Part shown: positions 1 to 64,000 of the stretch, one piece after another
How positions within the stretch are numbered: position 1 is the first letter of the stretch
Layout of the letters: every line of letters starts with the position of its first letter
From: Beroe forskalii
Lineage: Eukaryota; Ctenophora; Nuda; Beroida; Beroidae
Assembly: GCA_011033025.1 (NCBI GenBank)
Contig: WFMF01000021.1
Span: 496,001 to 560,000, forward strand
Direction: 5' to 3'
Length of the DNA: 64,000 nt
Made by a program: the position numbers and the translations under genes
Notes under the pieces: generated by a model
Told to the model about the DNA's origin: nothing
What the model saw: the letters and a program-made list of their open reading frames with translations, nothing else
The model's database searches: none

Positions 1-88
1 TTTGGTTTTTCTGACTTAGAACTTAAGTTCCATTGGTCTTTACTTTAAATATACTAAATTTTGTAATATTTTCGAAAATTTGTGTCTC

Positions 89-911
89 ATGTTAGTACAA
101 ACTTATCAGGTTGCTTACTTTGACACTTTACCTGAATCTACTGCAGGAAACTCTGTGCTTCTCCTTCATGGTGCAGCGTAAGTTAAATCTATATCATAAG
201 ACTAAGATATTGGGTACACTGTCATCAATAGTTGTGGCTGTCATGTGATTATTTTTCATTAGGTTCATGACAACCATGAACCTAATGACACTGCTGAATC
301 ACATGAAACCCCTTGGCCTGTATTGTTGCATTATGTTGCACACCTAATTTTCAATTTGTCCATCACAGTTGAACAAATTAATCTGCCATAATTTTCTTTA
401 TTCAGTGAATGTTATGCCTACGTGTAGAGGTTCGATAGTACTTGTACTATCCTGATTTAATAATAATAATAATTTATTCAGTATCATATGTACATATCAG
501 CATCATGTAATTGTCCTATACCATTTCTGATAATACCTTGTTGAAATGTCATTTCAGTTTTTCAAAGAAAACGTGGATGGAGATTGGGACTCTTAGTTTT
601 CTTCATAAAAATGGTAGGTAAAAATTTATAATACCGTATCAAATTCTTATATTGGGTATTGTATTAGCAATCATCAAGATTCTTCATCTCCTTATCAAAC
701 CTGACTTCTATATAAGGCACTGGACTACCATTTATCTTTCCACTTATTATCCTACAATTACCTATATGATACTCATTGTCACTCTGGATCTATTTAGTCA
801 AGTTTTCATCAGGTTATAGAGCCATTGCTATTGATTTGCCACGAACTGATATGCCTGCAACTGTCAAGAAAGAGGATTTCCTGAAAGAGTTCATATCAAA
901 AGTTGATGCAG
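89..911 (+). CDS. ABHD14-like alpha/beta hydrolase, N-terminal exons
   Basis: Three exons join in frame: 89-177, 558-613 and 813-911, each bounded by AG/GT sites (donors GTAAGT, GTAGGT, GTAGCA). The ATG at 89 is the first Met after a stop at 17-19; an acceptor-like CAG at 107-109 leaves an upstream exon possible. The product shows a small N-terminal beta segment (VAYFDTLPE), then SVLLLHG, the oxyanion-hole strand of alpha/beta hydrolases, then FSKKTW and AIAIDLP. This order and spacing match the ABHD14 (CIB) family, small cytosolic or membrane-anchored hydrolases of about 210 residues. The family's usual DLPG turn reads DLPR here. The nucleophile elbow lies in the next exon, which is disrupted (see 1102-1370). 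Neighbours give no functional clue. Family assignment is firm; whether the gene is active is doubtful. Symbol left blank because the 14A/14B split is a vertebrate one. Confidence 0.75.
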
Positions 912-1101
912 GTAGCAATGTCTCTTTAAATTTATATGAAAATAAGATATTATAAATTTTATACCAAACATCTTACCAAGATAAGTGGTGGGTACAATTG
1001 TAAATTTATGTAGCACTGTACCCAGGTCATGTATCAGCCATCTATTATCCACCATGCTGAGATAAATATCCTTATCATAAAGTTATAAAAATCCAATGTA
1101 G

Positions 1102-1370
1102 GTGTTGGTCCAGTTAGTATCTCCTTCAATGAGTGGTGGATTCGCTGTTCCTCTTGTCTTCTCCTCCCTGAAAGCCTTGGAGGTTGGGTGGCTGTTGCTC
1201 CAGTCTCTCAAATCCCACACAGGAAGACTATAAAGCCCTTAAGTTGCCAGTACTTGCAGTCTATGGGAGAATGATAGATCGTTCAGAGCTGATGTGAGTT
1301 GGTTTATTGGTCGTAGAGGTATCATTAAATCACGGCCCAATTACACGAACCTCAAAGTTGAGCAGTGAAA
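1102..1370 (+). pseudogene. Frame-disrupted continuation of the ABHD14-like gene
   Basis: After an acceptor (CAATGTAG) at 1101 the sequence holds the next ABHD14 blocks in the right order but in changing frames: the nucleophile elbow SPSMSGG with FAVPLVF, then GWVAVAPVSQI, then KLPVLAVYG, then GENDRS. Reading through needs about four single-base shifts, near 1118, 1183, 1240 and 1266. The last two fall in C or G runs, so consensus sequencing errors are possible as well as true decay. The GENDRS block would carry the acidic residue of the catalytic triad. The expected C-terminal segment with the catalytic His is not recognisable downstream. Either a decayed exon or an assembly-error exon of a live gene. 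Confidence 0.55.
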
Positions 1371-1831
1371 TTGGGTTATCTCAAATTGGCGTTCTTCCGT
1401 AAACTGCGCACACGGTACTAGCACGATTGACTACCTCACGCGTATGGGGTGAGATATGGAAATCTTATTTTCAAAGACAATTGAGTTGTATTGGGGCTAT
1501 AGGAAATGCCTGTGGGAACTTGGGCATCACCCTTGGTACGACTAATCTGGGAACAATGAAATACTTGAATTCGTCAATTTGTTTCAACGAAAGTTAGCTG
1601 CAAGTAAAAAACAATTTAAATTATCAATATTTGAAAGAAAAACAATCAGCGATATATAATAATTTAATTACCAGCACTATACTAACCATGACCAGTAAAT
1701 AAGATATTATGAAGGTAACCATAATGGTATAGGTGGTATGTGATGTTATTATATGTGAACTGCTGTTGCATATCTTTGCTATGATTTTTCCTGTAAAATC
1801 TAATCACCTTTTAATTTGACAAACTGAGGCA
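1371..1831. other. No gene seen
   Basis: AT-rich sequence with no recognisable exon or repeat. The catalytic-His segment of the preceding hydrolase was looked for here and not found. Confidence 0.4.
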
Positions 1832-2444
1832 ACTGTCGTTGGGGACCTTTTTTCAACTATCGATAATTATCGCAAAAAAAGTGGTAAACACCGCTTTGTT
1901 GGAAAAAGACCGCCAACAAAACGCTTAGGAAGTGCTTTTTGAGGTCCCAGAAAAAAGCGCCAAATCACCGGCAACCACCGCTTTCCACTGACATTGCAAA
2001 GAAAAAAGCGCTTTTTCAACGTCAACTACCGATAATAAGGGACACCAGCGTCAAGTCACCGCTTTCCGCTTCAGAACACCGGCTATAACCGCTCACTGAG
2101 CGGTCCCCTCCCTACTGTCAATGAAGCGCTCACAATCGATAACCATCGCTAACGGAAGTGACTACAAGCGACAATTAATGGCCCCCCCCCTTTGACCCTG
2201 GCCGAAACAAAAAGCGCTGGGCAAGCGATTACCACCGGCAATTTGAATGTGTCGAAAACACCAGCAATCCAGCGGTACTAGCGCCTACCAACGGTCAATC
2301 AACGGTGGTCAAAAAAAGCGCCCCCTTCGTTAATAAAGCGATATTAGCGCCCACTATCGCCCACGAATCGCCAATCAGCGCCCCCGGCCGCCCACCATCG
2401 CCAATGCTGGCAATCAACGGCAATCAACGACAACTACTGACAAC
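1832..2444. repeat. Degenerate GC-rich short-motif array, left part
   Basis: Short variants of AGCGCTTTTT, CAACGGCAA, ATCGCCAAT and AGCGCCC recur every 8-15 bases with no fixed period. The same vocabulary resumes at 3494-3700, so the array was continuous before the hAT-type MITE at 2445-3485 inserted. No homologous gene is seen; an open frame at 2305-2571 is only composition. Confidence 0.6.
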
Positions 2445-3485
2445 CAGTAAACGACCGAGTACTCGGCCTCGGCCTCGGCCTCGGCCAAAATCGGCCCTTT
2501 TTTCAAACTCGGCCTCGGCCTCGGTCTCGGCCAAATTTTGCTTCATTTTGCCGAGTTTGATACCTAGCTAATTGCCAGAATTTCATGTGTTATTTCAAAG
2601 CTTAGGCTGAATTTTAGGATCAAACATTCAAACAAGCTAAAATTTTCTCTGGATTAAAATTAAACATAAGAACTTTATCATAGGTGGAGCAAGGTTGATT
2701 TTTGAGCCGGGGAATTTTTCCCTCGAAAATTAACGCTAATTGAATTATGGTAATTTGATTATAGCAGTCCGACAACTTTATTGATCAAGAAAGACGAACA
2801 GTAACGTAGTTGTATGAAACATTAGCTTCCCACTCCCAGTTCCAAGGATGTTTGTTTTCCTAAAGCAATCAGGCCGGACAAATATCTACATGTTCTCATG
2901 TGACAGCATATCAAAAATGATAGGCATATGGAATTGGAAGTGACATCATAATATTGTGTTATGCACTGAATTACTGATTGGTAAAACCGCCTATCAAATG
3001 ACAGAGTCCTGTACAGTAACCACACTGAATCAAGTCTGTATTGGTTAATAATGTCATAATCTTGAAGTAGCCTTGAAATAACAAAAGCAAATGTTTATAC
3101 AATTATAGATAGGCCAGATTGCCTGGAAAGAGTAAATTTGAAAGTAAATCTCAAATGAGGTTGAGAATTTTGTCAAACTTGAGCCGGGGAAAAAGGATAC
3201 TATTCCCTGGCTCCATAAATTGAGCCGGGGAAAAAACCCCCTGTCCCCGGCTTCTGCTCCACCCATGGATTTTATCAAATTTAACCGATTCAATTAGCAA
3301 AAGATTCTTTTAAAATAGTTTTACGGCAATATAAAATTGTAGCTTCACGAAAGTTATATGAACTCGGTTGAACTCGGCCTCGGCCTCGGCCTCGGTCTCG
3401 GCCTCGGCCTCGGCTCCGGCCTTGACGATGCAAACTCGGCCTCGGCCTCGGCTTCGGCTAAGAACCTGAACTCGGTCGTTTACTG
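2445..3485. mobile_element. hAT-type MITE, solo copy with nested insertion
   Basis: Terminal inverted repeats CAGTAAACGACCGAGT (left) and its complement (right) are flanked by a perfect 8-bp duplication CTGACAAC at 2437-2444 and 3486-3493, the target-site length of hAT transposons. The interior is rich in CTCGGC runs on both sides. The same MITE lies inside giant-repeat copies B (19439-19791), C (31779-32133) and D (46365-46715). Without the nested 590-bp insert this copy would be about 0.45 kb. It has no coding capacity, so it must be moved in trans. Confidence 0.9.
2681..3270. mobile_element. MITE nested inside the hAT-type MITE
   Basis: Flanked by TTTATCA at 2674-2680 and 3271-3277. Comparison with the uninterrupted copies (for example 31.98 kb) shows exactly this block is extra. 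Its ends share GGTGGAGCA in inverted orientation, followed by inverted TGAGCCGGGGAA-type motifs near both ends. Short open frames inside have no homology I recognise. Confidence 0.8.
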
Positions 3486-3493
3486 CTGACAAC

Positions 3494-3700
3494 CAACGCC
3501 CACTCATGCCTGGGACACCTCCGTTAATCACCGCTTACCATCGCTTCCCGGATCCACCCGCCCTGACGCCCGCTGCCCGCTCTCGCCAACGGCAACAAGC
3601 GCTATCAACGCCCATTAGCGCTCACTAACGCGCACTATCGCCAATCACCGCCATCATCGGCAATTAACGGCAATCATCGACAACCAACGCCTGCCCACTC
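3494..3700. repeat. Degenerate GC-rich short-motif array, right part
   Basis: Continuation of the array at 1832-2444, with AACGCC, ATCGCC and CAATCACCGCC variants. It starts with the duplicated hAT target CTGACAAC. Confidence 0.55.
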
Positions 3701-4852
3701 CTCTCATCTCACAGAACATCGCACCCCCTCACATCACACATTCGCACCCTCTCATCTGACTCTTCCATTCAGTCACTCCCTCAATGCACCTCTCATCTGA
3801 TCCTCTCAACCACTCACCCACATTCTTTCACTCGACACTCCTGACATCTGACACCATGACCATGCAACATCATTGACCCAATAACCCCTGGCTGAAGTCC
3901 ATTGGCACATGTCAATTGAAAGCTTCCAGAAAACCAAACTCATGTCAATTATAGTCTGAGAAACAACCCACAATGAAACAGCATTTATAATATCAATCTG
4001 CATAAAAGAAATTGCCAAATTCCTGTTTAATTCCAGAGGCTGAAGGCACAAAGCAAGGTAACAGCAATACTGCATTACTATATAGAACATTGCACGAACA
4101 AGGGTATATCTTTTTATTAATGATCTGAGTTGTCAACAAAAATTCAATGTCTTGATTTCATGGATATGATAAATAAATAAATAAATAAATAAAAGGATTT
4201 TGCCAATTGGGCAACACGATTCAATGCACATCATTCTTCAAAACACTTAATCATTTGATTATGTACCTTGACATGGTACTCAGAATTAACATTATATTCG
4301 ATTAACTGTCATCATTGAAAATATAGTCTACAGGGTAACACATAGCATGCTATCACCATTAGCTTAGATAACGATAAAAACATTTGAATAATTTAAATGA
4401 AACAAGGTGAGCTATTAACCCATACATGCATATAAAATTCGATACATGCTATAAAACGATACATGCTATAAAACATGCTATAAAACGCTGATGATGTAAT
4501 GAAAATATAAAAATTTGTGCGGATTGATAAAAATTTGTGCCGATTGATAAAAATTTCGTTTACTTTTTTAATTGAATCTTCAAGCATCGAATGAGAAGCA
4601 GAGAATCAGAATCTGAGAATATTGAAAATTGATGGATTTCTCCCATCCCTGCGCGCAACACTGGGAGGTTTGGAGGGTCGTGTTCCCCGCGAAAAAAGTT
4701 GTGTGCGCGGCGGAGGGTAGGGTATAGGTAACATCCTAGAAATTGAAAATTGAAAATATATCAAGCGTTCAAGCGTGGCAAGCTGGTTCAATTCAGCTAG
4801 TTGTATTTCTTGCAGTAATTTTTTGTATTTTTGCAGTGATACTTACTACATG
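3701..4852. other. No gene; small tandem repeats
   Basis: Contains a CTCATC/CACTC-rich stretch near 3700-3840, an (AAAT)n run at 4169-4192, three copies of ACATGCTATAAAACG at 4441-4490 and three of AAAAATTTGTGCSGATTGAT at 4505-4560. No exon recognised. Confidence 0.5.
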
Positions 4853-4960
4853 TTGCTAAACACGTATATCCCTGTGTGGCTCGCGCGGCGCGCTTCCCCA
4901 GCACAGTGTGTCCCGTAGGGAAGCGCGCGGCGCGTACACACACCTATGCGGGCTTAGGAA
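4853..4960 (+). mobile_element. GC-palindrome element (TTGCTAAACACG...GCTTAGGAA)
   Basis: About 90-110 bp, starting TTGCTAAACACGTATATCCC and ending CTATGCGGGCTTAGGAA, with a central GCGCGGCGCGCTTCCC-type palindrome. Related copies lie at 15784, 25164, 39435, 39707, 50444 and 50571, mostly within a few hundred bases of a giant-repeat end. No target duplication is clear. Confidence 0.7.
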
Positions 4961-5020
4961 ACTACATGCTATTTGTATCTGTTTGTAATTCGCGCGCGCG
5001 CGCCTATTTTCTTCGAAAAG

Positions 5021-5076
5021 TCACATTGCAGTCACAATGCAGTCACATTGCAGTCACATTGCAGTCACATTGCAGT
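5021..5076 (+). repeat. 11-bp tandem repeat
   Basis: Five copies of AGTCACATTGC, one with a base change, directly before the start of giant-repeat copy A. Confidence 0.85.
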
Positions 5077-6415
5077 CCTGAACTATGGTGGCCGAGGTGG
5101 CTCACTTGGGGAAAATTTTTTGAATTCAATTTTTAGGTCCAAATTGATTTAAAAGTGAGCCACGTCGGCCAAACCATGGCCGACGAGGCTCATTTCGGGT
5201 GCTTTGACCACGTTGTCGCGCATTCAGTGATTGGTGTGCGCGGCGCGCGCGCGGCTCAAATTTGAAAAAAATTTGCAATTAGAATATTTTGCAATGAAAA
5301 TTACACGAATGTCTTGGAAAAATTTTGTTATTATCAAATAATACAATTTTTAGTGCTATTCTTGTCTTGGTTTTTGTTTCTGAAAAAATCTGATGAAAAA
5401 TCATCAGCACAAAATATTTTTTGATGATGTGTTGTTGAAATTATGAAAATAAAATATATTTACAATCTGTGTTATGTTGTAGATTATTCTTTGTAGATTG
5501 TTATTGACTTTGTCTCTGGAGAACTACCTTGTTTCTTCAAAGCAGCAACCTGTTAATATTGAGGATTGAGTACTGATTAAGTTTGTTGGTTGTTGGCAAA
5601 TATTGCATTGCCAAATATGGATTACTCATATTACTATTTTATCATTTCTGATACACTTCTATAATAATAAGATTGATGACAAAACTTAATTGGATCAGTT
5701 CTAATCTCTTTTATGATTGGTAAGGCAACAAATTGATATGACCATGTTTTAAAAGCTAACTATGTCACACAGAGTACAGACTAAGAACATGCAAGGTCCA
5801 AATAATAAAATGCTTGCAAAAGGTACCTAACCTATTAACTTAATGCCCCCTACCACAATGGAGTGTGTTTGTTTCATGAGCTGCAGTGTCATAAGTAGGT
5901 CCTTCTGCATTATTGGGAATTCTTTATCTTTATTGGGAAACTTCATCTCCAGAGGGGGGCGGTCGCCTAGTACTGTGACATGGCGCAGCCAGTCTCAGTC
6001 AGACCGTCTCGTGCAAGCCCCTGTCGTAGCAGATGATCGAGAGTCCCTGCGGGCTCCCCAACATCGATCTTTGGTAGGTAGACTTGGTATGGGAGTTGGC
6101 TCCCCGTACCCAGTGGGGTCCCTCTGCGGCGGGACTGCTGCTGATGTCCCATGGCAGCCGGAATGCCGCAGATACAGCCTAGTCCATAGCCAACATAGCA
6201 CCAAGGGTGCACCAGAGTCCAGATCTGGACTCTGGCCAGACAACCTTGCCATAGCGGCAATAGTCCCGAGTGGACAACTTCCATATTCCATAACCCCTTG
6301 CCATTGCGGCAAAACGGATTGATACCCATCTGATCCACTTAAAAACACAAAATTCCCAAAAGACATCAACTCGCCACATCAAATTGCCACACCAACTCAA
6401 AGGTCACACATCAAC

Positions 6416-7010
6416 TCAAGGGTTCTGAAGCCCCATAGCGGGATACCAGTCCCACCCTTACCAAGGGTTCTGAAGCCCCAAGCGGGATACCAGTCCCTCC
6501 CTTACCAAGGATCTGAAGCCCCAAGTGGGATACCAATTACCAGTCCTTCCCTTACCAAGGATCTGAAGCCCCAAGGGGGATACCAGCCCCACCCTTACCA
6601 AGGGTTCTGAATCCCCCAAGTGGGATACCAATTACCAGTCCTTCCCTTATCAAGGATCTGAAGCCCCAAGCGGGATACCAGTCCTTCCCTTATCAAGGAT
6701 CTGAAGCCCCAAGCGGGATAGCAGTCATTCCCTTACCAAGGATCTGAAGCCCCTAGTGGGATACCAATTACCAGTCCTTCCCTTACCAAGGATCTGAAGC
6801 CCCAAGTGGGATACCAATTACCAGTCCTTCCCTTACCAAGGATCTGAAGCCCCAAGCGGGATACCAGTCCTTCCCTTATCAAGGATCTGAAGCCCCAAGC
6901 AGGATACAAGTCCATCTCTTATCAAGGGTTCTGAAGCCCCACAGCAGGATACCAGTCCCTCCCTAACCAAGAGTTCTGAAGCCCCACAGCGGGATACCAG
7001 TCCCTTAGTC
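6416..7010 (+). repeat. Minisatellite, 43-54-bp unit
   Basis: Roughly thirteen copies of a unit built from AAGGATCTGAAGCCCCAAG, CGGGATACCAGTCC and TTCCCTTACC. Some units carry an extra AATTACCAGTCC, giving two unit lengths. The minus-strand open frames across it are by-products. Confidence 0.9.
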
Positions 7011-7800
7011 TGACTCTAGCCTCAGTTAAGATGCTTAAAATCCTGAAACTTTTTCGGGTATATGCTAACAATCTTGACACTTGTCCCACGTTTTTTTTCT
7101 CTTCAAATACACTCTGTTCTGCTTTCTGAAGCAAATACCAGGCATCGTACGGATATTGCATCATTAAATAAACTTTCTAAAACATATCTAACAATTATTT
7201 GAGTACCTAAGACTGGCTTGGAACCTTCATAAATGCCAAAATACAAGCATAAACGTGTGGAAACCTGACCCTAACAACCTATCAACAATGTCAATTCATC
7301 ATCAAAATATACTTATAACAACTTAATGACTGTCCTGGTTAACTCTGGCCTCAGTTAATATGCTTATGCAATCTTGACACTTTTAGCGTATTTGCTTACA
7401 ATCTTGACACATTTTAAAATACACGTGGTTCCACTTTCTGAGGCGATTACCACACGTCGTACGGATACTGTATGATTTGATATACCTCCTAGAACATTAT
7501 ATAGCAACATTTGAGTACCTATGACTTACTTGGAACCGTCAGAAACTCCCAATTTGTGGCATAAACTTGTTTATCAATTCAATGTCTCTATACTCTATAT
7601 TTATATTATCATCATCATGAATTTAACCCAGATCTAAATCTGGCCTCAGGTTATATGCCTACAACCCTCACTCTGTTTCGCGTATATGAGTATACTATTG
7701 ACATTTTTACACGTAGAAATAGGACCAAGCAGTCATTCACTAAAGATTTTACCTCCCTATAGTCATATTATAGTGTCAGGACATTATGATCCCCCCATCC
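7011..7800 (+). repeat. Tandem repeat of about 310 bp, 2.3 diverged copies
   Basis: Units start near 7015, 7334 and 7637 with CTGGCCTCAGTTA variants. Each contains CAATCTTGACAC, CGTACGGATA and TTTGAGTACCTA in order; the third unit is cut short. Confidence 0.7.
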
Positions 7801-9560
7801 TGCCATGATGTAGTCATGATGACCGTCATGATGTCATTATGGCCGTCCCATGGGGACATATCATTCTGTTCTCACTAAGTTTCTCAGCAGGCACCACAAA
7901 ACTCTGGATTAGATAGCAACCCACCTATCAAGAGATAACTGACATAACAATCAGCTGACCCCAAATCAACAAGTCCCATCCCAGCTCAACAGAGTCGTGC
8001 CACTGAGCGCAGGCGCACATTCATTTTCTAAACTAAATAACACCACACGAAGCAGGAAGGAGACGCCCCTGCCGTAGAAAACCAACTCTTCTGTAATAAC
8101 AAGAAATGCGCCTGCAGGCTTATTTCTTGTGCCCGTTGTTCCCGTATGCAGGCGCTTAATTTCCTGTTCCCTGGAGCTGGTATTAAAACACGCTGTCATT
8201 TGATCGACAATCGTTGTCCGACTTATTTACTGAAATGATGAGTTGACGATAAAGCATAAAAGTGACCATCCAAATCATGATACAATCGCGCTTCTTCTAT
8301 CAATTAGTGTCACATCGCAATACTAACATCATTGAATCAATTTTATAAATCTTCGTTGTTATGCGGGTGCTATATATTTTCCTCTCCTAAAAGTTTGAAT
8401 TGACGCGCGCAGATAAAAATATCACGTGGGCGATTTCGTTCCACGTGCCAAATTGCCAAATGTTCGCGCGTTCCCGCCATTTCGTAGAACTCTTTGAAGA
8501 TTCGTTTAGTTGCGCGCCGTTCAGAGTTTCATAACTACGATCACCGTTTTACTTACGCGTTACATTTTCTTATGTGTTGCGTTGCAGATATCAAACTGAT
8601 GCAATGTTCTTTATCGTTTTACCCCGTCTTAATTGTTTTTCAAGATTGAGATACTGTACACAATATAATATTTACTGAACAAGATTAAGATAAAAGATTC
8701 AGATATATCATTATTATCAATATTGGACCGAGACCGAGACAAACTCTCATGTCTTTCTTTCCTCTCGTCAATTCTTTAGATCATTGATAACTGATTGCAC
8801 TAATACTGCCCATTGTAAATTGCCCGAATTGTCTGCTACTTAAAGAAAGCCAAATGAGTATGTGATTGAAATCCAATCAATTATTTGATTGATTCCGTGA
8901 AAATGATAAAGCTTTGATTTCATTTTTAAGAATTGTTAAATTTTTGAGAGAGAATTAATTTCAACATCAGAATGAATAGAGCAGAGCATTGAACTCAAAT
9001 ATTTACAACGCTGTAATAGCTAGCTGCAACCCACAATGCAAAGGATGCCACTACACCAAGCTACTCTGACGCGAGTGATATTATAAAGGAGCAGTTGGAT
9101 GCTTGAAAGTGTACCACCAACCACCACCACCACCAACGACATACGGTTGCGCGCAGCACCACCTATTTCAGATTTAACAGTACGCGTAAAGGTAGTATAC
9201 ACACAACCCCCAAAATACACGATCTCTGCTAACCTTTTCTCAATGCCTTTTTGTAAAACAAAAACGCGATTGGGAACAGGAAAAAATGAGTACAAACACA
9301 CCAAACTATTACAACATATATACATACTACAAACACAAGTTAAAAGCCGGTACCACCGCTTCTCAACAGAGTAGTGCCATGGAGCGCAGGTGCGGGAACA
9401 TTTTAAAGCACATCACATAAGCAGGAAGGAGAGGCACACACGGCACGTGCGCCGGCATATAACTAACTCCTCCGCAACAAACGGCAGTACGAACATACAA
9501 ACCCAACACACCATACAAATACATTACAATAACAATAAATCTCAAACCAGCACAACTCGC
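7801..9560. other. Unassigned interior of the polyA-tailed insert
   Basis: Two related segments (CAACAGAGT, GAGCGCAGG and AAGCAGGAAGGAGA in order) occur about 1.38 kb apart, near 7985 and 9365. They could be internal duplicates or remnants of two insertions. A (CCA)n-like run is at 9112-9136. No gene recognised. Confidence 0.4.
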
Positions 9561-9852
9561 CATCAGAGCCATAGAAGTCGATGGTTGTAGGTTAAGGCCC
9601 ATGTGGCCACTTACCACAGGGAACAAGGTGGTCAATCTTCGGAGGGGCGCCCCCGACTCAATTGGCATCTGTAAAGATGTCATCATCTGGCATCCCAGGT
9701 AAGGGGTACTAGTCTCTAGTAGTGCACGCCAGGTGGGTTCCAGCAGAGCTCTCTGCTATGGAGAGCTGCCACCTCCCCACGCGTGGCGGGGGAGGTGGTC
9801 AGTGAACATTTCAAAAAAAAAAAAAAAACTTCATCTCGTCAGACAAGATGAG

Positions 9853-10100
9853 GTATCTCTCCCATATAAACGGCTCTGAGTGATGTCACAGATCTAAACG
9901 TCAATTTTTCTGTATCTAAACCTAACCATAACCCTAACCAAAACCCTAACCTTAATCCTAACCCTAACCCTAACAAATCGTGACCCTAATCCTGACCCTA
10001 ACCCTAGTCCTTAAAGCGCTAGGTGCGCTTAATTATATTTTTCTGAGTGACGTTATTGTCATAGATAATGAAGGCTCCCGTTTATATGGGAGACCTACCC
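9853..10100. mobile_element. MITE carrying telomere-like repeats
   Basis: Inverted ends CTCCCATATAAACGG (9859-9873 and, complemented, 10078-10093) within near-duplicate flanks AAGATGAGGTA and AAGATGAAGGTA. The same position in B and D lacks it. Inner arms also pair (TCTGAGTGATGTCA with TGACGTTATTGTC). Confidence 0.75.
9918..10012 (+). repeat. Interstitial telomere-like (CCCTAA)n
   Basis: About a dozen CCCTAA/CCATAA/TCCTAA variants in one orientation, inside a MITE. The TTAGGG type is the common animal telomere repeat. It is degenerate, so not a chromosome end. Confidence 0.85.
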
Positions 10101-11266
10101 AAGATGAAGGTATCAAGTCAATTGTCACTAGAAATAGAGCCCAATCACACTATTGAAGGCAAATTTCAAAAATACAAATGTTTAAATTGATTAGATGGAC
10201 ACCTTAATACTCTTCCTACCAAAATTTAGTGTATAGTTTCATAATAAGTTTCATGTTCATTTGGTATCAAAGTTATCACTTGTCTTATTTAAATCAATTC
10301 AAGTATACAAATATCATCTGGTCAGACAAGGAGGAAGTTTTTGTGACATCTAGATTTGAGCACAATACATAAATCAACAAAAGGTTGGACACAGTACAGG
10401 GAATCTGACAAATTTTCATTGCCATTAGTGGCAATGTTGACAGTTATGGATTAACTAAACTTTCTATAATTGGCAATGAATCACCAGTGTTGACAATGAA
10501 CTGTCATTGTTGACAATGAATTCAATATGATCATCATTGTCAAAAATGGATCTTTAGTAACGAAAATAAACTTTAACTTATAAATCCAAACCCTAAACCC
10601 TAAACAAACCCCACACTTCATTCTGGCTTGTGTTAGAGTCAGGGTATGACTCAGGGTTCACTGATTACTATGACAATTTTTTGCAAAGGCAGCTTTGATT
10701 TTATTGTCAGCAATAGCAATTCATTGAATTGCTATAAGCATTCATTGGTGAAAATGGTGAAAATGAATCTATTGCCAATAAGCATGATATGTAATGGAAG
10801 GCATTGGCAACTCTGAATTGTAAGTTATGGCATTATGGCAATTAATTGTCAGCTGTGAATCTATTTTGGACTATATGGCAACAATGAATTAACAATAAAT
10901 CATCAATAAATTGACACTAAAGCACATTTCGAACTGTTTGAACCATATTTTGATTCTAACAGGGTCAGTTTAAACTGTACTCTGTGTGTCGTTTGTGTGC
11001 ATGGCATAAGTTTGCATGGTTCATAGACATAACGTGACATAATGTGCTTCAAACTGCAAAGCTTAACCCATTATAAGCCAGTTCCTATAATATATACCAT
11101 GACCACTATACCAGAGTAGTTGCTGGCATGTAGTGGGATAAGCCATGTATACAAAAGACACACAAACTGTCTGATCACATGATACCATCTTGATGTCGTG
11201 TCAAATACTTAATGCAACCTTGTGGTATGTCATGACTTAATCAAGTCCTGAAACTCAACCCATACA

Positions 11267-13247
11267 TGTGCATATTTGAAAACCTCTTTTTCGTAACGGA
11301 AGGAATCGATAGCATTTTTCTCTCATAACTTACCTAATTTATACAGTAAAGCTATGAAATTTTGCACACTTTACCTATCCTATGTCACAAAGGTTCAGTT
11401 GAAACATTTGATAGATATCAGGAACACATAAGGAGCTATGTCCATTTAAACATTTCGTAACGGAAGGCGAGATAAATTTCCACTCAAAATTTTTTTCCAC
11501 AAAAATTCAATTTTTATCTCAGAAATTGGTTGGAATTCAAATATTCCAACGGGATAATCAAATTTAACCATTTCACTTTAACATTCAGTTGGGAATAAGC
11601 AAATTTTTGAAAGTAAAAACAATTTTCTTTGACGTTAAAAATTTGTACTATTTTGTAACGGAAGGAATTGGATTTTGTAACGGAGGGAATATCGATTATC
11701 TCCATTTTCCTGCTCCACACAGAGGAATTAACTATTCAGAATGGTTGTTTATCAAAGAGGCTGTCCACCAGGGCACTTTAATTTGTACTGGAGTTCGAAA
11801 ATCGTGAATTATTTGCAATAAAAGTGCCAATTTGCCTTAGAAAAACAAGAGAGAAATTGGTGATTTTTCACTAGTTTAAAATGAATTACACATCAGCTGA
11901 TGATTACTAAGGTAATAATCTTGTTCTGAAATGCAATATTGAATGAAAAACCCTTAACAGATCGGTTTTATCTCAATTTTAATGTTACCCAAATTTTTCA
12001 CTGAAAAATAAATGACGATTTTTGTACTTTTTTGATGGACTTTTAGAACACTGAAGCTTCATCTTGTGTAATTTTGATCATAAAATAGTATTCAAAAGTA
12101 TTATCTACAATTCAATAGCTGTTTCAGTTACCAAAATGAATTTTGGCCGATTTTTGTTCAAAAATGCTAATTTTTCGGCTCTGAATTACACCTATTTTGA
12201 GTCCAAAATGGTTCCTGAAATGACGATTTCAGATCCAGGGTCCATTTAAAACTTTCAAATGGAGCATTGTATCATATACAATGAACTGTTGTGACTTGAG
12301 AAGTAATTTCGGCAAGTTTTAAGAAAACAAACTCAATAATAGACTCCGACATCTTGCGAATCTTCAGAGAAAACTGTGGTCTGCGGCACTTTTTGGCCCA
12401 TAAATTCATTGTTTTTCATCTAATTTCCGTATTTTATGGCTCTAAATTTATCTGCAGATCAAAAGCAATGAAGTTAGCAAGAAAATTCGAAATTATGGCT
12501 AACAGGAGATGGATTATTGGCTTGAAAAAGTATTTTAACTCAAATTGGGACTGAAAAATTTGAAAATTGGCCAAAATTTCAGTCTAATTCGATGCTTTTT
12601 CCAGTGTTTTGGCTTTCTTGTTGGCATTTACATGTTTTGTGGGTAAGGAGTCAGATAGAATTAATTTTAACAAAGTTATGATGATTTTCCCGAAATTCGC
12701 ATCAAAGTATTTCGTAACGGAAGGAGATTTATATCTTTTATACAGGCTGCAATTCATGACCTAGACTGAAATTGAACCTACAGTGATGTACCTAAGACCC
12801 TTCTGAGATAATCCTACGACTCTAAATTGTTTCAAAGTGAATAAAGAGAGCATGAACAAAACTTTTCCATGTGAATTTCGTAACGGAAGGAGGCATTTTC
12901 ACCAAAATTTGGACAAAAATCATGAAAAAAGTACATGGAATTCCCGGACTTTTTCAACTGCATGAGTTAATTAGGACTCTAAGCCGACCAAAAATTATGG
13001 TTTGCCGAATTCAGTTCTTATACAATGGCTGGAAAGTCATTTTGAAAATAGGTACCGGAATTTAATACAGAATGTGTCATTTTCATTCATTTTCAAAATC
13101 CTCCTGAGTTCACATTTTTCAAGATTTCTACACCAAATTTTGGATTTTGGTACTTTGAACTATGGTCAAGATCATGGTAACTTTAAATTTCGTCATAAAA
13201 CTTTTTGAAATTTTGGCACAAGTGGAACCACTTTTCAAATATGCACA
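11267..13247. mobile_element. 2-kb non-coding TIR transposon with internal 14-bp motif
   Basis: Ends are perfect 16-bp inverted repeats TGTGCATATTTGAAAA, and the block is absent from B, C and D at the same site. Flanking CA/CA (or ACAT if the ends are shifted by one base) is the only duplication. TTCGTAACGGAAGG or a close variant occurs six times, at about 11289, 11454, 11651, 11673, 12711 and 12877, all in the same orientation. The rest is AT-rich with no transposase frame. Confidence 0.85.
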
Positions 13248-13775
13248 CATAACATTTGCAGGCATGGATTGCATGCAGAGCATGTGTTATACTGATGTTT
13301 TCGCCTCTGCATCCAGATGTTTTCACCCCTACAACCTTCTATACAATCTACAACTTAGTAAGTACAATTTGAATTGATTTGAATATGGAAGTACCTAAAT
13401 TTTCATTATCATACGCTTTTAACTATCTCTGTCTGTTGAGATGCTGAGATAATAGAAGTCAGATCGAATTAACCTGACTGTAACTTAAAAAAATTTTCAG
13501 TGCAACTAAGGACCTGAGAAGTCCATGAGAAGTCCATGACAAAAGATCGTGATATTAATTGCTATCCTAAAGCAAAATGTCTCCCACAAGACAAGGTTTG
13601 TCCTATGAAATTTGTTTCCTTACATTGATGAACTATGAAGTGTCTATTTACTTTTTGAAGTAACTCATGACATTTACTCCTGACAATCTAGTTATCTAGG
13701 CCAACTGTGTACTGAGCCTCTGTACAACAAATGTCTGGTGATTTTAGGGTGTGCAATAGTCTGTTTATCAGTGTG

Positions 13776-14205
13776 GTTTCGGTGGGTTGTGGTTTCGTGG
13801 GTTAGTGGTTTCGTGGGTTGTGGTTTTGGTGGGTTGGTGGTGGTTTCGTGGGTTGGGTGGTTTCGTGGGTTGTGGTTTCTGTGGTTGGTTTCGTGGGTTG
13901 GGTGGTTTCAGGTGGTTTCGGTCGTTCCACATTTTAGTTAAATATCAGCTGGTTTCGGGCTGGTTTCGGGCTGGTTTCGGGCTGGTTTCGTATTTTTGAC
14001 AAATGTTATAGTAAAACAATATTTTTGGGTGGTTTCGTGGGTTGGGTGGTTTGCGCGGGTTGGTGTTTTGGTGGGTTGGGTGGTTTCAGGTGGTTTCAGG
14101 TGGTTTCGTGGTTTCGGTGGTTTCGTGGTTTCGGAGTTATGTTGGGTGGTTTCGGGTGGTTTCGTGGTGGGTGGTTTCGCTGGTTTCGCTGGTTTCGGTG
14201 GTTCC
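13776..14205 (+). repeat. GT-rich strand-asymmetric array
   Basis: Variants of GGTGGTTTCG and TGGGTTGGGTGGTTTCG fill the + strand, broken by unique sequence at about 13928-14025. Groups of G (GGG, GGTGG) are frequent, so G-quadruplexes are possible. Several overlapping open frames are composition effects. It abuts the point where giant-repeat copy A is cut. Confidence 0.85.
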
Positions 14206-14853
14206 AATTTTAGTATCAACGTTTCTATCAAAACCCAAGTTTAATAGTTTATTTACCCAAAACATCATGTTCTCTTGGATTAAGATATGATATAGTTTTT
14301 ATAGACTTGTTGAAGTATTTATTTATTCGGTTATTTATTTTCCAGCCATATAAAGTGTCGTTGCTTATCTCACTCTTATCTTGATCCAAATTGGGCAGAG
14401 GGTGAATTCATGGTCTGGGCGGCAACTGTTTCCCTATTCAATGCTAGAAAACTTGGCTCGATACCCTTTCCCTGCTCTTAACTGAGCATAACTAACCAAG
14501 TCCTATGAATCTGTAAACCTACGAAAGTTTTATATTATTTCTATAGCCAAATGTGACTGGAGCCTTGTGCCCACATCTGCACTAAACAAAATGTTACATT
14601 CTGTTACGTATTATATATATAATGTATGTAATGTAAAGATTTTGCCATAAAGCAACTCAATTAGTCAGAAAAATTCTTTCATCACACTTTATCATTTTAG
14701 CATGTACCCTAAACAAGGTACTCAAAATATTTAACTATAAGTAGTGTTCATCTAAGTTGTTAAAAAACACCCATATATACAAAGATCCATATGCATAACA
14801 GTCTGCTATTCAAAACTTGATAGTATGTTGATGGGGTACTGTCATTAACTCTG
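14206..14853. other. No gene seen
   Basis: AT-rich with a short TATATA run near 14610. It probably includes the 3' part of the LINE whose ORF1 follows on the minus strand, but no further LINE domain is visible. Confidence 0.35.
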
Positions 14854-15291
14854 TCACACAGTCTTCTCAACACTGTTTACAGTTCCATTTCTGATGAAAT
14901 GTCGCTTGTTAGGCTCATCAGCCTTCCTCCTCTTCAACTCTGCAACAAGAGTCCTGTGTGCAAGCCTCTGATCGTGGGACCTGTCGGGAGACAGGAAAAC
15001 ACTCTTATACTTGTCCTTCTCATTAAGTAGGGGAGATTTAGCAATGACCTCTGAAACAATCAAGGAACTGGTCAAGGCAACCTTGACAGGGCGTGGTCTA
15101 CTGTCCTTAGCCTTGCCCACTCTAAACACCTCCATCTTTGGTTTTTCTCCAATTACTTCCATGATGCTACATATCTTCTCATTTAGGTCCTCCTTGTCCT
15201 GCTCTGCCAGACCAAATACCATGATGTTTCGGCTCCTGTCCTCCTCCTCTACAACTTTCTTAACAACAGACACAATGCTGGCTGGTGTCAC
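14854..15291 (-). pseudogene. Non-LTR retrotransposon ORF1 fragment (RRM-like)
   Basis: About 145 residues with RSRNIMVFGL (RNP2-like strand), EVFRVGK, RPRPVKVAL (RNP1-like), FLSPDR and HFIRNG. This order is typical of the RNA-binding ORF1 found with endonuclease-type LINEs of cnidarians, molluscs and deuterostomes; it coats the element's RNA. The N-terminal side is cut by the foldback element at 15294-15570. No endonuclease or reverse transcriptase follows downstream on this strand, so it is a truncated relic. Confidence 0.75.
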
Positions 15292-15293
15292 TG

Positions 15294-15570
15294 ATCGCTG
15301 GGGTATGGCCGGTTTCGGGATCTATGGACGTGCGAGGGGGTTTTAGATAAAGGAGTTAGGAGAAACTTGCCAGACGTTAAGTAGGAAAACTTCCCCTTTA
15401 CGGATTTGTAGTAGGAACTTCCCTGTTGCTCCTTGCCAGGCGTTGCCTGGCCCCCTCGCAGAGTCGAAAAAAGTATGGGGCAGGCAACGTCTGGCAAGTT
15501 TCTCCTAACTCCTTTATCTAAAACCCCCTCGCACGTCCATAGATCCCGAAACCGGCCATACCCCAGCGAT
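15294..15570. mobile_element. Foldback element with arms of about 85 bp
   Basis: Left arm starts ATCGCTGGGGTATGGCCGG and the right arm ends with its complement. The arms match without visible mismatch through GCACGTCCATAGATC and TTTCTCCTAACTCC to the motif CCAGACGTT. The loop of about 105 bp holds GCCAGGCGTTGCCTGGCCCC. It interrupts the LINE ORF1. The CCAGACGTTGCC/AGGCAACG motif pair recurs at 24.83-24.97 and 38.03-38.10 kb. The near-perfect arms imply a recent origin. Confidence 0.85.
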
Positions 15571-15609
15571 TAACAGTAAGCACCTAATTATGTGAATGAA
15601 TTAAGGTTG

Positions 15610-15755
15610 CCCTAACCAGGACCCTGGTTAAGCGCACAGAGTGCGCGGCGCGGTAAGCGCTAAAAGCGATTTCGCTACGCCGCAAGCGCTAAAAGCGTTT
15701 CGCGACGCGGCAAGCGCTAAAATGTAAAAGAGTTTCGCGACGCCCCTGGTTAGGG
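15610..15755. mobile_element. Small element with CCCTAACCAGG inverted ends and 3 GC-rich units
   Basis: CCCTAACCAGG at the left and its complement at the right enclose three copies of AAGCGCTAAAAGCG plus TTTCGCGACGC, including AGCGC palindromes. A relative (GCGCACAGAGTGCGCGG inverted) is near 50.40 kb. Confidence 0.6.
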
Positions 15756-15783
15756 GAAGAATTAATTTTAAGTTCATTTTTGT

Positions 15784-15831
15784 TCAACACGTATATCCCT
15801 GTTTGCGTTGCGTGGCGCGTACACTTCCTAA
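15784..15831 (+). mobile_element. GC-palindrome element, partial
   Basis: Carries the CACGTATATCCCTGTTTGCG core but lacks most of the central palindrome. It lies 23 bp before the end of giant-repeat copy B. Confidence 0.6.
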
Positions 15832-18410
15832 CAGTAACCCAGCGAACACTGTGTATGGTGGCCGAGGTGGCTCACTTGAAAATAATTTTTCATGTTTTTG
15901 AAAAAGTGAGCCATTTCGGCCACCGCGTGGCCGAGCTGGCTCACCTATATTTTTCCAACTTTGATGCAAAATTTAAATGCCAATTTTAATCCGAAAAGAC
16001 AAAATTCGGCATGTATCTGAAACTAGAAAAGTTGCTCTTTCCAACGGTGTAAAGATTAGGACCAACCGACCCAAAATGGCGGAGTTATAGCGCTCCAAAA
16101 AGTGGGACGCCTCGGCCACGCGGTGGCCGAACTGGCTCACTTAGTTTCAGTCTTCAAAGTGAGCCACGCCGGCCACCGCGTGGCCGAACTGGCTCATTTG
16201 AAGAGCAACAAATGCGCGTTTCATACGTACGTGGTATATTAAAACGCTTTCGCGCCGTACATACATCAGTAATTTACAGCTAATATTGTGGCAAATTTTG
16301 ACGCGCATTCACAGATTGACAGAACCGTATAATCTGGAACCAGCACTCAACGAGGAGGGTATCGATCCTCTTCCGAGCCAGACTGCTGCCTTGCTTTCGG
16401 TTGACCACGATTGCATCCCACTCGCCAAACCGTAACCATATCATCCATCCAAACTCATAAAACCACACTTCTCATTAACTTCTGCGTGTCTGGGAAATAT
16501 TACAAATGAAGTGAGCTCATTTCAACCGCCTGTATGTACTCATCAGTCAAAAGCATCCAATGGGTAATAAAATGAGTCAGTTAGGTCCCGAAGCCTTCCA
16601 TGGTGGAAATAACAACGTATCCAAAGAACCCTTTATAGTTTATACCAACGTATTTTCCATGACTTTTCACTGATGAGCACACATAGCCGGAACGTCTGAT
16701 AGTCTATTTTTGCACTTTGCGTGCCCCAAGCAAGGTTGCCCTCTTCGCCTTTATTCAAGATATGCTCCACCGTTATTATAGTAAGCGTGCAAAAACTACC
16801 GAAAAAGTGCGGGTTTAAGCACATTGGAACTACTTGGGAAAAGGCCAGGAAATTTGACCAAAGAAGTGCACCTAATTATGTGGATGGATATTAAGGGTAG
16901 AAATATGAGTAAAGGCGCAAAAGGGGTCACCAAGTTAGAAGTTGATACTTAAACTTCTGTGTCTATTGATCAACATTTGGAGCACGCATCGCACATGAAC
17001 AAGCTTGAGAGTAGAATTGAGTAAGTCTCATCAAACAAATTGAACAAAGAGAAACACGGTTATGGCTGTAATTTTCGAATATCAGGTTGATGTTTACAAC
17101 AAACTACAATTAGTAGGTAATAATAAAATGTCTCTGAGCGACATGAGATACTTAAGTATCTAGAAAGTTCAGCTTTAGAATGAACAATATTATTGACTAA
17201 TTTGGAAGATTATACAATACTGTTATAAGCACATAAGTCGGCATAAGTTCAAGAAAATTCTAAATCATTCCCTTGTCACAGTTGCTATCTCTAATATAAT
17301 GTTAACAAAAAATAGCAATATCAAACTTTAAACTTTGAAAGAAATATTGAACTTAGAAATAAATTTTCTTTCAAAATTAAGCTGCAACGATAGGATAGTA
17401 TGAAATGTCAATATATAAGCACACCAAAGCTAAATCTTAAGCTTAAGAAACGCAATTTTCGCCACTTAACTGCTTATACAGTAGCCTCACGACAATAATT
17501 TCAAGTTAGTAATTTCTAGTTACGTTCGGCTACCATGGTACTGCCTCTCTTTGCACTCTAATCAAAATGCGCTGTTGGCACATAAAAAGTGGAGAGATAC
17601 ACTAAGCAGTTAGCCAGGCCATGCATTATAACGTAATATTAAATGGCTAATTAATAAACGATATAATTGAAGAAGACAAACGATAAATGGCTAAAGTATA
17701 ATTTAACCATTTAAAAATAAATTTAAACCAAAATTTGACTTTTTTGACAAATGATAAAAAATGTATTCTCTGACGTTAAATACACTGTAAAAGTATTAAA
17801 TGCATTATAACGTAATATTAAATGGCTAAATTCTTAATAATAAATTTCTAATATTTGACTTGAAGACAAATGATAAATTCCTGAACTATACTGTAAAAGT
17901 ATAAAACTTTATGTTGAACCATTTACTTTTATTAAGTCTGACTAATTTTACATAATTTGTCATGCAGTTAAATTCGCGCTACGACTTATCTATTGCCAAG
18001 CAAATAGATGAAATAGCAATGTATCCACTGTTCATACTCCTATCAGAATATCCAGTGAAGCAGTGAGTAGTTCATTCATCTGAAGGACAAAGCTACCAAG
18101 GTACACTCCAAAATCATTTGCGTAGAACTAGAAAGCGTAGAATAGTCATGACTCATGAGTCACCGATTGCACCATCACGGAAATCTGAGGAAGGGAAATT
18201 AGAAATGTTATAATACCAATCATTTGAACGGGCATATTTCATTAAATCTAAGCACAATCTGAGCACATGATAAGCATATTGATTTAATGTATTACATAAC
18301 AGTAGGTATTTAGGTAACTTTATTGCCTTTCTGGTTCGGAGGTATAAAAATGCGAATCAATATACTAGAGCTCTTGATCTTCATTGAACATTACAAATTT
18401 GTGCGATTTT

Positions 18411-18757
18411 AAAAATCAATTTACTTTCAATGTTTTGAATTTGAACCTAAATAGTCAAATAATGACATCTATTCTGAATGTGATGACGCGATAAAAAGGT
18501 GCACCAGTTCAACAGAATTTCCTTTATATATCGCCCTTTTCAGGCTTCAGAACTTATTCTCGAGTACAAGATTTCAAGATAATGATTTATTGAATTAATG
18601 TATGCTGAGTCTTTACACTGAACAGTGCAAAGTAATCCTTGTGGATAATGTAAGCGTACCATTCGAATTTAAAGAAGCCTAGATAAACCCGATCGATACA
18701 GGATCGGACGAGTGCGTTGTGTAGTCTGGGAGCCGTTTGGCCGGACACTTCGGGGGT
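18411..18757. other. Copy-B-specific segment
   Basis: About 350 bp present in B but absent at the matching place in C (32.82 kb) and D (47.40 kb), where the flanks join directly. No duplication at the edges, so it is either a deletion in the C/D ancestor or an insertion in B. Its frame on the minus strand has no recognised family. Confidence 0.55.
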
Positions 18758-19058
18758 ACACAGTACAAAATATAATCTGCTCAAAATATAATTTGTCTTC
18801 GTAAATAAATTTTGTTTTCGAATTTGCCAATCAGACCATTATGTAAGTTAAGATAAAATAAGTGGAGTCCAATGTCTTATCTATAGAGGTGTATGGGTAT
18901 ACTACAAACATAACAAAATACTTTGAAATGCAGTAAGGGTGAAGTGCAGTATCAAGCTTAGGCAAATGTAATAAGCTCTGAATTTCATACTTCATATACC
19001 GATTATTGGTCACAAAGATCATGAATGATTCCTTTGTGAATGGCAACATGTGTGAGCA

Positions 19059-19886
19059 CCTTAGTGGTAAAAATTATGATGCGTACTAATAATGATAATT
19101 TTAACAAAATGATCATAATTATTAGGTACGCATCATAAATTCTACACATCATAATATCTACAGGTCATAATTTATGCACTCACAAAAATCAGCTATTTTT
19201 AGATACAGGTACGTTAAGGCAAGGATGATCGATGGTTTATGGTCATTGGTCCATAGTGATAATGTGGACATTTGAGAGTAGGGACAGAGGTGGGTATTGG
19301 GTTAACACTCGACATAGGTCATAGCAGCTGGGGCGTACGCCATATTCTCGAATAATAACGAAAGTTTAAAATTGCCGAACTCCGTGATGAGCAATCTGTA
19401 ATATCATACTATCATTATAGTACTAAAATAGTGAAAATCAGTAAACGACCGAGTTCAGGTTCTTAGCCGAGGCCGAGTTCAGCCGAGTTCATATAACATT
19501 CCTGTAGCTACAATTTTATTTTGCCGTGATTTTCTGTAAGACTATTTTGAAAGAATCTTTTGCCAATTGAACGAGTGAAATTTGATACATTTATTAAGTT
19601 AAATATTAATCCAGTGAAAATTTCAGTTGTTACACCCAAAAATTCAACATAAGTTGTGAAATAACACATGAAATTCTGGCAATTACCTAGGTATCGAACA
19701 CGGCAAAATGAAGCAAAATTTTGCCGAGGCCGAGTTTGAAAAAAGGGCCGATTTTGACCGAAGCCGAGGCCGAGTACTTGGTCGTTTCCTGGTGAAAATC
19801 ACTGAAAATTTCTCGATCATAAAATTAGTACTGATCATAATTTCATTTGTCATAATTAAAACGGCTCTTAATTTCTACCACTAAGG
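19059..19886. mobile_element. CCTTAGTGG-ended TIR element in copy B
   Basis: Ends CCTTAGTGGTARAAATTA are inverted, 18 bp with one mismatch. Inner arms rich in ATTATGATGCGTAC and ATTATGATCA also pair. It contains the hAT-type MITE. Equivalents sit at 31683-32516 and 46269-47095. No clear target duplication, so it may be an integral inverted module of the giant repeat rather than an insertion. Confidence 0.65.
19439..19791. mobile_element. hAT-type MITE in copy B
   Basis: CAGTAAACGACCGAGT end and a diverged opposite end (CAGGAAACGACC) flanked by GTGAAAAT at 19431-19438 and 19792-19799, an 8-bp duplication. Same family as 2445-3485. Confidence 0.9.
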
Positions 19887-20029
19887 TATATAACTAAGAA
19901 TTAGTGCTTATGAGTTTCTGAATAGGCGGGGGATATCAGAGACCTTATGCCCACTTATTCACGTGATGGTCGGGCTCCAAAATTTCAAAATGCAGTTACT
20001 CGCATTATAGACGCCTCCCTCGATATTCT

Positions 20030-20170
20030 GGATTTTCATGCGGGTCTATAATACCCTGATCGGGCCCATATTTGTTTAGAACCTCGCCCCACGGGCTGCG
20101 GGTCAAACCGGATAGATCCCTCGGGGTGCGCCCTCGGGAGCCATCCCAAAATGGGCCCGACCCGCGCGTG
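20030..20170. repeat. GC-rich island inside the giant repeat
   Basis: A GGGCCCGA/CCCGCGCG-rich block with inverted matches (TCGGGCCCAT against ATGGGCCCGA; CCCTCGGG against CCCGAGGG). It recurs at 31385-31510 and 45975-46090. Confidence 0.6.
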
Positions 20171-20629
20171 TCTATGTATTTTGTAGTTAATCATAGGAAA
20201 TTCTTAGAAATTAAATCTAAATTTGAAGCGAAATCTTAGAATTAAATCTAAAATTTGAAGCGAAATCACTTACTCAAATTGTGAGAAAGTGCACATGAAA
20301 AGCATACATTTTGAAGCCTTGTGGAACATATTTTTAATTGAACTCATAATGAATATCAACGACAAAAAAATGAGTCCTAAAATTTGAGATAGTGTTATCA
20401 GTTAGGTAGTGTTATTGGAATAATGTGCATTGTGCAATATAGACTGGGTGGTATCCAAGGAGTTTGGCTTAATGCAGTATTTCACCATATATGTCTCTGC
20501 ACTTACTCACTATGTTTCAAGGATTGTGTCGCTTCATAGCAGTCGCATTGTTCAATAATTTATTTATCATCTCTTCACAAGGTTGTACTGGTACAAGATA
20601 AACTATGACGTTCTTCACTTAGAATTAAT

Positions 20630-20662
20630 TTCGCCGTTCAGCGACATCTTCAGGTCTGTAAG
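20630..20662 (-). ncRNA. Possible hammerhead-like core motif
   Basis: Reading the minus strand, ACCTGAAGATGTCGCTGAAC then GGCGAAATT gives CUGAAGA, a short hairpin (GUCG/CGGC) and GAAA, resembling the conserved core of hammerhead ribozymes seen in Penelope-like and other retroelements. One extra U sits between CUGAAGA and the hairpin, and stems I and III are not evident, so catalysis is unproven. Relatives: 30916-30950, 44195-44230 (different context), 45486-45515 (damaged). Confidence 0.3.
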
Positions 20663-20994
20663 CATAACAATTCATATACACTATTGAAAAACTATCGTAG
20701 AATAATGAATCAATAGGCTGAAACGTGGAAAAACTTTCTAATTACTTAAGGTTACGAATTAGAACTAAAACCTTACACCAATCCTGCTACTAAAGTAAAC
20801 AAAATTTAATAACCGAGCATTATTATTCCATCTTACTATATATAATTTTGAGCATTATTTTTCTATACCAGTGTCTCGAATTGTGAGTAGTATTTTACCG
20901 TCGAGTAATTAGCTTTAATCAAAATATAAAATGGTAGATATCTGTTGCAGTTCTTGGTTCGTCGTTAGGTGCAGTCACCCGGATAATCCATCCC

Positions 20995-21170
20995 GAGCGC
21001 ACATAACCAGTTAAAAGTAATGAATGAATGCACGAAATCGTGACGTGACGCATCACTTGTTTTAAAGTTTCAACTAAACGTGACGTGACGCACCACGTCA
21101 CTATTACAGATTAGTTACAACAATTGACGCATGATGTGACGCATCACGTCACGATTAGCTAGAGCCTTAG
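20995..21170. repeat. TGACGTGACGCATCAC inverted repeats
   Basis: At least four TGACGTGACGCA-type words on alternating strands make imperfect hairpins (arms near AATCGTGACGTGATGCGTCA). They recur at 30420-30515 and 43160-43290. Palindromic CRE/AP-1-like half sites could be protein-binding sites; that is inference. Confidence 0.6.
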
Positions 21171-23728
21171 TAATACTAATGTATTTTTACGCACACTGAT
21201 AAACAGACTTTTGCACGCCCTAAAATCACCATACATTTGTTGTACAGAGGCTCAGTACACAGTTGGCCTAGATAACTAGATTGTCAGGAGTAAATGTCAT
21301 GAGTTACTTCAAAAAAGTAAATAGACACTTCATAGTTCATCAATGTAAGGAAAGAAATTTCATAGGACAAACCTTGTCTTGTGGGAGACATTTTGCTTTA
21401 GGATAGCAATTAATATCACGATCTTTTGTCATGATATCATTTCTCATGGACTACTCAGGTCCTTAGTTGCACTGAAAATTTTTAAAATTACAGTCAGGTT
21501 AATTCGATCTGACTTCTATTATCTCAGCATCTCAACAGACAGAGACAGTTAAAAGCATATAATAATGAAAATTTAGGTACTTCCATATTCAAATCAATTC
21601 CGATTGTACTTACTAAGTTGTAGATTGTATAGAGGGTTGTAGGGGTGAAAACATCTGGATGCAGAGGCGAAAACATCAGTATAACACATGCTCTGCATGC
21701 AATCCATGCCTGCAAATGTTATGTATAGGTTGAGTTTCAGGACTTGATTAAGTCATACCACAAGGTTGCATTAAGTATTTGACACGACATCAAGATGGTA
21801 TCATGTGATAAGACAGTTTGTGTGTCTTTTGTATACATGGCTTATCCCACTACATGCCAGCAACTACTCCGGTATAGTGGTACTAGTATATATTATAGGA
21901 CCTGGCTTATAATGGGTTAAGCTTTGCAGTTTGAAGCACGTTATGTCACGTTATGTCTATGAACCATGCAAACTTATGCCATGCACACGAACGACACACA
22001 GAGTACAGTTTAAACTGACCCTGTTAGAATCAAAATATGGTTCAAACAGTTCGAAATGTGCTTTAGTGTCAATTTATTGATGATTTATTGTTAATTCATT
22101 GTTGCCATATAGTCCAAAATAGATTCACAGTTGACAATTAATTGCCATAATGCCATAACTTACAATTCAGTGTTGCCACTGCCTTCCATTACATATCATG
22201 CTTATTGGCAATAGATTCATTTTCACCATTTTCACCAATGAATGCTCATAGCAATTCAATGAATTGCTATTGCTGACAATAAAATCAAAGCTGCCTTTGC
22301 AAAAAATCGTCATAGTAATCAGTGAACCCTGAGTCATACCCTGACTCTAACACAAGCCAAAATGAAGTGTGGGGTTTGTTTAGGGTTTAGGGTTCGGATT
22401 TATAAGTTAAAGTTCATTTTCGTTACTAAAGATCCATTTTTGACAATGACAATCATATTGAATTCATTGTCAACAATGACAGTTCATTGTCAACACTGGT
22501 GATTCATTGTCAATTATAGAAAGTTTAGTTAATCCATAACTGTCAACATTGCCACTAATGGCAATGAAAATTTGTCAGATTCCCTGTACTGTGTCCAACC
22601 TTTTGTTGATTGATGTATTGTGCTCAAATCTAGATGTCATGAAAACTTCCTCCTTGTCTGACCAGATGATATTTGTATACTTGAATTGTTTTAAATAAGA
22701 CAAGTGATAACTTTGATACCAAATGAACATGAAACTTATTATGAAACTATACACTAAATTGTGGTAGGAAGAGTATTAAGGTGTCCATCTAATCAATTTA
22801 AACATTTGCATTTTTGAAATTTGCCTTCAAAAGTGTGATTGGGCTCTATTTCTAGTGACAATTGACTTGATACTTTGATCTTGTCTGACCAGATAAAGTT
22901 TCCCAATAAAGATAAAGAATTCCCAATAATGCACAAGGACCAACTTATGACACTGAAGCTCATGAAACAAACACACTCCATTGTGGTAGGGGGCATTAAG
23001 TTAATAGGTTAGGTACCTTTTGCAAGCATTTTATTATTTGGACCTTGCATGTTCTTAGTCTGTCTGTGTGTGTGACATAGTTAGCTTTTAAAAGATAGAT
23101 TAGAACTGATCCAATTAAGTTTTGTCATCAATCTTCTTATTATAGAAGTGTATCATAAATGATAAAATAGTAATATGAGTAATCCATATTTGGCAATGCA
23201 ATATTTGGCAATGCAATATTTGCCAACAACCAACAAACTTAATCAGTACTCAATCCTCAATAAACAGGTTGCTGCTTTGAAGAAACAAGGTAGTTCTCCA
23301 GAGACAAAGTCAATAACAATCTACAAAGAAGAATCTACAACATAACACAGATTGTAAATATATTTTATTTTCATAATTTCAACAGCACATCATCAAAAAA
23401 TATTTTGTGCTGATGATTTTTCATCAGATTTTTTCAGAAACAAAACCAAGACAAGAATAGCACAAAAATTGTATTATTTGATAATAACAAAATTTTTCCA
23501 AGACATTCGTGTAATTTTTATTGCAAAATATTCTAATTGCAAAAATTATTCAAATTTGAGCCGCGCGCGCCGCGCACACCGATCACTGAATGCGCGAAAA
23601 CTTGGTCATGGTACCCGAAATGAGCCTCGTCGGCCATGGTTTGGCCGACGTGGCTCACTTTTAGAACAATTTGGACCTAAAAATTGAATTCAAAAATTTT
23701 CCCCAAGTGAGCCACCTCGGCCACCATG

Positions 23729-24230
23729 GATTTAGATCTTGGAACAGGATCGTGGAACTGGATTTAGATCTTAGAACATAGCTAACTAGATCGTGGAACA
23801 TAGTGATAGATCGAAATATATTGTAGCTCACTACAACAAGTAAGATCATGGAACCGGAACAGGATCGTGGAACAGGATTGTAGAACTGGATTTAGATCTT
23901 GGAACAGGATCGTGGAACATAAATCAATAAATCGTTGCTCACTAAATCGTAGCTCAGTAGATCGTAGCTCAATAGATCTTGGAACATAGATCATAAGATG
24001 GTAGCTCATTAGATCGTAGCTCACTAGATCGTGGAACATAGATCAATAGAGCAATAGATCGTGGAACATAGATCGTAGTTCATTAGATCGAAGCTCACTA
24101 GATCATGACTCACTAGATTGTAGCTCACTAGATCGTGGAACATAGCATAGATCATGGCGTAGCTTAGTAGATCATAGCTCAAAGTCAATAGATCGTGGAA
24201 CATAGATCATTACATCGTGGGTAAAAAGAT
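23729..24230 (+). repeat. GATCGTGGAACATA-based repeat array
   Basis: Variants of AGATCGTGGAACATAGATC, GATCTTGGAACAGGATC and TAGCTCACTAGATCG recur irregularly, starting one base after the end of copy B. Unit lengths vary from 17 to about 33 bp. No gene. Confidence 0.85.
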
Positions 24231-24805
24231 GATTTTTTGTCCAATGGATCCATTGGATCCATCATGTCCAATGGACATGTTCAATGGACGTCCATTGGAC
24301 ATCCATTGGACATCCATTGAACATGATGTCCATCGGTAAAAATGTTCAATGGTGTTCAATGGATCCAATGGATCCATTGGATCCATTTGATGTTCAATGG
24401 ACATGTTCAATGGATCCAATGGATGTTCAATGGATCCATCTGAGTGGATCCAATGGACACAATCACCAAACATGGTTTGGTAGATGGACATCAGACTGGT
24501 ATTTTTGTTCATTGGATCCATTGTGTCCATTGGATCCAATGGATCCATTGTGTCCATTGAACACCATTGGACATGTCCATTGGATCCATTGGATCCATTG
24601 CACATTATGTCCATTGGATCCATTGGATCCATTGCGTCCACTGGATCCAATGGATCCATTAGACATTGTGTCCAGTGGATCCATTGTGTCCATTGGATCC
24701 ATTGTGTCCATTGGATCCATTGTGTCCATTGGATCCATTGTGTCCATTGGATCCATTGTGTCCATTGGATCTATTGTGTCCATTGGATCCATTGGACATG
24801 TTATT
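24231..24805 (+). repeat. 9/18-bp satellite (CATTGGATC / CATTGTGTC)
   Basis: Basic 9-mers CATTGGATC, CATTGTGTC and CATTGGACA/GAACA. Between 24660 and 24795 they form about seven near-identical 18-bp units. Because 9 is a multiple of 3 and no 9-mer carries a stop, long frames stay open on both strands (MDPMDT repeats on minus, SIGSIV/PLDP/HWIHCV on plus). It is dense in GGATCC sites. I read it as satellite, not gene. Confidence 0.9.
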
Positions 24806-25163
24806 TATGATCATTTGCCAGATTTGTTTCCTTTAGACTCTGAGAGTCTGGGCCAACCAACGTCTGGCAAAATATAATTACGTTGACAGACGTTGTCTGC
24901 CCCATATCTTTCAAAATACAGACTCTTCGAGTCTGGGTGCAGAGAGGACTAGGCGACGCCTGGCGATAATGACATTACTTCGAAAATACAGACTTTGAAA
25001 ATACAAATTGACAAATTTGGGATGATACCCAACCAAGTGTCCCAATCCACATTTGGACGTCACACTAGCATTGCTATTTGATCCCACCAAATCAGGAGTA
25101 GGAGAAAAACAGCGTAGAAGCTATCTAAGCGGAAGCTGTGACTACCTTGGCGCGCACATTGTC
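24806..25163. mobile_element. CCAGACGTTG-family palindromic fragments
   Basis: Holds TTGCCAGATTTG, AACGTCTGGCAA, CAGACGTTGTCTGCCCC and GCGACGCCTGGC, with the small palindromes AGACTCTGAGAGTCT and AGACTCTTCGAGTCT. This is the motif set of the foldback loops at 15.4 and 38.0 kb. 24980-25160 shows nothing recognisable. Confidence 0.5.
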
Positions 25164-25229
25164 TTGCTTAACACGTATACCCCTGTTTGCGTTGCGCGGC
25201 GCATACAAACACCTATGCGGGCTTAGGAA
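25164..25229 (+). mobile_element. GC-palindrome element, short version
   Basis: TTGCTTAACACGTATACCCC to CTATGCGGGCTTAGGAA with the central palindrome deleted. It is followed by GCTGACGCCAGC, a motif repeated beside copies at 39.39 and 50.37 kb. Confidence 0.65.
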
Positions 25230-25390
25230 TCATTTGTCGTACGATGCGATGTACGATTGACGCGGACGATGTATGACCCGCTGACGCCAGCCGCGCGGCG
25301 CCGATTCTCAATTTCATGAGGGTCTGTCAACACTCAACGGCAAACGGCCGATCAAAACGCAAACGCGCCTATCCGATGGGAAGCGTGGCG

Positions 25391-26790
25391 GGTTATAGCG
25401 CTCCAAAAAATTAGGACGCCTCGGCCACGCGGTGGCCGAACTGGCTCACTTGTAGTTTCAGTCTTCAAAGTGAGCCACGTCGGCCACCGCGTGGCCGAGC
25501 TGGCTCACCTATATTTTCAACTTTGATGCAAAATTTAAATGCCAATTTTAATCCGAAAAGACAAATTCGACATGTATCTAAAACTAGAAAAGTTGCTCTT
25601 TCCAACGGTGTTAAGATTAGGACCAACCGACCCAAAATGGCGGAGTTATAGCGCTCCAAAAAAGTGGGACGCCTCGGCCACGCGGTGGCCGAACTGGCTC
25701 ACTTGTAGTTTCAGTCTTCAAAGTGAGCCACGTCGGCCACCGCGTGGCCGAGCTGGCTCATTTGAAGAGCAACAAATGCGCGTTTTATACGTACGTGGTA
25801 TATTAAAACGCTTTCGCGCCGTACATACATCAGTAATATTGTGGCAAATTTTGACGCGCATTCACAGATTGACAGAACCGTATAATCCGGAACCAGTACT
25901 CAGCAAGGAGGGTATCGATCCTCTTCCGAGCCAGACTGCTGCCTTGCTTTCGGTTGACCACGATTTCATCCCACTCACCAAATCCTAACCATATCATCCA
26001 TCCAAACCCATAAAACCACACTTCCCATTAACTTCTGCGTGTATGGGAAATATTACAAATGAAGTGAGCTCATTTCAACCGCCTGTATGTACTCATCAGT
26101 CAAAAGCATCCAATGGGTGATAAAATGAGTCAGTTAGGTCCCGAAGCCTTTCATGGTGGAAATAACAATGTATCCAAAGAACCCTTTATAGTTTATACCA
26201 ACGTATTTTCCATGACTTTTCACTGATGAGCACACATAGCCGGAACGTCTGATAGTCTATTTTTGCACTTTGCGTGCCCCAAGCAAGGTTGCCCTCTTCG
26301 CTTTTATTCAAGATATGCTCCACCGTTATTATAGTAAGCGCAAAACTACCACAAAAGTGCAGATTTAAGCACATTGGAACTACTTGGGAAAAGGCCAGGA
26401 AATTTGACCAAGGAAGTGTACTAATTATGTGGATGGATATTAAGGGTAGAAATATGAGTAAAGGCGCAAAGGTCACCAAGTTAGAAGTTGATACTTAAAC
26501 TTCTGTGTCTATTGATCAACATTTGAGCACGCATCGCACATGAACAAGCTCGAGTAGAATTGAGTAAGTCTCATCAAACAAATTGAACAAAGAGAAACAC
26601 AGTTATGGCTGTAATTTTCGAATATCAGGTTGATGTTTACAACAAACTACAATTATTAGGTAATAATAAAATGCCTCTGAGCGGCATGAGATACTTAAGT
26701 ATCTAGAAATTTTAACTTTAGAATGAACAATATTATTGACTAATTTGGAAGATTATGCAATGCTGTTATAAGCACATAAGTCGGCATAAG
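25391..26790 (-). mobile_element. Giant repeat, 3'-end fragment
   Basis: Matches copy B 16083-17245 in the same orientation. Its outer part is doubled: the module from GTTATAGCGCTCCAAAA through GCGTGGCCGAGCTGGCTCA occurs at 25391-25503 and again at 25645-25760, so the terminal palindromes are tandemly duplicated. The fragment ends abruptly at CGGCATAAG where LINE sequence starts. Confidence 0.8.
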
Positions 26791-28620
26791 GCTGTTTTAT
26801 CCCCATTGCTCTTTATTATCTTTATATCTGACCTTCTAAAAACAGGTAATCTTCCTCATGACATCAAAGAGGCAACTAATTGTTTTAAATATGCTGACGA
26901 TGGAAGTGTATTTGTTGTGGCCAAGTCCATATCAGAATGTGTTTCATTGATGCAGAAAGTGTGTGACTACATACATGAATGGTGCTCTAAATGGCGACTG
27001 TCAGTTAATTGCAATGAAAACAAAAACAGAGATAATCGTCCTCAAAACTAAAGCTGTAAAAGAATCAGAAATGCAGGGCAATATTTTACCAACAATTAAA
27101 ATGGGGGGTAAAGCCCTATGCTATGTCAAGAAAAGCAAAGTACTAGGAGTTACTATCGATGAAGATCTATCATTTGTGAATCATTCCAATTTGGTTCTCA
27201 GGAATTGTTGGTATGCTTGGAGCAAATGAGCTGTAACACATCACGTAAGAGGGACTGAACTCAAAGTCTACAATTACTTTTCAAGACTGTGGTCTTGACA
27301 AAGATACTCTATGCAGCTCCTATATGGCTACAAAAATGCTTGGAAAGGTTCAGAGATCTATTTGCCCGTGCTATCCTTAAAATTACAGGATCGCAATTTT
27401 ACTTTTCTAAAATGCTTGGGGAAATAATTACAGGAATCCCCCCTCTTGAAATTTTAGTCCAGGAAATAACTAATAAATTTATCTTGAAAGCACTTTCACA
27501 AAAGGACTGTGTAACCTCACTTCTGCTTCAAATTGAGTCATATCCTCAAAGTCAATATTATTATCAGATAACAGAAGTCAAGAAATTCATCCTATGGACA
27601 TTGAGTTATAGAGAAAAGCGGCAGAATCCTGATAGTTCATTCAGTGTCACAAAATCAATGCATAATATGTCACTACTTGAGGTTCCAAGCAATTCGCTAA
27701 TCTACAATGAGGATGAAATTCTCTGCTATAGATGCTACATGTTAGGATTCACATATCAAAAGAGACATGGACTCAATAGTTAAAAAGACCCCTATTCGCT
27801 GGAGCCTCACTCAGAAGTGGCTGATAAAGTCAAAGGGATAATATCCACTTTCAATTATGTCAAGTTTCCTGTTGTTTCAAGAAGTTACTCAAGGTTTTCC
27901 TCCACTAATGTTTGGGACTTTGTACATGGACATTGTCTGCGATTTCAGGACTTTGCATTTTCAGTGCTCAAGTATGACAAATCTCTTCACATACCAGTCT
28001 GTCTTGAGTGTGGTTCCCTCCCTGACTCTGCTTTCCATAAACTCTTCGAATGTTCAGTTTATGATGATTATGTCACTGAGCTGAGATCTAAGCTGATTGA
28101 ATTGCAGTCATGGGGTATAAACTTTCATCTCAAGCTATTATTTGATGATAACATAGAAATTAAAAATGTGTTCAAATCACTAGTGAATGAAATATGTTCT
28201 CAATCAGATTTTGATGATAACTTCTTATGTATAATGAATACAGAATGAGACAGTACTCTGGAAAAATCTATAAAATTTATTAAGTTGGAAATTGGTTATC
28301 ATTAATCATTAATGTTTATTCTTGATAGACTTAGACTCATGAATAAAGTTTGCTGATATCATAATATTATTGTAGTGACGTAGTGTATGTTTCACTAGGT
28401 CCCAATGGGGATTATTAGAAGGTTGATTTGCATAATTAACTTAGTACATGTTGTTGGTCATGATAGAACTTTCATATTTTTCTTGCTTACTGTTTTTTAA
28501 AAGGGTTGTATGGTTTTTGTACGTTTATGGTATTTTAGATTAGGTTTTCATATAGATTTTGCTAGTATGATGTACCTTGGGCTCACAAATAGGAGCTATT
28601 AGATAAATTAATTAATTAAT
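26791..28620 (+). pseudogene. LINE (CR1/L2/jockey-like) ORF2 remnant, reverse transcriptase
   Basis: 5'-truncated element. RT motifs in order: LSPLLFIIFISDL, FKYADDGSVF (catalytic YADD), LSVNCNENK, then after a frameshift LKTKAVKES and KVLGVTIDEDLSF. C-terminal parts follow at 27289-27783 and 27817-28248, the last with a Cys/His pattern (VCLECG, HKLFEC). At least three frame breaks or stops make it dead. The 3' end is an AATT-type microsatellite (28606-28620), the tail style of CR1/L2-like LINEs. Its left flank is giant-repeat sequence in minus orientation and its right flank is the same repeat in plus orientation, so the site is a rearrangement junction, not a simple insertion. Confidence 0.85.
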
Positions 28621-28896
28621 CATAATAAGTTTCGTGTTCATTTGGTATCAAAGTTATCACTTGTCTTATTTAAAACAATTCAAGTAAATAAATATCATTT
28701 GGTCAGACAAGGAGGAAGTTTTCATGACATCTAGATTTGAGCAAAATACATCAATCAACAAAAGGTTGGACACAGTACAGGGAATCTGCCATTTGTGGCA
28801 ATATTGACAGTTATGGATTAACTAAACTTTCTATAATTGTCAATGAATCCCCAGTGTTGACAATGAACCGTCATTGTTGACAATGAATTCAATATG

Positions 28897-29120
28897 TTTG
28901 AATTAAGAAGAAATCTTTCTTCAAGACATCAATCTGCAAGACTTTTCTCCAACTCCATACTTGAACACCAACATGATTCCTTTAGGTAATGCAATGTGGA
29001 GAGCAGTAGGATCTTAATGAGTCACACCAAGATGAGTGGTGTGCAGGCATCTTCAGTCCAATACCTACCTCAGCTTTCGGGGTGTTTAAATTGCGAGAGC
29101 TTTTTATGAGGTAGGCCCCC
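28897..29120. mobile_element. 0.22-kb insertion shared with copy D
   Basis: Absent from A and B; flanked by CAATATG at 28890-28896 and 29121-29127. Starts TTTGAATTAA and ends GAGGTAGGCCCCC. In D the same site holds two such units with about 290 bp between, so C looks like a single-unit derivative. A further partial relative is at 51188-51240. Confidence 0.7.
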
Positions 29121-30915
29121 CAATATGATCGTCATTGTCAAAAATGGATCTTTAGTAACGAAATTGAACTTATAAATCCAAACCCTAAACCCTAAACAAA
29201 CCCCACACTTCATTCTGGCTTGTGTAAGAATCAGCATATGACTCAGGGTTCACTGATTACTATGACAATTTTTTGCAAAGGCAGCTTTGATTTTATTGTC
29301 AGCAATAGCAATTCATTGAATTACTATGAGCATTCATTGGTAAAAATGGTGAAAATGAATCTATTGCCAATAAGCATGATATGTAATGGAAGGCAGTGGC
29401 AACACTGAATTGTAAGTTATGGCATTATGGCAATTAATTTTCAACTGTGAATCTATTTTGAAATATATGGCAACAATGAATTAACAATAAATCATCAATA
29501 AATTGACACTAAAGCACATTTCGAACTGTTTGAACCATATTTTGATTCTAACAGGGTCAGTTTAAACTGTACTCTGTGTGTCATCGTGTGCATGGTATAA
29601 GTTTGCATGATTCATAGACATAACGTGACATAACGTGCTAAAAACTGCAAAGCTTAACCCATTATAAGCCAGGTCCTATAATATATACTAGTACCACTAT
29701 ACCAGAGTAGTTGCTGGCATGTAGTGGGATAAGCCATGTATACAAAAGACACACAAACTGTCTTATCACATGATACCATCTTGATGTCGTGTCAAATACT
29801 TAATGCAACCTTGTGGTATGACTTAATCAAGTCCCGAAACTCAACCTATACATAACATTTGCAGGCATGGATTGCATGCAGAGCATGTGTTATACTGATG
29901 TTTTCGCCTCTGCATCGAGATGTTTTCACCCCTACAACCCTCTATACAATCTACAACTTAGTAGGTACAATCTGAATTGATTTGAATATGGAAGTACCTA
30001 AATTTTCATTATTATATGCTTTTAACTATCTCTGTCTGTTGAGATGCTGAAATAATAGAAGTCAGATCAAATTAACCTGACTGTAATTTTTAAAAATTTT
30101 CAGTGCAACTAAGGACCTGAGAAGTCCATGAGAAGTCCATGACAAAAGATCGTGATATTAATTGCTATCCTAAAGCAAAATGTCTCCCACAAGACAAGAT
30201 TTGTCCTATGAAATTTCTTTCCTTACATTGATGAACTATGAAGTGTCTATTTACTTTTTTGAAGTAACTCATGACATTTACTCTTGACAATCTAGTTATC
30301 TAGGCCAACTGTGTACTGAGCCTCTGTACAACAAATATGTATGGTGATTTTAGGGCATGCAAAAGTCTGTTTTAATCAGTGTGCGTAAAAATACATTAGT
30401 ATTACATTAGTCACATCATGCGTCAATTGTTGTAACTAATCTGTAATAGTGACGTGGTGGCTGGTGCGTCACGTCATCACGATTAGTTGAAACTTTAAAA
30501 CAAGTAATGCGTCACGTCAAGATTTCGTGCATTCATTCATTACTTTTAACTGGTTATGTGCGCTCGGGATGGATTATCCGGGTGACTGCGCCTAAAGACG
30601 AACCAAGAACTGCAACAGATATCTACCATTTTATATTTTGATTAAAGCTAATTACTCGACGGTAAAATACTACTCACAATTCGACTTTCGAGACACTGGT
30701 ATAGAAAAATAATGCTAGAAATTATATATAGTAAGATGGAATAATAATGCATGGTTATTAAATTTTGTTTAGGTACTTTAGTAGCAGGATTGGTGTAAGG
30801 TTTTAGTTCTAATCCGTAACCTTAAGTGATTAGAATGTTTTTCCACGTTTCAGCCTATTGATTCATTATTATACGATAGTTTTTCAATAGTGTATATGAA
30901 TTGTTATGCTTACAG

Positions 30916-30950
30916 ACCTGAAGATGTTGCTGAACGGCGAAATTAATTCT
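30916..30950 (+). ncRNA. Possible hammerhead-like core motif, copy C
   Basis: CTGAAGA, GTTG loop CGGC, GAAA in order. Relative to copy B one stem base is changed (GUCG to GUUG) yet still pairs through a wobble. Same caveats as 20630-20662. Confidence 0.3.
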
Positions 30951-31682
30951 AAGTGAAGAACGTCATAGTTTATCTTATGCCAGTACAACCTTGTGAAGAG
31001 ATGATAAATAAATTATTGAACTATGCGACTGCTATAAAGCGACACAATCCTTGACACATAGTGAGTAAGTGCAGAGACATATATGGTGAAATACTGCATT
31101 AAGCCAAACTCCTTGGATACCACCCAGTCTATATTGCACAATGCACATAATTAATGCAATAAAGCAATCACACTAACTGATAACACTAACTGATATTGAT
31201 ATTCATTATGAGTTCAATAAAAAATATGTTCCACAAGGCTTCAAAATGTATGCTTTTCATGTGCACTTTCTCACAATTTGAGTAAGTTATTTTGCTTCAA
31301 ATTTTAGATTTAATTCTAAGATTTCGCTTCAAATTTTTTGATTTAATTTCTAAGAATTTCCTATGATTATCTACAAAATACATAGACACGCGCGGGTCGG
31401 GCCCATTTCGGGATAGCTCCCGAGGGCGCAGCCCGAGGGATCTATCCGGTTTGACCCGCAGCCCGTGGTGCGAGGTTCCAAACAAATATGGGCCCGATCA
31501 GGCAAATGTCGTATGTATTATAGACCAGCATGAAAGTCAAGAATAGCCAGGTAGGCGTCTATAATGCGAGTAACTGCATCTTGAAATTTTGGAGCCCGAC
31601 CATCACGTGAATAAGTGGGCATAAGGTCTCTGATATCCCCCGCCTATTCAGAAACTCATAAGCACTAATTCTTAGTTATATA

Positions 31683-32516
31683 CCTTAGTGGTAGAAATTA
31701 AGAGCCGTTTTAATTATGACAAATGAAATTATGATCAGTACTAAATATTATGATAAAGAAATTTTCAGTGATTTTCACCAGGAAAAGACCAAGTACTCGG
31801 CCTCTGCTTCGGTCAAAATCGGCCCTTTTTTCAAACTCGGCCTTGGCAAAATTTTGCTTCATTTTGCCGTGTTCGATACCTAGGTAATTGCCAGAATTTC
31901 ATGTGTTATTTCACAACTAATGTTGAATTTTTTGGGTGTAACAAACTGAAATTTTCACCGGATTGATATTTAACTTAATAACTTTATCAAATTTCACTAG
32001 TTCAATTTTCAAAAGATTCTTTCAAAATATTCTTACAGAAAATCACGGCAAAATATAATTGTAGCTACAGGAATGTTATATGAACTCGGCTGAACTCGGC
32101 CTCGGCTAAGAACCTGAACTCGGTCGTTTACTGATTTTCACTATTTTAGTACTATAATGATAGTATGATATTACAGATTGCTCATCACGGAGTTCGGAAA
32201 TTTTAAACTTTCGTTATTATTCGAGAATATGGCGTACGCCCCAGCTGCTATGACCTATGTCGAGTGTTAACCCAATACCCACCTCTGTCCTTACTCTCAA
32301 ATGTCCACATTATCACTATGGACCAGTGACCATAAACCATCGATCATCCTTGCCTTAATAACGTACCTGTATCTAAAAATAGCTGTTTTTTGTGAGTGCA
32401 TAAATTATGACCTGTAGATATTATGATGCGTAGAAAATATGATGCGTACCTAATAATTATGATCATTTTGTTAAAATTATCATTATTAGTACGCATCATA
32501 ATTTTTACCACTAAGG
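31683..32516. mobile_element. CCTTAGTGG-ended TIR element in copy C
   Basis: Same structure as 19059-19886, opposite orientation, with the hAT-type MITE inside. Confidence 0.65.
31779..32133. mobile_element. hAT-type MITE in copy C
   Basis: 8-bp duplication ATTTTCAC at 31771-31778 and 32134-32141, the complement of the one in B. It is therefore the same insertion event. Confidence 0.9.
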
Positions 32517-33429
32517 TGCTCACACATGTTGCCATTCACAAAGGAATCATTCATGATCTTTGTGACCAATAATCGGTATATGAAGTATGAAATTCAGAGC
32601 TTATTACAATTACCTAAGCTTGATACTGCACTTCACCCTTACTGCAAATTTTCAATTTTTTGTTATGTTTGTAGTATACCCATACACCTCTATGGATAAG
32701 ACATTGGACTCCACTTATTTTATGTTAACTTACATAATGGTCTGATTGGCAAATTTGAAAACAAAATTTATTTACGAAGACAAATTATATTTTAAGCAGA
32801 TTATATTTTGTACTGTGTACCCTCGATTTTTAAAATCGCACAAATTTGTAATGTTCAATGAATATCAAGAGCTCTAGTATATTGATTTGCATTTTTATAC
32901 CTCCGAACCTAAAAGGCAATAAAGTTACCTAAATACCTACTGTTATGTAATACATTAAATTAATATGCTTATCATGCTCAGATTGTGCTTAGATTTAATG
33001 AAATATGCCCGTTCAAATGATTGGTATTATAACATTTCTAATTTCCCTTCCTCAGATTTCCGTGATGGTGCAATCGGTGACTCATGAGTCATGACTATTC
33101 TACGCTTTCGTGTTCTACGCAAATGATTTTGGAGTGTACCTTGGTAGCTTTGTCCTTCAGATGAATGAACTACTCACTGCTTCACTGGATATTCTGTTAG
33201 GAGTATGAACAGTGGATACATTGCTATTTCATCTATTTGCTTGGCAATAGATAAGTCGTAGCGCGAATTTAACTGCATGACAAATTATGTAAAGTGGACA
33301 TTGAGTAGTCAGACTTTATAAAAGATTATAATTCCAAAAGTAAGTGGTTCAACATAAAGTGTTTATACTTTTACAGTATAGTCCAGGAATTTATCATTTG
33401 TCTTCAAGTCAAATATTAGAAATTTATTA

Positions 33430-33921
33430 CCTTAGGAGACATATTTAAAAGGTACGAAATTTGGGGATTTTTCGAAAAAATCCCCATATTTTCGTACTCC
33501 CAAAATTTCGGTCCCCAAAATTATTTCCCCCAAATTAGTAAATTGCGGGTTTGTGATTTGATTAACAGTGCATAAAATATGGGATTCCCAGACAAATTTC
33601 AATGAGTATATCAGTGCAGAAGAGTTCAAAATATCTAAAATGCAGTAATTCCAAATAGAACATTCTAAACTCGACTCGATAAAAGAGATCTTGTATTGGA
33701 AATTCTACTACATCGATCACCTCAGTGATATTGGCCTTTCTGAAGTTCTGATTTATTCCCAAAAGTTACCTTATTTTTTCGAATTTGAAAAAAAGGCGAA
33801 AATCCCCTACTTTATTTTGGGGTACGAAATTTGGGGATTTCTGAGAAAAATCCCCATATTTTCGAACCCCCAAAATTTCGATCCCCGGAATTATTGTCCC
33901 ATGTTATATTGTCTTGTAAGG
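33430..33921. mobile_element. TATTA-flanked TIR element in copy C
   Basis: Ends CCTTAGGAGACA and CCTTACAAGACA (complement of right end), with 5-bp duplication TATTA at 33425-33429 and 33922-33926. Inside, two GGTACGAAATTTGGGGATTT blocks each face an AATCCCCATATTTTCG complement, giving two hairpins. The 66-residue minus-strand frame is identical in D but resembles nothing known to me. Absent from B. Confidence 0.85.
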
Positions 33922-34945
33922 TATTAAGAATTAAGAATTATAATGCATGGCCTGGCTAACTGCTTAGTGTATCTCTCCACTTTTTATGTACCTAACGCGC
34001 AGAGAATACATTATTTAAAGCCAACAGCACATTTTGATTAGAGTGCAAGAGAGGCAGTACCATGGTAGCCGAACGTACTTAGAAATTACTAACTTGAAAT
34101 TATCGTCGTGAGGCTACTGTATAAGCAGTTGAGTGGCGAAATTGCGTTTCTTAAGCAAGATTTAGCTTTGGTGTACTTATATATTGACATTTCATACAAT
34201 CCTATCTTTTACAGCTAAATTTTGAAAGAAAATTTATTTCTAAGTTCAATATTTCTTTCGAAGTTTAAAGTTTGATATTGCTATTTTTTGTTAACATTAT
34301 ATTAAATAGCAACTGTGACAAGGGAATGATTTAGAATTTTCTTGAACTTATGCCGACTTATGTGCTTATAACAGCATTGCATAATCTTCTAAATTAGTCT
34401 ATAATATCGTTCATTCTAAAGCTAAACTTTCTAGATACTTAAGTATCTCATGCCGCTCAGAGACATTTTATTATTACCTACTAATTCTAGTTTGTTGTAA
34501 GCATCAACCTGATATTCGAAAATTACAACCATAACTGTGTTTCTTTTTGTTCAATTTGTTTGATGAGACTTAGTTAATTCTACTCTCGAGCTTGTTCATG
34601 TGCGATGCGCTCCAAATTTTGATCAATAGACACAGAAGTTTAAGTATCAACTTCAACTTGGTGACCCCTTTTGCGCCTTTACTAATATTTCTACCCTTAA
34701 AATCCATCCACATAATTAGGTACACTTCCTTGGTCAAATTTCCCGGCCTTTTCCCAAGTAGTTCCAATGTTCTTAAATCTGAACTTTTGTGGTAGTTTTG
34801 CACACTTACAATAATAACGGTGGAGCATATCTTGAATAAAGGCGAAGAGGGCAACCTTGTTTGGGGCAAGCTAAGTGCAAAAATAGACTCAGTCGTTCCG
34901 GCTATGTCTGCTCATCAGTGAAAAGTCATGGAAAATACGTTGGTA

Positions 34946-35706
34946 TCTCTAATATAATTTCGCATTCTCTGTTTTTTTGTTTGTCGTAACGGCGGAAACA
35001 TCTTCGGAACGCGCGCGCATTACGATTTGTGCGGGTAACCATGGTGACACGTGCACGGAGAATTGCGCGCGCGCTCATTTCTGTTAATGACGTTTTGATT
35101 ACGTTGCTTCGTAACTTTTGAACGGATAAGAGTTTTTTGATGCGGTAAAAAGTATTCAGCTGATCTGAAATTTGCGAACGAGGTGCTGCGTAGCAGCGCC
35201 GAGTGAGCTGTGTATTAGCAGGCCCAACGGGCATTCTAGTCTCTAATATAATTTCGCAACCTCTGTTGTTTGTGCGTAACGGCGGAAACATCTTCGGAAC
35301 GCGCGCGCATTACGATTTGTGCGGGTAACCATGGTGACACGTGCACGGAGAATTGCGCGCGCGCTCATTTCTGTTAATGGTGTTTTGATTACGTTGCGCG
35401 ATCTCTAATAACTTTTGAACGGATCGGGGGTTTTTGATGCGGTAATTTTTTTTAGTTGATTTGAATTGCATTGTTTGAAATTTGCGAGCTCTGAGTGCAG
35501 AGCTGTGTATTAGCTGGCCAATTAATAAATTAATAACGGACCTGCTATTACACAGCTCACTCAGATTGTAACTTTGATCTGATTGGAATTTTGATGCGGT
35601 AAAAGTATTTAGTTGATTTGAATTGCATAGGTCGAAATTTGCGAACGAGGTGCTGCGTAGCAGCGCCGAGTGAGCTGTGTATTTGCAGGCCCAACGGGCC
35701 TGCTAG
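34946..35706 (+). mobile_element. Tandem pair of non-autonomous Helitrons
   Basis: Two head-to-tail units, 34946-35239 and 35240-35706. Each starts TCTCTAATATAATTTCGC (5' TC) and ends CTAG (CTRR). The second ends with a perfect hairpin GCAGGCCC-AAC-GGGCCTGC right at the terminus; the first has a decayed version. The pair sits between A (34945) and T (35707) with no target duplication, and copy D has the uninterrupted site GGTATAAAC. All of this is the Helitron signature. No Rep/helicase is encoded. The related element at 52068-52521 has a similar start and the same 3' end. Confidence 0.92.
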
Positions 35707-36497
35707 TAAACTATAAAGGGTTCTTTGGATACGTTGTTATTTCCACCATGGAAGGCTTCGGGACCTAACTGACTCATTTTATTACCCATTGGATGCTTTT
35801 GACTGATGAGTACATACAGGCGGTTGAAATGAGCTCACTTCATTTGTAATATTTCCCATACACCCTGAAGTTAATGAGAAGTGTGGTTTTATGAGTTTGG
35901 ATGGATGATATGGTTAGGGTTTGGTGAGAGTGAGATGAAATCGTGGTCAACCGAAAGCAAGGCAGCAGTCCGGCTCGGAAGAGGATCGATACCCTCCTCG
36001 TTGAGTGCTGGTTCCAGATTATACGGTTGCCAATCTGTGAATGCGCGTCAAAATTTTGCCACAATATTAGCTGTAAAATTACTGATGTATGTACGGCGCG
36101 AAAGCGTTTTAATATACCACGTACGTATGAAACGCGCATTTGTTGCTCTTCAATGAGCCAGCCAGTTCGGCCACGCGGTGGCCGGCGTGGCTCACTTTGA
36201 AGACTGAAACTACAGAGCCAGTTCGGCCACCGCGTGCCGAGGCGTCCCAATTTTGGAGCGCTATAACTCCTCCATTTTGGTTCGGTTGGTCCTAATCTTT
36301 ACACCGTTGGAAAGAGCAACTTTTCTAGTTTCAGATACATGCCGAATTTTGTCTTTTCGGATTAAAATTGGCATCTCAATTTTGCATCAAAGTTGGAAAA
36401 ATATAGGTGAGCCATCTCGGCCACGCGGTGGCCGAAATGGCTCACTTTTTCAAAAACATGAAAAATTATTTTCAAGTGAGCCACCTCGGCCACCATA

Positions 36498-37030
36498 CTC
36501 GACCCTGAACAAACATAACTTTCCACAAAACCACAATTTGTACGCGTGTGATACTGATTTAACAGTATATTCACCTACGTACATGGCGCCGCGCGATCGG
36601 AAATTTCAGAAGAATTCTCATTTTTCGAGGTGGCGACACCTGCCTTAGGAAATTTCAGACACCGATTTCAGAGGTGGCGACACCTCAGTTAGACATCATG
36701 ACGTATTATGGTCAATTAGGGGGCTAGGGAGATACGTGGCTTCACAATTCGGGGATATTGGAAATTACCAGTAGACTACGCTGTACGCGGAACTAAATTT
36801 AGGACGAGAAATGCAGATTTGACCAATTGCACTGCAAATTGTTCGCATAAACTCTGAAGAGCCGATTTTTTTGTACTTAGGCCTAGTCTAGGCCCTGAAA
36901 TGTACATTTTTGAGGCTGGCAGCTTTTATGCACTCTTCAAGATTGAAATTGAGGCCCCGTCTTATTGTCATAGTTGCAATTTTGAAGAGTGCATTAAAGC
37001 CCGCCTTTTGATTTGCGCGGCGTAATGCGA
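36498..37030. other. No gene; small hairpins
   Basis: Two GAGGTGGCGACACCT palindromes (near 36627 and 36684) and an inverted repeat ATGCACTCTTCAA (36929) facing TTTGAAGAGTGCAT (36983). No exon recognised. Confidence 0.5.
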
Positions 37031-37141
37031 TTCGTGACGCGCCGTGATATGTGCTTTAAATTCGCGGCGCGCAATGTACTTAAAGTACAGTACATTGCGC
37101 GCCGCAAATTTCAAGCACATTTCGCGGCGTGCCGTCACGAA
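37031..37141. repeat. GC-rich imperfect palindrome, arms about 50 bp
   Basis: Left arm TTCGTGACGCGCCGTG...GCGCGCAATGTACT, 8-base centre TTAAAGTAC, right arm its near-complement ending CCGTCACGAA. A few mismatches and one 2-3-base gap. Short frames across it on both strands are symmetric by-products. Confidence 0.8.
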
Positions 37142-37959
37142 ACGGATTTCGCAGTGCAAATTAAAAGAAACGCAATACGCATCAATTGCAGTGCAATTGC
37201 AGTGCAAATTAAAAGAGACGAATCAATTGCAATTTCAGTTCAGCCCAGTGTTGATGACGAAATGAAACACTGATATTTTCGATAATTTAGTTTTAAACAT
37301 AGCAGATTCAAATAATACACTACATCAGACAGAATAGTACAGCACTTTCAATTTCCAAACTGTTAATTCGATGTACACATACATCAACGTGCGGCGTACC
37401 GTGATCACAAGTAGTAATATGGGCATGTGGCGTCAAATCATGACAATGTGACGTCATATTGTTGTGATCTAGAATACGAGTAGAGGGTTGATGAACTGCA
37501 TTTTCAGCTCGGCTTTGCGTTATATTAGCACGGGGCAGCGGATGCTATCAAATCTGCAGCTGCACCGAAGAATGGTATTGATATATTTCCATCCAGCCAA
37601 ATTATTACATTTCTATCCAGCCAAAACTTGCAGTGCAAAACTTGCAGTGCATCATACTCAACCAATTACACAGCAAATTCGTATCCTCGATACAAGATTC
37701 CTCTCAAATTAAACGTAGGCGTTGAAGAAGTGTAGTGTAAGTGAGTTACAGCAACAAAAACGACTATGTGAATGAATATATTATATATTTGTCGAAATAT
37801 CCCCTAAGATGACGGCGTTTTAATTGTCTTGAAGTTTAAAATGGTTTTCATTCGGAATTCATCAAGGTATTAGATACTTAAGTAATGAGCTGAGAGACCA
37901 CGTCAAAGTGCCATTCATTCTCTTCATTAAAATTTGACTGAACAGCTGCATGAATCGGC
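37142..37959. other. No gene seen
   Basis: TTGCAGTGCAAATT and TGCAGTGCAAAACT variants recur at 37158-37215 and 37625-37650. Otherwise unremarkable AT-rich DNA. Confidence 0.4.
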
Positions 37960-38215
37960 AAAAAACTCAAACGAAAAAAGTGAAGCTTGACCGATGTCTA
38001 CACGGAGAATAAGTGGGCGCTATCGCCATTGCCAGACGTTGCCTGCCCTGCGAGTCGGGGCGCGCGCGCGAGGGGGCCAGGCAACGCCTGGCAATATCGC
38101 CACACGACGATTTACTGTACAAAATTGCGCGCACGCGAATTCTTGCGCGCGCGCATGTCGCCCTGTATATGGCCAATCTCGGCCAACGACAAAAAATTTT
38201 CGTTTGAGTTTTTTT
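37960..38215. mobile_element. Foldback element with CCAGACGTTGCC core
   Basis: Outer arms AAAAAACTCAAACGAAAA and complement; inner arms ATTGCCAGACGTTGCCTG (38028) and ATTGCCAGGCGTTGCCTG complemented (38077); GC-rich loop with GCGCGCGCG. Related to 15294-15570 through the inner arms only. Confidence 0.65.
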
Positions 38216-38317
38216 TTTAATTTTTATTTTTTTTTTCAGATTTTTTTTTCACAATAATTTTTTCTTTTTAAAATTTTTATCACAACATTTTTCTGATGGC
38301 CACTCTCGGCCACCATA

Positions 38318-38560
38318 CATCAGTCATTCTTATCAATGGGCGGGGATGCCTGTCATCCTTTTCAATGGGTGGGCTGCCTGTCATTGATTTACTAAAAATC
38401 CTAAGCAGGCGGATTCGTCTCTTATTCTTCAATGGGCGGGGCCAAGCTTCACATTCCTTCAAATGGGTGGGCCGCCTGTTATTCCTCTCAATAATGGGTA
38501 GATCCCTCGTTATTCTATTCAATGGGCTGGGGTGCCTGCTGATTGCCTGTCATCTACAAG
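38318..38560 (+). repeat. Degenerate repeat with TTCAATGGGCGGG core
   Basis: Six copies of TTCAATGGGYGGG or variants, spaced about 35-45 bp, usually followed by GCCTGTCATTC. Confidence 0.75.
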
Positions 38561-38815
38561 TACATAATTGAGTAGAAAGGTTGATGGACTGGTCGAGAGC
38601 TTTGCCGTTGGGACTTGAATTTGGCTGCTGCTCATATCATTTTGCTAACAGCATTATGAACTTAACGTAACGCGCGAACGCCAAACGCGTTTTTCATGAT
38701 GTTTCAAGATGAAGCGATTTCGTTTTTCAAATTAATTTTAAAAGTTTTTGCGCGGCGCACAAAAAGTTCGTACGTGATTTGAATAAAAAACGATTTTCAT
38801 TTTCAGTTTTAGTTT

Positions 38816-39012
38816 TCGTGGCGGGTTTGAGCCATGATATTTAATTTTAAAATTTTTTTTAATTTTTTTTTCAAAATTTTTAAAAAATTTAAAACTTTTT
38901 TAAAACAAAATTTAAAATTAAAAAAATTATTTTTTTAAATTTTTTTTTAAATTTTTTTTTAATTTGAAAAAATTTTTCATTTTTTTCTGGTGGCGGGTTT
39001 GAGCCACCATAC
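38816..39012 (+). repeat. A/T homopolymer block between direct repeats
   Basis: GTGGCGGGTTTGAGCCA occurs at 38819 and 38991. The 150 bp between consist almost wholly of A and T runs. The right repeat ends GAGCCACCATAC, resembling the giant repeat's terminal motif. Such runs are also assembly-fragile. Confidence 0.65.
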
Positions 39013-39330
39013 AGGTGTCCATTTATCAATAACATTTTGAAACATTTCATAGAATAAATAGGAGTCAATATTATATTATAGAAATGAATTGAAATAACTT
39101 AAATTAAAAATAACATGCATTTGATAATTAAAAACCTATGAAATGAATGCACAAAAGATATCTCATGTCAGCTGCTATAAGATAAAAACCCTTCCAGGAA
39201 CAACAATATATACAATCATACCATGAAAACAGGAACTTGGCATGAGAAAAAGAGATTAACAAAATATCAATTCAATTATAAGGTTGTAATATGGGCATTT
39301 TTAAGAAGAATTGTCTGACGTTAACAGATC
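39013..39330. other. No gene seen
   Basis: Plain AT-rich sequence. Confidence 0.4.
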
Positions 39331-39335
39331 CTCTC

Positions 39336-39369
39336 GAGAATCAGCGCCGCGCGCACGGCGCTGATTCTC
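39336..39369. repeat. Perfect GC-rich hairpin
   Basis: GAGAATCAGCGCC and its complement separated by 8 bases. Followed by GGCTGGCGTCAGCGGGCCAT, a motif also found at 25.25-25.28 (inverted) and 50.36 kb. Confidence 0.8.
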
Positions 39370-39434
39370 AGCCACTCGGTGGCTGGCGTCAGCGGGCCAT
39401 ACATCGTATACGACAATGGAAAATAATCATTTTC

Positions 39435-39486
39435 TTGCTAAACACGTATATCCCTGTGTGGCTCGCGCGGCGCGCTTCCCCAGGGA
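39435..39486 (+). mobile_element. GC-palindrome element, left half
   Basis: TTGCTAAACACGTATATCCC through CGCGCTTCCCCAGGGAA, then unrelated sequence. Confidence 0.6.
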
Positions 39487-39706
39487 AATCATTTTCACAC
39501 ACCATATGTTAACTAAAGTTACCGCATGTTACGTACTGCCCCTGTTTGTTCGCGCTCGCATGGCCGCACGCGCGGCTTTTCGTAGGAGAGGCGCACTCGC
39601 GCGCGTAAAGTAAAGCCCGTCACATGATATGCATATGCATGGTTAAGGTTGCTTAGGAAGTAACACGGAGTAATAACTTAAATAATAACGAGGGGGTGGG
39701 CGTCGC

Positions 39707-39797
39707 TTGCTAAACACGTATATCCCTGTCTGCGTTGCGCGGCGCGCTTCCCCAGGGAAGCGCCGCGCGCGTACACACACCTATGCGGGCTTAGGAA
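39707..39797 (+). mobile_element. GC-palindrome element, complete
   Basis: 91 bp from TTGCTAAACACG to GCTTAGGAA with central palindrome GCGGCGCGCTTCCC facing GGGAAGCGCCGCGC. It directly abuts the left edge of giant-repeat copy D. Confidence 0.8.
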
Positions 39798-41141
39798 GGG
39801 CGTCTGGCTCACTTGGGAAAAATTTTTTGAATTCAATTTTTAGGTCCAAATTGTTTTAAAAGTGAGCCACGTCGGCCAAACCATGGCCGACGAGGCTCAT
39901 TTCGGGTACCTTGACCACGTTTTCGCGCATTCAGTGATCGGTGTGCGCGGCGCGCGCGCGGCTCAAATTTGAATAATTTTTGCAATTAGAATATTTTGCA
40001 ATAAAATTACACGAATGTCTTGGAAAAATTTTGTTATTATCAAATAATACAATTTTTGTGCTATTCTTGTCTTGGTTTTGTTTCGAAAAATCTGATTAAA
40101 AATCATCAGCACAAAATATTTTTGATGATGTGCTGTTGAAATTATGAAAATAACATATATTTACAATCTGTGCTATGTTGTAGATTCTTCTTTGTAGATT
40201 GTTATTGACTTTGTCTCTGGAGAACTACTTTGTTTCTTCAAAGCAGCAACCTGTTTATTGAGGATTGAGTACTGATTAAGTTTGTTGGTTGTTGGCAAAT
40301 ATTGCATTGCCAAATATTGCATTGCCAAATATTGCATTACTCATATTACTATTTATTCATTTCTGATACACTTCTAAAATAATAAGATTGATGACAAAAC
40401 TTTATTCCTTCAGTTCTAATCTCTATCCTTAGGTCTTGATGGGATGCCTCCATCATAGCCTTGGTAGTTTGAAACAGGGCAAAATACTTTAATGATTGGT
40501 GAGGCAACAAATTGATATGACCATGTTTTAAAAAGCTAACTATGTCACACACAGAGTACAGACTAAGAACATGCAAGGTCCAAATAATAAAATGCTTGCA
40601 AAAGGTACCTAACCTATTAACTTAATGCCCCCTACCACAATGGAGTGTGTTTGTTTCATGAGCTTCAGTGTCATAAGTTGGTCCTTGTGCATTATTGGGA
40701 ATTCTTTATCTTTATTGGGAAACTTTATCCGGTCAGACAAGATCAAAGTATCAAGTCAATTGTCACTAGAAATAGAGCCCAATCACACTTTGGGCAAATT
40801 TCAAAATGCAAATGTTTAGATTAGATGGACACCTTAATACTCTTACCACAGTTTAGTGTATAGTTTCATAATAAGTTTCGTGTTCATTTGGTATCAAAGT
40901 ATCTGTCTTATTTAAAACAATTCAAGTAAATAAATATCATTTGGTCAGACAAGGAGGAAGTTTTCATGACATCTAGATTTGAGCAAAATACATCAATCAA
41001 CAAAAAGGTTTACTAGGAAAATGACATTTAAATCCCCATTTGTGGCAATATTGACAGTTATGGATTAACTAAACTTTCTAATTGTCAATGAATCACCAGT
41101 GTTGACAATGAACCATCATTATTGACAATGAATTCAATATG

Positions 41142-41885
41142 TTTGAATTAATCAAAATTTTTCAAACACAATGAACCCTCACTTTTCTGTTTAACTGCCA
41201 TACTTGGAACACCAACATGAGTTTTTTGGGTTAATGCAATGTAGGACAAAGGATCTTTTTAATGATCAACAATGGAAATGGTGTTCAGGTTTGATTCAAT
41301 CCAATACCTATTTCAGAGGAAAATGAATTAAATTGCAAGTCTTTTGTGAGGTATGATGCCCCCATCAAGTACCCCCTGGTACCTATTCAATCTGGCTTGA
41401 TCCAAATGCATAATCACAAATGCCTGAATGAATCTGAAACTTTTTCCCTATGGTCTTTGTTTTATGCCATTTGCACCAAGAAATTAAGTTCAACACACTA
41501 ATGAAGAGAAAAGAGGACCGGTGGATGGATCCGGGTCATTTGTGTTTTTGACACAATGCACAATTAATAAAATTAATGCGAGTGGCATGCATCCTGATCC
41601 AATTCTTCATCTTAGTGAGATGCTTCTCCTTGAAAATCATTTGTTTTGAAATAATGTTTGAATTAAAAACCAATCTTTCTTTAAACATCAATGGTCAGCA
41701 AGAATTTTTCTCCAACTCATACTTGAACACCAACATGATTCCTTTAGGTAACAATGTGGACCATGGTTAGTTAGATCTTAATGAGTCACACCAAAGATTA
41801 GTGGTGTTCAGACAAGGAGGCATCTTCATAGCAATACCTATCCTCAATCACCAGTGTTTAAATTGAAGATGTTTTTTGTGGTAGG
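41142..41885. mobile_element. Unit-spacer-unit insertion in copy D
   Basis: Flanked by GAATTCAATATG at 41130-41141 and 41886-41897. Two related units (41142-41362 and 41657-41885), both starting TTTGAATTAA, surround about 290 bp. The layout resembles a terminal-repeat retrotransposon in miniature, with C holding a solo unit, but TG...CA ends are missing. Confidence 0.6.
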
Positions 41886-44194
41886 GAATTCAATATGATC
41901 GTCATTGTCAAAAATGGATCTTTAGTAACGAAATTGAACTTATAAATCCAAACCCTAAACCCTAAACAAACCCCACACTTCATTCTGGCTTGTGTAAGAG
42001 TCAGGGTATGACTCAGGGTTCACTGATTACTATGACAATTTTTGCAAAGGCAGCTTTGATTTTATTGTCAGCAATAGCAATTCATTGAATTACTATGAGC
42101 ATTCATTGGTGAAAATGGTGAAAATGAATCTATTGCCAATAAGCATGATATGTAATGGAAGGCAGTGGCAACACTGAATTGTAAGTTATGGCATTATGGC
42201 AATTAATTTTCAACTGTGAATCTATTTTGGACTATATGGCAACAATGAATTAACAATAAATCATCAATAAATTGACACTAAAGCACATTTCGAACTGTTT
42301 GAACCATATTTTGATCCTAACAGGGTCAGTTTAAACTGTACTCTGTGTGTCATCGTGTGCATGGTATAAGTTTGCATGGTTCATAGACATAACGTGACAT
42401 AACGTGCTTCAAACTGCAAAGCTTAACCCATTATAAGCCAGGTCCTATAATATATACTAGTACCACTATACCAGAGTAGTTGCTGGCATGTAGTGGGATA
42501 AGCCATGTATAAAAAAGACACACAAACTGTCTTCTCACATGATACCATCTTGATGTTGTGTCAAATACTTAATGCAACCTTGTGGTATGACTTAATCAAG
42601 TCCTGAAACTCAACCTATACAATCAAATTTGAGGCATGGATTGCATGCAGAGCATGTGTTATACTGATGTTTTTGCCTCTGCATCCAGATGTTTTCACCC
42701 CTACAACCTTCTATACAATCTACAACTTAGTAAGTACAATCTGAATTGATTTGAATATGGAAGTACCTAAATTTTCATTATCATATGCTTTTAACTATTC
42801 TGTCTGTTGAGATGCTGAGATAATAGAAGTCAGATCGAATTAACCTGACTGTAATTTTTAAAAATTTTCAGTGCAACTAAGGACCTGAGAAGTCCATGAC
42901 AAAAGATCGTGATATTAATTGCTATCCTAAAGCAAAATGTCTCCCACAAGACAAGATTTGTCCTATGAAATTTCTTTCCTTACATTGATGAACTATGAAG
43001 TGTCTATTTACTTTTTTGAAGTAACTCATGACATTTACTCTTGACAATCTAGTTATCTAGGCCAACTGTGTACTGAGCCTCTGTACAACAAATATGTATG
43101 GTGATTTTAGGGCGTGCAAAAGTCTGTTTTAATCAGTGTGCGTAAAAATACATTAGTATTAGCTAATCGTGACGTGATGCGTCACATCATGCGTCAATTG
43201 TTGTAACTAATCTGTAATAGTGACGTGGTGGCTGGTGCGTCACGTCATCACGATTAGTTGAAACTTTAAAACAAGTAATGCGTCACGTCAAGATTTCGTG
43301 CATTCATTCATTACTTTTAACTGGTTATGTGCGCTCGGGATGGATTATCCGGGTGACTGCGCCTAAAGACGAACCAAGAACTGCAACAGATATCTACCAT
43401 TTTATATTCCTGTACTAACAGTTTTCAGTGATAGGATGTAGCAGGCATGGATCCAAGGGGGCATGCTGGAGGCATGCGCATGCCCCCAAACGAAAATTTG
43501 GAGGCGTGCTCTGGGCGTGCAATTCAAAAAATTTGAAATAAAAATCAACATAAGAATTGAAAATATGGACAAAAAATGAATCATTTTTGAACCATTTTAA
43601 CCGGCCCCTTGGACAAAAATTTTTATGGAGGTTGCCAGATCAAGGATTTTTTGCTCTGAAATGACCACTAAAACCCTTTTTTACTGGATAAATTGCATCA
43701 AAAGACCCAAATCCCGGTCTGATATTATGATTTAGGTCGTTATCGTGTTATATGTAATGACTTTCCAGTGAATTTTGCACTATATAAGCCAATTCATAAA
43801 AGTTTCATTTGACCTAAATTAAACTGGCCTTTAATTTGACCGGCCCCACTTTAACCGGCCTTTTTTTAACCGGCCCTTTGGACAAAAATTTCAAAGTCGT
43901 TTTTGTCCTTAAGGGCCGGTTAAATAAAGGCCAATAAGGTATTCACTTGTATAAGGAAAAATAATACCTACCATGATTCGGTAACTTATCATTGATTTGA
44001 TTACATTGTTACTATTTGTTTGTCAATTTCCAGGCAACGGATCACGCCCGGTCTATTTCAACACAGGATGACTGGACACTGAATATTGCCTTCCAACAGT
44101 CCGAAAATGGACTAGAAAAGTTATGAAAATCGATGATATTATTTGAAAACAAGTTTATGAATGGTACAGGTACAAAACTAAACGATGTGGTTCT

Positions 44195-44230
44195 TTAATG
44201 ACAATCAATTTCGTCGTTCTACGACATCTT
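44195..44230 (-). ncRNA. Possible hammerhead-like core motif, independent context
   Basis: Minus strand reads CTGAAGA T GTCG TAGAA CGAC GAAA. The hairpin is fully Watson-Crick, whereas the giant-repeat copies have GUCG or GUUG with CGGC. Sits in the D-specific block, unrelated sequence around it. Confidence 0.3.
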
Positions 44231-44427
44231 CAGGTCTCAAATTTGATTGTATAACCATTGCATCAAAAGAGAATAAATCAGTTACTCATCAATTGCAATC
44301 ATGCGACTCTTATTCAACGACCCGATCCGTGAAATCAATTCCAAGAAAGCATGAATAATCTTATTTGTCAAGTATCGATAGCATCAATTATCAATAGCAA
44401 CTAGCATTCCTCATGGGTATATAGGTG

Positions 44428-44875
44428 GCAAAATTGTGTACGACAACAATGATGTAGATGCTGACATGAAAACAGTGCAAAAATTCTATTGAGGTGACAT
44501 TTGTTGACGCCCCACACCTCTGGCTTCTGGGGGCTGCCGCCCCCAGACCCCTGCTTTTCTTTCTCTTCATTTTAATTAATATATTTAGTGAAATTGTGTA
44601 CAACAAAAGGGATGGAGCTGTTGAGATGAAAACAATGCAAAAACCCTATTGAGGTGACAATTCTTGACACTCCACACCTCTGGCTTCTGGGGGCTACCGC
44701 CCCCAGGCCATTCGATTCTTTCTTTTTTATTTTTAATATATTTAGTGAAATTATGTACGGCAAAAAAAGATGAAGCTTTTGAGATAAAAACAGTGCAAAG
44801 ATCTTATTGAGGTGACATTTCTTTACACTCCAGACCTCTGGCTTCTGGGGCTGCCGCCCCAGACCCCTACTAGCT
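44428..44875 (-). repeat. Three tandem units of about 160 bp
   Basis: Each unit holds GTGAAATTGTGTAC, GCAAAAAYYCTATTGAGGTG, CACACCTCTGGCTTCTGGGG and GCTGCCGCCCC. Two similar minus-strand frames (with GLGAAAPRSQRCG) come from this duplication and are not independent evidence of a gene. Confidence 0.8.
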
Positions 44876-46268
44876 AATACATACTTGAATTATTTTACAT
44901 TCAGAAAACGTCATTTTGCAAATGGAGCACCACGAGGGCTTAAATTTGCACGCCCCCAAAAATTCTGGGCTGGATCATGCTGGATCCATGTCAATAACTA
45001 TAAGCAATGAATAATTCCCTGTTCTAGATTAGCTACACAATGAGAGAGCCTTTTTAACTTCTGATATATTAGAATAATTACTTTAGCTAATGAAATATTA
45101 AAAAAGAAGCAAATTTTGCAAACTGCTTGCTTTGCTCACAAAATATAGTCAATTTCTTGAGCAGAAGAAGGCAAACGCAAAATGGGCAAAAAGGCAAAGG
45201 GTTCGGGAATTTTTTATTTTTTGGATATGGGGGTAAAATACTACTCACAATTCGACTTTCGAGACACTGGTATAGAAAAATAATGCTAGAAATTATATAT
45301 AGTAAGATGGAATAATAATGCATGGTTATTAAATTTTGTTTAGGTACTTTAGTAGCAGGATTGGTGTAAGGTTTTAGTTCTAATCCGTAACCTTAAGTGA
45401 TTAGAATGTTTTTCCACGTTTCAGCCTATTGATTCATTATTATACGATAGTTTTCAATAGTGTATATGAATTGTTATGCTTACAGACCTGAAGATGTTGC
45501 TGAACATGAAATTAATTCTAAGTGAAGAACGTCATAGTTTATCTTATGCCAGTACAACCTTGTGAAGAGATGATAAATAAATGATTGAACTATGCGACCG
45601 CTATAAAGCGACACAATCCTTGACACATAGTGAGTAAGTGCAGAGACATATATGGTGAAATACTGCATTAAGCCAAACTCCTTGGATACCACCCAGTCTA
45701 TATTGCACAATGCACATAATTAATGCAATAAAGCAATAACACTAACTGATAACACTATCTCAAATTTTAGGACTCATTTTTTGTCGTTGATATTCATTAT
45801 GAGTTCAATAAAAAATATGTTCCACAAGGCTTCAAAATGTATGCTTTTCATGTGCACTTTCTCACAATTTGAGTAAGTGATTTCGCTTCAAATTTTAGAT
45901 TTAATTCTAAGATTTCGCTTCAAATTTTAGATTTAATTTCTAAGAATTTCCTATGATTATCTACAAAATACATAGACACGCGCGGGTCGGGCCCATTTCG
46001 GGATAGCTCCCGAGGGCGCAGCCGGATCTATCAGTTTTGACCCGCAGCCCGTGGTGCGAGGTTCCAAACAAATATGGGCCCGATCAGGCAAATGTCGTAT
46101 GTATTATAGACCCGCATGAAAGTCAAGAATAGCCAGGTAGGCGTCTATAATGCGAGTAACTGCATCTTGAAATTTTGGAGCCCGACCATCACGTGAATAA
46201 GTGGGCATAAGGTCTCTGATATCCCCCGCCTATTCAGAAACTCATAAGCACTAATTCTTAGTTATATA

Positions 46269-47095
46269 CCTTAGTGGTAGAAATTAAGAGCCGTTTTAAT
46301 TATGACAAATGAAATTATGATCAGTACTAAATATTATGATAAAGAAATTTTCAGTGATTTTCACCAGGAAAGACCAAGTACTCGGCCTCTGCTTCGGTCA
46401 AAATCGGCCCTTTTCAAACTCGGCCTTGGCAAAATTTTGCTTCATTTGCCGTGTTCGATACCTAGGTAATTGCCAGAATTTCATGTGTTATTTCACAACT
46501 TATGTTGAATTTTTGGGTGTAACAAACTGAAATTTTCACCGGATTGATATTTAACTTAATAACTTTATCAAATTTCACTAGTTCAATTTTCAAAAGATTC
46601 TTTCAAAATATTCTTACAGAAAATCACGGCAAAAATATAATTGTAGCTACAGGAATGTTATATGAACTCGGCTGAACTCGGCCTCGGCTAAGAACCTGAA
46701 CTCGGTCGTTTACTGATTTTCACTATTTTAGTACTATAATGATAGTATGATATTACAGATTGCTCATCACGGAGTTCGGAAATTTTAAACTTTCGTTATT
46801 ATTCGAGAATATGGCGTACGCCCCAGCTGCTATGACCTATGTCGAGTGTTAACCCAATACCCACCTCTGTCCCTACTCTCGAATGTCCACATTATCACTA
46901 TGGACCAATGACCATAAACCATCGATCATCCTTGCCTTAACGTACCTGTATCTAAAAATAGCTGATTTTTGTGAGTGCATAAATTATGACCTGTAGATAT
47001 TATGATGCGTAGAAAATATGATGCGCACCTAATAATTATGATCATTTTGTTAAAATTATCATTATTAGTACGCATCATAATTTTTACCACTAAGG
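46269..47095. mobile_element. CCTTAGTGG-ended TIR element in copy D
   Basis: As at 31683-32516; 18-bp inverted ends with one mismatch. Confidence 0.65.
46365..46715. mobile_element. hAT-type MITE in copy D
   Basis: ATTTTCAC duplication at 46357-46364 and 46716-46723; same insertion as in B and C. Confidence 0.9.
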
Positions 47096-48009
47096 TGCTC
47101 ACACATGTTGCCATTCACAAAGGAATCATTCATGATCTTTGTGACCAATAATCGGTATATGAAGTATGAAATTCAGAGCTTATTACATTTGCCTAAGCTT
47201 GATACTGCACTTCACCCTTACTGCAAATTTTCAATTTTTTGTTATGTTTGTAGTATACCCATACACCTCTATGGATAAGACATTGGACTCCACTTATTTT
47301 ATGTTAACTTACATAATGGTCTGATTGGCAAATTTGAAAACAAAATTTATTTACGAAGACAAATTATATTTTAAGCAGATTATATTTTGTACTGTGTACC
47401 CTCGATTTTTAAAAATCACAAATTTGTAATGTTCAATGAATATCAAGAGCTCTAGTATATTGATTTGCATTTTATACCTCCGAACCTAAAAGGCAATAAA
47501 GTTACCTAAATACCTACTGTTATGTAATACATTAAATTAATATGCTTATCATGCTCAGATTGTGCTTAGATTTAATGAAATATGCCCGTTCAAATGATTG
47601 GTATTATAACATTTCTAATTTCCCTTCCTCAGATTTCCGTGGTGGTGCAATCGGTGACTCATGAGTCATGACTATTCTACGCTTTCGTGTTCTACGCAAA
47701 TGATTTTGGAGTGTACCTTGGTAGCTTTGTCCTTCAGATGAATGAACTACTCACTGCTTCACTGGATATTCTGATAGGAGTATGAACAGTGGATACATTG
47801 CTATTTCATCTATTTGCTTGGCAATAGATAAGTCGTAGCGCGAATTTAACTTTGCATGACAAATTATGTAAAGTGGACATTGAGTAGTCAGACTTTATAA
47901 AAAGATTATAATTCCAAAAGTAAGTGGTTCAACATAAAGTGTTTATACTTTTACAGTATAGTCCAGGAATTTATCATTTGTCTTCAAGTCAAATATTTGA
48001 AATTTATTA

Positions 48010-48497
48010 CCTTAGGAGACAAATTTAAAAGGTACGAAATTTCGGGATTTTTCGAAAAAATCCCCATATTTTCTACTCCCAAAATTCGGTCCCCAAAATT
48101 ATTTCCCCCAAATTAGTAAATTGCGGGTTTGTGATTTGATTAACAGTGCATAAAATATGGGATTCCCAGACAAATTTCAATGAGTATATCAGTGCAGAAG
48201 AGTTCAAAATATCTAAAATGCAGTAATTCCAAATAGAACATTCTAAACTCGACTCGATAAAAGAGATCTTGTATTGGAAATTCTACTACATCGATCACCT
48301 CAGTGATATTGGCCTTTCTGAAGTTCTGATTTATTCCCAAAAGTTACCTTATTTTTTCGAATTTGAAAAAAGGCGAAAATCCCTACTTTATTTTGGGGTA
48401 CGAAATTTGGGGATTTCTGAGAAAATCCCCATATTTTCGAACCCCCAAAATTTCGATCCCCCGGAATTATTGTCCCATGTTATATTGTCTTGTAAGG
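48010..48497. mobile_element. TATTA-flanked TIR element in copy D
   Basis: Same ends and TATTA duplication as 33430-33921, a few bases shorter through homopolymer differences. Confidence 0.85.
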
Positions 48498-50318
48498 TAT
48501 TAAGAATTAAGAATTATAATGCATGGCCTGGCTAACTGCTTAGTGTATCTCTCCACTTTTTATGTACCTAACGCGCAGAGAATACATTATTTAAAGCCAA
48601 CAGCACATTTTGATTAGAGTGCAAAGAGAGGCAGTACCATGGTAGCCGAACGTACTTAGAAATTACTAACTTGAAATTATCGTCGTGAGGCTACTGTATA
48701 AGCAGTTGAGTGGCGAAAATTGCGTTTCTTAAGCTTAAGATTTAGCTTTGGTGTACTTATATATTGACATTTCATACAATCCTATCTTTACAGCTAAATT
48801 TTGAAAGAAAATTTATTTCTAAGTTCAATATTTCTTTCGAAGTTTAAAGTTTGATATTGCTATTTTTTGTTAACATTATATTAAATAGCAACTGTGACAA
48901 GGGAATGATTTAGAATTTTCTTGAACTTATGCCGACTTATGTGCTTATAACAGCATTGCATAATCTTCCAAATTAGTCTATAATATCGTTCATTCTAAAG
49001 CTAAACTTTCTAGATACTTAAGTATCTCATGCCGCTCAGAGACATTTTATTATTACCTACTAATTGTAGTTTGTTGTAAGCATCAACCTGATATTCGAAA
49101 ATTACAACCATAACTGTGTTTCTTTTTGTTCAATTTGTTTGATGAGACTTAGTTAATTCTACTCTCGAGCTTGTTCATGTGCGATGCGTGCTCCAAATTT
49201 TGATCAATAGACACAGAAGTTTAAGTATCAACTTCTAACTTGGTGACCCCTTTTGCGCCTTTACTAATATTTCTACCCTTAAAATCCATCCACATAATTA
49301 GGTACACTTCCTTGGTCAAATTTCCCGGCCTTTTCCCAAGTAGTTCCAATGTTCTTAAATCTGAACTTTTGTGGTAGTTTTGCACACTTACAATAATAAC
49401 GGTGGAGCATATCTTGAATAAAGGCGAAGAGGGCAACCTTGTTTGGGGCAAGCTAAGTGCAAAAATAGACTCAGTCGTTCCGGCTATGTCTGCTCATCAG
49501 TGAAAAGTCATGGAAAATACGTTGGTATAAACTATAAAGGGTTCTTTGGATACGTTGTTATTTCCACCATGGAAGGCTTCGGGACCTAACTGACTCATTT
49601 TATTACCCATTGGATGCTTTTGACTGATGAGTACATACAGGCGGTTGAAATGAGCTCACTTCATTTGTAATATTTCCCATACACCCTGAAGTTAATGAGA
49701 AGTGTGGTTTTATGAGTTTGGATGGATGATATGGTTAGGGTTTGGTGAGTGAGATGAAATCGTGGTCAACCGAAAGCAAGGCAGCAGTCCGGCTCGGAAG
49801 AGGATCGATACCCTCCTCGTTGAGTGCTGGTTCCAGATTATACGGTTGCCAATCTGTGAATGCGCGTCAAAATTTGCCACAATATTAGCTGTAAATTACT
49901 GATGTATGTACGGCGCGAAAGCGTTTTAATATACCACGTACGTATGAAACGCGCATTTGTTGCTCTTCAAATGAGCCAGTTCGGCCACGCGGTGGCCGGC
50001 GTGGCTCACTTTGAAGACTGAAACTACAAGTGAGCCAGTTCGGCCACCGCGTGGCCGAGGCGTCCCACTTTTTAGACGCTATAACTCCTCCATTTTGGTT
50101 CGGTTGGTCCTAATCTTTTACACCGTTGGAAAGAGCAACTTTTCTAGTTTCAGATACATGCCGAATTTTGTCTTTTCGGATTAAAATTGGCATCTCAATT
50201 TTGCATCAAAGTTGGAAAAATATAGGTGAGCCATCTCGGCCACGCGGTGGCCGAAATGGCTCACTTTTTCAAAAACATGAAAAATTATTTTCAAGTGAGC
50301 CACCTCGGCCACCATAAT

Positions 50319-50660
50319 ACGTGTTTAGCAAGCGCTGTGCGCGCCTATAATTCTCCGAACACACGCTGGCGTCAGCGGGTCATACAATGTATCCCCCTAA
50401 CCAGCCGCGCCGCGCACTCTGTGCGCGAAAACAGGAGTATGGCTTCCTAAGCCCGCATAGGTGTGCGTACGCGCGCCGCGCTACCCTGAGGAAGCGCGCC
50501 GCGCAACGCAGACAGGGATATACGTGTTTAGCAAGAGTATGGCAAACAAATAAACAATGTACGACAATAAGCACGCATAGGCATGCGCACGATACGCGCG
50601 CGGTGCTCATCTGTACAGGGGAAGCGCAATGCAAACAGAAATATACGTGTTTAGCAAAAG
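50319..50660 (-). mobile_element. Cluster of inverted GC-palindrome elements
   Basis: Partial copy at 50319-50345, complete at 50444-50535, diverged at 50571-50658, all ending in the complement of TTGCTAAACACGTAT. An AACCAGCCGCGCCGCGC segment at 50400 relates to 15610-15755. A 143-residue minus frame across the cluster is composition only. Confidence 0.7.
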
Positions 50661-51489
50661 TATTTGCCCATGCCAGACGTTGCAATGTGGAGAACAACGG
50701 TCTTCTTACAATGTTCGGTTCACATTCGGATGAAAGATGGGCTACAAATTTGAATCCAAGCTCATTGAAATCAAATTGTCGGAATTTGTATCTCTTTATT
50801 ACCCATAACATAATGAATCTGGTTCTTTTATAACCTACTGGCTTGCCTTTCTCCCTGATTTAAATTTTCTATACTTATTGTTTTAATGCTTAGTGAATCA
50901 TAGAAACATTTGTGACATTTGTTGATGTAAGATCAAAATTATTTATTTTCTAATTTTAAATATGAATTCCTTCGTCCACTGAATCCTTGCAGCAAACCAT
51001 CAAAACTACAAATTATTGTTGATTTTCACAATTGAATGAAACGTTCAACACTTACCTTTTCTCCTAAAGTAGATGTTAAAGTTGATAGTCTTCTTTGTTA
51101 AAATGTAAGAGCAGTTTTGCATGTAATCCCCAATCACCATAGCAATGTTGGCAACTTATGAATTAAACCTTAAACTTAATAACAATTTTTGAATTAAAAA
51201 GAAATCTTTCTTCAAGACATCAATCTGCAAGACTTAATAACAATAATTTAAATTTAAATTTTAATTTGTGGAGTTCGTGAAGAAGAGATATTTTATCTCG
51301 AAACTGACAGTTGAATAGTGGTGCAAAGTGTATGGGTTTGATTTCTTATTTGAGAATTTTTGTGTTTCACAGGAATGATCAATCACTTCAAAAATGTTAA
51401 TTATAGTGGCATAACTGTGTAAATATTCATGATTTGTATTTTTATTGATTGTAGTATAAATAATAAAAAAACGTTTTATATTTACCAAT
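50661..51489. other. No gene seen
   Basis: AT-rich. GCCAGACGTTGCAATGTGG at 50674 is a stray CCAGACGTTG motif. 51188-51240 matches the unit inserted in copies C and D (TTTGAATTAAAAAGAAATC onward). Confidence 0.45.
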
Positions 51490-52653
51490 GATCAGATGAA
51501 ACTTGTTGTTAATAGCATAATTGCATGTAGACTCGACTACTGTAATGCACTATACTTCGGTGTTAATGGAGAACTTATAAACCAACTGCAACTCATTCAG
51601 AATGCAGCTGCTAAAGCAGTTGTTGGACTTTAAGCATGATCATCTTGGAGATACTCTTAAGGAGCTGCATTGGCTTCCTGTTCAATTTCGTATACAATTT
51701 AAAATCCTGCTCATAGTATATAAATGTTTAATGGTCTAGCTCCAGAGTATTTGACTTCAATGTTTAGATATGTAGATTTTAATCACTCTATCTCACTGCA
51801 TGAACCTAGAGTTGTATCTCATTTTGGGGAAAGATCTTTCCAGAAGTCTGGCCCTAAATTATGGAATAGTTTGCCAATAGAACTGAAAACATGTTCCTCT
51901 ATTGATTCTTTCAAATCAGCCCTTAAAACTCATTTATTTAATACTGCATTTATTATTTGACTTATTATAATTTCTATTTGTTTTAACTATTTAAGTACTT
52001 TAGCTTTGAATTTCTGACAGTGCTTAAACTCCAGCATGAATATTGTTTCTAGATTTTCAGTCCACAATCTTTAATTATAATTTGGTAAGTGTGTATGGAT
52101 TTTGTGTCGGCGTGTGTGTGGATTATTGTGTCGGCATCATAGATTAGAATGGGAAAACCGTGTGTATGGACACTGTGTCGGCGTGTGTGTGGATTTTGTG
52201 TCGGCGTGTGTATGGGCCATTGTGTCGGCATCATAGATTAGAATGGGAAAACCGTGTGTATGGGCACTGTGTCGATGTGTGTATGGGTTTGTGTCGGCAT
52301 GCACGTGCAGATAGTGGGAAATGCTTGCGTTGCTATGGTAACATGTATAGTGTGTGAATTTCATTTCTTGCTTTGTTGATTTTGTTACGCTACTTCCCTG
52401 AATGACTTTGGTCCTGATTCGAATTTTTCGATGCGGTAAAAAGTTTTTCATTAATTTAAACTACTTTGATCTGAAATTTGCGAGTGTGATGCTGCGTAGC
52501 AGTGCCGAACGGGCCTGCTAGTTTGTATATAATGTTATTTGATAAAGCACTGTCATAGCTTTTGTTGTTGAATCTGTTTTCGTGGCACAACTGTGCAATA
52601 GTTTAAGTTGATGTGCCACTATAATATAAAAGTTTAAATTATTATTATTATTA
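51490..52653 (+). pseudogene. L2/CR1-type LINE, ORF2 C-terminus and 3' end
   Basis: Carries the conserved post-RT segment: SIIACRLDYCNALYFGV, LQLIQNAAAKAVVGL, ELHWLPVQFRIQFKIL, YKCL, NGLAPEYL, and SGPKLWNSLPIELK with SFKSALKTHLF, ending at a stop at 51958-51960. At least two frameshifts break it. The 3' UTR resumes after a Helitron (52068-52521) and ends in (ATT)n at 52638-52653, the usual CR1/L2 tail. No endonuclease or RT core upstream: 5'-truncated. Confidence 0.85.
52068..52521 (+). mobile_element. Non-autonomous Helitron with internal minisatellite
   Basis: Starts TCTTTAATTATAATTTGG after an A and ends GGGCCTGCTAG before a T, matching the ends of 34946-35706; GATGCTGCGTAGCAG lies before the end. 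The left half of the terminal hairpin is lost. Interior 52090-52300 repeats TGTGTCGGCGTGTGTRTGG and a longer unit with CATAGATTAGAATGGGAAAA. Confidence 0.8.
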
Positions 52654-52897
52654 ATGAAATAATTGTTGGATTAATAAATTGCTGTTGGTGCTGCTTCACA
52701 GCGCCTTGTTCACAAATTTTAAGCACTACAGTTTGAATTTAGCTACTAGATTATAATTTCATTCCTCTTTCATTAGACTGGATTGGAAAGCATTAACTGC
52801 TCTCCAGTGAAAACCTAGTCAAGTCTTCAGTTGGCATCTTTCTCCTAATTTAATAGAGTTAAACATAAACTCAAAATCAAATTTGAGATTGTTAGGG

Positions 52898-55800
52898 ATG
52901 ACATCAAAGAATACTGGCCGAGGCAAGACTCCTCATACCATCACATCAGTTATTGGAGAGAACGAAAAAATAGAAGAGATTGTTGGAGTAACCAAAATTG
53001 GTAAAGATAAGACAAAGGCCAAAAAGTATTTTATTGTTATAACTCGATTGAAAAGTTCCCCAGATCCTCGTTATTCAGTTTTTTGTATTTCACAAAATAA
53101 AGATGTCCTCAGATTGAAAAAGAAATTTTCTCTGAATGATTTGAGCAGTGTGGATTTCATGGCAGATAATGACTCAAGGTTGGACTTTTTATTGATTTTC
53201 AATGAAGTCAAAGTTTTACATTTCATAACTGATACCTATGAGAGGAAGCGTAAGTTTCTTATCAGTCTCTTCAGGACTTGTAAAAGCATCAAAGCAGTTC
53301 TGCCTATATTTAAAAATGTTAATACACAAATGTTAGAAGAAACAGTGTTTCTTTCTGCAACTTTGAAAGATCTTGAAGGTGATCAACCTTCATCTCTTGA
53401 AAATGTTGAACATGAATATAAACTTAAGTATTTAACAAAGGAAGAGGAAATAGATTTGGAAGAAGTGTGCATGAACTGTAAATGGGAAATAGAAAGTGCT
53501 GAAGAATTTATAGCAAAACAGACAATGGAGCTTTCAGGATTAGACAAGGCCAATATTCATTCTATAATGAATGTAGAAGATGAGATTATAAAACTATTTG
53601 AGACTATGGACAAAGCCATAGAGAAACTAGACCAGTTAGACAATAGCTTGCAGATGTATAGTGAGATTCTCACTCAAGAGGAGTCAAGGATTCTTAATAT
53701 ATCTGATATGAGCTCAAATCAATCAATGAGAGTTACAAATAACAAGAAACTATTACAGAAGACTCAGGAACTTGTTGAATTATTGTCTATTCCTTTCAAT
53801 TTGGGAGATCTTGATACTCTGAATGACTATAACTTAGAATCATTTTCTAATGCTGTTGAAATTGCTCAAAGTAAGGTTAGAATTCTCTCAAATCATGAAT
53901 TGAAAGATATGCAATGTGCTCAAGACTTCATTGAAAATTGCCAAAATTTTCTTGCAACTGTACCAGATCTTCTCTTATCAGAATTAAGTGACAAGTTCAG
54001 AAAAGATTGGCAAGGTAAACATAGAGCAAGACATATAAATGTTGCAAGGTTTAAATCACTTCTAAACTGGTGTAAAGAGTTTTCTCCTGTTGTTTATATA
54101 TCAATATTCAATTCATATGAAGAGTCTATACAGAAATGTTATTCAAAGGAAATATCAAACTATTTCAAAGATAAGATTGGTACCATTCAGAAGAGATCCA
54201 ACCTTGATAAAGGGTTTTCATTTGCTGGCAAACAAACAACAACTTCCATGGCAGATGTATCAGCAACACAAAAGAGCACAAATCGATCAGGATCAATGAC
54301 TAGTATTAAGGAATCTTTGGGATCCATGTCTAATATCAAAGGATCTCTTGGCTCAGTAGACTCTGTCAATGTTAAAGGATCTGAAGACTCAATGACAACC
54401 TATCAGAATCAAAAAGAACAAAACTCAAAGTTTGACAATCTGTTTTGTAAGGTAGGTAGATGATAGAAAACTTTTAAAACCCTAAATGATACTGGTGAGT
54501 TCCTGGACTGTGAGATTCATGTCCACTTACTCAAGTACTCACTTAGTAGGAATTGACATGTTTCATAATAGTATCATCAGAATTTTCAGATTTGATTGTA
54601 TAAAGTAGGTTGTGCTGTTATTAAGTTTAAAACATCATTATTTCGTGGCAGTCAAGCCTAGGTACATAGTGTTATTTATGGCATATGTTGATAAAATTTG
54701 TGTATGGCGCAGCTTCATCAGAATTCACTTACCTACAGTAGAGAGTTTATAATGTCTTACTGATTCCTTCAATATATGCTGTGATTTCTCTCTTAATATC
54801 AAATGTGGATAAAAATGCAGGGCCATATTGTTTTAACTTGATAAAGTTCCTTAATCAAATCTTTTCAGGTATTGGATTTTATCACTCCCCTGGTGATAGA
54901 TGAAGAGGATCATTTGAATGAAGTATTTGGAGTCCCTTACATGGTTGATATTCCTGCAAATGCCACTGATGAGGAAGTTAGACAGCTAAAAGACGACAAC
55001 ACCACAACGAACAATATCCTAGTGAAGTTACTGGGTGCAAAACTAACTGAAGAACTCAAACAATTGATTGAAGCAAGGTAATTAAAGTGATTTCTTACCT
55101 TTTCTATGTACTGCATTATCAACTTCATGTCATACATTACTTACTTTCATTATAGGGTAGCGCGGGGTAAAATGAGCCACGGGGGAAATTGAGCCACCGC
55201 GGGGTGAAATGAGCCAGTCCTGGGGTAAAATGAGCCACCCATTCTAAACCACTGTTAGTATTATCAAAGGGTCAAACAAAGACAAGTGAATTCAAATGAA
55301 GTCAAAATACATGAATCCTGATTGATTAACTTTCAAATCTACTTCCTATTTGGAAGATTTGTCACGAAATGAGAGTAAAAATGTACTGATGTTCATTGAT
55401 TGAATTGTAGGTAGTAGATTCACACAACACTGTACTTGCATGTATGAATGTATATTTATAAGAGCATCTCCCAATTACCTTGTACTTGTATGAAAAAGTA
55501 CTTCCTATTTTAGTACAAGTTGAGCTCTTTTTTGAATATTTCAGAAAATTTTCTCAGAATTTATGATTGTATATATATGGTTTAGTTGCAAAATTTATGA
55601 ATCCCAATTTCATCAAAAGAATTTTTAAACTTTTTAACAGCATTTTCAATCATTTAAATATGATTGTGATGAAACCAAACCTTTGATTTAACATAATGAT
55701 TGATTTCAATGAACTTAGACTGTTTCATATATTTTTACCAGCGTCGCGGGGTAAATTGAGCCACTTTTTAAAAATCCTATTATTTTTACTGTTTTAGATT

Positions 55801-58800
55801 TTCTACCACTCATTCTTAATTTTTATCACTTATAAGAGTCTATTAAATGTGTCTGGGTGCATTTCAATGCTTAAATTGAATGAAAAATTTTTGCGGGGTA
55901 ATTTGAGCCATTTTGTGGTTTGGGCGTGGCCACGTCAAAAAAATGGTTTCCATCAAATAGTTTCCATCGAGAAATTTCATCATTGATGGTACTAAGACCT
56001 CCAAATAGGCAAACATTGTCTCTCTTGGCTTATGGACAAAGTTGCAAGGGTGGCTCATTTTGACCCGGGACATGGGGTAAAATAAGCCACTGATGCAGTG
56101 TCTTTAATCCAATTAACCGCGACCAATTAACAATTTCAAATGTTGGAATATGCCACATTATGAAGCCAATGCATAACCCTTGAAAATGGCACTGATTAAT
56201 TTTGGCATAATTGGAAAGTCTTCGGCTGCCTGACTAAATAGTAAAAAAGTGGCTCATTTTACCCCGCGCTACCCTACTAAATTATACTCAGCCTAGATGA
56301 TAATTAATGAATGACTTTGTACTCAATACTTGATAACCAATTATATAACCAATATGACCAAGTTTTCAATTTTTAATTATTTACTAAATCATCTCCAAAT
56401 ATTTTCCAGCTACAAGGTAGACCAGTACTATTCCTTGTACATGTACTTGAGACTGGGTAAACCTAGCCACAATCAGGAGGGTAGTGTCTTCCTCAAGCGA
56501 TTCTATTCTTCCAGCCTTATCATAGTCAAGCGACAGTTCGATCAGTTTATCAAGAACCAGGTACCGTATATACATTAATTGCTGGCACGCCGGCTCTATC
56601 TCTATAACGCACGCATCACGTTCGTTAGGGATCTTTTACATTATTAACTTAATCAGTTTTTGACCCCCCCTCTCTCCCCCTCGGAAAGTATGGTACCACA
56701 ATATTTAATGGTGCCTTTCTTGATCTTGATTTTTGGCACTTTTTTGACATGGTGCCATTTCTGTTTCTAGGGGTTAACTTTTTTTCCTATTTTCAGGTAA
56801 CCCAAATCGGTGAAACGAAGCCACACAAGAGTAAAAAGTGTGGCATTTTGCACTGTGTACACAAATACGATCACTTTGTTCGGGATACTGAGCGGTTATT
56901 CGACAGAAAGTTAGAGAGAAGGACTGAGATTGAGAAGGTACGAAGTGTTCAATATCTCAATATTGTTTCCTTGTGGTCATAGAATAATGTGGTGGATTGT
57001 AGTGTACACCATCTTAAGCGTTTTAATAATATTACCAGTACCTGTAGCTGTGCTTCTATGATATTTTGTATAATAACAGGCATAAAAGCATTGCAAGATC
57101 TAAAAATAGAAAGATGGTCAATTGTGTCTGAACTATAAAACAACATATAACACAAGTTATCCTTTATAAGGAACGCCAAAAAACATAATATTTTCTGGTA
57201 AAATTCTTCTGCGTTTCATTCGATTCACATCAGAATCTTCTAACATGATTCGTGTTCGACAAATTAAACAGCGCCTTTAAATACTATAGATCAAAGCCCA
57301 CGTATTGATTAAAAAGACGAGATCAACCTGGCAATATAATAATGTATCTATTTTCTAATCACAAGAATCTTAGTTGTTTATTTGCGCATCATTATAATGA
57401 AATCTCACTACAATACTAAATCCTCCCTGGAGCATCTCGATTTAAAATTACTTATAACAGCACTAAGCTTACACCTTGTTGCCTACCACTCAGGGCTACG
57501 TACAGCTGTTAGAAGCAGTGTTCGTTGCAATAGACCGCATTGCTAAGGAGCAACAGAAGGTTCCCTCTGAAGTTGTACTGTTTGAGAATTACCACCATCT
57601 GGGTGAGCTGATGAAGGCAATGAGGCTGACCTGCCTCTCAGACCTCCAGAAGAAAGCTACTCAGCTCTACGAGTCTAATCTAAACGAGTATGTCACGGTG
57701 AAGCTGGGAAACCCTATCATGAAGATCAGGTAGAGAATCACGTTAAAAATTAATTTATTCTTAATTTAGTAATTGCTATGAAAATCTGAGTATTTACTTT
57801 TAAATCAGTATAACTTTTAACTCGACTGGGATGGGCAGAATTAAACCAATCACCCTTTTTTTTATTCATAATCCGACCCATAGCTTGATTAATTTCGTGA
57901 TTCCTCGCGGATAGTATTATCTTTGTTGTACTTTGGTGTTACACGGTTAGCTTGTATAATGTATAGGGTATAGTGTGTAACCGCGGATAGCTCCTCTTCC
58001 TACGCAGCTGATTGGGTTAATATATCGGGTTAGAACATAAGAAGTTCCGTTTTATTGTTTCTACTGCCTGAGCGTGTAGCCTGATTGAGTGACATCATGT
58101 TTATCTATTGAGGTACGTCACACGCATTACCGCGATGGGGGGTAACGGTGCTTGACATGAGTATGAATAGTTCGTATTTTGTATATTAACATATTCGAGC
58201 CGATTCGGGGATTCTTTTTCACATTATCTCTCATTATCAAAGTGACTTGAACATTGTCTTACTTGACTCGGACCGCGAGACAATCCTGAAATAAACTTCA
58301 TTCCAAATTATACTCTGCCTTCGTCACGACGGTTGATTGCCAATACTACAAACCCCCACCCCTCATATCATTCCCACCTCAGCATTCATAACCTCATATC
58401 ATTCCCACCTCAGCACGTTCTTTGCGGGTGTGAAGCAGTCCCTGACGTCAGCCATGAGACCCGAAGAAGTGGGTTTCCAGATTAACTACAGCAGGAACGT
58501 CCTTAAGGGCATCATCAAGCAGTACCCGCTAAAGGACGTTAGGAAGAGCATAGAAAACGTGCTGAACAAGGTAAGCTTCCTCCTTTTATCTTTAATCCGT
58601 ATCTGATACTGAATTGTTGATTGAACTTAAGATCCTTGTAGTGCAATACATTGCATGCTGAAGAATCAGGTCTTGCCTGAATGACTGATTACTTGGATAT
58701 CATCTAAGAATGTTTTACTTGGAAACTTGGACCAATGCGCCACTTTGACCACCGTCATAATAACATACCGCAATCTATATGCGGCACCTTCAATGTGATT

Positions 58801-59905
58801 CATAAGTTCATAATATTAATCATAATCACAGGAAGGTAGTCATATGCACATGATATTCTAGCATACAGCATACTACATAAGCTCATACAGCCATACGCAT
58901 AGGAGCTTAGGAGTGTGTATTGTGTAGACTGACTAACAACACTGTGTTTATGTTCTGTACAATGTACAATGTACATTGTACAATCACCGATGTACATTGT
59001 ACACTGTTGCTGTACACCACTATACAGTTGTGATTTGTGAAATAAAAGTACTTAGCACGCTGCAATTACAGCTACTGAAAAGTGTATGAAGTCTTCAGAG
59101 CCCTGTTGTGACTCATTGCCCTTTCGGTCGATCTTTGTTAAGCAAGAAGTGCTTAACAAATGTACTTCACTGCTTTACTGCTTACTGTATAGGTAGTGAG
59201 TATGTGAGTATAATCAGTACAGAGATTATTTCACCTCAATGTTTATCTTTTACTGTGTAATTTCAAGAATAAAGCAGGGTAATGGATCTTTTCTAATCTT
59301 ATATCTCAATTCTTATCATAGAGAAATTAATGAACTCTACAAGTTCTTTTAGCGAAAGACCTGGAATTAATGTATCTTCTATCTCTATAACGTACGAATG
59401 TAATGAGTTTGTAATAGGATATAAATAAGTAAATATTGAGTAGCTTGCTGAATCAGCTAATGAGCCTCTAAAATAAAGCTAACCAGCTTCTAAATAAAGC
59501 TAATAAGCCACTTAAATAAAGCTAATAAGCCACTAAAATATAGCTAATCAGCTACTAAATCAGCTGATTGATTGATTGAATTAATATAAGCTACTAAAAT
59601 AAAGCTCATTAATCAGCTAATAAGCCACTAAAATAAAGCTAATGAATCAGCTAATATAAGCCGCTAAAATAAAGCTGATTAATCGCCCCTATTATCAGAT
59701 AGAGAAGCACGTGTGTGAGGAGGAGGGTTTGTTCGAGGTGGTGAGCACCACCTACCTGCACAACATCATGACACAGATTACAGAGTACCAGGACCTACTA
59801 AAGAAGTGTTACCCTGACAGTGGCATCACTTTCGAGTTCAAGGCGGACGAGATAACCCACATATTCGAGAGTAGGGGCAAACCTCACCAGAAGACCAAGG
59901 GCTGA
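52898..59905 (+). CDS. EXOC1: Exocyst complex component 1 (Sec3)
   Basis: Seven coding exons: 52898-54451, 54869-55077, 56410-56560, 56797-56937, 57494-57729, 58414-58570, 59699-59905. They have GT/AG borders and phases that join without error to 884 residues (human protein about 894). EXOC1 is part of the eight-subunit exocyst that tethers secretory vesicles to the plasma membrane before SNARE fusion. Residues ~40-145 fit the PH-like Sec3 domain that binds PI(4,5)P2; ~185-300 are helical/coiled coil (SGLDKANIHSIMNVEDEI); ~440-505 is a Ser-rich linker with repeated GSM..IK.SLGS; the rest is the Sec3 C-terminal rod, ending KHVCEEEGLF...CYPDSGITFEF, close to the vertebrate end. The ATG at 52898 is the first after an in-frame TGA at 52808. 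Oddities: the first 518 codons are one exon, and conservation is low in the N-terminal half. A non-coding first exon is possible (acceptor TTAG directly before GGATG). Confidence 0.95.
55155..56274. mobile_element. TA-flanked MITE in EXOC1 intron 2
   Basis: Inverted ends GGGTAGCGCGGGGTAAAATG, continuing to GAGCCAC, are perfect over 26 bases and bordered by TA on both sides, as in Tc1/mariner-type insertions. GGGGTAAAWTGAGCCA or its complement recurs at least seven times inside, some in each orientation. No transposase frame. Confidence 0.9.
58362..58416 (+). repeat. Duplicated 3' splice site before EXOC1 exon 6
   Basis: CCTCATATCATTCCCACCTC followed by AGCA occurs twice, 32 bp apart. The second CAG (58411-58413) keeps the conserved frame (TFFAGV); the first would add about 32 bases and shift the frame. 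Confidence 0.75.
58955..59010. repeat. TGTACAATGTACA palindrome cluster
   Basis: Repeated TGTACAATG and its complement CATTGTACA form overlapping palindromes inside EXOC1 intron 6. Confidence 0.7.
59456..59688 (+). repeat. Minisatellite in the last EXOC1 intron
   Basis: Around ten variants of CTAATAAGCCACTAAAATAAAG, ending about 10 bp before the acceptor of the final exon. Confidence 0.8.
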
Positions 59906-61424
59906 GGAGAGGGAAGTTTATCAGTGTATTTTATGACTTAATTATGCGAGTTGATTTATGTTATTATGTTAATAATAAGTGTCACGGAAAGGTTTGGGCG
60001 CCATCATACTCATACTAATTTCCATATAAGCCATGTTGCTATTTTCAGCCCTAGTCTAGCCAAATGATCGCTTCCTACACGCTTCGCAACTTTTATTGAA
60101 TAATTCACCTAGTTATTGAATAATTCACCTAGCGCTAAACGTTTTTCGTATTCTATTCTTATTTTTCATAATCATAATTATCGACGAATTCTTTTGATCT
60201 TTTGACTGAAAGGCAGGAATATAGTTCTAGAATCTTAGAATACATAACAGAGGATATTTAATTTTGCTTCTGTGAATGAACACGGAGAAAATTATTTTGT
60301 CTTAGTTGATTTATTTAGATTTTAATTAAGAATATTAGCTGCACGATAATGTCAAAGCACTACCTAACTTACTAGTTTACTATTTTCATTTGACAAAAAT
60401 TCGAATAGCCTAGGCCGCATTATACCTCTATATATTATATTGCTATATTGTAATTATATTTTATGAAATATACAAAATATTTTATAGATTAAATATCTTG
60501 TTTTTTCACTTGCATTAGTTTATATGAAATGATTATTTCGATTTGCATTGCTTTCTTGAAATATAAAATCAATTTTATGAATATGATTGTCAGAATATAT
60601 AATCGGCTACATTGAATTTAATTGACAACGTGAGAGTTGATTGTTGAATGTTTATGCATGCAAATTTCGGGCATAGCTGAGGAAACAAGAATAATATATT
60701 TTGATCAACGAAGCCTCGCTATAATTTAAGTAAGAGAAATGAGTCGGCTTGTTTATTGTTGATACTACAAGCAGGAAACAAGCGGAGCAACCCAAAACCA
60801 CCCCGAACCACCCCAAAAACCTCCCCAATCAAGCCGAAAAGACTTGATTCGGCTAGTTCCTGCCTGTAGTATCAACGCAATTTTTACTGAATTGTCGAAT
60901 AGATTTATGCAGAAATTTTATGTAGCAAGGGAGAACGGTTTTATTTCAAAAATTTTATGACACAATTTTATGACTTCAATGATTCATTATTTTCAATTAC
61001 ATGGATATTTTCAAGATTTTTATATTAAATTTATGACGATTTGGTTGATTGACTCAACTTGGAATCATTTTTATTTTCTTTTAAAAGCGTAGGTACAATG
61101 AATATGTCAATGAATATGATATACATAGGGAATAATGCCAATTATTAAGCCAATGCTATATGATATGCTGTTTAATGTATTTTATGTCGATTTTTATGTC
61201 GATTCAATGTGATATGATCATCTTCGCATTGTAGTTCTTTAGAAAAAAAGACTCAATTTAGAAAATTTGAAAATGCACACACAAAAATGTTGGACACTTT
61301 TCAGTCATAACTACAAAAAATTGTTTTTAAACGTATAAGAATCCACGTGATCCTTCAACACCTCCATAATTTCGCTATTGCCATCATGACATCTAATTTA
61401 TACAATCAAATTTGAGGTGCAGGG
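59906..61424. other. EXOC1 3' flank and intergenic DNA
   Basis: Strongly AT-rich. No canonical AATAAA close to the EXOC1 stop was found. TTGAATAATTCACCTA is tandemly duplicated at 60096-60131. No other gene. Confidence 0.45.
60759..60875. mobile_element. 117-bp inverted-repeat element
   Basis: Ends TTGATACTACAAGCAGGAA and TTGATACTACAGGCAGGAA (complemented right end) enclose a C-rich centre with ACCACCCC repeats and inner arms CAAGCCGAA/TTCGGCT. Probably a tiny MITE. Confidence 0.7.
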
Positions 61425-62237
61425 ATGTATGCTCGTAACGGTGCCTCCTCCACCGTACCCTCCTACCTCATCCCCACCCCTCCCTCCCGCGAGTACAGTA
61501 AACTCATAGTATTCGACAAGGACGGCACCCTCCTGGCTTTTGACAAGCCCTGGCTAGCCTGGTGCGGGCGCCTCATGTCGGAGCTTGGTGACGGTGCAGC
61601 AGCAACCATCAAGAAAGACCTGGGGAATTGCCTCGGGGAGATGGGCGTCAACTTGAAGCAGGGGAAGGTGGGTCTGGGAGCGTTCGCGGAGGGATGCTTC
61701 GCCACTGTCCTCGAGAGCATCAAACAAACGTACGTGTCGTCTCTGGAGAAGATGCTAGACGACGACGTGTTGTTCGCTGAAACGATAGAGACGTGTAGGG
61801 AGGAAGGAGACGCGAGCAAGTACCCTCTCACCAACATCCCGCAACTCTTCGCAGAGCTCCGGAACAACGGATACGCCATCGCCGTGGCGACGGCGGACAC
61901 GGCCGACGGCGTTGAGAAGTTCTTCAAGAACAACGATGTGGAGGTCGACTTCGTGCTGTGCGCCAACACGCCCGACTACTCGCCCAAACCGAGCCGGGAG
62001 TCGGCCGAGAAGATGTGCCACCACTTCGGCGTGCACCCTGACGACGTGGTGATGGTCGGGGACACGCCCACTGACATGCGCTTCGGAGCGAACGGCAACT
62101 TCGGGCTGATAGTTGGCGTCACCACGGGCATTGGGGAGGAGGGCGTGCTGAGGGAGGCGGGGGCGCACCTCGTCATAGACGATCTCAGGGAGCTGGTGGC
62201 CCTCTTGAAGAGAAGTCACTGCTCGGTGTCCCGTTGA
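61425..62237 (+). CDS. HAD-superfamily phosphatase (phosphoglycolate phosphatase-like)
   Basis: Intronless, 270 codons. The four HAD motifs are in order: I, FDKDGT with nucleophile Asp31 and acid/base Asp33; II, VATAD with Thr156; III, Lys188 in SPKPS; IV, GDTPTD with Asp213 and Asp217 for Mg2+. The helical cap between motifs I and II (about residues 40-130) is the C1 type of phosphoglycolate phosphatase-like and beta-phosphoglucomutase-like enzymes. Such proteins hydrolyse small phosphate monoesters in the cytosol; the substrate cannot be read from sequence. The ATG is preceded by GTGCAGGG, an acceptor-like site, so a 5' non-coding exon is possible. The frame is far more GC-rich, especially at third positions, than the DNA around it, which also keeps long antisense frames open. 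This, with the lack of introns, fits a retrocopy, ancient transfer or strong codon bias. Confidence 0.88.
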   Translation: MYARNGASSTVPSYLIPTPPSREYSKLIVFDKDGTLLAFDKPWLAWCGRLMSELGDGAAATIKKDLGNCLGEMGVNLKQGKVGLGAFAEGCFATVLESIKQTYVSSLEKMLDDDVLFAETIETCREEGDASKYPLTNIPQLFAELRNNGYAIAVATADTADGVEKFFKNNDVEVDFVLCANTPDYSPKPSRESAEKMCHHFGVHPDDVVMVGDTPTDMRFGANGNFGLIVGVTTGIGEEGVLREAGAHLVIDDLRELVALLKRSHCSVSR

Positions 62238-62299
62238 AGTTTTCCAGGTTTAGCGTTAATGATATGTTAGTTAAACTTTAATAGAAAGGCTTATTTGGG

Positions 62300-62305
62300 A
62301 TTAAA
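62300..62305 (+). terminator. Possible polyadenylation signal of the HAD gene
   Basis: ATTAAA, the common variant signal, 62 bases after the stop codon. Confidence 0.45.
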
Positions 62306-63406
62306 GTAATCGATTGCAGGAGATGTCAGATCGATCAATGAAACGAATTGCTGCGCCGGTTTTGCGCTGGTGTTGTGCCACCAAGACATCAAGGGCGGTC
62401 AATAGCGCCAAGCCGGCGTAAAGATTCGTTGCATTTGCCGCTAAATTACCGTCTTCTCGGTTTGGTCCTTTTGTACTACAATACTTTTATGTTTTAAATT
62501 ATTATCTCGTTCTGAATTATGTTGACACACGATAGGCGTTTATTCGCTAGGCTTCAATTAGGCTTTAATTTTGCAAATTCTTCAAGGCATCTTATTGCAG
62601 AACTGACTGCGTTACTTAATTTTCTGATTTTCAATATAACGTGAGTGGCAAATGTCCAATCAAAATAGGGTTTGCTACTAATTCTGTTCTTAATTTCTTG
62701 GTTAAAATTTAAAAAGCTAATTCAATTTGTAAATTATCGTGTTATCTTTATATCTGGTTAAATCTTATTAAACTAAATCATAAAATCATACAGTTAATTT
62801 ATTCCTTATAAGCATATTATTGCCAGTAAGTAAGATAATTAAGTTTTGTTTTCAGCATCAGATCAGAAATGTTTTCAAATAAAAATATATTAACCCTGCT
62901 TTATTTATTCTATAATTCAGAAGCGTTTATAAGTTTATAAATTTATACATTACGTAACTTTAATTGTGCTCGTGTTTATAATACCATGTTTATTGTTAAA
63001 TATTATACATGCCTTTGTATGTCATAAAGTCGAACCTGGTGATGCTATGTATACTGTATATTTTGTTTCGTATGAATTTTGTGGTATCATTGTTTAAGCC
63101 ATTTATATATTTCTGTTAGAATTATTCTTTCCAATACAAAGTGGGTAAAATAAATCTGGACCTGTGCTTCCTCCAAAAACGGTTAAAATATGGTAATGGA
63201 CTTGTTTGGATTTCGAGTTTCTATATCGATTCAATAATTTCATACCGATTCAACTAAATTATAAGTAATACAAATCCTCCCTCTAGCCACTTAGCTCCAT
63301 TTGGGTATGTAGTATTTGCAGACAGCTTCCTCCCACACAACTTAAAGAGAGTATCTCCTAGTTGGAGTGTGAGGTTTACCTGAGAGTAGTGTTTCTTCAG
63401 CATTAA
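62306..63406. other. Intergenic, no gene seen
   Basis: AT-rich; no repeat or exon stands out. The sequence just before 63407 is probably promoter and 5' UTR of the next gene. Confidence 0.4.
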
Positions 63407-63461
63407 ATGAGAACCTCAGATCGTCAGCGCCTCATTACCAACGAATCAGACAGCGACTATG
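63407..63461 (+). CDS. Probable first coding exon of an unidentified gene
   Basis: ATG followed by 18 codons rich in polar residues (MRTSDRQRLITNESDSDYG) and a perfect donor GTAAGT at 63462. Composition is clearly less AT-rich than its surroundings. A short acidic/polar N-terminus with RQRLI and ESDSDYG would suit a cytosolic tail of a membrane protein, but I do not recognise the family and the next exon lies beyond the window. Confidence 0.4.
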
Positions 63462-63544
63462 GTAAGTTTATAATCGCTTGATTATCCTGGAAAACTCTTA
63501 TCTTAGCTACAAACTCGAAATTCTTATATACACGGCCGTGTTGT

Positions 63545-63700
63545 TTTCGCGCGTGCTGCATACCTATAACCATCACTGATGGAGTTACGAAACCAGAGAT
63601 GGAGTTATATAAACACGCGCGAAAGTCTCTCTCTAGAAACTCCATCAGTAGATTTCAAAACTCCATCAGTAGATTTCGAAAGTCCATCTCTAGATTTATA
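63545..63700. repeat. ACTCCATCWSTAGATTTC repeat with inverted counterpart
   Basis: Three to four copies of CTCCATCAGTAGATTTC at 63640-63700 face two complement-like GATGGAGTTAYGAAAC units at 63577-63620, so the block can fold back. Confidence 0.7.
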
Positions 63701-63757
63701 TTCTCGGATTCTGACACGCTGAGTTACCGAATGTAACAAAACTTAATTAAACATGCT

Positions 63758-63850
63758 TACACTGTTTATTTACCCTGTTTATTTACCCTTTTTATTTACC
63801 CTGTTTATTTACCCTGTTTAGTTTACCTTTATTGACCCTGTTTTACCTGA
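63758..63850 (+). repeat. 15-bp tandem repeat
   Basis: Five copies of CTGTTTATTTACC, then decaying variants with ACCCTGTTT. Confidence 0.85.
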
Positions 63851-64000
63851 CCCGTTTACTGTATTTAGCAAATGTACACATACACAAAAACAAACACCAA
63901 ATACCAATCAACACAACACATTGTAATTACTGTGCACATTTGCAAACCGTTATATGTTGAACAAGTATGTCAATGACGTCTGCTCATGCCTGAGTATAGA

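Follow-up and report, generated by a model that had tools for sequence, protein, structure and literature searches.

The 64-kb window analyzed here (bases 496001-560000 of contig C259 in a 216-Mb eukaryotic genome assembly) holds one complete copy (B), three partial copies (A, C, and D), and one fragment (E) of a repeat, family 1, that is almost certainly a non-autonomous transposon with terminal inverted repeats (TIRs). The account that we favor, with a probability of roughly 0.6, is that family 1 represents ~7.9-kb non-autonomous elements that move by cut and paste under the action of a DDE transposase supplied in trans, an enzyme presumably of the IS3EU/GingerRoot type. In the best reading, this is a new DNA transposon family, non-autonomous and of a kind already known, that stands out by its size and by the regularity of its dyads. 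Many known gene-less DNA transposons are short; an 8-kb body that carries no coding signal, together with constrained dyads, makes a good case for learning which sequences a transposase needs to recognize and how large a passive cargo it tolerates.

What defines the element in the window? The terminal sequence TATGGTGGCCGAGGTGGCTC is present exactly at 5084(+), 15854(+), 36497(-), and 50316(-) and with one mismatch at 23728(-), and is absent from 100 shuffles. Copies A, C, D, and E were located by mapping B onto the window (Table 1); E was absent from a preliminary description of this DNA, which reported that A-D share a body of about 8-10 kb with inverted ends. The shared body and the inverted ends are confirmed; the length is not, since the body measures ~7.9 kb and the longer copies that were read are lengthened by insertions. 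B does possess both ends (it is complete at 7,875 bp, with one changed base in the right TIR), and the palindromes, of which one to three had been placed behind each end, are found in B as three dyads on the left and one on the right. Three end stretches of B fold, as DNA, better than shuffles (z from -6.6 to -8.1). An RNA origin of the palindromes was considered and rejected: the window contains neither a tRNA nor an Rfam match that reaches the gathering threshold. A stretch of the body, ~19466-19792, is itself a high-copy repeat.

Table 1. Family 1 copies and their parts in the 64-kb window (window coordinates).
Feature	Position	Strand	Remarks
Copy A, reversed, right end only	5084-13775	-	Pieces 5084-5948, 10100-11267, 13247-13775; interrupted at 5949-10099 and 11268-13246
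Copy B, complete element	15854-23728	+	7,875 bp, without coding signal; collinear with copies elsewhere; ends fixed by other copies
Left TIR of B (TATGGTGGCCGAGGTGGCTCACTTG)	15854-15878	+	
Left dyad 1 of B	15904-15946	.	Back-to-back TIR-like sites, 23-bp offset
Left dyad 2 of B	16100-16142	.	
Left dyad 3 of B	16157-16199	.	
Right dyad of B	23618-23660	.	Conservation also measured
Right TIR of B	23704-23728	-	First base C instead of T
Copy E, left-end fragment	25386-26790	+	Dyad unit twice; without intact terminal TIR
Copy C, reversed, left end intact, right end lost	28620-36497	-	Insertion 34947-35706
Copy D, reversed, left end intact, right end 14 bases short	39805-50316	-	Insertion 43409-45231

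Across the genome, the exact 20-base end occurs 72 times and its reversed control not once; the exact 20-mers are spread over many contigs in both orientations. A genome search with the end sequences, as the preliminary description had proposed, recovered the same ends: 56 left-end and 48 right-end candidates, the best 40 of which were scored in each case. Family 1 ends form fifteen pairs 4.7-28.4 kb long, of which two are right-right. The left and right ends have 25 identical bases in common and then diverge, making them two different ends, with the termini TATGG..CCATA; TAYGGTGGCCGAG ends bound the elements both in family 1 and in a sister family, family 2. Four copies outside the window (C259a, C268, C259b, and C858) contain most of the body of B, in the same order and between the same two ends, lengthened by insertions. 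Homology between copies ends at the TIR, and the flanks beyond it differ, save for a few insertions into one recurrent target repeat; of 58 distinct flanks, 55 have G or C as the base adjoining the TIR on the outside.

Alignment of the copies, also recommended in the preliminary description, yielded a 25-bp TIR and target duplications of 6-8 bp, the latter as perfect direct repeats at the junctions of four of nine both-ended family 1 copies: GGCAAG (6 bp, C259a), GTTCCTG (7 bp, C268), GTCAGAC (7 bp, C160), and GTGTAGTG (8 bp, C447, where 3 bp is also possible). At any one pair, a repeat of 6-8 bp would arise by chance with a probability of 0.0003. B, C858, C259b, and the right-right copies C832 and C1 have no target duplication; six further pairs, each with a damaged end (C636, C154, two on C210, C578, and D), were left out of the nine. 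The C268 insertion interrupts a repeat, and five matches span its junction: two, at L027:6461-6561 and at window positions 8091-8169, are empty sites with a single GTTCCCG in place of the two GTTCCTG copies of the filled site; one is missing a base of the 7-mer; and two are divergent there.

Could family 1 have arisen by segmental or tandem duplication of some large region, with a palindrome at its start by coincidence? The copies do cluster: 7 of the best 40 of 56 left ends lie on contig C259, with 0.19 expected, a figure biased upward by ranking on likeness to B, and this pattern resembles the local clustering of Styx copies in the available part of their description (PMC10853768). Yet homology stops at the TIR (apart from the few insertions into the shared target repeat), target duplications are present, and empty sites match; because of these features, the element must be transposing rather than duplicating along with a segment. 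With the 20-mers lying on many contigs in both orientations, a segmental origin is barely credible. The preliminary description had left open both a “segmental repeat” and a “giant non-autonomous transposon”; the former fails where homology ends at the TIR in the copies read, and the latter is borne out by exact ends, duplications in 4/9 copies, an empty site, and a body without coding signal. Copies lacking these ends, or having continuous flanking homology, had been named there as evidence against a transposon; the ends are shared and the flanks differ.

If the element is so large, does it encode anything? B has no frame of 150 aa starting at ATG, GTG, or TTG, and its longest stop-to-stop frame is 109 aa. 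In 75 aligned segments (at least 200 bases, mean depth 8.6), the substitution rate relative to B is 3.2% (7.5% at CpG, 3.0% elsewhere); the 3-base periodicity of these substitutions is not beyond that of shuffles (top χ2 of 25.8 vs. a shuffle median of 29.1), and 107 of 656 indels in the segments have a length divisible by three. The body carries no coding signal, in keeping with the earlier statement that the repeat has no transposase, RT, integrase, polymerase, or Rep. A longer copy with a coding core, which the preliminary description suggested looking for, was not found among 22 intervals between or beside aligned pieces, few of which match each other, or among nine long frames scanned in the longer copies: two frames in L012 and one in L028 are of LINE/RT type, and the 613-aa frame in L025 yields neither a Pfam match (E 0.1) nor a PDB sequence (E 1). 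It is possible, but quite improbable, that family 1 is a decayed autonomous element in whose body the frames for a transposase or cargo have been lost, an idea that overlaps with the best explanation. A large body that is collinear between copies is expected of a former gene-bearing element; still, segments that differ from B by ~3% in substitutions have neither a long frame nor periodicity. Low divergence without frames implies that any coding capacity would have been lost before the family spread; the family is therefore non-autonomous in any case.

The ends carry regular dyads. Allowing up to 5 mismatches, B contains ten copies of a 20-bp TIR-like motif, 7 within the first 346 bp and 3 within the last 111 bp; the average over 100 first-order Markov sequences is 0.02. 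In A, B, C, D, and E, the non-terminal sites form back-to-back pairs with a 23-bp offset, one site in C having no counted partner. At the left ends (30 loci read of 40 scored, 3 of the 30 without the first bases), non-CpG variation amounts to 4/643 in the TIR (P = 0.013) and 30/3024 in the dyads (P = 0.0005), as compared to 138/7087 in the spacers. At the right ends (19 loci), the dyad varies at 1/608 vs. 39/1189 in the spacers (P = 0.000002); the right TIR, counted without clipping, is not different from the spacers (10/437, P = 0.33), and five damaged ends (5/19) account for all ten changes, which lie in the terminal five bases, with none at the inner 20 positions. All these P values are too small because copies share ancestry. 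Constraint is evident on the dyads of either end but, for the TIR, clear only on the left side. Judging from sequence, this constraint is what selection for recognition by a transposase would leave; the dyads are predicted to be its binding sites, and they constitute a directly testable set of candidates.

The end sequence of family 2, TACGGTGGCCGAGCAGGCTCACTT, occurs exactly 126 times in the genome (reversed control, 0), its termini are TACGG..CCGTA, and at least 23 elements of 0.8-22 kb were paired among the first 100 of the 126 end matches, plus further ends. Four of eight pairs read have 6-bp duplications (CCTGTC, GCCAGT, CTGCAC, and ACGGAG), one matches at 5/6 bases, and three have none. 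One family 2 end (L039) contains two dyads with a 24-bp offset. The families are mutually nested: family 2 lies inside the family 1 subterminal region on C314, and on C450 and L048 an end of family 1 is embedded in one of family 2.

But which transposase would move these elements? Family 1 is somewhat more probably of the IS3EU type than not. The termini of both families match the TAYGG..CCRTA ends given for IS3EU families of rust fungi, together with 6-bp duplications, in the accessible part of their description (PMC12730594); complete IS3EU families are said, in a second source available in part, to have TA..TA termini always and 6-bp duplications usually (PMC10045372). Measured against this 6-bp standard, family 2 has 6 bp in 4/8 pairs, and family 1 has 6, 7, 7, and 8 bp and none in 5/9. 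The likeness to IS3EU/GingerRoot comprises the ends, inverted terminal repeats, ~6-bp duplications, and the existence of non-autonomous families in Repbase, which in May 2022 held 45 IS3EU families, 17 of them autonomous (PMC10045372; PMC12730594); family 1 differs in its 25-bp TIR, its 6-8 bp duplications, and the lack of a transposase found. A TIR of >30 bp is stated, in the text at hand, for TET-carrying rust-fungus families and not for the superfamily (PMC12730594), and the available IS3EU passages do not mention subterminal dyad arrays like those of the present families (PMC10045372; PMC12730594). Styx, an IS3EU-related element of Zymoseptoria, mostly 7,927 bp long, is similar in length, 6-bp duplications, conserved TIRs, single TIRs, and local clustering but, according to the part of the report available, has four reading frames including a transposase, where the body here has none (PMC10853768). 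The preliminary claim that no described family has this layout is too strong given the rust-fungus IS3EU ends and 6-bp duplications (PMC12730594), though no transposase is tied to the ends here; a description of this particular family was not recognized in the part of the literature searched, which did not extend to Repbase.

It is conceivable, though unlikely, that the same kind of non-autonomous TIR element is moved by another DDE superfamily (MULE, P/Galileo-like, or hAT) or by an undescribed one. The 6-8 bp duplications of family 1 would fit this as well, MuDR/IS256 duplications being given as 4-10 bp in the accessible text (PMC10045372), and a MULE with a palindromic terminal motif is known: Muta1 of Aedes aegypti, which also has repeated subterminal sites and many non-autonomous derivatives (PMC5225508). 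In the available part of that paper, however, Muta1 has 8-9 bp duplications, as do 14 Aedes MULE families, 145-bp TIRs, and tandem sites in place of back-to-back ones (PMC5225508). The genome does contain MULE transposases, yet none of the 46 matches lies inside a TIR pair, and TATGG..CCATA, TACGG..CCGTA, and the 6-bp duplications of family 2 match the published IS3EU signature (PMC12730594). Dada elements, described in the accessible text as lacking a TIR and inserting into small RNA genes (PMC3706591), were rejected as a match for a 25-bp TIR and varied flanks.

The enzyme was sought inside 38 TIR pairs (15 of family 1 and 23 of family 2). One of the best 150 of 200 rve matches lies in a pair (C214), with 0.34 expected by chance, and belongs to a 1,372-aa frame that is retrotransposon-like by its length; none of the best 65 of 209 IS481-model matches, none of the 46 MULE matches, and none of eight matches to alpha-kinase, tried as an IS3EU marker, does. 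Since these searches ignore introns, could miss a partner of low similarity, and lacked a positive control for IS3EU, and since the counts for rve and IS481 cover the best matches, these results are absence of evidence only. One alpha-kinase match is found on C468, ~10.3 kb to the inside of an unpaired family 2 end, a placement that could arise by chance. Frames of ~357-391 aa with rve matches were considered as a partner and set aside: the fragment L095 is an integrase, which we take to be Polinton-like, and the one rve match that falls within a TIR pair sits in a frame of a different size.

In the proposed IS3EU-type mechanism, a DDE transposase encoded elsewhere would bind the 25-bp TIR and the subterminal dyads, join the element ends, and cut at the TA..TA ends; the element would then be inserted into a target cut with a 6-8 bp stagger, nearly always with G or C adjoining the TIR. 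We infer movement in trans and by cut and paste rather than copy and paste. A bolder version, which we consider a long shot, holds that both families represent an undescribed lineage whose transposase recognizes both ends by a code of back-to-back dyads at a fixed offset of 23-24 bp, accepts target cuts of 6-8 bp, and mobilizes elements at least 8 kb in length that have no genes.

Galileo and Foldback elements have repeated terminal units and inverted end-to-end copies, as does the present family; by contrast, the two ends of an ordinary copy are unlike here, and the TIR is short. The label “foldback-like” used in the preliminary description is apt in a loose sense, given the inverted right-right copies C832 and C1 beside the ordinary ones with their 25-bp TIR. 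The flanks of C1 are themselves an inverted repeat. C832, with arms 93% alike, suggests that two right ends may suffice, and a later rearrangement could also have produced it.

Insertions of family 1 (the non-autonomous transposon with terminal inverted repeats, copies A to E in the window) and of its sister family 2 recur at a common target: several adjoin a TTGCTAAACACGTATATCCCTG-like sequence, in either orientation, which is probably an abundant repeat. It is found in the flanks of copy D and of five family 1 copies named for their contigs (C259b, C259d, C711, C214 and C421), and beside one family 2 copy (C182). The outer flanks of a family 1 copy bounded by two right ends (on contig C1) form an inverted repeat, with 92% likeness over a 643-base aligned stretch that spans flank and end.

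Repeats also occur within and beside the copies. When a 1.4-kb query around the high-copy segment of the family 1 body was searched against the genome, there were 996 first-look candidates, of which 40 were scored; many of the matches covered that segment alone. In copy C259d, a ~5-kb array related to the one beside copy B is inserted within the right end (stretch L026, about 0.8-6.1 kb).

Coding frames were noted as well. A lone family 2 end has an alpha-kinase frame ~10.3 kb inward; alpha-kinase genes are reported from TET-carrying IS3EU families of rust fungi (PMC12730594), and the frame's position here may be due to chance. The best PDB sequence matches of one integrase frame are for the most part retroviral integrases; we take this frame to be Polinton/Maverick-like. 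Elsewhere in the genome there are several rve matches, in frames of 357-391 aa. The window also has two likely host genes.

A LINE-like element is nested inside family 1 copy C259a. One of its frames matches a 2OG-Fe(II) oxygenase (E 1e-10) and, weakly, a PHD finger and a GDSL lipase; the adjoining frame carries the reverse transcriptase and endonuclease matches.

Coordinates of the features (G000, genome assembly; C, contigs; L, stretches read from it)
Feature	Position	Remarks
Integrase frame with rve domain	G000:C346:58501-59400	L095
LINE-like element, two frames	L012:2860-4953 and L012:2-2869	both (-); domain matches
Alpha-kinase frame / lone family 2 end	G000:C468:7859-8458 and 18792-18815	
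Right-right copy	G000:C1:1285901-1300200	L009, L010
Exocyst Sec3, N-terminal part	window 52883-54463	likely host gene
HAD-type hydrolase	window 61425-62237	likely host gene
High-copy repeat segment of family 1 body	window 19466-19792	genome search
Repeat array directly outside right end of copy B	window 23729-24145	
Tandem repeat, unit 160 bp, 2.8 copies	window 44431-44868	within copy D's insertion
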